Of a DNA stretch of 64,000 nt, positions 1 to 64,000 are shown in pieces. Within the stretch, counting starts at the first letter, position 1; every line of letters begins with the position of its first letter. The notes beneath the pieces are model-generated. The model did no database searches and was not told the DNA's origin. It saw only the letters and a list, made by a program, of their open reading frames with translations. Source of the DNA: Closterium sp. NIES-65 (lineage: Eukaryota; Streptophyta; Zygnematophyceae; Desmidiales; Closteriaceae); contig CANXME010002317.1 of assembly GCA_948144175.1 (NCBI GenBank), positions 1,302,001 to 1,366,000 on the forward strand. Reading direction: 5' to 3'. Both the position numbers and the translations under genes were made by a program.

Positions 1-790
1 CCTACCCCTGCGGCCTCAGCGCCGCCCTTCCCGGGCCCGGCTCCGCCCTTCTCGGCCCCGGCGCCACCTCGGCTGGCCCCGTCGCCTACCCCGGCGACCC
101 TGACGCCGCCCTTCCCGACCCCGGCCCGCCTCTGCTGGCCCCGTCGCCTGCCCCTGCGGCCCCGGCTCCGCCCTTCCCGGCCCCGGCGCCACCTCGGCTG
201 GCCCCGTCGCCTACCCCGGCGACCCCGACGCCACTCTTCCCGACCCGGCCCCGCCTCTACTGGCCCTGTCGCCTACCCCTGCGGCCCCGGCGCTGCCCTT
301 CCCGGCCCCGGCGCCACCTCTTCTGGCCCCAGCGCCGCCTCTGCTGGCCCGGACGCCTACCCTGCGGCCCCGGCGCCACCTCTGCTGGCCCCGTCGCCGC
401 TCCACCCGGCCCCGCTGCCGTCCCCAAGCGGCCCCACCGTCACCACCGAGCCGCCGGCGCCGCCAAGCTAGTGCCGAGCCACCCGAGCCACCCGAGCCGC
501 CCGAGCCGCAGCGCCACCTCAGCCGCCCGAGCCGCCGAGCTGCAGTTGCTGCCGAGCTGCCGTACCGCTGAGTCGCCCGAGTCGCCCGAGCCGCCGAGCC
601 ACAGTTGCTGCAGTGCCGCCGTGCCGCTGAGCCGCCCGAGCCGCCGGCACCGCCGAGTCGCCGAGTCGCCGAGTCGTTGAGCCTGCTCTTCCCACCACTG
701 GTGAGCCCCTGCCTTACTAGCGCGCTGCCTGCCGCTTCCTTGGCTGCCGGCCTTACTGCTTCTACTCTTGCTCCTGCTTCTACTGGCGGA
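1..790 (+). other. GC-rich leader of Copia A
   Basis: Short repeats of the types ggccccg-gcgcc and ccgagccgcc fill this stretch. Open frames occur on both strands only because the composition lacks stops. The same repeat style follows the 5' LTR and primer site of Copia C, so I read it as the untranslated leader of the retrotransposon, not as a host gene. Confidence 0.75.
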
Positions 791-795
791 GCCAG

Positions 796-1265
796 ATGCA
801 GCCCCAGCTTCGTCCGCGTGAGTCCCTCACGCCCCAGCAGCTGCGTGAGTGGTACGCTGGTTGGGGTTGTAGGGGTGGCGGCGCTACTACTGCTACTACT
901 ACTGGCAGCGGCCAGATGCAGCTCCAGCGACCCCCACGCGCGTCTCTCACGCCCCAGCAGCTTCGTGAGTGGTACGCTCAGAGTGGAGGGTCTCTCAGTT
1001 CTGTTCGCTGCTCTTACGTGATTTGCACTGGTGCTCGGACTGGTCAGCCTTGTGGGACGCCTAGTCACACACAGTCCCGCTACTTCGCCCGTCTGAGCGA
1101 CGCCTGGCGTACCGAGTTTGGCGACGAGGCTGAGCTCCCCGACTGGGTGGAGTTGCTTAGGCAGAGGGTAGATATATTTGCTCTTGACTATGATGCTATT
1201 CTCACTGCCATGTATGCATTGCCTACTAGTGCTGACCGTGCCGGTCACATGTGCGTACCGCCTGA
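796..1265 (+). pseudogene. Copia A gag C-terminal remnant
   Basis: This encodes the end of gag: two copies of a TPQQLREWYA motif, then a Cys/His segment (CSYVICTG...CGTPSHTQSRYF) like the variant zinc knuckle in elements C and D, then the conserved block ending in DYDAILTAMYAL. The N-terminal gag domain present in elements C and D (about 250 residues) is absent. The frame changes near 1255-1275 relative to the downstream pol frame, so the gag-pol fusion is also broken here. Start is given at the first Met, but the original start codon was deleted. Confidence 0.75.
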
Positions 1266-4200
1266 CCCCTGCTGCTCTAGTTGCTGGTGCGGCTGCTGCT
1301 CTCGGTGCTAGTGTTTCTCCTGCTCCAGGTACAGGTGCGGCTGCTGCTCTAGGTGCTAGTGAGTCTGCTTCCTCAGGTGCGGGTGAGTCTGCTCTCTCAG
1401 GTACCGCGTCGGCTCCGGCCTCTCACACCTTCACCCTTGACTCGGGGGCTTCCCGCTCCTTCTTTCGAGACCGCACCACACTCACGCCGCTTGGTCGGCC
1501 AGTTGCAGTCTCTCTGGCAGACCCCTCTGGGGGCCCTGTCCTTGCTCACTTCTCCACTGTCCTCCCGTGTCCGGCTGCCCCCTCTGGCACCCTGTCTGGT
1601 CTTTACCTCCCCTTGTTCTCTACGAACTTGGTGAGTGGTGCTGACCTGCAGGATGCGGGGGTTCACCAGTTCACTCCTGCGAGTCAGCGGGTGACCCACT
1701 GCACGGACGCTCGCACAGGCCAACACTTGGCCACGTTTACTCGTCGGCCGGGGTCGAGCCTGTACACACTTACCATTGCGTCTCCTCCAGTCCCTGCGTA
1801 TGGTCAGGTAGCTGCATCGGGTCAGGTGTTTGCTGCAGCGTCCAGGTCTGGTCCTGAGTTTGCCCCCTACTCGTGTCGCCTCCTGTCTCACGAGACTCTC
1901 CTCTGGCACCACCGCCTTCGTCACCCCTCCCTGCTTCGTCTCCAAAGCATGGCCTCCCGTGTCCTTGTCTCTGGTCTTCCCCGGTCCCTCCCTCCCCTTC
2001 CTCCGGGGCCTGGCCCTACCTGCGTCCCCTGTGTCGAGGGGCGGCAGCGGGCTGCCCCTCACTCCTCCCAGTTTCCTCCGACAGAGGCCCCGCTGCAGAC
2101 GCTTCACATGGACGTGTGGGGCCCGGCCCGCGTCCGTGGACAGGGTCGCGAGCGCTACTTCCTGCTGGTGGTTGACGACTACTCGCGTTACACCACAGTC
2201 TTCCCCTTGCGCATCAAGGGTGATATCACTGAGGTGTTGATCGACTGGATCTGCGCAGCTCGTCTCCAGCTCAGGCGGAGCTTCGGCTCGGACTTTCCTG
2301 TTCTGCGTCTGCACTCTGACAGAGGCGGAGAGTTCTCCTCTGGCCTTCTGCGAGCCTACTGTCGTGCACGAGGCATCCGCCAGACCTTCACGCTTTCGGA
2401 CTCTCCACAGCAAAATGGGATTGCTGAGCGCCGCATTGGCATGGTCATGGACGTCGCCCGTACGTCCATGATGCATGCGGCTGCCCCCCATTTTCTGTGG
2501 CCGTTTGCGGTCCGGTACGCGGCGCATCAGATCAACCTTCAGCCCAGGGTCTCCATGCCGGAGACCTCCCCAGCCTTGCTGTGGACGGGGAAGGTTGGCG
2601 ATGCGTCTGCGTTCCGTGTCTGGGGATCTCGGGCGTTTGTTCGCGACTTGTCTACGGACAAGCTGTCCCCTCGTGCTGCTCCTTGCGTCTTCCTGGGTTT
2701 CCCCCCTGACGCGCCAGGGTGGCAGTTCTACCACCCCACTTCTTGCCATGTTCTGTCCTCCCAGGACGTCACGTTCGACGAGTCGGTCCCCTACTACCGT
2801 CTCTTCCCCTACCGCACTCCGTCCCTCCCCCCGCCACCGCTCTTCCTTGTGCCAGGTCCCCCCCCGGTAGACCCCCTCCCCCCTTAGGGTCCTGCCCCTT
2901 CAGGTGTGTCCCTGGTAGACGCTGTCGAGCCTGTCGAGGTCGCTGGTGACTCTGGTGCTGCTGAGGGTGCTGAGCCTGGGGGTGCTGACTCTAGGGGTGC
3001 TGACTCTAGGGGTGTTGAGCGTGTGGGTTCTACGCCTGGGGGTGCTGAGCCTGAGGGTACTACGACTAGGGGTGCTGAGCCTGGGGGTGCTGAGTCTGGG
3101 GGTGCTGAGCCTGGGGGTGCTACGCTTGGGGGTGCTGAGCCTGGGGGTACTGAGCCTGGGGGTGCTACGCCTGGAGGTGCTGAGCCTGAGGGAGCTGGGC
3201 CTGCTCGTGGGGCGTCTGGCGGTGCTGAGCCTGGCGGTTCTCCGGGTGCTTCTTCTCGCCGGGAGCCACTCTCTCCACAGGAGCTCCGTGAGTGGTTTGC
3301 CCGGCGCTGGAGGCGAGCTGCTGGAGCTGGAGGTGCTGCGGGTACTGGAGGTGCTGCTGCTGCTGTGGGTGCTGGTGCCGCGGGTCCCGGCGGTGCTCGT
3401 ACTCGGAGTACTGGAGCTGCTGGGCCTGCGGGTACTTCTGGAGCGGGAGCTGCTTTGGGTGCTGGCGCGGAGGCTACTGCTGACGGTCCTAGAGGCGGTC
3501 TTGCTGAGGGTGCTACTGGTGCTGCTAGAGGTACTGGAGCTGGAGGTGCTGCTGGTGTTGGTGCTGCCGCAGGGGGTACTGGTGATGTCCCTGCTGTGTC
3601 CGGAGTCGCCGCGCGGCCTCGGCCGTACTTCGTTCCGCTCCTTCAGCACGTTCTTGGTCTCCCGCCTTCTACTGGTCCTCCTCCTCCCTTAGAGTGTCCA
3701 CAGCCTGTCCCGTCACAGTTACAGTTACAGCCGGCCTCCCCACTGCCTGCTCCGTCTCCCTACACTGGTCCTACTGGAGGTCTTGCTGAGCGTCGTGAGC
3801 CTGCGTCTCGCCCTGCGTCGCCTGTCCGTGCTGCTCGCACTAGTGGTCGCGGTTCGCGTCAGCGTCCTCCTCCTGTCCCTGGCACGCACCGGATGTCTCT
3901 GCGTCCGTCCACTGCTCCTCTGCGTGCCCCTTTGCCTTCTCCTCCTGAGTCTTCTCTTTCTACTCTTGCCGCCCCGGAGTCGGACTCTCTTCGTGCTGCC
4001 AGTCCTACTGTCACGCGTCTCCTTGCTACTGTTGTCACTGACCCTTCCTTTGAGTCCACTGCTGCGTCTACCCTAGATGCTGAGCTCGTCGACTTTGCTG
4101 CTCGCTGTCGTCAAGACTACGCTGCCAGTCTTGTTGCTGAGTCTAAGTGTGTCTGTCCTCCGTCCGTCGGGGGTGAGTGTGCCCTTGGCACGGACGTCCT

Positions 4201-5878
4201 TGAGGACAGGCAGGAGGAGTTCCACTGCTTGGCCGCTGCTTGACCGCATCTCGTGTCCGTACTGCTAACCCGTGAGGGAGACCCGGATGCACTTGACATC
4301 CCGACTCCGCGCTCTTACGCGGAGGCGATAGAGGGTCCCTACTCCTCTCAGTGGCAGGCAGCTATGGACGCAGAGATGGCTTCCTGGAAGTCCACAGGCA
4401 CCTACGTTGACGCTGTTCCCCCTCCTGGGGCGAACATCGTCAGTGGCATGTGGATTTTCAGGGTGAAGCGGCCGCCGGGTTCTCCACGTGTCTTCAAGGC
4501 GCGTTACGTGGCTCGTGGCTTCAGTCAGCGGCAGGGAGTTGACTACTTTTAGACCTTCTCTCCCACCCCGAAGATGACCACTCTTCGGGTGCTGCTGCAC
4601 ATAGCCGCTCAGCGCGACTACGAGCTTCACTCTCTTGAATTTAGCACTGCTTTCTTGCAGGGCAGCCTGCACGAGGAGATCTGGCTGCGCCGCCCACTTG
4701 GCTTCACTGGGACTTTTCCTCCTGGCACCCAGTGGAGCCTCCGCCGGCCAGTCTACGGTCTTCGCCAGGCACCGCGTGAGTGGCACGACACACTGAGGAC
4801 TACACTTGCGGCTCTTGGGTTTGCTCCCACTACTGCCGACCCGTCGCTGTTTCTGCGCACCGACACTTCTTTGCCGCCGTTCTATATCCTAGTGTACGTC
4901 GACGACTTGGTCTTTGCCACAGCTGACACTGCTGGACTCGCCCACGTGAAGTCCGAGCTGCATAAGAGACACACGTGCACTGACCTGGGTGAACTGCATA
5001 GCTACCTTGGCTTGCAGATCACTCGGGACAGAGCACGCCGCACCATTACCCTGACTCAGTCACACATGGTGCAGCAGGTCCTTCAGCGCTTCGGCTTCAC
5101 GTACTCCTCGCCCCAGGCCACTCCTCTGCCTACTCGCCACTCGCTCTCAGCTCTGCCTTCGGATGAGTCCGTAGAGTCGAGTGGCCCGTACCCAGAGCTT
5201 GTTGGCTGCCTCATGTACCTGATGACCTGCACACGACCTGACCTTGTATACCCTCTTAGCATTCTCGCACGCTATGTTGCTCCTGGGAGACACCGACCAG
5301 AGCACATGGCTGCAGCGAAGAGGGTGTTGCGCTACTTGTGCAGTACGTCGGGCATGGGGCTAGTGCTTGGAGGGCGCAGTCCAGTGGTCCTCACTGGGCA
5401 TGCAGACGCTTCTTGGGCTGACGACCAGGCTACGCAGCGGTCGTCACAGGGTTACACCTTCAGCCTTGGTTCCGGCTCTGTCTCGTGGCGGGCTACTCGC
5501 TCGTCTTCTGTTCTCGGCTCCAGTTGTGAGGCTGAGATCTACGCTCGGGCCATGGCTGCACAGGAGCTTCGCTGGCTCACCTACCTGCTGACTAACCTCG
5601 GAGAGCCGCCTCGTTCTCCTCCAGTACTGTACGTAGACAACAAGGCCATGCTGGCCTTGTGTCGAGAGCAGAGACTGGAGCACAGAACAAAGCACATTGC
5701 TCTCCGCTACTTCATTGCTCGTGAGCTACAGCAGCGTGGACTGTTGCGGCTTGCGTACGTGGCCTTTGAGGCCAACACCGCTGATGTTTTCACCAAGGCA
5801 CTTCCGCCTTGTGATCATCAGTGCTTCTGCACTCAGTTGGGTTTTGTCCCTGTCTTGCCTCACTTGCTCACCTCTTAA
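1266..5878 (+). pseudogene. Copia A pol (protease-integrase-RT-RNase H) with three internal stops
   Basis: One reading frame, cut by stops at 2885 (TAG), 4241 (TGA) and 4550 (TAG), ends at 5878. Domains in order: aspartic protease with DSGAS near 1440; integrase with an HH...CC zinc site (WHHRLRHPS ... CVPCVEG, 1900-2040), then catalytic D in HMDVWGP (about 2107), DRGGEF (about 2320) and the QQNG..ERR block (about 2410); a long Gly/Ala/Pro/Glu repeat linker (2900-3640); reverse transcriptase from about 4450 with YVDD near 4897; RNase H with HADASWADD near 5400 and YVDNK near 5630. Two of the stops replace CAG codons seen in sister elements. Domain content is clear; function is lost. Confidence 0.9.
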
Positions 5879-6087
5879 CCTTGCTTGTACTGTTACATAT
5901 ATATACCTGCTCTTTCTTGTCTAGCCTTATATATTTATGTACTCCTGCATGTGAACTGGCCTTGTGGCCTTGTACTTGTGCTCGGAATGTGTGGTGACTT
6001 TGTGATCCACCCTGAGCTTTCCTCTGTTTTGCTTTGCTTGACTGGTCTTATGACCCCCTGTTCTCCCCCACTTTGCCTATGGGGGTG

Positions 6088-6219
6088 TGTCAGAACATTA
6101 TAGCTTATGCTTTTGTGTAGGGTGTAGTGGGGTATCTCATAGGGGGTACAACCCAATTAGGGTTAGTACTTGTACCCACTTCATTCATAGTTCACTCATT
6201 CTCGTTTCAGTTTTTCTCA
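6088..6219 (+). repeat. 3' LTR of Copia A (132 bp)
   Basis: It begins TGTCAGAACATT and ends TTTTTCTCA (TG...CA termini). A polypurine-like ATGGGGGTG lies directly upstream. It aligns over most of its length with the LTRs of elements B, C and D, including the CATTCTCGTTT block near the 3' end. The bases that follow (6220 onward) are antisense gag of element B. Confidence 0.85.
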
Positions 6220-6221
6220 AC

Positions 6222-6444
6222 GACGCACAGCAAGGCAAGCAGCAGCATCGCGTGTGGCCCACTGTGAGCGAACAGTGCTGTCAGCAGTGGCAGGCGGGGC
6301 AGGAGAGACACCAGAGGTGAGATCGAACAGAGAGAGTCCGTCTGCCCTATCGCACTGGAGAAACAGCTAGAGGTCATCGACCCAGACCTCAAAGTCAACG
6401 GCACGGCCCTTAGCATCAAAAGTAAGGACACTGGGGGTAGCCAT
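6222..6444 (-). pseudogene. Copia B gag N-terminus, truncated by insertion
   Basis: The minus-strand ATG at 6444 opens a frame starting MATPSVLTFDAKGRAVDFEVWVDDL, nearly the same as the gag start of element C. An in-frame TAG follows WVDDL, after which the gag sequence continues (QCDRADGLSLFDLTSG ... VRSQWATRD). It breaks off at 6220-6222, where the 3' LTR of Copia A ends. Dead by both a stop and an insertion. Confidence 0.8.
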
Positions 6445-7443
6445 GACTGCAGTGGCCTAGCAGGAAGTGAGCTCACCAGTCCGAGGAAGGAGGGCCGGGG
6501 AGCACCGGTAGGAACAGCAGCGGCTCGACAGTAGGGCGGCTCGTCGGCTCGGCGGCTGGGCGGCTCGGCTGCTGGGCGGCTCGGCTGCTGGGCGGCTCGG
6601 CGGCAGGGCAGCTCGGCTGCTGGGCGGCTCGGCGGCAGGGCAGCTCCGGTGCTGGGCGGCTCGGCTGCTGGGCGTCTCGACGGCAGGGCGGCTCGGCTAC
6701 TGGGCGGCTTGGCGGCAGGGCGGCTCGGCTACTGGGCTGCTCGGCGGCTTGGTCGGTGGGCGGCTGAGCGGTGACAGGGCCGCTAGGGGAGGGCGACGGG
6801 GCCGCAGGTGACGGCGACGGGGCCGTAGGTGGCGGCGAGGCCGCAGGTGGCGGCTGCGTGGCCGCAGGTGGCGGCGACGGGGCCGCAGGTGGTGGCGACG
6901 GGGCCGCTGGTGGCGGCGACGGGGCCGCACGTGGCGGCGACGGGGCCACAAGGGGCCTAGACGGGGCCGCGGAGGGGCCGTAAGGGGCCTAGACGGGGCT
7001 GTAGCAGGGCCGCAAGGGGCCTAGATGGGGCCGTAGCGGGGCTGCAAGGGGCCTAGACGGGGCCGCGGAGGGGCCGTAAGGGGCCTAGACGGGGTCGTAG
7101 CGGGGTCGCAAGGGGCCTAGACGGGGCCGTAAGGGGCCGGAAAGGGCGCCGCAAGGGGCCGAAAGGGGCCGCGCGAGGGCCGTAAGGGCGACGCGAGGGG
7201 CCTTAAGGGGTCGTAAGGGGCCGTAAGGGCGGCGCGAGGGGCCGTAGAGGGCGGCGCGAGGGGCCGTAACGGCGGCGCGAGGGGCCGTACGGGCGGCCAA
7301 AGGGGCCGTGAGAGGGGCCACTAAGGGCGGCTCGAAGGTAGGGAGGGCACACAGAGCGCGACTCGGGCAGGAGTGAAGCGCGCTCCGGGCAGGAAAAAAA
7401 AGTATCGTGGTGGGCCCTAGGTAGCGCTCCCACTAGGGAACCT
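6445..7443 (-). other. GC-rich leader of Copia B
   Basis: About 1 kb of short G-rich repeats (ggcggcgacggggccgcagg, cggctcggctgctgg and later aaggggcc-type units). It lies between primer site and gag start, as in elements C and D. Open frames on both strands are low-complexity and not convincing as genes. Confidence 0.7.
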
Positions 7444-7454
7444 GCTCGATACCA
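7444..7454 (-). promoter_or_regulatory. Primer binding site of Copia B
   Basis: On the minus strand TGGTATCGAGC directly follows the LTR end. It resembles TGGTATCAGAGC, complementary to the 3' end of initiator tRNA-Met, the usual primer of plant Copia elements. Confidence 0.75.
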
Positions 7455-7579
7455 TGACGAGAAACGAGAATGAGTGCATTAAGCAGAAAGGGGAGTACAA
7501 GTAGCAAACCCTAAAGTGTTGTACCCCATATGAACTGCCCCACTACAACCTACACAGACTATAGCATATATGCCTGACA
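7455..7579 (-). repeat. 5' LTR of Copia B (125 bp)
   Basis: On the minus strand it starts TGTCAGGCATATATG and ends CTCGTTTCTCGTCA, with TG...CA termini. It is similar in length and sequence to the other family LTRs in the window. Confidence 0.8.
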
Positions 7580-9409
7580 TATATATAGCCTCGTGTTGTA
7601 CCCAGGTGATCATTAAATTCACATTCTCTTTTCTGAGCTCGATCCTAGATCCTCACACCGAGGGCCAGCAGGGGCCGTTGCAGCTGGTTCTGGACTCAGA
7701 AATCTCCTCCGCCTTATCGCACTCTGAAGCATCCTTGTGGCGTGACAAGCGTGACAGGTCGCGAGGACCGGGATTGCAACGCAACCCGCCACGCTTCTCA
7801 CACCAAGAAGGAGCTCTCTTGGCGGCGGACGCCAGGTGCAACGCATGCTGATGGGTTGGGGGAATGGGGAGCACAGGTGCGACGATGGGGAGCACTCACC
7901 GATAGCGACCGCCCTCTCCCCCCTCACCCCCATCACTGCCCCCCTGCTCTTACTGCTCTCACCGTCCTCACTCCCCTCACCCCGTTCCCCACCCTCACCC
8001 CCCCTCACCCTCATCACCCCTCTCACCGATAACGAGCTTTCTCGGCGGCGGACGCCCGGTGCGGAGCATGCTGGTGGGTGCGGGCAGCGGTAAGCACGTT
8101 TGCGACAATTTCCTGTCCTACCATGCGGAAGTCTCAGGAGTCAGGAGTAGCGGAAGCCGCAGCCGTGGCGGAAGCTCCAGGGGTGGCGGAAGTCTCAGGA
8201 GTAGCGGAAGTTGTAGGCGTGGGGGAAGCCGTGGGCGTGGCGGAAGCTGCGGGGGATGGCGGAAACCGCAGGCATGGCGGGGAGAGCGAGCGGCGACGGA
8301 GGATGTAACGGCAGGCAATGGTAACGGATTGAACTGAAGACTGTGAAGCTAGCGATTTGGCGTGAGCGGAAACGAACGCGCCGTTCGAAATTTGACGGTC
8401 GGAAATGCACGGGACGAGGGGTCTGATGGCCGGAATCCCCGCTGAAACGAGGCAGCGGGAAGGAAGGAGAGCGGTACTCGATGAATTTGCATTATTTCCA
8501 GGTGATTACCATCGCGTGACCAAGAACGAGTGCGCCGCGCGATGGATTTGCACAATGCCGCACGTCGAGTGTTGGGCTGGATTCGCTATTACCGTTGAAC
8601 GCGGAAAGTGTTCACTTCTTGGTGTACCGTTGGTCGTATAGTCTGTCATAATGGTTCATAAACTCATTGTCCGCTGGTGGTGGTCTTCACGGAAAATGCG
8701 GAAGTGCTTGATGTCAATAGACAGTACCATGGTAATTTCGAGAACCCCCACACCACGTCCTAAACCAAGCAACCTGGGCACGAGAGAAAAGACAACAGCG
8801 CACGAAGGATGCATGTGGGATTAAAAAAAAAGGCGGGTTTACACGTGGGGTTCGCGTTGATGTCAGATCAGTATAGGAACAATTGAGGAGCACCAACTTT
8901 TGAATAAGACGGCACAAAGCTAAAATTTTGTTTTTTGTTCACTCTAGGTTGAGACTATTTTATAGCTGAGATGAAACATTTCCGACACCGCAGTTCATCA
9001 CACGTTTCGCAAATACTGCTTTTACAGAATCAGGAAGGTTCCATCAAACAGTAGCGTTCCAAATGCACTGAGATAAGAGATGTTGCAGCGGAAGGGACTC
9101 TGATTTATGGCGTTTCCTCCAGAAGCATTACCAACACACCTCGTGAACACATCAAGTGCATCCGAACAAAAGGTCCGTAGAGACTTCGCATGATACGACA
9201 CCGATATGGCAGGCTAATGCGGCGTCGAAAGCATGCTCGTAGAACTGCGAATGCATTAGGCGGTGGCATTTCAGCCGATTGACCTATACGCGATTGGGAA
9301 ACACCAGAAAATGGTGAGAAAGCGAAGTGGTACCTACAGCGGCTCGAAACGGAGACGGTTCGGCAGTGCTTCTGCCCGAACTGACTTGATCAGTCGGTAG
9401 TTTTTCTAG
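7580..9409. other. Host intergenic DNA; left arm of an inverted duplication
   Basis: No convincing gene. Two diverged copies of a block with ggcggcggacgcc lie at about 7805-7870 and 8040-8100. A purine-rich ggcggaagc repeat fills 8140-8300. The stretch 8080-8600 matches 16970-17560 in inverted orientation (for example gacggtcggaaatgca at 8408 against the complement near 17130). 8940-9400 shows nothing recognisable. Confidence 0.5.
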
Positions 9410-10786
9410 GTGGAAAATATTCCAGCCCGAGTGGCTCGGAGAATGGCGGGGAAGCGAACGAGCGGACCCGACGGCGGCTTGAAACGGAGACGGGTCGGCA
9501 GTGCTTCTGGACGAACTCCCGTGTTCATTCGGAGGGGTCTCGATAGTGAAAAGGTTGTTACGATGTGCTGTTTTCGACCAGCCGTTCTTGTAGCGTTTCT
9601 GCTTGTATCGGGGCTGCTCTTATTGGGACGATTCGCTACTGTAGAAGCGACGGGAGGAGGCGGCGAAATGAGGCGAAGTTTGGCGAGGAAAGGTCTGAAG
9701 GCTTCGGATACTGTGTCGTCGTCATCGCCTGCTCTCTCCGCCACAGCAGCATTAGTAGCAGCGGCCAAGACTACAGCGGCAGCAACAGTAGCAGCGGCGG
9801 CGGCGGCGGCGACAGCGGCCAAACCCACAGCAGCAGCAACAATAGCAGCAGTAGCAACTACGGCCAAGACCACAACAGCAGCAGCAGGAGCGGTGGCTGC
9901 AGCAGCTGGAAAACCAAGCGACGGCGTATTTGGTGTGATTATCAGCAGCAGTGCAAGCAGTGGCAGTGGCGGTAACAGCAGCAACACCAGCAGCAGCAGC
10001 AGCCATAGCGACAGCTCTCAAAACGAAGGCCAGATGAACCGATCCCAAGGCCAGCAGCAAAACCCCCAGCACCCTCAGCAATCCCAGCACCACCTGCTGC
10101 AGGCTCTGGAATCGTACGGTCTCGACATCATCGACCTGAACCCCCACGATTCCCGCCACGTCACTGCTTCCATACCCGTTATGGCTCCATCCGTTATAGG
10201 CACAGGTCGGTACAATCACTTCCAGGCAGCAGATTCCGCAGCAGCAGCAGGAGGAGCGGGAGCAGATACCACCAACGGCGGCGCAGGCGTTACATTGGGC
10301 GTTACATCTCACTCGGGCGTAACATCTATGTCGCTAGACTCGCCCCCACCGCACGCCCAATGGCACGTCGCCAGCTGTCAGTCCCCCCCCACGTGTCCCC
10401 GCATGGCCCCCTGCCTCGGTTCTCCAGGTCTGCAGCCGCCAGGGCTGGGGGAAGATCAGGGGGAGGGAGATGGTGGGGATGGGGAGACAGGGGAAGCGGG
10501 GGAGGGGTGGCTGGAGGAGGGCAGCAGCAGCGGTGACAGGGGGAGTGAGGGGAAAGGCAGGGGAGGGGGCGTGTGGGTGTGCGAGAACCCACAATATGTG
10601 GATCTGGTGGGGGTGGGGGGGGGAGCGGGGGGAATCGGGGGAAGCAGCGGGGGAGGCGGGGGAGTGCAGTGGGCGGAGTGGGCGGGGAGGGTGCATGAGC
10701 TGGCAGGCGTGTTTGTGAGTGGTGAGGGGCGGGTGTTCAACTCAACCCACGTGTTCCATGCCAATGGCTGCCACGGGCTCACCCAG
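9410..10786 (+). CDS. Candidate first exon: signal-anchored, Ala/Ser/Gly-rich protein
   Basis: 459 codons from ATG 9410 to a clean donor (CAG|gtgaga) at 10786. The N-terminus is basic (many Arg/Lys to residue 47), followed by a hydrophobic stretch at residues 57-75 (PAVLVAFLLVSGLLLLGRF) that fits a type II signal anchor, typical of Golgi enzymes. Then come Ala/Thr, Ser and Gly/Gln low-complexity stretches, and a better conserved-looking end: VWVCENPQYVDLVGV, and LAGVFVSGEGRVFNSTHVFHANGCHGL. The last block loosely resembles the start of GT61-type glycosyltransferase domains (weak inference). A diverged copy of the exon end lies at 10928-10985. It may be the N-terminus of the gene ending at 16486; the splice path between is not resolved. 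Confidence 0.5.
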
Positions 10787-10927
10787 GTGAGACGCGCGTG
10801 ATGGGCCGTGCCGTGTGTACTACCAGGCTAAGGAAGGGACTCACTTTCTTCCTGTCTCTGGTCTCTGCCTCTGGTTACCACGTAATGATAGGTGAGCGCG
10901 GGGGGAGGGGGGGGAAGAAGCAAGGGG

Positions 10928-10985
10928 GTGTTCAATGCGACCCATGTGCACCATGCCAATGGTTGCCATGGGCTCATTCAACCCA
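10928..10985 (+). repeat. Decayed copy of the 10735-10790 exon end
   Basis: GTGTTCAATGCGACCCATG... through TTGCCATGGGCTCATT and a donor-like caggtgagg repeats the exon end about 195 bp upstream with scattered changes. This is the first example in the window of an exon edge copied into its own intron. Confidence 0.7.
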
Positions 10986-11261
10986 GGTGAGGCACATGGT
11001 GGGCTTGCACTGAGGGTTACCAACTGAACTCGTGACCGGCGAGGCGAGGGTCAAGGTGTTTTTGGAATTCTAGAAAGCTGGTGAGCTGGTGAGCTGGTGA
11101 GCGGGCCAGGCGTTCAGCGCCTCTGCCCTCGTTAAGAGGTGATGCTTGATCTTGTCAATATCCACTCTTCACCCTCTTTCTCTTGCTCTCCCTTCCTTCC
11201 CCCCTTCCCACCTACCCCCGACTTCCCTATTCCCCTTCTTCCCACTGTGCCTTCCCGCTTC

Positions 11262-11352
11262 CTCCCTCCCTCCCTCCCTCCCTCCCTCCCTCCCTCCCTC
11301 CCTCCCTCCCTCCCTCCCTCCCTCCCTCCCTCCCTCCCTCCCTCCCTCCCTC
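11262..11352 (+). repeat. (CCCT)n microsatellite
   Basis: An uninterrupted run of the 4-bp unit CCCT/TCCC, over 20 units, in a pyrimidine-rich stretch that could be part of an intron. Open frames through it are composition artefacts. Confidence 0.9.
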
Positions 11353-11455
11353 GCTCCCCCCCTCTCCCTCCCTCCCTCCAAGCACGGTAGGTCTTCTACC
11401 CTTTCGGCACCCGGGTAACCATCCACGATACCCTCGTCAATCTCCTCGTCCCCAG

Positions 11456-11597
11456 AGGCCACGTGGCAGCTGCTGACGTGGCAGTCAGCAGAGACAGGAG
11501 CGGGGCAACGGTGTTACAACTGGCACCGCTGCTGCTGCAAGTGGCGCCGTTTCTGAGAGAGAATCCGGAGTTGCCGCTGCTGCTGGGGCAGGCACGG
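11456..11597 (+). CDS. Candidate internal exon, leucine-rich segment
   Basis: Follows a pyrimidine-rich acceptor (gtccccag) and ends at CGG|gtgagt. In the open frame it reads GHVAADVAVSRD, then TVLQLAPLLLQVAPFLRENP and ELPLLLGQAR. The pattern of hydrophobics and 'FLRENPELPLLLG' recalls the region before the nucleotide-sugar-binding part of GT61 enzymes, but this is weak. The incoming phase does not match exon 9410-10786 directly, so another exon or donor is needed. Shorter copies of its last 30 bp with donors recur at 11625-11662 and near 11777-11800. Confidence 0.3.
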
Positions 11598-11724
11598 GTG
11601 AGTTGTACTGAGAGAAAATGGGAAATGCCTCCGCTGCTGCTGCTGGGGCAGGCACGGGTGAGTGCAGCGCAGTCCGTTTTCTAAGAACCTCAGAACGATG
11701 CTACGAGAAACAGGTTTGGGTTAG

Positions 11725-11807
11725 TGACACCACTTACCCGTGCCTGTCCCAGCAGCACAGGTTAGTGATGCCTCTGCTGCTGGGACAGGCACGGGTAAGT
11801 GGTGTCA
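11725..11807. repeat. Perfect 32-bp inverted repeat with 19-nt loop
   Basis: The left arm 11725-11756 starts tgacaccacttacccg; the right arm 11776-11807 is its exact reverse complement. The right arm carries the exon-end sequence (gctgctgggacaggcacggg|taagt), so an exon edge has been duplicated in inverted form beside a direct copy. Confidence 0.85.
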
Positions 11808-11970
11808 GTTCTAGTGGCGTCTCAGAAATCGGGTATGAGAGTGAGAGAGTAGGGGGAAATGCCTCCATTGCTGCTGAAGCAGGCTAGGGTAAGCGCAGTG
11901 TGGCTTTGCCGCGCCTCGACAACAGGTTCTGGGAGCGAATTCGGGGTTCCCTATGCTGCTAGGACGGAGA

Positions 11971-12006
11971 GGGGTACGTGCAGTGCAGTGCAGTGCAGTG
12001 CAGTGC
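11971..12006 (+). repeat. (GTGCA)n short tandem repeat
   Basis: About six consecutive gtgca units in intron-like DNA. No coding role seen. Confidence 0.8.
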
Positions 12007-12169
12007 TGTCCGTCTGTTAGGTGCGTGGAAGTGCCGCATAACGTGGCTCTGCTTCTGGGGCAGGCACGTGTGTAACTGCGATTGAGGCGCCTCACAGAGA
12101 GAGTGTAGGGACTCATCCTGGGAGTATCCAGGGACACCTTTGCTGCTGGGCGGTTTATGGGCACGTGGA

Positions 12170-12372
12170 GTGCACTTCTGGTACGTGGCTGCTCACACAC
12201 TGATTGGTTTGGCTCTGCATACATCACACATACTCGCTCGCTTGCACCCTTCCAAGCTGACTTTTGAGTCGACCCAAAAGTCAAGACTCAAGAGTGCACT
12301 TCTGGTATGTACATACTGATTAGTTTGGCTCTGCATACATCACATATACTCGCTCGCTTGCACCCTTCCATA
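12170..12372 (+). repeat. Direct duplication with palindrome at its junction
   Basis: The segment from gtgcacttctgg (about 12168) to cgcttgcacccttcca is repeated from 12293. Between the copies, at 12262-12279, lies TTTTGAGTCGACCCAAAA, an 18-bp near-palindrome, followed by a partial repeat of it. The copies differ by a few substitutions and a short deletion. Confidence 0.8.
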
Positions 12373-12694
12373 CACACCCCTTGTATTATACAACATATTC
12401 GCACCACTGTGATCTTTCAATCACACTCCCCCCCCCCCCCCCCTCTACATTCATGCACTACCATCATATTCACATCATCCTGATCTCTCTATGCACTACC
12501 ATCCCATGTACTGCTCTCCCGCCATCACACACCCTTTCTCTGTGTGTCTGTGTGTGCATGTGCGATCCGCAAACACCCCGCCTGCTCGCCTTCATCTCTC
12601 AATGCAACCATCGTGTTTCCTCCCGGCCTTATCTCTTCGTGTTTTTGTGATCTTCCCCGCAGCTCCCTCGCCTGCTCGCCTCTGCATCTCTCAA

Positions 12695-12764
12695 TGCAAC
12701 CATCGTCGCGCCTCCTGCTGCTGACGAGCTCTTCTTTGTCAGGCGCCTCATTCAGGTGATTCCT
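12695..12764 (+). CDS. Possible small exon of the 9.4-16.5 kb gene
   Basis: The frame ATIVAPPAADELFFVRRLIQ runs to CAG|gtgatt. The upstream pyrimidine stretch (ctctgcatctctcaatgcaacc) could supply an acceptor. An imperfect copy of the leading part lies at 12585-12615. Included only as a candidate; no family match is claimed. Confidence 0.2.
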
Positions 12765-13231
12765 CAGGTGACTCAGGTGATTCCAGTGGTGACTGAGGTA
12801 ATTCTTTACATGACTCAGGTGATTTTTCAGACAGGGTAATCCATAAAGTTCTCAATTCTGCCCCCCCCCCTTATGGTCCCCATTCCCCTTCCCTCCATCT
12901 ACGTTCCCCCGCACCCTACCGTTCACAGCCCTACTCTAACCCCCCTTCCCCCAGCCCACCCAGCAGCCCTAAGGGCACCTTAGCCCCTCCCTCCCACCTC
13001 CGCTCCTCCTTCCTCCAACGCAATCGCATGTCCCTTGTTGTCCTCCTCCCCATGGCCCCCATCCCCACTCCCCCTCCCCTCGTCCCCCTTTCCCCAGCCC
13101 ACCCTGCACCACTGCAGGCACCTGAGGCGCTCAGTGTGGTCCCATCTCCGCTCTTCCCTCCGCAGTTCTTTTGTCCCTTCTCCTCCTCCCTATCTCTCTC
13201 ACCTCCCCAGCCCACCCAGCAGCACTGTGTG

Positions 13232-13452
13232 CGCCTTAGCCCCTCAGTGTCATTCCATCGCCCCTCAGTGTCATTCCATCTCCCCTCAGTGTCATTCCAT
13301 CTCCCCTCAGTGTCATTCCATCTCCCCTCAGTGTCATTCCATCTCCCCTCAGTGTCATTCCATCTCCCCTCAGTGTCATTCCATCTCCCCTCAGTGTCAT
13401 TCCATCGCCCCTCAGTGTCATTCCATCTCCCCTCAGTGTCATTCCATCTCCC
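13232..13452 (+). repeat. 22-bp minisatellite, about 10 units
   Basis: The unit cctcagtgtcattccatctc+cc is repeated with rare T/G changes. It sits between larger diverged copies of a cccagcccacccagcagcactg block (about 12950, 13090, 13207, 13535 and 13690), so the whole 12.9-13.75 kb stretch is a nest of tandem duplications in a probable intron. Confidence 0.9.
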
Positions 13453-13789
13453 CGCCCACTTCCTACTCTCAGCCTCATCGCATGTCTTGCCCCCTGTTCA
13501 CCTCCCTGCCTCTCTCGCCTCCCCCTCCACCAGCCCACCCAGCAGCACTGCGGCCGTCTGAGCCCCTCAATGTAGACCCAACCCATATCCGCTCCTCCTT
13601 CCTCCTCGAACCTTCCACCCCACATCCATGCCTTTCTCGTGTCATTAACCATATTCTATTCCTCCCCCCTCCCCCTCCCTTCCCCCAGCCCACCCAGCAG
13701 CACTGCGGCCGTCTGAGCCCCTCAGTGTGGACCCACCTTCGATCCTCCTTCCTCCTCCACCCTTCCTCTAACCACCTGCCCCTGCTTCA

Positions 13790-14110
13790 ACCTGATTGGT
13801 CGCTGCGGCCGGCAGTGGGCGGCACATACCAGGACAAACGCAGCCACCCGGACAGTAGTGAAAAGGAGGATGACAGTAATGGTATTGGAGAGGAGAGTGG
13901 GGGGAGGGATAGGGTGGAAGGAGAGGGAGAGGAAGGGCAAGAGGGGAGTGTGAAGGGAGTGAGGGAGGAGGGGAAGGTGGTGGTGGTGGCGATGCCTCGT
14001 GGCGTCCAGATGGCGGAGTTTGATTGGCTCGTGGGTCTGCTGAGGCAGCAGTTTGGGGAGAGCAACGTCACTGTGGTGAAGAGGCTCAGATGGAAGCAAG
14101 GTACTGAGGG
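13790..14110 (+). CDS. Candidate internal exon, acidic linker plus conserved-looking block
   Basis: The open frame includes PDWSLRPAVGGTYQDKRS, an acidic Glu/Gly linker, then VVVVAMPRGVQMAEFDWLVG and LLRQQFGESNVTVVKR, which looks like a folded domain strand-helix unit; in GT61 enzymes a similar block precedes the active-site part. Donor candidate at AAG|gtactg near 14100. The linkage to neighbouring exons is inferred from strand and order only. Confidence 0.35.
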
Positions 14111-14716
14111 GTGATGAGGGGTGATGAGGGGTGATGAGGGGTGATGAGGAGTGATGAAGGGTCATCTGGTGTGCTGTATGGGGTGTTAGGGGGAAATGGA
14201 TATACCTCCTGCCATGCCCTCACTCCCTCATGCCACCACTCACCTCTCCTATCTTTCCCTTTTGCCCCCTTCCGTTTTCCCCCCCTTCTTTTCCCCCATC
14301 AGCACGCACACTCCTCCCCCGCACTTCCCTCCTCGTCTCCCTCCCCCTACCCTCCCTCCTCCCCCTCCTCATATACTCTCGCCCCAACTCCTCCCTCCTC
14401 CTCCTCCAACCCCCAACTGGTCTCTCACTCTCTCACTCTCTCCCCTCCTCCTCCTCCTCGTCCTCCCCTGCTCACTCAAAGGATGATTCCTTGCCTGCCC
14501 AGCCGCTTCTCTCCAACCCCTTGCCCGACCCGTTCCTTTCGTCTTCTTCCATCATCCAATCCCTGAGTGCCACGTGTCACCTGCACGTCGTCTCTGTGCC
14601 GTCCGAGCGGCTGAATTTCAAACCTCTGCCGAAGCTGTGGCTCGTCACCGAGCCTGAGGCTCGGGAGGATGGGGAAATGGATCTAGGAGATTCCCAAGGA
14701 GGAGGATCGGCAGTAG

Positions 14717-16486
14717 GTGCGGAGGGGGGGGGGGTTGGGGAAGGACGCTGTTGGAGATGCCGATGAGAGGAGGGAAAATGGTGATGAGAATAGTGATGAT
14801 GCTGATTGGGGAGAGGAAGCGGAGGAAGAGAGGGAAGAAGAGACCAAGTCTATGCAGGTACAAGGGAAGCGTGAAGAAGCGGAGGAGGAGAGAGGAGAGA
14901 AAGAGGAGGATGTGGGAGGGATCCGGATTACCTGGAGCAGAGAGGACCTGGGAGAGGCTGTATCTGAGGCATGCCTTCACCTGGGCTTGGATTGTCTTCG
15001 GCTTGGAAGCAGAGGAGCAGCAGAAGAGCGAGTGAGTGAAGCAGAGAGGAAGAAAAGGGAGAGGCTGGAGAAGCGATTGCGGAGGCGGGAGGCTGAGGCC
15101 TGGAAGGTTCCTGGAAGCTGGCTGCGGCGCCGGCGCGATGTGCGGGTGTTTGAGCGGTGGCTTGAGTGCATCAGCCGCGAGGGAAACTGGGTGTATAACC
15201 CAACTCCGAGGGTTTTACCCTGGGAATATCCCGGGTTCATGAACTTATGCGATCACAGGCAAGCGGATGAGGGAGTGGGGGTGTCCGGTATAAAAGCGGA
15301 TGAGATTGTAAGGAGGGGCGGGAGCGAGGAGGAGTGGACAGTAAGAGAATCGCTCAAGTACGAATGGAGAACTCCACCTGGCAAATGCCCATTGGGCGGC
15401 TTAAAACCTTTTGACGGAGCTGCGTTTTGCAAGCGGGCAAGGGAGGAGAGAGGGACTTTTAACATTGTGTTTCTCGGGGATTCCCTGACCTTCCAAATGG
15501 CTGGGAGTTTCTTGAACGGTCTGCTTCGGCACGTCGCCAAGCCTGCGTCCTGGGCTGTGGACGAATTTGAACCTAAGCAGTGCGTGGACTGGCTCCTTGG
15601 GAGAGGAGGGGCAGAATCAGGAGGAGGAGGGGTGAGTGAGGATGGTTCCAGGAAGCCGCGCCGTGCTGCTCGCTGGAGGAATTTAAGAAGTAGGGATGGT
15701 AGTACTCGTGCTATTACAGGAGCTGCTAATATCGGGGATGAAGAGGTGGCGGAAGGAGAAGAGGAAGGAGAGGAGGAAGAGGGGGAGGAGGGGGATCGGG
15801 GTTCCGCTCCCGTGGTGGTGACACCACATCCGTTCTGCAAGGTCTATGTGTTTCACGAGAATGTGTGTCCGGGGGTAAAAATTCATGTGATTCGCAACGA
15901 CCACCTTTATATCCAGGACCCTGATTTAGCCAGCCCCGGTGACGGCAGCAGCACCACCAGCAGCAGCAACGGGAGTGCGACAGGTGGCAGCGTGCCATTT
16001 GATCACATGCCGTGGCACTTGTATGACGGTTTGGTGAGTGCTGATGTGGTGGTAGTTAACCGAGGCGCACATTATGTCGGCGGGAGGGATTTTGAGCTCT
16101 CGGTGCGGGCTGCCATGAGGCTGCTTCGCAGGAAGCTTCCTCGCGCCCTTCTTGTCTACAGGAATTCGCCGCCCGGCCATGTCAACTGCTCATCATACGA
16201 CCGGCCAATCAAAATTCGGCAGGATCCGGCGACGTTGCCGTTCCACTGGGATACGTTTTCGTCGCAAAATGATATTGCGAGGGAGATAGCGGAGGAGGTG
16301 AAAGCAGTGTACATGGATGTTGATACAATGACGGCGCTTAGACCAGATGGCCATAAGGGGTATGTGAAGGAGAGGGGGATAACGGATTGTCTTCATTATT
16401 GTACACCGGGTCCTGTTGATACGTGGGTTGAGATTCTAGGAAACATTATAGCTCATGGAGTGTTTAATGAAGGCTTTGAAAAGTAA
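14717..16486 (+). CDS. TBL/PMR5-type PC-esterase domain protein (terminal exon)
   Basis: 589 codons to TAA at 16484-16486. After an acidic coiled stretch (residues 1-75) comes a PMR5N-like region (CISREGNWVYNP ... WRTPPGKCPLGGLKPFD) and the PC-esterase domain: GDS at residues 254-256 (FLGDSLTFQ) and the C-terminal DxxH at 557-560 (DCLHYCTPG..DTW). These are the nucleophile and Asp-His signatures of TRICHOME-BIREFRINGENCE-LIKE proteins, which O-acetylate cell-wall polysaccharides in the Golgi. Ser/Gly/Glu inserts near residues 300-425 are unusual. Upstream (about 14540-14715) a different frame reads LSATCHLHVVSVPSERLNFK and on to KPLPKLWLVTEPE; a G-run at 14725-14740 may hide a one-base shift joining them, so the Met used here need not be the real start. 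Confidence 0.8.
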   Translation: MRRGGGLGKDAVGDADERRENGDENSDDADWGEEAEEEREEETKSMQVQGKREEAEEERGEKEEDVGGIRITWSREDLGEAVSEACLHLGLDCLRLGSRGAAEERVSEAERKKRERLEKRLRRREAEAWKVPGSWLRRRRDVRVFERWLECISREGNWVYNPTPRVLPWEYPGFMNLCDHRQADEGVGVSGIKADEIVRRGGSEEEWTVRESLKYEWRTPPGKCPLGGLKPFDGAAFCKRAREERGTFNIVFLGDSLTFQMAGSFLNGLLRHVAKPASWAVDEFEPKQCVDWLLGRGGAESGGGGVSEDGSRKPRRAARWRNLRSRDGSTRAITGAANIGDEEVAEGEEEGEEEEGEEGDRGSAPVVVTPHPFCKVYVFHENVCPGVKIHVIRNDHLYIQDPDLASPGDGSSTTSSSNGSATGGSVPFDHMPWHLYDGLVSADVVVVNRGAHYVGGRDFELSVRAAMRLLRRKLPRALLVYRNSPPGHVNCSSYDRPIKIRQDPATLPFHWDTFSSQNDIAREIAEEVKAVYMDVDTMTALRPDGHKGYVKERGITDCLHYCTPGPVDTWVEILGNIIAHGVFNEGFEK

Positions 16487-17161
16487 GAAGCATATTGTTG
16501 TGATGTGACATTTCATTCTGGTCAGTCTCAATATTAAGCTAGCTAAGTTTAAAACGAAACGGTGCTTTTTAATCCGAGGCCATCCGACTCCGTGGTCCGC
16601 ATTCAAGGAACGAACACGTTACGCCAGATCGTCGTGTCGAGGTCGTTCCATTCCTGTGCCGTCTTGGTCGCAACCGCGTGTTGCTTGTACACGTACCTCC
16701 CTCAATCGTCCTGAGCGTTGCATCAGGTTATGGGACTGTTGCAGAAACTGCGTCTAAACACGCCTTCCCGGAGATTCTTCATTTCATCCTTAGCCGTTTT
16801 CAACCATTGCTGGGTTGGCTGGTTGGTGGGCCTCGAGAAGAGACTACCATACCATCGTAGTGTCAGCAGTGCACATCACACAGTTACGCATTCCCCTGAA
16901 AGTGGTAACGATGACGAGCGGACCATGACCAGAGGAACGCCAAAACGTATGTAAACTCCGCGTTTCGCGAGAATATCGAATCCAGCACTCAACGTGCACT
17001 GTGCAAATGCTTCGCACGGCGCAACCCACGCTCAGAATAGGGTGAATTCGTCGTGCAAGCGCTTTTTCCTTTCTTCCCGCTTCCCGGCGTTACTACTTCC
17101 GGCCGTCAAGCCTCTCATCTTCTGCATTTCCAACCGTCAAATTTCCAAACGGCCCGTCCAT
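16487..17161. other. Intergenic DNA, right arm of inverted duplication begins
   Basis: No gene seen. From about 16970 it mirrors the left arm at 8400-8600 with many differences (for example gaatccagcactcaacgtgc against the complement of 8555-8580). Only patchy similarity is visible nearer to the esterase gene. Confidence 0.4.
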
Positions 17162-17395
17162 TTCAGGAGTCTTCAGTTAGTAGACTTATCTCCTGTTGAA
17201 ATTAGCTGGTTTCGGACTGCAGCAAGAGTCTACGAAGGATCTACTAAAATGAAAAAAGCGTTGGAAGTCGTTAGCAAAGGTCTTTTAGTCAGAACGCCAG
17301 ACACATAGGCCCAGATGTCGCGTGCGAACGCGTTTCGGCCAGCAAAGGCCTTCATCAGGCCTTCCTCAAAGCGCTAGCTTCAGGAGTCTTCAGTT
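17162..17395. mobile_element. About 200-bp insertion flanked by 17-bp direct repeats
   Basis: TTCAGGAGTCTTCAGTT occurs at 17162-17178 and again at 17379-17395. The DNA between is absent from the matching place of the inverted partner arm near 8330-8390, so it looks like an insertion with a target duplication. On the minus strand it contains a hammerhead-like motif. The long target duplication and ribozyme suggest a truncated Penelope-like element or a related hammerhead-bearing retroelement. Confidence 0.5.
17310..17367 (-). ncRNA. Hammerhead-ribozyme-like motif, probably degenerate
   Basis: The minus strand reads CTGATGA, then a hairpin AGGCC-loop-GGCC (stem II), then GAAAC, then a possible stem III CGCG-loop-CGCG followed by ACATC. 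CUGAUGA and GAAA are the conserved hammerhead core. The base expected to be U before the cleavage position is A here and stem I pairing is poor, so activity is doubtful. Confidence 0.45.
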
Positions 17396-18830
17396 GTTCG
17401 ACTCATTTCCACTGCCTGTCGTCGCATCCGCCGTCGCCGCTCGCTCTTCCCGTCACGCCCGCAACCTTCGTTGTTGGCGTCGCATCCTCCATCGCCGTGC
17501 GTTCTCCCCACCAAGCCCGCGGCTTCCGCCATGCCCGCAGCTTCCCCCTACGCTAGAGATTTCCGCGCGACGGAAAATAAATTCGTTGCGGGCGTTCTCT
17601 CCGATCCCCCCATCACCATGCTTCGCACAGCGCATTCACCGCCGAGGGGACTCGTTACTGGTGAGGAGGGTGCGGGGAGTGAGGGGGATGAGGGGGGCGA
17701 GGGGGGTGCGGGGGATGAGGGGGGTGAGGGGGGTGCGGGGAGTGGTGGGGGTGAGGGGGGGTGAGAGGGTGAGGGCAATGAAGGCCCTGCTTGGTCCAAT
17801 GTTACATTGACGAAGCAAGATCAAGCTGGGATGGGAACGACACTGCAGTGCTGGACCTAAGTTGTTGCTCACGTCGCCATCCCCTGTGTCATCGCTCTCA
17901 GCCCACCTTTCCCTGTTTCATCATTTTTCTGTTCCACCATTCCCTCTTCCATCGTCCTTATGTCGACCCTGTCTCCCTGCCGTGTTTCTTTCTGTGCTAA
18001 GACACGAAAGACACTCAAGCTCTTTTTCTCACCGTCCGTTGTGCTGTGCCTCCCACCCCTGTCCTCCCCGTTGTCACCATTCCCTGTTCCTTCATCCTTG
18101 GTGTCAACCCTGTCTCCTTGCAGTGCTTCTCTGGGCGCTGCAACTTGCCACACTGCTTCGGCCCGCTGCTGCTGTTACAAGTATGTCCTCGTTCGTTACT
18201 ACAAGCAGATGCGGTGTCTGTTAGGGGCCTATGCTCTTCAAGTTCTGCCACTGTTTCAATACAAGACGACTGCTCTGGTCGGTTCTTTTGTGCTGGATCT
18301 GCTCCCTCTCTTCATTTCTTGATTCCGCCCGTACTCACTCTGCCTTCCCTTTTCCTCTCACTCTCCTCGCACCTGCCTCACCAACCTACTTTTGCCTCTT
18401 GCTACACCCACCTCAACCTCACCAAATCCCCCACTTCCCCTTTTTCTTGCACCCGTCTCACCTTTGCCCCCACCCACCTGCCTTATGAGTCGACTAAATA
18501 ACCAACCCACCTTTTTCTCTTGCAGCGCCCATCTCCCCCTCACCTACCCCACTGTCCCTTGCTTGAACCCGTCTCTCACCCCTACTACCATGCTGGAGCA
18601 TCGCCCCCACCAGCATCGTGCTTTCAGCGCTGGAGCATCGACCCCACCAGCATCGTGCTTTCAGCGCTGGAGCATCGCCCCCACCAGCATCGTGCTTTCT
18701 CTACCCTCTCACCTGCCGTCCCCTTTGCCCCATGCTCTGTCTCTCGCCTTGCCCTTGCACCCTTTCTCTCGCCTTGCCCCTTGCCCCCTTTCTCTCGTCA
18801 ACCTCTATCCCACCTCCCACCACCCCCACC
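17396..18830. other. Repeat-rich, no confident gene
   Basis: 17430-17560 completes the inverted duplication arm (matches 8140-8340 inverted). 17660-17770 is a G-rich gaggggggtgcgggg repeat. 17870-18180 contains two diverged copies of a block ending in ccctgtctcc..tgc, and 18590-18700 has three copies of a ggagcatcgcccccaccagcatcg unit. These look like intron duplications of the gene ending at 20436, whose 5' exons I cannot place. Confidence 0.4.
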
Positions 18831-18956
18831 AGTGCACTACTCGTCGCTGCGCTCGAAAATCGCCCCCACCAGCGTGGTGCTTTCAATCCCTCAATAAGTA
18901 TCCCCCCATTGCTTCTTGCACCTCTGTCTCCCGTGCCCCTGCCTTTTCACCACCAG

Positions 18957-20063
18957 CGCACTACTCGTCGCTGCGGTGGAGAATCGCTCCCACCAGCGTG
19001 GTGCCAGCCACCACAGGCACCTTCGCCCTCACTGTTGACACCCCAGACAGGTACAGTGGGTAGGCTGTAGCTGTGCTAGTGTGCTCTGAGTCGACTAGAA
19101 ACCCACCAGCGTGGTGCCAGCCAGCCACCACAGGCATCTTCGCTCTCACTGTTAACACGCCAGACAGGTGCGTAAGGAAGAGGAGACAGTACGGTCCGTG
19201 CTCAAGCTCAGGTGTGCTTTGAGTCGACTGGACACCCACCAGCGTGATGCCAGCCAGCCACCACAGGCACATTCGCTCTCACTGTTGACACGCATGGCAT
19301 ACAATCAGTGCTCCCCCTTTTCTTTCGGTTTCCTCATTACTCATTGCTGTTTCCTCTTTCCACTTTCCTCGCTTTCCATTCCTGTTTCCTCCTTCCTCCT
19401 TTCCCATGCCCCCCTGCCAGCTCGCCATCCTCTCAGCCTCACTCCATCGCCTACACTCTCATCTCATTGCACACTCACACTGAGAGCCCTACTCTCTACT
19501 TTCCTTCGTCTTCCATTCCATCCTTTTTTTCTCCCTTGTCTCTCTGCCAGCCCACCATCCTCTCAGCCCCAGTCCATCGCCTACAGTCTCACAGCACGCA
19601 CTCAGAGCTCTGCTCTCTACAGTGTCGTTCTCTACAAGAACGTACCTCTAGGTGGTGAAAGCTCCTCCTCCTCCTCCTCCTCCTCCTCCTCCTCCTCCTC
19701 CTCCTCCTCCTCCTCCTCCTCCTCCTCCTCCGAAGCAGCAGCATTTCTCCCACAAGTGGAGCCCACAAAAGGAGGCAGGAGAGGAGGAGGAAGCAGGGGA
19801 GGAGACAAGGGCAAAGGGACAGGGAGTGACAGCAACAGAGGTGGCAACAGGCCATCTCTGGTCAAGGACCCAGCTGCAATAGTGGATTCTCTTCGAACAC
19901 GCCTTAAGCTCAAACCCAAGGGCAATGCCAAGCCATCCCCTAAGCCCAGCGCTGTACCAAGGCGTGAAGGTTTAAAGGCAGGTGGAGGTGGGGTTGTGAG
20001 TGGGGCTGGTGTGGTGGAAGCAGGAGGAATGGAGGATGTTGCAGAAATAGATAATTCTGGTGC

Positions 20064-20135
<72 letters not shown>

Positions 20136-20436
20136 GAAGAGTAGTGATGTGGTGAGGTTATTTCTGCCCTGCCCGTGGCAGTCTGTGAATGATGGGACTG
20201 GTGAGTGGACCTGTTCGGGCAGCCTTGACCTTTCCACAATCTCCTCCAACACAGGCGATGCAGCAGGATCAGGGGAAGCTTCCCCCAGCGCTGATGCAGC
20301 AGCTTGGGGAGAAATATTGGAAGACCCTACTGTAGCTCTGTTTGGAGTGTACATGCAGGCGGGTTTGTGCCAGGGTCAGCCTGATATATTTGGTGTGTTA
20401 CTGAAAGATGCTACACCAGGCGAGGGTGGTGGCTGA
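18957..20436 (+). CDS. Unrecognised Ser-rich protein, last two exons
   Basis: The last exon 19587-20436 joins in phase to a donor at 19050 (GACAG|gtacag). The joint reads FALTVDTPD-S-LTARTQSSALYSVVLYKNVPLGG. The upstream exon probably starts at 18997 or 18957. The C-terminal part reads VRLFLPCPWQSVNDGTGEWT, then ILEDPTVALFGVYMQAGLC and ends GVLLKDATPGEGGG. Two long serine runs interrupt it: one written with TCC (19661-19731), one with AGC (20068-20133). I do not recognise the family. Exon-like copies occur at 18833-18890, 19106-19166, 19239-19290 and 19418-19500. Upstream exons are not identified. Confidence 0.45.
18997..19290 (+). repeat. Three direct copies of an exon, palindrome cores between them
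   Basis: The block cccaccagcgtggtgccagc ... ctgttgacacc recurs at about 18990, 19106 and 19239. GAGTCGACTA (19088-19097) separates copies 1 and 2, and GAGTCGACTG (19221-19230) separates 2 and 3. Only the first keeps the exact phase to the downstream exon; the later copies carry a 4-base insertion (ccag). Confidence 0.75.
19661..19731 (+). repeat. (TCC)n repeat coding for serine
   Basis: About 23 TCC triplets in the frame of the Ser-rich protein. The antisense Arg/Glu-rich frames are shadows. Confidence 0.9.
20068..20133 (+). repeat. (AGC)n repeat coding for serine
   Basis: About 22 AGC triplets in the same frame as the TCC run 340 bp upstream, again giving polyserine. Confidence 0.9.
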
Positions 20437-20661
20437 GAAATTTTTGTGGATCATGTTGCTGGTAGTGTACAATAGTGTACCATATTATGTCATTGTGCCT
20501 TTACAGTGATCAGTGTGGACTGCTAACTATGTCTTGTATTAAAATGCAGGCATAATGTGGGCTGTAGTTGTGCAATTCCCGCGCTCAGAAAAGCATTTAC
20601 TGAAAGACTTCAACCTGTTATAGCGTTGTTTTCCTATATCCCATTTAGAGTTTCCTTTGGT

Positions 20662-20820
20662 AGGGGCCGCGCGAACGCGAGCCCCCGCTGCCACAAATAA
20701 TGACGTGCATCACCGGGAGTTCCAGCGTGCTAGGAGTAGGGCCGGCCGAAGTGCAATGGCGGGCCCACCCCTAGGCCATCGGCCTTCGTGATCACCGATA
20801 GACCCCGCCCAGGTAAGTAT
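20662..20820 (-). ncRNA. U1: U1 spliceosomal snRNA
   Basis: The minus strand starts ATACTTACCTGG, the 5' end that pairs with 5' splice sites. Stem-loop I carries GATCACGAAGGC (U1-70K loop) and stem-loop II carries CCATTGCACTTCGG (U1A loop). The Sm site lies in ATTATTTGTGG, followed by a terminal stem with CGCGTTCGCGCGGCCCC. The order and 159-nt length fit plant U1 (about 160 nt). All core elements look intact. Its 5' end matches the many GT donors read in this window. Lies about 226 bp beyond the end of the Ser-rich gene, on the opposite strand. Confidence 0.93.
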
Positions 20821-20844
20821 ACCTCATCAAGATCAAGAATCCAT

Positions 20845-20892
20845 TATTATTGTGACTGGTTGGATGCGTTTGTTTTTGCTTGGTGGGACTTC
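20845..20892 (-). promoter_or_regulatory. Candidate U1 promoter: USE-like and TATA-like boxes
   Basis: On the minus strand GTCCCACCAAG lies about 60-70 bp upstream of the U1 start and resembles the plant snRNA upstream element RTCCCACATCG. An AT-rich AATAATAAT lies near -30. The spacing fits a Pol II type plant snRNA promoter. Match quality is partial. Confidence 0.5.
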
Positions 20893-21529
20893 ACTGCCAC
20901 GTTTGCACTCAGCTGTGTGTGCGGGGCTGCCAAGTACCCCAGGTTCATTCGAATTCTTCGAATTGAGTTTCGAACCAAACCAAAATTCACCCCACCCTCA
21001 CAGAAAACACTCTCATTGTGATTCCTTCTTTCTCGCGAACCCCTAGGCTCCACTCCACGCCACATCTAACCTAATTGCGATGCCTGCGCTGATTGCGCTA
21101 ATTGCGCTGATTGGATTTGCTTCTGCCGAATCACTCTCGCCAATGCCCCGACAGGTTTCCATTCACTAGTACTTTCGCAGAAGCCCAGATTAAGTCCACT
21201 CAAGTAGCCGACGGGAAAGGAGAGATAGTTTTTTTGTCGCGACTGATGAAAGGAACACCGTCTCATGCGGAAAGACCGAAGGGCTGTTGCATCGCAGATA
21301 GTCGTTAACGTTACGACCCGTACGTTGCGTTAGCGCACGGGTTAACTTTTCAGTACTGGCTGACAGATTTGAGCGTTGTCGCGTCGGTGATTCTCGTCGT
21401 CAAAGTTCCGTTGCGTTAGGGCACTGGTTAACTTTCCAGTGCTGACTGACAGATTGTTAGGTCGTCGCATCACATATTCTCGCCGCTAACGTTACCCAGA
21501 CGTTGCGCGAACGCAACATTAACGTTACC
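20893..21529. other. Intergenic, no gene seen
   Basis: Short repeats such as gttgcgt-tagcgcac and aacgttac variants appear from 21300; nothing recognisable otherwise. Confidence 0.4.
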
Positions 21530-22545
21530 GTTAGCAACGTCAGCACCCTAGGTCACGGCAAGTTCAGTGGAGAATGTTCAGTGCTAGCTGGCAGTGTCGA
21601 GGGTTGCTCGTCCTGAGGCGCCTCAAATTCAGACTTTCAGTAGCTGACGGAGTCGAGGAGGTGCCAGCGTGCGTATGCGATCGTCTGTCAGCTCTAGTGA
21701 ATTGAAGTTCAGTGGGGATTCTTCAATAGCTGGCAGTGTCGAGGGTTGCTAGTGCTGCTGAGGCGCCTCAAAGTCAGACTTTCAGTAGCTGACGGAGTCA
21801 AGGGGTGCCAGCGTGCGTTTTTTTAGTCGACTCAAAAACTGTTCAGTGCTAGCTGACAGAGTCGAAAGTTCCCAGCGGGAGTATGCGATCGTCTGTTACA
21901 CCTAGTAACGTCACCCTGAGGTCACGGTAAGTTCAGTGGGGATTCTTCGGTAGCTGACAGATTCGAGGGTTGATAGTTTCGAGGCGCCTCAAAGCCAGAC
22001 CTTTAAGTAGCTGACAAAGTCGAGGGGTGCCAGCGTGTGTATGCAATCGTCTGTTAGACCTTGTAACGTCACCCTGAGGTCACAGTAAGTTCAGCGGGGA
22101 TTTCCAGTACTAGCTGGCAGATTCAGGGTTGCAAGCGCTGAGGCACCTCACAGTCAGACTTTCAATAACTGACTAGCGTGTGTATGCGATCGTCTGTTAG
22201 ACCTAGTAACGCCACCCTGAGGTCACAGTAAGTTCAGCGGGGATTTCCAGTACTAGCTGGCAGATTCAGGGTTGCAAGCGCTGAGGCACCTCACAGTCAG
22301 ACTTTCAATAACTGACTAGCGTGTGTATGCGATCGTCTGTTAGACCTTGTAACGCCACCCTGAGGTCACAGTAAGTTCAGCGGGGATTTCCAGTACTAGC
22401 TGGCAGATTCAGGGTTGCAAGCGAGTGTACGCGATCGCCAGTTGGCCTTAGTAACGCCACTCTAAGATTGCGGAAGTTTAGTGCAGATTCTCCAGTGGCT
22501 GACAGAGTCGAGAGTTTCAAGCGTGTGTATGCGATCGTCTGTCAT
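21530..22545 (+). repeat. Diverged tandem array, about 142-bp to 160-bp units
   Basis: The anchor gtatgcgatcgtctgt recurs near 21675, 21881, 22039, 22186, 22328 and 22527, followed in most units by taacg-caccctgaggtcac and agttcag-gggat. Units before 22300 also hold GAGGCGCCTC or the decayed form GAGGCACCTC (21615, 21760, 21981, 22140, 22281); a TAGTCGACTCA palindrome lies at 21824. The last units (22060-22420) are nearly identical to each other, the outer ones more diverged. Confidence 0.85.
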
Positions 22546-22917
22546 GCCGTGTACCGCGGTGTGCTCTGTAGAAGAGCTGTTTCACTTACCATTCCTTCTG
22601 TTTTTCTTCCTTTTCCTTATAATTTATCTAAACGGGTTGTTTGTGACAGCTAGGGCCTGTGAGGATGCTAGGTGCTGAGCTGTGGTAGGCGTCCTTTGAT
22701 GAAATATGGCGTCTTTTGCATTTTTGCAAAAACACACGTGATAAGGCCGTGGTGGTGTGGGATTAGGGCTGGTTGGTGTGCAATTAGGCCGTGGTGGCTT
22801 GTTATTGCACCTGTTAGGACTCCCGGGGCGTCGCTGCCTGCCGTGTGCACGCGAGACGTTCTGTCAGGCTGTGTAGCGTGTACTGCTGGATGAAGCAGGG
22901 TCGATGAAACGATCCAT

Positions 22918-23240
22918 TAGGCCTTGTAGCGCGGCGTGCTGAGTAGAACAGTAGCGCCGCAGTAGCCAAGGCTCGGACTATCAGGCCTATTCATTTCAGC
23001 CTTGTAGCGCAGCGTGCTGAGTAGAACAGACGCGCCGCAGTAGCCAAGGCTCGGACTATCAGGCCTATTCATTTCAGCCTTGTAGCGCAGCGTGCTGAGT
23101 AGAACAGACGCGCCGCAGTAGCCAAGGCTCGGACTATCAGGCCTATTCATTTCAGCCTTGTAGCGCAGCGTGCTGAGTAGAACAGACGCGCCGCAGTAGC
23201 CAAGGCTCGGACTATCAGGCCCGTTAGGCCGTGTAGCGCA
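22918..23240 (+). repeat. 78-bp tandem repeat, about 4 units
   Basis: The unit begins cttgtagcgcagcgtgctga and ends attcatttcagc. Units start at about 22923, 23001, 23079 and 23157. The first is slightly diverged. No spacers, so not CRISPR-like. Confidence 0.9.
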
Positions 23241-23281
23241 GCGTGCTGGATGAAGCAGGTCGCTTTCTGGATGAAGCCCTC

Positions 23282-23470
23282 TGCCTTTGTGCCTATGCTC
23301 GTCCCAACCCCTCTGTGCCTTTGTGCCTATGCTCGTCCCAACCCCTCTGTGCCTTTGTGCCTATGCTCTTTCCAACCCCTCTGTGCCTTTGTGCCTATGC
23401 TCGTCCCAACCCCTCTGTGCCTTTGTGCCTATGCTCGTCCCAACCCCTCTGTGCCTTTGTGCCTATGTTC
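23282..23470 (+). repeat. 34-bp tandem repeat, about 5.5 units
   Basis: The unit cctttgtgcctatgctcgtc plus ccaacccctctgtg repeats with one or two changes. All three frames stay open because the unit lacks stops; I do not regard them as genes. Confidence 0.9.
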
Positions 23471-23482
23471 GTCCCAACCCCA

Positions 23483-23509
23483 TGGGGGCTTATCCGGGGT
23501 ATGACGGTA
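23483..23509. repeat. Solo terminus of a MITE-like element
   Basis: TTATCCGGGGTATGACGGTA at 23490-23509, preceded by atgggggc, matches the termini of the two TIR elements at 24185-24480 and 47097-47654. No partner end was found to the left, where the 34-bp array lies. Confidence 0.5.
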
Positions 23510-24184
23510 CAAGTTGCAATAAGCAAGCTTTTCACAATTCTATCTTGTTCTTTCTACAAACACGTTTCCGCTACGGTGGCACTATGCCTTTCTAGCATTT
23601 ACTACCTTTTGAACTTGCACGGAAATTTTATATAAACGGTGGTACCAGTACACATTGGCCGAATTCTGGTTGAGGGGTGACAAAACAGATTTGCATGGTC
23701 GGCTGGGGAAATTTATATCCAAAGACACGCGCGAAAGGAAAAATATACTCACAAAAGAGGTAAAACATGTACATGTACACGTGTAGTCCATGCGGTATTT
23801 CTCAGTGAATGAAAGACTCTGGTGGTAATTCTGCAGCTATGTGGCCACTGGCCACATGCACAGGCAGACAAGACAAAGGTGCTGGTTTGACTTTTGAGAA
23901 GAGTGCAAGAAGTGCCTGCCTGCTTATGTCGCAGCAGTGGTGCCACATGCTGGGAGTAGCAGTGGCAGCAGTGGGGGGGTGGGATGGCAAGGAGGACTGG
24001 GATGGGAGGAACAACAGACACACAGCCTCCTGCCCTGCTTGCTTACACCTTGCACACCCATTCCTTTCATGAGTGAAAAAAGGACAGCTCTTTTGAGGCG
24101 CCTCAAAAGAAGATCATAGCTCTCTCTCAGCTTGTGAGTTTTCTTCCAGCAGCAGACAACTCTCCTTGACCAGCCAATCCAAAC
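23510..24184. other. Intergenic, one perfect palindrome
   Basis: No gene seen. A 22-bp perfect palindrome centred on GAGGCGCCTC lies at 24089-24110 (CTTTTGAGGCGCCTCAAAAG plus one pair each side). Here I see no duplicated flanks. Confidence 0.5.
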
Positions 24185-24480
24185 TACCGTCATCGCCCGG
24201 ATATAAGACAGTGTCGAATTGAAGACATGTGGTGTCGTTAAAACAGGTGTGTCTTATAGATGGGTGTTCCTGATTATAAGACAACTGTCGGTGTGTACAA
24301 GTTAAGCCAGTATAGGGATTAGGGGCAATCTTATGACTAGGGGGAATCTTCTAAACGGTTTTTTGTCCATTTATAAGAATTATAAGACACCCTAAACTGT
24401 CCCAATTACAAGACACAGCAAGCTTTTTTTCTAATGTATAAGATAAGACATATATGTCTTCTATCCGGGCGATGACGGTA
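24185..24480. mobile_element. MITE-like element 1 (296 bp) with terminal inverted repeats
   Basis: The left end TACCGTCATCGCCCGGATA and its exact complement at 24462-24480 form 19-bp TIRs, extendable to about 26 bp with one mismatch. TA at both outer ends could be the target duplication (Tc1/mariner-like). The interior is rich in ttataagacac-type motifs and codes for nothing. Confidence 0.75.
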
Positions 24481-24686
24481 GCCCACCCTTTCCCTTTTCT
24501 CTGCCAGTCAACTCTCTCCATCATCTCTCCCCTGCTCTCAGCATCCCCCCTCACCATCCCTCTTTCCCTCCTCTCCTCTCCTCTCCCGCCATCCCCCATT
24601 CCTCCTCTCCTCTTTCCTAGCTATAATTTGATACGATCCAACGCACTCGACCCCCCACCACACCGTTTTCCCAGCCCTTATAACCG

Positions 24687-25035
24687 CAGTCAACCCTTTG
24701 ATAGGCTCTTCTCGCGCCAATCCGCTACCAAAGCCAAGCCCTGCGGGAACCCATCACCACCACACTCAAGCTGCTCCCACACCCCTCCGCAGTCAACCCT
24801 TTGATAGGCTCTTCTCGCGCCAATCCGCTACCGAAGCCAAGCCCTGCGGGAACCCATCACCACCACACTCAAGCTGCTCCCACACCCCTCCGCAGTCAAC
24901 CCTTTGATAGGCTCTTCTCGCACCGACCCGCTACCGAAGCCAAGCCCTGCGGGAACCCATCACCACCACACTCAACCTGCTCCCACACCCCACCGCAGTC
25001 AACCCTTTGATAGGCTCTTCTGGCACCGATCCGCA
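24687..25035 (+). repeat. 103-bp tandem repeat, about 3.4 units
   Basis: The unit runs from cgcagtcaaccctttgatag to ctcccacacccc; starts are at about 24687, 24790, 24893 and 24996. The last unit is partial and diverged. Open frames in both directions reflect the repeat. Confidence 0.9.
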
Positions 25036-25823
25036 CCGAAGCCAAGCCCGGCCGGATCCCAAACCTCGTAATCACGAATGGCGTGCTGACACGGAACGAC
25101 GTCCACACGACTCTCTACTGACGCTAAGCCTCCACGTGGCGTCAAGAAACGTGTGGATCTAAAGCGAGAACAACTGACTGCCACGTGGCCGAAGAGGAAA
25201 CGCGTAGATCCGAGGCGTGTGCAACTAACTAGCTGACGATGGCAGGACCAGCGACTGAATACAAAGGTCTGCAGACGCGTGAAGGACTGGAAACCTTGTT
25301 GTATGGCCGTCTCGCGGTCTGGAAATCCTTTACCCTAGATTCGAGATCTTGGAGGCCTGGGATCCTAGAACGGGCTGAGAGCGACGAGAGCGACGGGAGC
25401 GACGGGAGCGAGATAAGCGCAGTGTCACTCTTGGGAGTCTTGAAATTTCTCAGGAGAGCGACGAGAGCGAGGAGACCTTGAATGGTTGATCCGATGCCTT
25501 GAACCACACGGAGGATCGCGACGCCGAGGCGGCGATAGATCCTCCTCGACAGCACCAAATCCTCGATCTAATAGGCTCGACACAAGCCCTGATTCGATAC
25601 AAGCTCTGCTTCGACATGTGCTCTCACGCCAGTACCACCAGATCCGCTGATTTGGTGCGGTGAGAGCAACAGTGTTTTATCGACGAATGCTAGGGCGGGG
25701 TGGAACTATCGAGCCGGGCACCAATAAAGTGGAAAGGGGAAGAAAGGGGAAGAAGTGGGCGTCGTGAAACGGGCAGAAGCAAGGGGAATAAAATCAACTA
25801 TAGAGAACTAAAACATCAGTCTA
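25036..25823. other. Intergenic / 3' flank of TIM23
   Basis: No gene seen. A short gagcgacgggagcgac repeat lies at 25377-25412. ATTATATAG-like AT-rich DNA at 25800-25825 borders the TIM23 stop codon. Confidence 0.4.
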
Positions 25824-26402
25824 TTATATAGGTACGTATCGTTTCACCACGTGTCGGCTCGCGGTAAGCGCAGCAGCCGCTATACCTCCAACAGCCCCCG
25901 CGATCGCCGCTGTCCTAGGTCCCGCCGCGGCCTTATAAAGCGCTCCGGTGCCCAGCCCCGCTACGACCGCATTCCACGGATCGTCCACGCCGCCGCGGTA
26001 ATGATACGCAGCTCCTTCGATCCCGGAGTATAATAGCCCGACGATTCCCAGCGCGTTTCCCGCAGATCTTCCCCGCGATCCTGCGGCGTTGAGAACCCTA
26101 TTCGCGCGCAGCTTGGCAGAATCCCCCGCCTCCCACGAGCGGAAGCCCTCCGCCGTACCGCGGATTCCGCCGAAGAGCGCTCCGCCGAGGTACCCGCACC
26201 CGGTGAAGAAAGTGAGATTATCGCCGAAGCTTCGTCGCTGCACGGCCGCTTCCTCGGTAAAGAGAAACTCGGGCGCGTCGGGAAGGCGATAGATCCCCTG
26301 GATGGATCGCGCGTCGAGATTGGGGTACAGATCGGCGTACGGGTTGTACAGGTGCCCGGCCGATGGGGTTGCGGCGTCGTTGTCGTCGTGTAACGTGGCC
26401 AT
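25824..26402 (-). CDS. TIM23: Mitochondrial inner-membrane translocase subunit Tim23
   Basis: 192 aa, single exon, Met at 26402. Channel subunit of the TIM23 complex that imports presequence proteins into the matrix. The plant pattern is plain: YNPYADLYPNLDARSIQGIY, then RLPDAPEFLFTEEAAVQRRS, then the Tim17/22/23 (PRAT) domain with GCGYLGGALFGGIRGTAEGF, LRANRVLNAAG, GLLYSGIEGA, VVAGLGTGALYKAA and the end HVVKRYVPI. Four hydrophobic segments fit the family (about residues 68-85, 115-130, 143-160, 163-180). Length is normal for plant Tim23 (about 190 aa). It is intronless, unlike mEF-G1 next door, with which it is divergently paired over 1.25 kb. Confidence 0.95.
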   Translation of the reverse strand: MATLHDDNDAATPSAGHLYNPYADLYPNLDARSIQGIYRLPDAPEFLFTEEAAVQRRSFGDNLTFFTGCGYLGGALFGGIRGTAEGFRSWEAGDSAKLRANRVLNAAGSRGRSAGNALGIVGLLYSGIEGAAYHYRGGVDDPWNAVVAGLGTGALYKAAAGPRTAAIAGAVGGIAAAALTASRHVVKRYVPI

Positions 26403-27655
26403 CGAGCGCCACGTGGCAGATCTAGCGGCGGAGAGCCAGAAACGCGAACAGGCGGTGACACAGAAAGCTAACTGAGTATCTAGGAAAGCTAATCAACGAA
26501 GGAACAGCTTGGGAGGAGTGGAATGAGGTGAAATCAGTGGCACGCGGGTGGAGAGTTCGGGAGGTTAGGGTGGAGGGTGGTTTGAGTGGTTGGTGTAGGA
26601 GGAGGTAGCACTTGTGTTTACACGTGAAAGGAAGGGTCCTGACGATTTCTCAAGGTTGTTTCCTGCTCGGTTCAACTTCTGAACTGCTAAACGTCAAGAA
26701 AAACCGGCTTCTCTTCTTGACAGGTACGGTAAACGTCCTTGACAGGACGTTTTGCGGCTGCGAACTCAAAACGTCAACAAACTTGCGCTCGGGTTTCCGT
26801 TTGAGTTTTCGAAGCAATTGAAACGCGTCATTCGAGATACGCCTTCACTCCAGACCCAACAGCCTCCCAGTTCCTTGGAGGGTCCAGCTGTCAGCCGCAC
26901 AAAGAAGAGTGAGGTAGCCCCACTTCGCTCCCCTTCTCCCTCAAAACCCCTGTCAAACCTCATGGTAGCCCCTTCGTACCGAACCTCCTTCCGAGGCCGG
27001 AACCTCTTGTGGGAATTTCTGAAGGATGATTCAAGAGGAGTCATCGCGTCCAAATTGCAGATTTAGTACCAGCCTTTTTGAAACAAGGTTCTTGTTCAAT
27101 CTCGTAAATCAGGTTCTTAGTCAAACAGCGAGCGAATCAACCTGGAGAAAAGGAGACAGCCATAACTTTTCAAATCTTAAAAACTCATGTCTGAAAAGAA
27201 TGTGAAAAAAACGCGACCCTGCATTCCTTTGCGACTCTTACCCCTCTCATTCGGCTTCCCACAGTGCTGTGTCCGTTGCTTGTGATCGCACTTTTCTCAG
27301 GATACAGCCTCGCTGTTCCGCAACGCGCGGCCGCGTTGGAGGCCGACTGGATCGCCAGGGTTTCCACGTGCTGTCCGTCCTCCACCCACGCTACTGCATT
27401 TGCGAATCTAGACCGCCCATTTCTCTTCCAGCGCACCACCACCGTCCGATCACTCCGCCTCTTCCTGATCATTCACCTCGTAACGCGTCGCTCGCCTTCC
27501 GATCGATCGCCGTCTTTGTCATTCGCGAAAGTACCGACACCAAGCGATCATTTTTGCGGCGTAACCCAGCTCCCCTCGCACTGATCGCGACTCGCGACAT
27601 CACGCTCGTCGGTTAGAATTCTCGGCAAGATTAGCCTCTCGCCTGACACGTCACC
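26403..27655. other. Shared upstream region of TIM23 and mEF-G1
   Basis: 1253 bp between two divergent starts of mitochondrial protein genes. A locally repeated cttgaca-gg motif occurs at 26715-26750. No other gene is convincing; small open frames here are random. Confidence 0.5.
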
Positions 27656-41509
<13,854 letters not shown>

Positions 41510-41535
41510 TATTTGCTGTCCATATATGGTGTATT

Positions 41536-41627
41536 GAGGAACTCACTATAAAGCATTGGCAGCATATTACCATACTTCGCATGCACGGTACAGCTACGGC
41601 TGGTGTAGGAGCAGAAAAGAGGAGGGT
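41536..41627 (+). repeat. Decayed copy of mEF-G1 last exon, downstream of the stop
   Basis: gaactcactataaagcattgg through ggagcagaaaagaggaggg matches exon 21 (41420-41505) with many changes, including stops. It shows that copying also occurred past the gene end. Confidence 0.75.
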
Positions 41628-42785
41628 TGTGCTGCAACTACAGCAATCAAGCATTGGCCCCGCTGAATTAATCAGGGTTAAAAAATCACTCGAATCTGAA
41701 AAATCAGGGGACAGGAGCTCAAATCAAAGGTCTGATTCGTCAGATTAACGTCAGATTAATCAAACTATTCAGTCGAGAGTGTCAGCCCTGGGCGGATGGA
41801 AGGAGTGAGGCAGTGAAACACTTCATCCCTACGTGGTCAGGTAGCGTAATGATCCAGAAAAAAACTTTTTGTTACTAAATAAAGAGACTAAACTATGTAT
41901 TTTGGAATGCATTTTATCTTGAAGATCGTATCGCTCCATAACCTTACAGGGTGGTTCTAAAAACGGTGAGAAGCGATACAGCTCGGTCTAGCGACATCAC
42001 GAAACCCACAATCCCCAAGATAAGGCAATCCACTCACCATAACGACCCCCGCCGCACCACCCGCCGCTCAACCCGCCGCTCCACTCGCGTAGCTCGTCAC
42101 CTCACCGGGCCCTCCACGCTCCACGCGCCCCGCTTTCCACCGCAATCGAGACGCTTATTGCGCATTCCTGTCCCTAATCGTCGCCATCGTTTCGCTGAGT
42201 ACTCACCGTGCCGGAGGGAAAAACAGACGAATCTTTTAGGACGCGGTAAAAGTAGAGAATCGATCGCCTCAAGATCATTTTTTGGCGCGGTTGTAAACGG
42301 TTGTGTACTTTCCGTATGCAAAACGCAAGGTTTTAGTGCGGTGACAGGATCGATCTCCCCCCGATCGAGCACTTTTACCGCGTCCTTAGTCGACTCGGAA
42401 ACAGTTTCGTTTTTTTTTTTTTTTTTTTTTTCTTTTTGTTGCATCGACTCGAAATAGTTTCGTTCGGTGCTATCCACCGAGGCGGAGGGGAAGAACAGCG
42501 TGGGGGCGAGGAAAGGCGACGCGAGGCGAGGAGAGGAGAGGAGAGGAGAGGAGGGATAGCAGGGAACTGGGAGAAGAGAGAGGGAGCCTGCCGCTCAGTT
42601 AAATAGGCGCATGCACAGCTCTGCTCGTTTCGCGTGCTGCTAGGCTCATTCACAGCTCTGCTCGTCGTTTTTTTTTCTGCACGTTTCTGCATGCTGCTGA
42701 ATCGCAATCGCGGCAATCGCGGAAATCGCGGAATTCGCGGAAGTCGCGGCAATCGCGGAAATCGCGGAAATCGCAGAAGGTCGGG
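41628..42785. other. Intergenic; poly-T run and G/A-rich repeats
   Basis: No gene seen. Poly-T at 42411-42430; gaggcgaggagaggagag repeats at 42520-42553; cgcggaaatcgcgg-type repeat at 42700-42775 just upstream of the next start. Confidence 0.4.
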
Positions 42786-45700
42786 ATGATTCGCGCGCTG
42801 CGCATGGTGCGCGACGCGTGGGTGTTCTTCACGGGGAAGGGAGATACGGAGCTGGCGCGACAGACGAAGAGATTGCAATTCGAAGCCGCTAAGGTGAGGT
42901 GAGGCTTCTCAAAGCAGTACGAGAGGCACCTGGTGCTGTAAAAAGCGGTGAGGATTGGTCGTGTGGGATGCACGCGTGGGTGCTCCTCACGGGGAAGGGG
43001 GATTCAGAGCTGGCGCGACAGACAAAGAGATTGCAATTCGAAGCCGCTAAGGCGAGACGCACACAGTAGAGGCATCTGGTCCAGTACGAAGCGGTGAGGG
43101 CCGGTCGTGTGGGATGCACGCGTGGGTGTATTTCACGAAAAAGGGGGAGTCGGAGCCGCTAGGGCGAGCGAGACACGCACTCTTATGCGCACGCGCACGA
43201 GAGGCGACTGGTTCAGCAGTGGTACTGAGAGCAGCATCCGCACAGCACACGAGTGCAAAGTGAAGCCCTCAAGGTGAGACTTGTCAAAAGAGGTGACTTT
43301 TGAGTCGACTCAAAAGTCACGAGATGCGTCTGGTTCAGCAGTGGTACTGAGAGCGGCATCCGCACAGCACAGCACACGAGTGCGTGCAAAGTGAAGCCCC
43401 TAAGGTGAGACTGGTCTAAAGTAGCGTGCTGGATCGCAAGGGGCATGAGGAATCACATGAGGAATCATGTGGTTCCGCCGGACTTGAAGAATTCTTAAAA
43501 GGGCCGGCATGTCTCTGAGTGGCTGCAGTGAGAAGCGACGCGGCGTGTCGGAGAGAATTAGTTTCAGGCAAAATAAGTCTTGGGCGGAATTGGTGTCGGG
43601 CAAAATAGGTGTCGGGCAGAATAGGTGTCGGACAGAATAGGTGTCGGACAGAATAGGTGTCGGACAGAATAGGTGTCGGACAGAATAGGTGTCGGACAGA
43701 ATAGGTGTCGGACAGAATAGGTGTCGGGCAGAATAGGTGTCGGACAGAATAGGTGTCGGACAGAATAGGTGTCGGACAGAATAGGTGTCGGACAGAATAG
43801 GTGTCGGACAGAATAGGTGTCGGACAGAATAGGTGTCGGGCAGAATAGGTGTCGGACAGAATAGGTTTCGGGCAGAATAGGTGTCGGGCAGAATAGGTGT
43901 CGGACAGAATGTTCGTGAAACTGTGTTTCTCTTGGTTCCCTCCTCCTCTTCTCCCCTCGTCTCCCCTCATCTCCCCTCTTATCCCCTTCCAGCAGGTGGT
44001 GGAGGAGATGCAGCCGCTCGTTCGCTCTTGCTTCTCCTCCGTGTATGAAGATTTGTTTTGAAACGTCTCAAAAGCAAATCTTCTCTTGGTTCCCTCCTCC
44101 TCTACTCCCCTCGTCTCCCCTCTTCTCCCCTCGTCTCCCCTCTACTCCCCTCGTCTCCCCTCTTCTCCCCTTGTCTCCCCTCTTCTCCCCTTGTCTCCCC
44201 TCTACTCCCCTCGTCTCCCCTCTTCTCCCCTTCCAGCAGGTGGTAGAGGAGATGCAGCCGCTCGTTCTCTCTTCCTTCTCCTCCGTCCCTCTTCTCCGAT
44301 CTTATCCCCACTCTGCTCAGCTGAGGGCGCTGATAGTGGCACAGCAGCAGCAGGAGGAGACGGCATTGGAGCATGTGAGGCGAGTAGTGGGGGAGTGTTT
44401 GCTTGCTCACTCTGTTGGCACCGTCTCTCCTTCTGAGTCGACTCAAAAGCCGTCTCTCCTTCTGAGTCGACTCAAAAGCCGTCTCTCCTTCTGTTCTGAG
44501 TCGACTCAAAAGCCGTCTCTCCTCCCTCTGTTGCACGTGCCTGCGCCCCCATTTCCTCCTCAGCTGAGGGCGCTGCGGGTGGCACAGCAACAGGTGGTGG
44601 AGGAAACAGCATTGGAGCATGTGAGGCGAGTGGTGGGGGAGATGCAGCAGCTGAAGCAGCAGCTCGATGGCATGGTGAGGGGTGGGAGCTTGGCGAGGGG
44701 TGGGGGGATGGTGAGGATGGTGAGGGATGGGAGTATGGTGCATAGTGAAAGGTGGGATGGTGGTATCATAGGACAATCGATGACACTCAGATTGCAGGGT
44801 TGTCTGGTAACACGTTACACACCCGCAAGACTTGTAACACTCACACATCGTTTTTGAGGCGCCTCAAAAAGGTTGCCTCATAAGACAACGGTCTCTCTGT
44901 AACACACGCGCGCCATGTCACGCCTTGCCTCACACTCGCCTTGCATCACACTCGCCTTGTTTCACACTCGCCTTGTTTCACAATCGCCTTGTTTCACAAT
45001 CGCCTTGTTTCACACTCGCCTTGCATCACACTCGCCTTGTTTCACACTCGCCTTGTTTCACACTCGCCTTGTTTCACAATCGCCTTGTTTCACACTCGCC
45101 TTGCATCACACTCGCCTTGTTTCACACTCGCCTTGTTTCACACTCGCCTTGTTTCACAATCGCCTTGTTTCACACTCGCCTTGTTTCACACTCGCCTTGT
45201 TTCACACACGCCAGACAACCATGTCTACCGCGACCACTACCACGTCAGGTGAAACGGGGTGACTTTTAGGGTCTACTGAAAAGGCGCGTCAAAAAGGTTG
45301 CCTCATAAGACAAGGGTCTCTCTGTAACACACGCGCGCCATGTCACGCCTTGTGTAGCAAGTTGATTTTTTAGTCGACTCAAAATCGGCCATTTCACGCC
45401 TTGCCTCACACTCGCCTTGCCTCACACTCGCCTTGCCTCACACTCGCCTTGTTTCACACACGCCGGAAAACTATGTCTCCCATGACCATTACCACGTCGC
45501 ATGAAATACCACGTGAAAAGAGGGTCTCGAAAACTATGTCTACCTACCACGGCCAATACCACGTCACGTGAAATGCCATGGTAACGAGGTGACTTTTGAG
45601 TCGACTCGAAAGTCATCACGTGAAATGCCACGTGAAAAGAGGGTGTTTTTGAGACGTCTCGAAAACTATGTCTACCTACCACAACCATTACCACGTCACG

Positions 45701-47055
45701 TGAAGTAAGGCTGTTTTTGAGACGTCTCACGTCTTATTCCACGTGGTTAAACTATGTCCACCCTCACTGCCCTCTCTGTGGCTGCCCTCTCTTGTCGACC
45801 AATGACTGCTGTCCACGTGGCAGGAAGAAGCAGCAAAGGCTCTGGCAGAGAGTGTAGCGGAGCAGGCTAAAGCGAGGATGCAGCAAGAGGAGGAGGAGGA
45901 TGACCGGCGGCTGCTGCAGACTATGGACCAAACTGCACTCGAACGGCTGCTGGGGTATGGGAGAGAGGAGACGGGAGCGAGTGGGAGGCAGGAAAAGGAC
46001 GGCGGTGGGAGTGGCAAGTGATTGATGAATTAAGAGGAGGATGAAGGAGGAGGAGGATGGAGGAGGACGACGACAGGCGGCTGCTGCAGACTATGGACCA
46101 AACCGCACTCGAACGGCTGCTGGGGTATGGGAGAGAGGAGACGGGAGCGAGTGGGAGGCAGGAAAAGGACGGCGGTGGGAGTGGCAAGTGATTGATGAAT
46201 TAACAGGAGGATGAAGGAGGAGGAGGATGGAGGAGGAGGATGACAGGCGGCTGCTGCAGACTATGGACCAAACCGCACTGGAACGGCTGCTGGGGTATGG
46301 GAGAGAGGAGAGGGGAGTGGGCGGGAGGCAGGAAAAGGTTGGTGGTGGGAGTGGCAAGTGATTCATGCAAGAGGATGAGGAGGATGGAAGAGGAGGAGGA
46401 GGATGACCGGCAGCTGCTGAAGACTATGGACCAAAGTGCACTGGAATGGCTGCTGGGGTATGGGAGGGAGGAGACGAGAATGAGTGGGAGGCAGGAGAGG
46501 GATGGTGGTGGGAGTGGCAAATGATAGGATGCAGCAGCTGGGAGAGGATGCAGCAGGAGGAGGAGGATGACCGGCGGCTGCTGCAGACTATGGACCAAAC
46601 TGCACTGGAACGGCTGCTGGGGTATGGGAGAGAGGAGACGAGGCAGGAAAAGAGTGGCGGTGGGAATGGCAAGTGATTCATGCAAGAGGATGAGGAGGAT
46701 GGAAGAGGAGGAGGAGGATGACAGGCGGCTGCTGCAGACTATGGACCAAAGTGCACTGGAACGGCTGCTGGGGTATGGGAGAGAGGAGACGGGAGCGAGT
46801 GGGAGGCAGGAAAAGGACGGTGATGGGAGTGGCAAGTGATCCATGCAGCAGGTGGGGAGAGGATGGAGGAGGAGGAGAATGATAGGCGGCTGGAGGATGG
46901 AGGAGAAGGAGCAGGAGGAGGAGGATGACTGGCGGCTGCTGAAGACTATGGATCAAAGTGCATTGGAACGGCTGCTGGGGTATGGGAGGGAGTTGTCGAA
47001 CGCAGACAGGTGGGCTGCGGAGGCCTTACGTCCATCAACTTGTATGGTGATTTAA
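42786..47055 (+). CDS. Candidate small coiled-coil protein, multi-exon
   Basis: Best-supported exons: 42786-42893 (MIRALRMVRDAWVFFTGKGD..LARQTKRLQFEAAK, donor AAG|gtgagg); 44571-44672 approximately (LRALRVAQQQVVEETALEHV, RRVVGEMQQLKQQLDGM); a small exon near 45218-45249 (DNHVYRDHYHVR); 45824-45958 approximately (EEAAKALAESVAEQAKARMQ, EEEEDDRRLLQTMDQTALER, LLGYGRE). A further exon near 43993-44050 (QVVEEMQPLVRSCFSSVYED) has a second copy at 44237. The last copy ends LLGYGRELSNADRWAAEALR and stops at 47055. The heptad-like Gln/Glu/Leu/Val pattern suggests coiled coil; the basic, aromatic N-terminus could be a mitochondrial signal. Family not recognised. Exon structure is uncertain because every exon has copies. 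Confidence 0.45.
42960..43430 (+). repeat. Decayed first-exon copies and a palindrome-centred duplication
   Basis: 42965-43052 and 43108-43160 repeat the exon 42786-42893. A separate block (gactggttcagcagtggtac ... gaagccc-taaggtgagac) occurs at 43206-43280 and 43328-43412; between them gtgacTTTTGAGTCGACTCAAAAgtcac (43293-43320) is a perfect 28-bp palindrome. Confidence 0.85.
43566..43908 (+). repeat. 16-bp minisatellite, about 21 units
   Basis: The unit ataggtgtcggacaga, sometimes ggtgtcgggcaga, is repeated with little change. The long minus-strand frame through it is a repeat artefact. Confidence 0.95.
43925..44300 (+). repeat. Direct duplication with palindrome at the junction
   Basis: Copy 1 (tctcttggttccctcctcct ... 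cttctcctccgtgtatgaag) ends near 44050 and copy 2 starts at 44082. Between, gaagatttgttttgaaACGTCTCAAAAgcaaatcttc forms an inverted repeat (44047-44084) whose arms extend into flanking sequence. Copy 2 is enlarged by a cgtctcccctcttctcccct array. Confidence 0.85.
44431..44514 (+). repeat. Three GAGTCGACTC units alternating with a short direct repeat
   Basis: GAGTCGACTC at 44435, 44464 and 44498, each followed by aaaagccgtctctcct and preceded by tctccttct. The tandem unit is therefore the palindrome plus a copied flank. Confidence 0.85.
44851..45385 (+). repeat. 16-bp array and palindromes between larger duplicates
   Basis: TTTTTGAGGCGCCTCAAAAA (44851-44870) is a perfect 20-bp palindrome. After it ggttgcctcataagacaa-g ... 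cgcgccatgtcacgcc runs to about 44930 and recurs at 45293-45355, again after a decayed palindrome (45264-45292). Between lies a 16-bp array (ttgtttcacactcgcc, about 18 units, 44930-45210). GATTTTTTAGTCGACTCAAAATC follows at 45364-45386. Confidence 0.85.
45387..45735 (+). repeat. Serial duplications separated by three palindromes
   Basis: The block aactatgtctacctaccac ... taccacgtcacgtgaa recurs several times. Palindromes separate copies: gacttttGAGTCGACTCgaaagtc at 45591-45613, TTTTTGAGACGTCTCGAAAA at 45646-45665, and TTTTTGAGACGTCTC at 45714-45728. Central bases differ (TCGA, then ACGT) in neighbouring sites. Confidence 0.85.
45895..46990 (+). repeat. Seven copies of one exon, about 170-bp units
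   Basis: gaggaggatgaccggcggct through aacggctgctggggtatggg recurs near 45893, 46060, 46235, 46395, 46558, 46712 and 46920. Each copy encodes DDRRLL(Q/K)TMDQ.ALERLLGYGRE. The first and last fit exons best. Inter-copy DNA also repeats (ggatgaggaggatggaagagg, gtggcaagtgatt-atg). Confidence 0.9.
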
Positions 47056-47096
47056 AACGACGAGACAGACCCCATGGAATGGATGGATTTCCTGGT

Positions 47097-47654
47097 TAAT
47101 GTCACCCCCCGGATAAGCCCCCATGGGGGGGTATAATAAAACATGTTTTTGTAGGGGGGTGGGCTTATAATCGAGGATTTTTATAAGCGCCGGGGCTTAT
47201 ATAATGACATATATGAAATCTAGTTGTTTTCACTCCAAAGTGTTCATCTTGTCATTGCGATTTCAATCGAGTCAAGATCATAGAGGGTTGTGAACAAGAA
47301 ACTCGCGTAAGTTTGCAAGCTGCCAACACACACAGTCATAATGAGTCATTTCGCCCCATGACAGCTCATTCTGACTGGACGCGCAGTCAGTGAGTCGCGC
47401 GAGGGTGAGGCAGTAAGTCGCGCAAGGGTGAGGGTCGAAATTTCAAAATGTCATGATGCAAATAGTGTGTTTCCCTACAGAGATTCCAGTAACTTTCTAA
47501 AAACTAATACAAATGGTGGCTCTTATAATCCGTAAGCCATTTGGGTATGCGCTTATAATCGAGGAGGGGATATAAGCGCCATACGCCAATTACAAGCGCC
47601 AGGCGCTAATCCCAGGGTGGTGCTTATATCCGGGGGGTGACGGTAACTGTGAGC
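47097..47654. mobile_element. MITE-like element 2 (about 558 bp)
   Basis: The left end TTAATGTCACCCCCCGGATA and the right end, read on the other strand, TTACCGTCACCCCCCGGATA form TIRs of about 20 bp; TA flanks both. The ends share CCGTCA-C-CCCGGATA with element 1 and the solo end at 23490. The interior repeats gcttataatcgagga. No transposase seen. Confidence 0.7.
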
Positions 47655-48044
47655 TTAGAGCGTTGTCTTAGAGAGCCAGTTTAAACAAAACGTCAACTTA
47701 ATCCAGCACTTGCGTAAACTAGTTTCGGTTCTTGCGAACCTTCATCAGTACATACAAGCCTGAGAATACGGTAAGAATCTGAAATGAATAGACTAGCTAG
47801 AGTACTCTACGCTAAAGCTCAGCTAACCAGAGATGGATGAAATGACGAGCGAGTGATGAGGCAATGAGTGAGATGTAATCTCGAGGTAAGCAGACAGCTT
47901 CGACCCGATCCTTCGGAACCCAAATTGGAGTCTTCAGGAAGGCTGGTAACCTGGGTCAAAATGTCGCGCGCAAAAGTTCAGGTGCGAAGAATTTCGGCTG
48001 TAACAGGTCGCATCCTCGATTGTATCAGCCTTCGACGTAAGCTG
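47655..48044 (-). mobile_element. 3' remnant of Penelope-like element (left of Copia C)
   Basis: The minus-strand continuation of the reverse transcriptase remnant at 62541-63760, split from it by Copia C. No endonuclease motif (GIY-YIG) is seen in these 390 bp. It carries a hammerhead ribozyme motif at 47711-47757 and a diverged block near 47960-48035 that resembles the DNA around the 17.3-kb hammerhead motif (shared ttcgcac, gcgcgacat and gaccc/gggcc context). Confidence 0.55.
47711..47757 (-). ncRNA. Hammerhead ribozyme (type I-like, short stem III)
   Basis: On the minus strand: TGTA (stem I) CTGATGA, then A-GGTTC-GCAA-GAACC (perfect stem II with a GNRA-type tetraloop), then GAAACTAGTT (core GAAA with a tiny stem III, A-U and C-G), then TACG pairing back to TGTA (one G-U). 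All invariant core bases are present. Hammerheads of this layout are known from Penelope-like elements. Confidence 0.7.
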
Positions 48045-48166
48045 TGTCAGATTTATATGACATAGCTGTTGTAGGCTATAGTGTAGCACATATGGGGTAC
48101 GACTTTCTAGGGTTTGTACTTGTACCCAACTTTCCCTTAGTCAATTCATTCTCGTTCATTTTCTCA
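48045..48166 (+). repeat. 5' LTR of Copia C (122 bp)
   Basis: Starts TGTCAGATTTATATGACATA and ends CGTTCATTTTCTCA. Close to the 3' LTR at 62416-62540, from which it differs by a 3-bp gap (agtgtagc / agtggggtagc) and one substitution in the parts I compared. Confidence 0.9.
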
Positions 48167-48177
48167 TGGTATCGAGC
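48167..48177 (+). promoter_or_regulatory. Primer binding site of Copia C
   Basis: TGGTATCGAGC immediately after the 5' LTR, resembling the initiator tRNA-Met complement TGGTATCAGAGC. Confidence 0.8.
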
Positions 48178-48890
48178 AGGTTCCCCTGTGGGAACTGTTC
48201 CTAGGGCCCACCAGCTTTTTTCCTACCCGGAGCGCGCTCTACTCTGCCCGAGTCGCGCTCCCCTCTTTCGACCCTGACGCGCCGCCTTAGCGGCCCCGTC
48301 GCGTCGCGCTTGCGGCCCCGTCGCGTCGCCCTCGCGGCCCCGTCACGTCGCGCCGCCCTAGCGGCCGCGTCGCGCCGCCCTCGCGGCCCCGATCCGCCGC
48401 CCTCGCGGCTCCGTCGCGTCGCATCGCCCTTCCCGGCCCCGGCGCCGCCTCTGCTGGCCCCGTCGCCTACCCTGCGGCCCCGGCGCTACCCTTCCCGGCC
48501 CCGGCGCCGCCTCTACCGGCCCTGCTGCCGTCCCCACGCGGCCCCGCCGTCCCCACGCGGCCCCGCCGTCACCACCGAGCTACTGCCGAGCCGCCCGAGC
48601 CACCCGAGCCGCCCGAGCCGCCCGAGCCGCCGCGCCACCTGAGCCGCACGAGCCGCCGGGTCGCCGAGCTGCCGAGTCGCCGAACCACCGAGCCGCCCGA
48701 GCCGCCAGAGCCGCCGAGTCGCCGAGCCGCAGTTGTTGCCTGGCCGCTGTACCGCCGAGTCGCCCGAGCCGCCGAGTCGCCGAGCTGCATTTCCTGCCGA
48801 GCCGCCCGAGCTGCCCTGTGCGGTAAGAGCAGCGCCTCTATCACTACACTGCCCTTACCCTACTGTTCGCGCTGCTAGTCTACTGCTGTC
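48178..48890 (+). other. GC-rich leader of Copia C
   Basis: ggccccgtcgcgtcgc and ccgagccgcc repeats up to the gag ATG at 48891. No gene is claimed. Confidence 0.75.
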
Positions 48891-49082
48891 ATGGCTACCC
48901 CTAGTGTCCTCCCTTTTGACGCTGAGGGTCGGGCCATTGACTTTGACGTGTGGGTAGATGACCTGCAACTTTTCGTACAGTGCGATAGGGCAGACGGTCT
49001 CTCCCTCTTTGACCTCACTTCTGGTGCCTCTCCTGCCCCTGCTGCTGACGCTGACGCCACTGTTCGCTCACAGTGGGCCAAA
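48891..49082 (+). pseudogene. Copia C gag, first part
   Basis: ATG at 48891: MATPSVLPFDAEGRAIDFDV, then WVDDLQLFVQ and SLFDLTSGASPAP, up to VRSQWA at 49078, where Copia D is inserted. The reading continues as TRDAAARLAVRRHLP at 56398. The 5-mers CCAAA (49078-49082) and CCACA (56396-56400) are the target duplication, one base apart. Confidence 0.9.
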
Positions 49083-49215
49083 TGTCAGAATGAGAAACGA
49101 GAATGGGGTGACTAGCAGGAACAACAGTACAAATATGTCAAACCCTAATCTGGTGTACCCCTTATGGTGTGACCCACTACAGCCTAGAACCACACAAACA
49201 TATAAATGTTTGACA
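49083..49215 (-). repeat. 3' LTR of Copia D (133 bp)
   Basis: On the minus strand starts TGTCAAACATTTATATG and ends CATTCTGACA. A polypurine-like ATGGGGGTG lies directly upstream on that strand (49216-49224). Confidence 0.93.
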
Positions 49216-49446
49216 CACCCCCATAGGCAAAGTGGGGGAGACCTAGGGGTCACAAGACCAGTCAAGGCAAAACAAGGCAAACAAGCTCAGGGTGGATCTC
49301 GAGGATTCCACACAAATTCCGAGCACAAGCAAGCGGTCACAAGACCAGTTCACATGCAGTTTTATAATAGAGCAAGAGGTACAATGATCACAACCTAACA
49401 AGGCAAACATGCAGGTATATATATAATGATCACAGTACAGGTAAAG

Positions 49447-50270
49447 TCAAGAAGTAAGTAAGTGAGAAACAGTCGGCACAAGGCCTAGAAGAGTGCAAAA
49501 ACGCTGATGGTCAACACGCGGAAGCGCCTTAGTGAACACATCAGCAGTGTTGGCCTCAGTGGCCACGTAACGCAGAAGAAGCTGACCACGCTGCAGTAGC
49601 TCTCGAGCTAGAAAGTAACGCAGAGCAATGTGCTTCGTCCTGTGCTCCAGTCTGTGCTCCTGGCACAAGGCAATGGTTGCCTTGTTGTCGACGTACAGCA
49701 CTGGAGGAGAACGAGGCTGCTCTCCAAGGTCAGTCAGCAGGTAGGTGAGCCAGCGAAGCTCCTGGGCAGCCATGGCCGTGGCGTAGATCTCAGCCTCACA
49801 GCTGGAGCTGAGAACAGAAGAAGAACGAGTAGAACGCCAAGAGACAGAGCCAGAGCCAAGACTGAAGGTGTAACCCTGAGACGACCGCTGAGTAGCCTGG
49901 TCGTCTGCCCAAGAAGCGTCTGAGTGCCCAGTGAGAACAGGCCGGTCTCGCCCTCCAAGCACTAGCCCCATGCCCGACGTACTGCACAAGTAGCGCAACA
50001 CCCTCTTAGCTGCATCCATGTGCTCCTTCCGGTGACGGCCGGGAGCAACATAGCGTGCTAAGATGCTGAGAGGGTATGCTAGGTCAGGTCGAGTGCAGGT
50101 CATCAGGTACATGAGGCAGCCCACAAGCTCTGGATACGGACCACTCGACTCTACGGACTCATCCGAAGGCAGAGCTGAGAGCGAGTGACCCGTAGGCAGA
50201 GGAGTGGACTGAGGCGAGGAGTACGTGAAGCCGAAGCGCTGAAGGACCTGCTGCACCATGTGTGACTGAG
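49447..50270 (-). CDS. Copia D pol C-terminus: end of RT and RNase H
   Basis: Continues the 1738-codon frame after a one-base deletion near 50278; sister elements read CACCATTACCCTG where D has CACCATACCCTG. It holds HMVQQVLQRFGF, LVGCLMYLMTCTRPDLAYPL and the RNase H core: GHSDASWADDQATQRSSQGY, SSSCEAEIYATAMAAQELRW, LYVDNKATIALC and HRTKHIALRYFLA. Stop at 49447. The domain looks complete, so either the shift is a sequencing error or D lost activity by this single change. Confidence 0.85.
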
Positions 50271-53200
50271 TCAGGGTATGGTGCGGCGTGCTCTGTCCCG
50301 GGTGATCCGCAAGCCAAGATAGCTTGTCAGTTCACCCAGGTCTGTGCACGTGTGTCTCTTTTGCAGCTCGGACTTCACGTGGGCGAGTGCGGCAGTGTCC
50401 GCAGTGGCAAAGACCAAGTCGTCGACGTACACGAGGATGTAGAACGGCGGCAGCGAGGTGTCGGTGCGCAGAAACAGCGACGGGTCAGCAGTAGAAGGAG
50501 CAAACCCAAGAGCCGCAAGTGTAGTCCTCAGTGTGTCGTGCCACTCACGCGGCGCCTGGCGGAGACCGTAGACTGGCCGCCGGAGGCTCCACTGGGTGCC
50601 AGGAGGGAACGACCCAGTGAAGCCAGGTGGGCGGCGCAGCCAGATCTCCTCGTGCAGGCTGCCCTGCAAGAAAGCTGTGCTGAAGTCAAGAGAGTGGAGC
50701 TCGTAGTCACGCTGAGCGGCGACGTGTAGCAGAATCCGAAGAGTGGTCATCTTCGGGGTCGGGGAGAAGGTCTGGAAGAAGTCAACTCCCTCTCGCTGAC
50801 TGAAGCCTCGTGCAACGTAACGCGCCTTGAAGACAGGCGGAGAGCCTGGCGGCCGCTTCACCCTGAAAATCCACATGCCACTGACGATGTTCGCCCCAGG
50901 TGGGGGAACGTCGTCGACGTAGGTGCCTGTGGACTTCCAGGAAGCCATCTCTGTGTCCATGGCTGACTGCCACTGAGAGGAGTAGGGACCGGCCATCGCC
51001 TCTGCGTAAGAGCGTGGGGTCGGGATGTCTGGTGCATCCGGGTCTCCCTCAGGGGCAACAAGCATGGACACGAGATGGGGCAAAGCAGCGGCAAGGCAAC
51101 CAAACTCCTCCTGCCTGTCCTCAAGGACGTCCGTGCCAAGAGCACACTCACCCCCGACGGACGGAGGACAGGCAGACTCAGACTCAGCAACAAGACTCGC
51201 TGCGTAGTCTAGACGACACGCAGCTGCAAAGTCGACAAGCTCAGTGACTAGGGCAGACGCAGCAGCGGACTCAAAGGAAGGGTCAGTGACAACCGTAGCC
51301 AGGAGACGTGTGACAGTAGGACTGGCAGCGCGAAGGGAGTCTGACTCCGGGTCAGCAAGAGCAGGAAGAGAGGACGCAGGAGGCGACGGGAGAGCAACAC
51401 GCTGCGGAGCAGTGGACTGACGAAGCGCCATCCGGTGCGTGCCTGGGACAGCAGGAGGACGCTCACGCGGGACACGACTACCAGTGGTAGCAGCTCGAAC
51501 AGGCGACGCTCGACGAGACGCAGGTGACACAGGACGTGACGCAGGCTCACGTCTCTCAGCAAGACCGTCAGTCGGACCAGTGTAAGGAGCAAGCACAGGG
51601 AGTGGTGAGGCAGGCAGTAACTGTGGCTGTGACTGGACAGACGGCGGACACTCTAAGGCGAGAGGAGAACAAGGAGGAGGAGGCTGACCAAGAACCTGCT
51701 GAAGGAGCGGAACGAAGTACGGTCGTGGCCGTGCAGCAGCTCTCGAACCAGCAGAGACACCAGCGGCAGCAGCAGCACCTCCAGAAGCAGCAGCACCTCC
51801 AGCACCAGGGTCTGCAGCACCTCCAGCAGCACCTCCAGCAGCACCGCCAGCAGCAGCAGTACCTCCAGCAGCACCGCCAGTAGCAGCTGCACCTCCAGCA
51901 CCAGGGTCCGTAGCACCCACAGCAGCTCCAACGCCCGGGTCCTCAGTACTAGCAGCACCTCCAGCAGCACCGCCAGCAGCAGCAGCACCTCCAGCAGCAC
52001 CGCCAGCAGCAGCAGCACCTCCAGCACCAGGGTCCGTAGTACTCGCAGCAGCGTCAACTCCGGGGACCCCAGCACCAGCCGCTCCACTACGGAGACTGAT
52101 GTGCCGAGCGTACCACTCTCGAAGCTGAGGGGAAGAGGGCGGCTCCCGCCGTGGTGGGGAAGCACGAGTACCAACTCCAGCAGTACCACGAGCCCGAGAC
52201 TCACTCCGCCGGAGGCTGCAGTACCGTGAGTACCACTCACGCAGCTGCTGCGAAGAGGGAGGTCCTCCAGGCGCCTCACAGTCAACTGCAACACCACCAG
52301 GCTCAGCACCCCCAGGCTCAGCAACTCCAGGCGCAGTACCCCTAGACTCAGCAACGCCAGGCTCAGTACCCCCAAACCCAGTACCTCCAGGCTCAGCACC
52401 CCCAGGATCAGCACCCCCAGACTCAGCACCCCCAGGCTCCGCCCGCTCAGGCTCCGCACGCTCAGGCTCCGCACGCTCAGGCTCAGCACATCCAGCAGGA
52501 CGCGAGTCGACAGCTACCTCGGCAGGCTCAACCGGGTCTACCTGAGAGACACCTGAGGGAGCGGCACCCTGAGGGGGAAGGGGGTCTACCACTGCAGCAC
52601 CTGGCGCGAGGAAGAGAGGCGGGGGAGGGAGCGGGGCAGTGCGGTAGGGGAAGAGGCGGTAGAAGGGCACGGACTCGTCAAAAGTGACGTCCTGAGAGGG
52701 GAAGATTCGGTGCGAGGCGGGGTGGTAAAACTGCCAGCCAGACGCATCCGGGACAAAGCCAAGAAAGACACAGGGAGCAGTGCGGGAGGAGAGCTTGTCC
52801 GCAGACGTGTCGCGAACAAAAGCTCGGGATCCCCAGACACGGAAGCGTGACGCATCGCCAACCTCCCCCGTCCACAGCAGTGTGGGCGAGGTCTCCGGAG
52901 CGGAGACACGGGGCCAGAGGTTGAGCTGATGCGCAGCGTACCGGACCGCAAACGGCCACAGAAAGTGGGGGGCAGCCGCGTGGACTAAGGAGGTACGAGC
53001 GACCTCCATGACCAAGCCAATGCGGCGCTCAGCAACCCCATTCTGCTGTGGAGAGGCCGGGAGCGTGAACGACTGGCGAATGCCATGCTCGGCACAGTAG
53101 GCTGCCAAGAGGTCGGAGGAGAACTCGCCACCTCTGTCAGAGTGCAAGCGCAGAACAGGAAACTCCGAGCGAAAACGCTCTCGCAGCTGAAGACGTGCTC

Positions 53201-55487
53201 TGCTGATCCAGGGGATCAGAACATCAGGGACTTCACCCTTGGTGCGCAAGGGGAAGACCGTGGTGTAGCGCGAGTAGTCGTCAACGACGATCAAGAAGTA
53301 CCTCTCCTGGCTCTGACCACGGACGCGGGCTGGGCCCCACACGTCCATGTGGAGCGTCTGCAAAGGAGCAGTCGTCGGGGGGAACGAGGAGGAGTGAGGG
53401 GCAGCGCGCTGCCGCCCCTCGACACAGGGAAGACAAGGAGGAGCAAGGGAGGGTGGGAGGGGAGGGAGTACCCGAGGAAGACCAGAGACAAGGTACCGGG
53501 CGTGCATGCCCCGAAGGCGCTGCACTGACGGGTGACCAAGTCGGTGGTGCCAGAGGACAGTCTTGTGCGTTAGAGAGCGACACGAGCAGGGGGCAGAGAG
53601 CTGACCTGACGCAGACGCAGACGCAGACGCCGCTACCTGAGGGGACTCAGTGGTCAGTGTGTACAGGTCCGACCCCGGCTGCCGAGTGAAGGTAGCCAGG
53701 TGACGGCCCGTCCGAGCACACGTGCAGTGTGTCACACGCTCGTAGGCAGGGGTGAACTGGTGAACACCCCCATCCTGAAGCGCACAACCCGCCACCAAGT
53801 TCGTAGAGAATGAGGGGAGGTGGAGACCTGACAGTGTGCCCGACGGGACAGCAGGACAAGGAAGGAGGGTGGAGGAGGTCGCAATGACCGGACCCCCAGA
53901 GGGGTCAGCGAGCGAGACAGCGACTGGTCGAGCAAGGGGCTCAAGAGCAGTGCGGTCACGAAAGAAACAGCGCGAAGCGCCTGAGTCTAGAGTGAAGGTG
54001 TGCAGTGCCTCAGTGGACTCAGTAGCACCTGGGGTGGCGGACACACACGCACCTAGAGCAGTAGCCTCACCAGTACCTGGGGCAGCAGACACGCAAGCAC
54101 CTAGGGCGGTAGCCTCACTCGTGCGGATGCCTGGGTCAGGCGGAACACTCAGGTACTGGTCCTCCTCTCCACTAATAGTCAATGCATACATTGCTTTGAG
54201 AATAACATCAAAATCAAGAGCATAGATATCAATATCCTTCTTGAGGAGATCAGCCCACTGAGGGAGCTCAGGAGCGTCAGGAAACTGAGCACGCCAAGCG
54301 TCATCTAGGCGAGAGAAGCAGCGCTGCGAAGTGTGCGCCCTCCCGCACGTCTGTCCCTTGCGGCGACCAGTGCGGATGACGTACGTGCAGCTAAGGCTAC
54401 CCCCCCCACCCCCGTGCTGTAAGTACCACTCACGAAGCTCCTGGGAGGACTGAGGGTGCTGCGCGCTCTGGCCAGTGCCAGAGCCTCCACGACCACCACC
54501 GCCGCCTCCACCACGACCACCACCGCCCCTGCCGCCGCCACGTCCACTGCCGCCACCACCACCGCCCCCACCGCGGCCACCGCCGCCGCCGCTGCCTCCA
54601 CCACCCCCACCGCTGCCACTAGCCCCTCCAGCCCCGCCACCGCCCCCGCCGCTGCCACCACTCCCACCACCACCTCCCCCGCCGTCACCCCCACCGCCCT
54701 TGCCTCCCCTGCCCTTGCCGCTGCGGCGCCCGCTGGGAGCGGACGCAGAGCCGACCTGCTCAGCACCAAGAAGGTCGACAGCAGCAGCAGAGGCGACAGA
54801 GGGGAGGAGGGGGGAGGGGGAACACCCCTCGAAGAAAGGGGTGCGGGGGTCGCCACGAGAGGCACCTACAGCTACAATACTCTTCTCAGCTGCAAGTAGT
54901 TCCTTCTCTAGGGCGGCAATGGTGAGCTCAGTGGGACAGCGAGCTAGGAAGTGGTCCCTGACTGTACGCAGAGTGTCAGGGAGGCGGGTGACTAGGTGGT
55001 AGAGAGTGAGCCAGAGCGGGGGAGGGTTGGATGCAAGAAACTCAGCGGGCATGGCTGCACGGAAGCGGGCATCACTAGTACGGAGGTGAGTGATGAGGTC
55101 AGCGACTGTCTGGAAAGCGGACAGGTCGGGGAACAGGTAGGGAAGGGAGAGACGGCCTAGTGCAGCTGAGGCCGGGGAGGAGTAGCGCGCAACTACAGCA
55201 GTGTACAGGGCCTGCGCAGTCTGATGCTGGCCGAAGTGCTCACGCTCATCGACTGGCAGGGAGTTGCGAATGGCAAAGCGGGCGTGGGCATCGCGAGTCT
55301 GCCACTGCGAGCGAGCAGTAGCGGTAGCAGTAGTAGCAGGAGCAGGGACTGTGCCTAGTGCGTGATCGTACAGCGAGATATCCTCTCTGGCAGTGAGCTG
55401 GAGGAACAGGTGGAGATCATCGAGCCAGGTCTCAAACTTAATCGGGCGGCCCTCAGTATCGAACGAGAGAACTGTAGGGCTAGCCAT
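50271..55487 (-). CDS. Copia D gag-protease-integrase-RT polyprotein (1738 aa)
   Basis: ATG at 55487 (MASPTVLSFDTEGRPIKFET). Gag about 1-260; Gly-rich linker about 262-345; LREWY motif about 355; variant Cys/His knuckle (CTYVIRTG..CGRAHTSQRCF) about 370-405; protease DSGAS near 500; integrase zinc site WHHRLGHPS near 645 and CLPCVEG; catalytic D in HMDVWGP near 712, then DRGGEF and QQNG..ERR; a long repetitive Glu/Gly/Ala/Pro linker about 960-1300 with two more LREWY motifs; RT from GMWIFRVKR (about 1537) with DFSTAFLQG and YVDD near 1682. It ends at 50271 from the one-base deletion; the true protein should run on to 49447. All catalytic residues I looked for are present. Confidence 0.93.
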   Translation of the reverse strand: MASPTVLSFDTEGRPIKFETWLDDLHLFLQLTAREDISLYDHALGTVPAPATTATATARSQWQTRDAHARFAIRNSLPVDEREHFGQHQTAQALYTAVVARYSSPASAALGRLSLPYLFPDLSAFQTVADLITHLRTSDARFRAAMPAEFLASNPPPLWLTLYHLVTRLPDTLRTVRDHFLARCPTELTIAALEKELLAAEKSIVAVGASRGDPRTPFFEGCSPSPLLPSVASAAAVDLLGAEQVGSASAPSGRRSGKGRGGKGGGGDGGGGGGGSGGSGGGGGGAGGASGSGGGGGGSGGGGGRGGGGGGGGSGRGGGRGGGGRGGGGGGGRGGSGTGQSAQHPQSSQELREWYLQHGGGGGSLSCTYVIRTGRRKGQTCGRAHTSQRCFSRLDDAWRAQFPDAPELPQWADLLKKDIDIYALDFDVILKAMYALTISGEEDQYLSVPPDPGIRTSEATALGACVSAAPGTGEATALGACVSATPGATESTEALHTFTLDSGASRCFFRDRTALEPLARPVAVSLADPSGGPVIATSSTLLPCPAVPSGTLSGLHLPSFSTNLVAGCALQDGGVHQFTPAYERVTHCTCARTGRHLATFTRQPGSDLYTLTTESPQVAASASASASGQLSAPCSCRSLTHKTVLWHHRLGHPSVQRLRGMHARYLVSGLPRVLPPLPPSLAPPCLPCVEGRQRAAPHSSSFPPTTAPLQTLHMDVWGPARVRGQSQERYFLIVVDDYSRYTTVFPLRTKGEVPDVLIPWISRARLQLRERFRSEFPVLRLHSDRGGEFSSDLLAAYCAEHGIRQSFTLPASPQQNGVAERRIGLVMEVARTSLVHAAAPHFLWPFAVRYAAHQLNLWPRVSAPETSPTLLWTGEVGDASRFRVWGSRAFVRDTSADKLSSRTAPCVFLGFVPDASGWQFYHPASHRIFPSQDVTFDESVPFYRLFPYRTAPLPPPPLFLAPGAAVVDPLPPQGAAPSGVSQVDPVEPAEVAVDSRPAGCAEPERAEPERAEPERAEPGGAESGGADPGGAEPGGTGFGGTEPGVAESRGTAPGVAEPGGAEPGGVAVDCEAPGGPPSSQQLREWYSRYCSLRRSESRARGTAGVGTRASPPRREPPSSPQLREWYARHISLRSGAAGAGVPGVDAAASTTDPGAGGAAAAGGAAGGAAAAGGAAGGAASTEDPGVGAAVGATDPGAGGAAATGGAAGGTAAAGGAAGGAAGGAADPGAGGAAASGGAAAAAGVSAGSRAAARPRPYFVPLLQQVLGQPPPPCSPLALECPPSVQSQPQLLPASPLPVLAPYTGPTDGLAERREPASRPVSPASRRASPVRAATTGSRVPRERPPAVPGTHRMALRQSTAPQRVALPSPPASSLPALADPESDSLRAASPTVTRLLATVVTDPSFESAAASALVTELVDFAAACRLDYAASLVAESESACPPSVGGECALGTDVLEDRQEEFGCLAAALPHLVSMLVAPEGDPDAPDIPTPRSYAEAMAGPYSSQWQSAMDTEMASWKSTGTYVDDVPPPGANIVSGMWIFRVKRPPGSPPVFKARYVARGFSQREGVDFFQTFSPTPKMTTLRILLHVAAQRDYELHSLDFSTAFLQGSLHEEIWLRRPPGFTGSFPPGTQWSLRRPVYGLRQAPREWHDTLRTTLAALGFAPSTADPSLFLRTDTSLPPFYILVYVDDLVFATADTAALAHVKSELQKRHTCTDLGELTSYLGLRITRDRARRTIP

Positions 55488-55489
55488 AG

Positions 55490-56248
55490 CTGAAGCAGTA
55501 GCAGTGGCAGCAGTAGTAGTAGCAGGAGTAGCAGTAGCAGCAGTGGTAGAAGCAGTAGGGCGGCGCGGCTCGGCTAGGGCGGCGCGGCTCGGCTAGGGCG
55601 GCGCGGCTCGGCTAGGGCGGCGCGGCTCGGTCGGGTCGCGCGGCTCGGTCGGGTCGCGCGGTTCGGCTCGGTCCTAGAGGGGCGAGCGCGAGGCCGGGTA
55701 GGGCGAGGGCGAGGCCGGTTGGGGGGCCGTTCGGGGCTAGCGCGGGGCCGTTCGGGGGCCGTGAGAGGCTAGCGCGGGGCCGACGGGGGCCTTAGGGGGC
55801 TAGCGCGGGGCCGAGGGGGGCCGTGAGAGGCTAGCGCGGGGGCCGCACGGGGCCATTCGGGGCTAGCGCGGGGCCGTTCGGGGGCCGTGAGAGGCTAGCG
55901 TGGGGCCGACGGGGGCCTTAGGGGGCTAGCGCGGGGCTAGCGCGGGGCCGACGGGGGCCTTAGGGGGCTAGCGCGGGGCCTGAGGGGGCCGTGAGAGGCT
56001 AGCTTGGGGCCGATCGGGGGCCGTGAGAGGCTAGCGCGGGGCCACACGGGGCCTTGAGAGGCTAGCGCGGGGCCGTAAGGGGCCTTAAGAGGGCGACGCG
56101 AGGGGCCGTGAGGGGCCTTAAGGGGCGACGCGAGAGGGCCTTAGGGGGCCTTAAGAACGAGGCGCTCGAGGCGCAGGAAAAGGCGGCGCACGAGGGCGCG
56201 GCTAGCGGAAACGGTGGGCCCTATCGTTTCGGTCCTAGGTGAAACCTA
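55490..56248 (-). other. GC-rich leader of Copia D
   Basis: Repeats of gctagcgcggggccg and cggggg-ccttaggg type between primer site and gag ATG. Noncoding by position and by lack of similarity to gag. Confidence 0.75.
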
Positions 56249-56262
56249 GGCTCGTAATACCA
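56249..56262 (-). promoter_or_regulatory. Primer binding site of Copia D
   Basis: The minus strand reads TGGTATTACGAGCC directly after the 5' LTR, a variant of the initiator tRNA-Met complement. Confidence 0.7.
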
Positions 56263-56395
56263 TGTCAGAATGAGAAACGAGAATGGGGTGACTAGCAGGA
56301 ACAACAGTACAAATATGTCAAACCCTAATCTGGTGTACCCCTTATGGTGTGACCCACTACAGCCTAGAACCACACAAACATATAAATGTTTGACA
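56263..56395 (-). repeat. 5' LTR of Copia D (133 bp)
   Basis: Identical by eye to 49083-49215 over the full length, implying a recent insertion. Confidence 0.93.
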
Positions 56396-57285
56396 CCACA
56401 CGCGATGCTGCTGCACGTCTTGCTGTGCGTCGCCACCTGCCTACCTCTGAGCGTGCGCACTTTAGCAAGTACAAGAGTGCTCAGACCTTGTACGACACTG
56501 TAGTTGCACGCTACTCCTCCCCTGCCACTACTGCACTGAGCCGCCTCATACTACCGTACCTCTTCCCTGACCTTGCTGCCTTTCCCACAGTCACTGACCT
56601 CATTACGCAGCTCCTCACTACTTACACTCGCTACCGCGCTGCGCTTCTTACTGAATTCTGCGCCAAGAACCCCCCCCCCCCCATGTACATCACCCTCTAC
56701 TACATAGTCACCCGGCTCCCTGACTCTCTCCGCGTAGTCAGGGACCACTTCCTCTCAGAGTGCCCCACCACTCTCACCGTTGACCTCCTCGAGAAGGCCC
56801 TCCTAGCGGAAGAGAAGAGCATAGTCGCTGTAGGAGCCTCTCGTGGTGACCCTCGCACCCCCGTCTTTGAGGGGTGTTCCCCCTCCCCCCTTTTGCCCTC
56901 TGTTGCCTCTGCTGCTACGGCCGACCTTGTTGGTCTTGAGTCGGTCGGCGCTGCGTCTGCCACGAGCGGGAGACGCCGCACCGGCAAGGGCAAGGGGGGC
57001 AAGGGCGCTGGAGGGGCTGGCGGGGGTGGCGGAGGTGGCGGTGGCGGCAGTGGAGGGGGTGGGGGTGGTGGTGGGAGTGGTGGCGGGGGTGGAGGTGTCG
57101 GTGGCGGCAGTGGAGGCGGAGGCGGAGGCGGCGGTGGCGGTGGGGGCAGAGGTGGCGGAGGTGGCGGCGGAGGAGGAGGCGGCGGCGGAGGAGGCGGAGC
57201 TGGTCGTGGTGGTGCTGCGCAGAGGGTCGGCTCCGGTGGTGGTCAGCGCCAGCACCAGCAGCGCACTCGTGACATCCCCCCCCCC
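56396..57285 (+). pseudogene. Copia C gag, second part
   Basis: From TRDAAARLAVRRHLP through SERAHFSKYKSAQTLYDTVV, LPYLFPDLAAF, LLEKALLAEEKSIVAVGASR and a long Gly linker (about 56990-57240). A C-run at 57276-57285 shifts the frame relative to the following LREWY block, so gag and pol are out of phase. Confidence 0.85.
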
Positions 57286-60200
57286 TCAGCAGCTCCGTGA
57301 GTGGTACGCTGCACGCCAGCGGGGTGGGGGTACTGGTCTGTGCACCTACGTCCTACGCACCGGCAACCGCGCGGGTGAGCAGTGCGGGGGTGCGCACTCC
57401 ACCCAGCGCTGCTTTGGCCGCCTGACGGACGCTTTGCGTCACCAGTTCCCTGAGGCCATTGAGATCCCTCGCTGGGGCGAGCTGTCTAGGGCGGGAGTAG
57501 CTATCTTTGACCTTGACTATGACGCTATTCTTGCTCCCATGTATGCTGTGACTATTAGTGATGAGGGTGACTGTTACCGATGTTTTCCGCCCGACCCGGG
57601 CATTGAGACTGCTGCTCTAGGTACTGGTGAGGCTGCTGCTCTAGGTGCTAGCGAGGCTGTTGCTCTAGGTGCCAGTGCGTCTGCTTCCTCAGGTGCTGGT
57701 GAGTCTGCTCTCTCAGGTACCGCGTCGGCTTCGGCCTCCCACACCTTCACCCTTGAATCGGGGGCTTCTCGCTCCTTCTTTCGAGACCGCACCACACTCA
57801 CGCCGCTTGGTCGGCCAGTTGCAGTCTCTCTGGCAGACCTCTCTGGGGGTCCTGTCCTTGCTCACTTCTCCACTGTCCTCCCGTGTCCGGCGGCCCCCTC
57901 TGGCACCATGTCTGGTCTTTACCTCCCCTCGTTCTCTACGAACTTGGTGAGTGGTGCTGACCTACAAGATGCGGGGGTTCACCAGTTCACTCCTGCGAGT
58001 CAGCGGGTGACCCACTGCACGGACACTCGGACAGGCCAACACCTGGCCACGTTTACACGTCGCCTGGGGTCGAGCCTGTACACACTGACCACTGAGTCTC
58101 CTCCTGTCACTGCGTTTGGTCAAGTAGCTGCGTCGGGTCAGGTAGCTGCGTCGGGTCAGGTGTTTGCTGCAGCGTCCAGGTCTGGTCCTAAGTCTGCCCC
58201 CTGCTCGTGTTGCCTCCTGTCTCACAAGACTCTCCTCTGGCACCACCGCCTTGGTCACCCCTCTCTGCTTCGTCTCCGGGGCATGGCCTCCCGTGTCCTT
58301 GTCTCTGGTCTTCCCCGGTCCCTCCCTCCCCTTCCCCTGGGGCATGCCCCTGCCTGCGTCCCCTGCGTCGAGGGGCGGCAGCGTGCTACCCCTCACTCCT
58401 CCCAGTTTCCTCCGACAGAGGCCCCGCTGCAGACGCTTCACATGGACGTGTGGGGCCCAACCCGCGTCCGTGGACAGGGTCACGAGCGCTACTTCCTGCT
58501 GGTGGTTGACGACTACTCGCGTTACACCACAGTCTTCCCCTTGCGCAGCAAGGGTGATGTCACTGAGGTGTTGATCGTCTGGATCCGCGCAGCTCGTCTC
58601 CAGCTCAGGCAGAGCTTCGGCTCGGACTTTCCTGTTCTGCGACTGCACTCTGATAGAGGCGGAGTGTTCTCCTCTGGCCTTTTGCGAGCCTACTGTTGTG
58701 CACGAAGCATCCGCCAGACCTTCACGCTTTCGGACTCTCCACAGCAAAATGGGATTGCTGAGCGCCGCATTGGCATGGTCATGGACGTTGCCCGTACGTC
58801 CATGATGCATGCGGTTGCCCCCCATTTTCTGTGGCCGTTTGCGGTTCGGTACGCGGCGCATCAGATCAACCTTCACCCCAGGGTCTCCATGCCGGAGACC
58901 TCCTCAGCTTTGCTGTGGACGGGGAAGGTTGGCGATGCGTCTGCGTTTTGTGTCTGGGGATCTCGGGCGTTTGTCCGCAACTTGTCTACGGACAAGCTGT
59001 CCCCTCGTGCTACTCCTTGCGTCTTCCTTGGCTTCCCCCCTAACGCGCCTGGGTGGGTGTTCTACCACCCCACCTCTCGCCGTTTTCTGTCCTCCCAGGA
59101 CGTCACGTTTGACGAGTCGGTCCCCTACTACCGCCTCTTCCCCTACCGGACTCCGTCCCTCCCCCCGCCACCGCTCTTCCTTGTGCCAGGTCCCCCCCCG
59201 GTAGACCCCCTCCCCCCTCAGGGTCCTGCCCCTTCAGGTATGTCCCAGGTAGACACAGTTGAGCGTGTCGAGGATGCTGGTGACTCCGGTGCTACTGAGG
59301 GTGCTGAGCCTGGGGGTGCTGCCTCTGGGGGTGCTGAGCGTGTGGGTGCTCCGCGTGGGGGTGCTGAGCCTGAGGGTGCTACTACAGGGGGTGCTGAGCC
59401 TGGGGGTGCTACGCCTGGGGGTGCTTAGCCTGGGGGTGCTACGACTGGAGGTGCTGAGCCTGGGGGTGCTACGCATGGAGGTGCTGAGCCTGGAGGTGCG
59501 GAGCCTGAGAGAGCGGGGCCTGCTCGTGTCGCGTCTGGCAGTACTGTGCGTGGAGGTTCTCCGGGTGCTTCGTCTCGGCGGGAGCCACTCTCTCCACACG
59601 AGCTGCGCGAGTGGTTTGCCCGGCGCTGGAGGCGTGCTGCTAGAGCTGGAGGTTCTTCAGCTACTGAGGGTGCTGGTGTTGCTAGTCCCGGAGGTGCTCG
59701 TACTGGGAGTACTGGAGCTGCTGGGCCTGCGGGTACGACTGGAGCTGGAGCTGCTGAGGGTGTTGGCGCTGAGGCTACTACTGTCGGTCCTGGAGGCGGT
59801 CCTGCTGGGGGTGCTACTGGTGCTGCTCGAGGTCCTAGAGCTACTGGAGCTGCTGTGGGTGCTGGAGCTGGAGGTGCTGCTGGCACTGGTGCTACCACTG
59901 GGGGTACTGGTGCTGTCCCTGCTGTGTCTAGAGTCGCCGCGCGGCCTCGGCCGTTCTTCGTTCCGCTCCTTCAGCAGGTTCTTGGTCTTCCGCCTTCTAC
60001 TGGTCCTTCTCCTCCCTTAGAGTGTCCACAGCCTGTCTCGTCACAGTTACAATTACAGCCGGCCTCCCCACTGCCTGCTCCTGCTCCTTACACTGGTCCT
60101 ACTTGAGGTCTTGCTGAGCGTCGTGAGCTTGCGTCTCGCCCTGCGTCGCCTGTCCGTGCTGCTCGCACTAGTGGTCGTGGTTCAGGTCAGCGTCCTTCTC

Positions 60201-62206
60201 CTGTCCCTAGCACACACCGGATGTCTCTGCGTCCGTCCACTGCTCCTCTACGTGCCCCTTTGCCTTCTCCTCCTGAGTCATCTCTTACTGCTCTTCCCGA
60301 CCCGGAGTCGGACTCTCTTCGTGCTGCCAGTGCTACCGTCATGCGTCTCCTTGCTACAGTCGTCACTGACCCTTCCTTTCAGTCCACTGCTGCGTCTGCC
60401 CTAGTTGCTGAGCTCGTCGACTTTGCTGCTCGCTGTCGTCTAGACTACGCTGCTAGTCTTGTCGTTGAGTCTGAGTCTGTCTGTCCTCCGTCCGTCGGGG
60501 GTGAGTGTGCCCTTGGCACCGACGTCCTTGAGGACAGGCAGGAGGAGTTCCAGTGTTTGGCTGCTGCTTCACCTCATCTCGTGTCCGTACTGCTTACCCC
60601 TGAGGGAGACCCGGATGCACTTGACATCCCGACTCCGCGCTCTTACGCGGAGGCGATAGAGGGTCCCTACTCCTCTCAGTGGCAGGCAGCTATGGACACA
60701 AAGATGGCTTCCTGGTAGTCCACAGGCACCTACGTTGACGAGGTTCCCCCGCCTGGGGCGAACATTGTCAGTGGCATGTGGATTTTCAAGGTGAAGCGGC
60801 TGCCGTGTTCTCCGCTTGTCTTCAAGGCGCGTTACGTGGCTCGTGGCTTCAGTCAGCGGCAGGGAGTTGACTACTTTCAGACCTTCTCTCCCACCCCGAA
60901 GATGACCACTCTTCGGGTACTGCTGCACATAGCTGCTCACCATGACTACGAGCTGCACTCTCTTGACTTCAGCACTGCTTTCCTTTAGGGCAGCCTGCAC
61001 GAGGAGATCTGGCTGCGTCGCCCACTTGGCTTCACTAGGTCTTTTCCTCGTGGCACCCAGTGGAGTCTCCGGCGGCCAGTCTACGGTCTCCGCCAGGCAC
61101 CGCGTGAGTGGCACGACACACTGAGGACTACACTTGCGGCTCTTGGGTTTGCTCCCTCTACTGCCGACCCGTCGCTGTTTCTGCGCACCGACACTTCTTT
61201 GCCGCCGTTCTACATCCTCGTGTATGTCGACGACTTGGTCTTTGCCACTGCTGACACTGCTGGACTCGCCCACGTGAAGTCCGAGCTGCAGAAGAGACAC
61301 ACGTGCACAGACCTGGGTGAACTGCGCAGCTACCTTGGCTTGCAGATCACCCGGGACAGAGCACGCCACACCATCACCCTGACTCAGTCACACATGGTGC
61401 AGCAGGTCCTTCAGCGCTTTGGCTTCACGTACTCCTCGCCTCAGGCCACTCCTCTGCCTACTCGCCACTCGCTCTCAGCTCTGCCTTCGGATGAGTCCGT
61501 AGAGTCGAGTGGCCCGTACCCAGAGCTTGTTGGCTGCCTCATGTACCTGATGACCTGCACACGACCTGACCTTGCATACCCTCTTAGCATTCTTGCACGC
61601 TATGTTGCTCCTGGGAGACACCGACCAGAGCACATGGCTGTAGCGAAGAGGGTGTTGCACTACTTGTGCAGTACGTCGGGCATGGGGCTTGTGCTTGGAG
61701 GGCAGAGTCTAGGGGTCCTCACTGGGCACGCAGACGCTTCTTGGGCTGATGACCAGGCTACGCAGCGGTCGTCACAGGGTTACACCTTCAGCCTTGGTTC
61801 CGGCTCTATTTCGTGGCGGACTACCCGCTCGTCTTCTGTTCTCGGCTCCAGTTGTGAGGCTGAGATCTAAGCAGGAGCCATGGCTGCACAGGAGCTTCGC
61901 TGGCTCACCTACCTGCTGACTGACCTCGGAGAGCCGCCTCGTTCTCCTCCAGTGCTGTACGTAGACAACAAGGCCATGCTGGCCTTGTGTCGGGAGCAGA
62001 GACTGGAGCACAGAACGAAACACATTGCTCTTTGCTACTTCCTTGCTCGTGAGCTACAGCAGCGTGGTCAGCTGCGCCTTGCGTACGTGGCCTCTGAGGC
62101 CAACACTGCTGATATCTTCACCAAGGCGCTTGCGCCTTGTGATCATCAGTGCTTCTGTACTCAGCTGGGTCTTGTGCCTGCCTTGCTTCACTTGCTCACC
62201 ACTTGA
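57286..62206 (+). pseudogene. Copia C gag end and pol with five internal stops
   Basis: Same frame throughout, with stops at 59426, 60104, 60716, 60986 and 61868; natural end at 62206. Contents: QQLREWYAARQ and the Cys/His segment (57340-57420); protease ESGAS at about 57758 (the catalytic Asp of DSGA has become Glu); integrase zinc site at 58235-58370 and core 58440-58750; Gly/Ala/Pro linker 59220-59930 with another LREWF; RT from about 60770 with YVDD near 61226; RNase H 61700-62100. The protease change alone should inactivate it. Confidence 0.9.
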
Positions 62207-62415
62207 CCTTGTTTGTACTGTTACATGTATATATACACCTGCTCTTGCTTGTCTAGCCTTATATATATATGTGTAATCCTGCATGTGAACTGGCCTTGTG
62301 GCCTTGAACTTGTGCTCGGAATGTGTGGTGACTTTGTGATCCACCCTGAGCTTGCTTTGCTTTGCTTGACTGGTCTTGTGACCCCTTGTTCTCCCCCACT
62401 TTGCCTATGGGGGTG

Positions 62416-62540
62416 TGTCAGATTTATATGACATAGCTGTTGTAGGCTATAGTGGGGTAGCACATATGGGGTACGACTTTCTAGGGTTTGTACTTGTACC
62501 CAAATTTCCCTTAGTCAATTCATTCTCGTTCATTTTCTCA
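62416..62540 (+). repeat. 3' LTR of Copia C (125 bp)
   Basis: TGTCAGATTTATATGACATA ... CATTTTCTCA, preceded by ATGGGGGTG. Pairs with 48045-48166. Confidence 0.9.
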
Positions 62541-63760
62541 AGCGGGAAGGTAATTTCCACGCTAACAGAAATCTACAGGTTCCAGATAAAGAGTAGCCAC
62601 GTAAAGGTAAGTATTGTTAGGCTTTTGAAATGTGGAAATGTCCAACAAACCGGAGTTGTGGAAACGCTTTCCTTTATGAATGACGAGATCTAGGAAGTCT
62701 ACAGAGGTCTCCGAGATCGTCCAGGTGAGCTTGATAGTGGGACGAAGTGAACTGAACGCTGCTAAGAAGTCTTCCAATCCCTCTTTAGTCCCTTCCCAGC
62801 AGATGAATCCGTCATCGATGTAGCGGAGGTGGAGGAGAGGGACATTGTGACCCATGCGCGCTCAAAGTATTTCGTCCAATCGGCTCATGTAAAGGATGGC
62901 GACACACTGCAAACGAGGTTCCCATCGCCGTTCCCTGGATTTGCCGGAAAAGTCTACCATCGAAGTCCACGTAAGAGTTAAACATGACCCACTCCAAAAG
63001 CGCTACGATGACATGTGCATTAGGGAAATGAAGAGGGTCCCGTTCCAGAAAAGAGCGGACTACATCAACACCTTTTCATTGCGGGATTGACGAGTATAAT
63101 GCTTGGACGTCGTAAGTAGCTAGTAAGAGCTTCTTCGGCAAAGGGGTTTTCTCCCGCTGAAGGAGAAGCGAAAGTGAGTCCCTTAGGTATGTAGGTTGTT
63201 GGAGCACCAGTCGATAGAGTGCAGTGTCTAACCAGCGACTGACGTTCGCGGTGACCCATGAATGAGAAGCTGCAATCGGATGTCCAACCGGAATCTTTTT
63301 ATGCACCTTCATGATAACGTAAAAAATGGCCTGTTTCCAGCCTGTCGTCGGAGGGTGCTCAAAATAAGACCACAGGTATCTAGGGAGAAGGGGTCCACGG
63401 CTAGCACGAATGTCCAGGAGTTCAGCAAAAACAGAAGTCCGTGGATCTTCAAAATCTGCTGTGGACGTAAGTATCTCTGTATACGTGCTCTTGTCCAGAA
63501 GGTGGTTAAGGCATTCGCGGATGTAAGCCGTTCAATCCATTAGGGTAATTCCCATATTCTTGTCAGCTTGCTTAATGATGAGGTCGGTGTTAGCAGCGAG
63601 ACTGTTGATGGCCTTAAAGTACCCCCTAGGGAGGTAAGGCCCTTTACGGACTGCAGGTCGAGATAACAGAAGAGTAAGGTCCTTTCTGGTTTCTTCGAAA
63701 ACAGCTTCCAGCTTCTCATCTTCAGTGGGTAACCAAGTAGGATTACTTGTCGAAATCAAA
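62541..63760 (-). pseudogene. Penelope-like element reverse transcriptase, broken by frameshifts and Copia C
   Basis: Read from 63759 leftwards: STSNPTWLPTEDEKLEAVFE, LIIKQADKNMGITLMD; then KVHKKIPVGHPIAASHSWVT and LLLATYDVQALYSSIPQ (63312-63076); then FRQIQGTAMGTSFAV (about 62955-62912); then LLHLRYIDDGFICWEGTKEG and TSVDFLDLVIHKGKRF (62855-62620). These are the conserved RT blocks of Penelope-like elements, with the catalytic pair in YIDD. At least two frameshifts separate the pieces. The coding sequence is cut at 62541 by the Copia C LTR. No GIY-YIG domain is seen in the window. Confidence 0.8.
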
Positions 63761-64000
63761 GTAGATTAAGTTGAAAGGTGAGGGGCCTAGGCTTAGTAGC
63801 CTAGGCCCTTAACTAGGTATCGAGCGGGTTTTCCCCTAGGGTGAGAGTCGAGTGAGTTGAGAGGGGAAAATTGGAGAATGTGTTTTCACTATAGGATTCG
63901 AGATACATATAGCAAAGGAACACATGAAGGGGTGCACCACCTACAAATTTAATAACTACACTACAGCTAGAACTTCATGCAGTTATAATAAATATAATTT
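63761..64000. other. 5' flank of the Penelope-like remnant
   Basis: Holds a hairpin (cctaggcttagtagcctagg at 63787-63806) and, on the minus strand, traces of RT N-terminal sequence. 63816-63838 resembles the Copia primer-site region (ggtatcgagcgggtt) but no LTR precedes it. Confidence 0.35.

Follow-up and report, generated by a model that had tools for sequence, protein, structure and literature searches.

Closterium sp. NIES-65 appears to carry, dispersed through its nuclear DNA, a palindromic insert about 18-34 bp long, which is best explained as sequence left at staggered double-strand breaks that were repaired by end joining, with the direct copies on its two sides derived from fill-in of the overhangs; the balance of probability leans slightly towards this joint reading. 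The palindrome, TTTTGAGNCGNCTCAAAA (hereafter P), was studied from a stretch of 64,000 nucleotides (the window), in which an earlier note had described a short palindrome at the junctions of direct duplications.

Abundance and form of the palindrome

The motif is real in the window, where 47 sites match TTTTGAGNCGNCTCAAAA with at most three mismatches and 0.23 would be expected. A genome-wide search gave 24,964 exact matches in 874 Mb of the genome, versus none for the reversed sequence used as a control. The window also holds 42 exact copies of GAGNCGNCTC, where 1.84 would be expected; in three of these copies the centre is CCGC, which is not palindromic. Twenty-five of the 47 sites belong to one minisatellite (37026..37811), composed of 25 units of 32 bp with TTTTGAGGCGCCTC in every unit. 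The location is nuclear, on a multi-megabase contig with Copia ORFs and with Tim17 and esterase genes. P was absent from 17 of 20 pieces, and was found in 6/7 Copia-free 10-kb pieces compared with 1/19 Copia-bearing ones. Tandem arrays were frequent, with 377 of at least 2.6 copies in the examined sequence, and the regular spacing of some P sites indicates that units containing P do multiply.

The claim that the palindromic form is kept and not the sequence was correct for the centre, which may be TCGA, GCGC, ACGT or AATT, but not for the arms TTTTGAG/CTCAAAA, which are fixed sequence. Among 50 distinct places listed, from the first contigs only, the centre was TCGA in 26, GCGC in 10 and ACGT in 14 (counted by hand) and never CCGG; random tails were therefore rejected as the source of the centres, which look like a few subfamilies. 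Covariation of arm and centre was also not supported, as GAC...GTC arms accompany TCGA centres (and one AATT) and the GCGC and ACGT sites do not as a rule carry matching GCC or GTC arms.

Some sites have longer arms. At 43293 these had been thought to reach into the flanking sequence; the 28-mer GTGAC-P-GTCAC recurs 1,013 times in the genome, so the arms are part of the insert. A GTGAC arm occupies 4,614 of the 26,160 arm positions at 13,080 sites. Independent arms would predict 407 two-armed sites, and the 1,013 seen are 2.5 times more, a count inflated by tandem arrays. Such an arm is present at 3,601 sites, on one side at about 2,588 of them and on both at 1,013. One-sided loss of an arm is thus frequent, and the palindromic centre is seldom lost: half-sites without it (GTGACTTTTGAGTCH) number 648 genome-wide versus 4,614 with it, and among 100 such centre-less half-sites listed, 61 were the CpG-decay form TCA and 23 came from one array. 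Locally, on both strands, 101 of 113 intact left half-sites are followed by a right half with at most two mismatches, and in the other 12, from five loci, the right half ends early. That P is part of a longer element seemed unlikely, since 127 of 152 local half-sites were palindromic; the other 25, inspected by eye, were mostly decayed P, half-units of the array at 35146, coding repeat or chance.

Direct copies around the palindrome

Flanking copies were clear at ten places in the window. At 12168..12370, P (12262-12279, one mismatch) lies between copies at 12168-12254 and 12292-12370 (75/87 identical), and at 29825..29937 a P with long extended arms (29877-29894) lies between copies identical at 27/30 positions. 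Copies of 78 bp (76/78) at 35065..35302 enclose an array (35146-35223) of four half-units with a 15-bp period and a full P (35206-35223). Duplicated 99-bp exon-like copies (92/100) at 38261..38529 have a decayed P (38368-38385) between them. A decayed event at 40573..40852 has 98-bp copies (82/98), the left one 66 bp off, and a P with three mismatches (40737-40754), and an old one at 34073..34255 has 56-bp copies at 98% identity and a decayed P near 34133; in a paralogue of this last site (L057) the decayed P and the second copy are likewise present. At 43196..43421 a perfect 28-bp palindrome (43293-43320, its P at 43298) separates copies identical at 88/104 positions. A three-unit P array (44431, 44460 and 44494, extending to 44511) at 44306..44641 lies between copies at 44306-44395 and 44547-44641 (79/95); P is missing from the related copies of the exon found on contig C332 (L055). 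Duplicated DNA at 45502..45732 contains P sites at 45594, 45647 and 45715 (67/84, 37/40 and 13/14, respectively), the copies around 45647 being nested inside those around 45594 and those at 45715 not being clear.

Other sites of the earlier note fared less well. The P at 44056-44073, with long arms (43938..44286), does have copies (97/109), but they lie 13 and 104 bp away, the distant one on the right. The clear copies claimed at 44852 and 45715 were not confirmed, the scores being 17 and 23 and the control median 21; the former site is a perfect P with a GCGC centre (44852..44869). The duplication at 33362 was not confirmed either, the neighbouring site at 33416 scoring 23. Two remnants, GAGTCGACTA and GAGTCGACTG, at 19088..19230 (19088 and 19221) have one poor arm each, with repeated exon-like copies seen by eye on either side. 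Besides the minisatellite at 37026, further sites were added: a P-like sequence with three mismatches (18483-18500) between diverged copies (61/81) at 18380..18575; four P-like sites (21611, 21756, 21820 and 21977, the cluster spanning 21611-21990) with repeated copies around them at 21524..22131; a P with one mismatch (45367-45384) at 45145..45506, with 110-bp copies (93/110), the left one 112 bp away; and a 22-bp palindrome, TCTTTTGAGGCGCCTCAAAAGA, without flanking duplication (24089..24110), whose P at 24091 recurs on contig C752 in a copy of 95-96% identity. The flanks differ from site to site, as had been stated.

A strict test required a copy on each side no more than 15 bp from P and a score of at least 24; it covered 42 P clusters, 37 of them outside arrays. 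Left and right flanks were copies of each other at 23/37 non-array clusters versus 79/1,500 matched positions (Fisher P = 2e-19). Since the ten window clusters had been noticed through their duplications, the test was repeated with the window left out and gave 18/29 clusters versus 86/1,500 positions; the window alone gave 5/8, and pieces sampled by position only gave 0/2. With arrays included, the counts were 25/42 and 338/1,500. A looser test gave 26/39 for P, compared with 3/201 for other palindromes of at least 10 bp and 86/600 for random positions. P therefore marks junctions at about 60% of non-array clusters, and the remaining 14/37 have no tight duplication. In unselected DNA, 9 of 12 two-copy duplications had no visible P, which suggests that fill-in duplication does not need it.

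Nineteen clean events, picked by hand, have copies of 13-95 bp and inserts of 19-37 bp. Their outer ends are free of P-like sequence in 17; of the other two, L061:357 lies next to another P, and the left end of L068 falls beyond the piece retrieved. In six of the 19 events the two copies are 100% identical, which makes some of the events seem recent. Some inserts carry sequence beyond the palindrome (12262, 29877, L067 and L068).

Empty sites and the proposed repair of staggered breaks

Two empty sites in related sequences support the view that P is a discrete insert. The locus L017:2909-3075 has the structure X-A-P-A-Y and its paralogue L071 the structure X-A-Y, with A being 27-32 bp. The left flank and left copy of L017 (2909-2980) align to bases 1-67 of the paralogue, and the right copy and right flank (3004-3075) to bases 41-110; thus the paralogue has a single copy and no P, versus two copies with 23 bp between them in L017. 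This is the one locus at which both insert and duplication are missing from a relative, a stretch of tens of bp being single in the empty allele, as would be expected of a duplication made at a staggered break. At L061:8213 a repeat-family copy is 20 bp longer (net) than its relatives, without duplication; in one reading TGTTTTGAGACGTCTCAAAACA replaces AG. This insert is absent from 4/4 aligned relatives, two of which are nearly identical to each other. The L061 array also has a paralogue (L066), too diverged for clean alignment. Among the paralogues of window positions 28500-46000 no clean empty site was found: L055 (tandem-rich) and L056 have no P, and L058-L059 contain a P variant in 95-bp arrays.

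The preferred explanation, in which the nicks, fill-in, end joining, and supply and spread of P are inferred, would start with a staggered break, made by one nick in each strand at a distance of some 10-100 bp. If both overhangs were filled in, the stretch A between the nicks would become two direct copies, and P would remain between them, changing X-A-Y to X-A-P-A-Y; blunt or trimmed breaks could take up P without duplication. As the supply of P we prefer a short templated tail, identical at the two broken 3' ends and with a self-complementary NCGN' at its tip; the tails would anneal with each other and then be filled in. Annealing of identical tails could account for the palindromic though variable centre, for trimming of one arm and for the rarity of half-palindromes. 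Counting against the explanation are the excess of two-armed sites, the inserts with sequence beyond the palindrome, the clusters that have no tight duplication, the duplications that have no visible P, and the 12 half-sites whose right half ends early. The tail (about AGGTGACTTTTGAGNCGN) could perhaps be copied from an RNA, whose template would contain CUCAAAAGUCACCU, by a reverse transcriptase like telomerase or like that of Penelope elements. The analysis turned up no enzyme, no RNA template and no tail intermediate, and a pathway that caps both break ends in this way and joins them through their self-complementary tips is put forward tentatively, as an unlikely possibility. Tandem duplications at adjacent nicks in plants are said to have been described by Schiml in 2016. 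In mouse cells, breaks with 43-50 nt 3' overhangs give fill-in tandem duplications through CST/Pol alpha-primase and end joining, according to the parts of the report available to us (PMC8355091). These resemble the present events in having direct copies of similar size at offset-nick breaks, but no fixed junction insert is reported in those parts, whereas P is a fixed insert.

P could also be an ultra-short non-autonomous transposon, a MITE cut down to its inverted repeats, for which a transposase or retrotransposon enzyme, itself unseen, would provide movement with unusually long, variable target-site duplications. Its high copy number, few centre subfamilies, empty sites and flanking direct repeats would agree with this, and in formal terms X-A-Y has undergone target-site duplication in becoming X-A-P-A-Y. 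However, cut-and-paste transposases produce fixed short duplications, whereas those of the picked events vary in length and can be missing, as at L061:8213; the ends are not constant as terminal inverted repeats would be, the GTGAC arm often being one-sided; and few half-sites lie apart from a palindrome, so that no longer element with P ends is seen. A transposon thus seems possible but rather unlikely. Of the three origins suggested in the earlier note, the two empty sites, one lacking both P and the second copy, favour a mobile palindrome, templated repair after nuclease cutting, or a mixture of the two. A template switch at a palindrome that was already there is less favoured.

That P came first and caused the duplications, its hairpin stalling replication and slippage or breakage then copying the neighbouring DNA, is improbable. 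A single strand of the 28-mer does fold into a hairpin (-10.6 kcal/mol, z -5.4), and the regularly spaced sites show multiplication of P-bearing units. After slippage across an existing P, however, P would be expected next to each of the two copies or in an unduplicated relative, whereas 17/19 picked events have no P-like sequence at their outer ends and the paralogue L071 has neither P nor the second copy; the origin of 25,000 identical palindromes would also go unexplained. Constraint by the hairpin loop was rejected as well, since the 4-nt centre is unpaired in the folded strand, and the hairpin alone does not account for self-complementary centres. More improbable still is a role of P as a functional binding site, or as an ordinary part of minisatellites, with the duplications coincidental in a repeat-rich genome: the 377 arrays and the concentration of P in Copia-free stretches would suit coincidence, but the enrichment persists outside arrays relative to matched positions, other palindromes reach only 3/201, and P is inserted at empty sites. 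Palindromes are known library artefacts and can arise as chimeras or from unremoved adapters, but an artefact of library or assembly is hardly credible here. Old P copies have decayed together with their flanking copies, the P at 24091 recurs in its second copy, the decayed P at 34133 is common to its paralogue, and the assembly was made from PacBio reads with Arrow, linked reads and Pilon, as far as the text available goes (PMC10407611).

If the staggered-break reading is true, the approximately 25,000 exact copies, and decayed ones besides, would each mark a past insertion or its descendant. The duplicated overhang would often still be readable, giving a natural record of staggered-break repair. 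In an alga closely related to land plants, the sites would also show the beginnings of tandem duplications, of exon copies and of minisatellites. P would then be among the smallest nuclear mobile DNAs described, or the trace of a repair pathway that leaves a signature sequence of its own; with tail capping, if true, the sites would document staggered breaks and tandem duplications across the whole genome.

Comparison with known systems

No described mobile element or repair pathway was found that does quite what P does. The 24-mer GACTTTTGAGTCGACTCAAAAGTC had no match in viral contigs or in prokaryote genome contigs. A translated P array (L017) had no protein match at E <=10 among 7,986 candidates scored, and the P-derived peptides looked for were absent from all nine homologues of the window's esterase. 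The P 18-mer occurred in none of the papers searched. Literature on tandem duplication, mobile palindromes, filler DNA, hairpin elements, introners and Closterium, seen mainly as titles and abstracts, offered no nuclear counterpart.

Bacterial REP palindromes with RAYT transposases are tens of bp long, palindromic and dispersed. In these respects they are similar to P, but they are bacterial and, to our knowledge, have no long duplications. Typical introns are longer than P alone. Some introner families have 3-9 bp target-site duplications, and MITEs and introners are like P in being high-copy inserts in genes, some with inverted repeats, in the sections of the source available (PMC9860276); unlike them, P lacks both an interior and fixed ends, and its duplications exceed 3-9 bp. 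In the genome paper 'palindrom' does not occur (PMC10407611).

Organellar elements come close in form. Yeast mitochondrial GC clusters (GC42 and others) are short dispersed palindromes that vary in presence and absence and are treated as mobile; the units are GC-rich, 42 nt long and bordered by repeats of AG or ACT, as given in the portions of the report available (PMC4478555). P is likewise short, palindromic and dispersed, but it is nuclear, with tens of thousands of copies and duplications of 13-95 bp rather than the 2-3 bp flanking repeats of a mobile organellar palindrome. Similarly, the double-hairpin elements of Allomyces, hairpin repeats of sponge mtDNA and palindromic (A)n/(T)n sequences of Fusarium mtDNA vary between relatives (PMC2800124, PMC7218506). 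They resemble P as hairpin-forming inserts that differ between relatives, and are unlike it in being organellar and few in copies, with no long target duplication reported in the parts of these papers available.

Sequence and genomic setting of the palindrome

The window belongs to the nuclear genome of the unicellular zygnematophycean alga Closterium sp. NIES-65 and is part of C2019, a contig of 2,683,981 bases in an 874-Mb assembly that is reported to be built from PacBio reads with correction by Arrow and with linked reads and Pilon; more than half of the NIES-65 orthologous gene groups are described as duplicated (PMC10407611). The palindrome (P) is the 18-mer TTTTGAGNCGNCTCAAAA. P-like sites with up to three mismatches number 47 in the window against 0.23 expected, and exact P occurs 24,964 times genome-wide (reversed control, 0), with a TCGA centre in 13,080 of these copies. 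In 50 distinct places listed, the centre was TCGA in 26, ACGT in 14, GCGC in 10 and CCGG in none. When any four bases were allowed as centre, 30,327 genomic copies were obtained (control, 4), 82% of them NCGN; the places listed in that search also include the centres AATT (again a palindrome) and AATC, and forms such as TCAA or ACAT that would result from CpG decay.

The distribution of P is uneven. Along C2019, 20 ten-kb pieces were sampled, and 17 had no site at up to three mismatches; among 26 ten-kb pieces P (up to two mismatches) was present in 6/7 Copia-free vs 1/19 Copia-bearing ones. Copia-like retrotransposon ORFs occupy both window ends (211-5878 and 48291-61870), with the P sites between them. 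Pfam identified a PC-Esterase gene (14717-16486) and a Tim17-family gene (25824-26492), and no match in six other ORFs scanned in the window; an esterase-like ORF there is 100% identical to a Closterium sp. NIES-65 protein across 62% of the query. Two repeats were also observed: one of 300 bp (24180-24480), which is separated from the P at 24091 by about 70 bp and has dozens of genomic copies at 95-99% identity among the matches listed, and one of about 150 bp (42232-42391), with about 30 copies at 86-100% identity among the matches listed.

Direct copies on both sides of the palindrome

According to the earlier note, P marks the junction between two direct copies of local DNA. Flank-against-flank alignment of 47 sites from the window and 24 other loci (L001-L024; a 25-unit array omitted) gave a median score of 109, compared with 21 at 391 random window positions. 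Because tandem arrays inflate such tests, sites were merged into 42 clusters, omitting redundant loci and loci fetched as paralogues, and the left copy had to end, and the right one begin, no more than 15 bp from P, at a score of at least 24. Outside arrays, 23/37 clusters passed vs 79/1,500 matched positions from the same stretches (17/37 vs 53/1,500 when the threshold was raised to 40); with arrays still included, the counts were 25/42 vs 338/1,500. Since the window sites were ascertained through duplications, a recount was made without them, giving 18/29 clusters vs 86/1,500 controls (window by itself, 5/8). Neither of the two clusters from pieces sampled by position only passed; the remaining non-window loci were chosen from the listing of an exact-P pattern search, not via duplications. 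Only 3/201 other palindromes had such flanking copies. Given these pass rates, duplication around P is frequent, not universal, and the junction claim stands for many sites but not for every P.

In the window and 20 position-sampled pieces, 9/12 two-copy duplications had no visible P. Exon-like blocks lie in tandem at window 34041-34691 and in its paralogue L057:510-1856; as each holds at most one decayed P, a visible P is not always involved in exon duplication there.

Insertion, arm structure and possible origin

Two comparisons with relatives show that P is an insert. At L061:8213 it sits in a repeat roughly 400 bp long, for which 33 other matches were listed; P is missing from the four relatives fetched (two of which hardly differ from one another), and each is shorter by 20 bp. 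This can be read as replacement of AG by TGTTTTGAGACGTCTCAAAACA without duplication. At L017:2986 the flanks are as in a same-contig paralogue, which has a single copy of the duplicated segment (A), vs two copies here with 23 bp including P in between. The right half of this P ends at GACTCA, abutting the target letters CAGCG, so that A can be taken as 27 to 32 bp, with a join on at most 2 bp common with the P consensus (one case only). In a third comparison, at window 24091, P was present in both copies.

Many TCGA sites extend past the 18-mer, partially or wholly, as AGGTGAC...GTCACCT, and an ACAACCT continuation occurs at a few ACGT sites and in the L058 array. The earlier note took such extended arms for flanking sequence, which is contradicted by the 1,013 genomic copies of GTGAC-P-GTCAC (arrays included; 407 predicted for independent arm retention). 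The GTGAC arm is found on 4,614 of 26,160 arm positions, and about 2,588 sites are one-armed. Half-sites ending before the centre number 648; in a listing of 100, the CpG-decay form TCA accounts for 61 and one array for 23. In a local sample of 113 intact left half-sites on both strands, the right half was perfect in 78, had one or two mismatches in 23 more, and stopped early in 12, from five loci. The outer arms are expendable, the central joint mostly not. If P were a fragment captured at random from a longer palindrome, frequent loss of the centre would be expected, but the reverse is seen. A transposon-like origin is a serious rival; it predicts constant ends and a constant duplication length, and P again shows the reverse.

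Because copies of A on both sides of P, with a single-copy relative, are the structure that fill-in of a staggered break gives, we propose that such breaks could have been filled in with P as filler. Breaks with 43-50 nt 3' overhangs are reported to give tandem duplications via fill-in and end joining (PMC8355091, citing Schiml 2016 for plants); what is new in P is the fixed filler. Two identical 3' tails annealing at self-complementary tips would, we infer, yield the pattern of arms and centre. No enzyme, template or intermediate for such tailing was seen in the analysis. A hairpin alone would not keep the centre palindromic, since folding leaves the centre unpaired. Palindromic mobile elements are described from mitochondria of yeast, with AG or ACT flanking repeats (PMC4478555), and of sponge and Fusarium (PMC2800124, PMC7218506), whereas P is nuclear; searches of the open-access literature turned up no nuclear counterpart (subscription papers or preprints could contain one).

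Single events and arrays

In 19 clean events chosen by the analyst, the copies measured 13-95 bp and the insert 19-37 bp. The outer ends had no P-like sequence in 17/19 (at most 11/18 letters); a second P adjoins at L061:357, and for L068 the fetched piece stops short of the left end. Copy pairs were identical in six events (e.g., 60/60 at L061:5500 and 23/23 at L033:238) and diverged in others, which suggests that P insertion was spread over a long time.

Units of A and P were also multiplied into arrays, examples being the 32-bp array at window 37026, the 57-bp one at L017:1921 and the 95-bp one at L058. A half-unit GTGACTTTTGAGTCT array with a 19-bp period (G000:C531:237079-237511) resembles the half-units repeated every 15 bp at window 35146. 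A minisatellite-like stretch at window 43400-43966, from which P is absent, contains ORFs repeating RHLFCPTPILPD.
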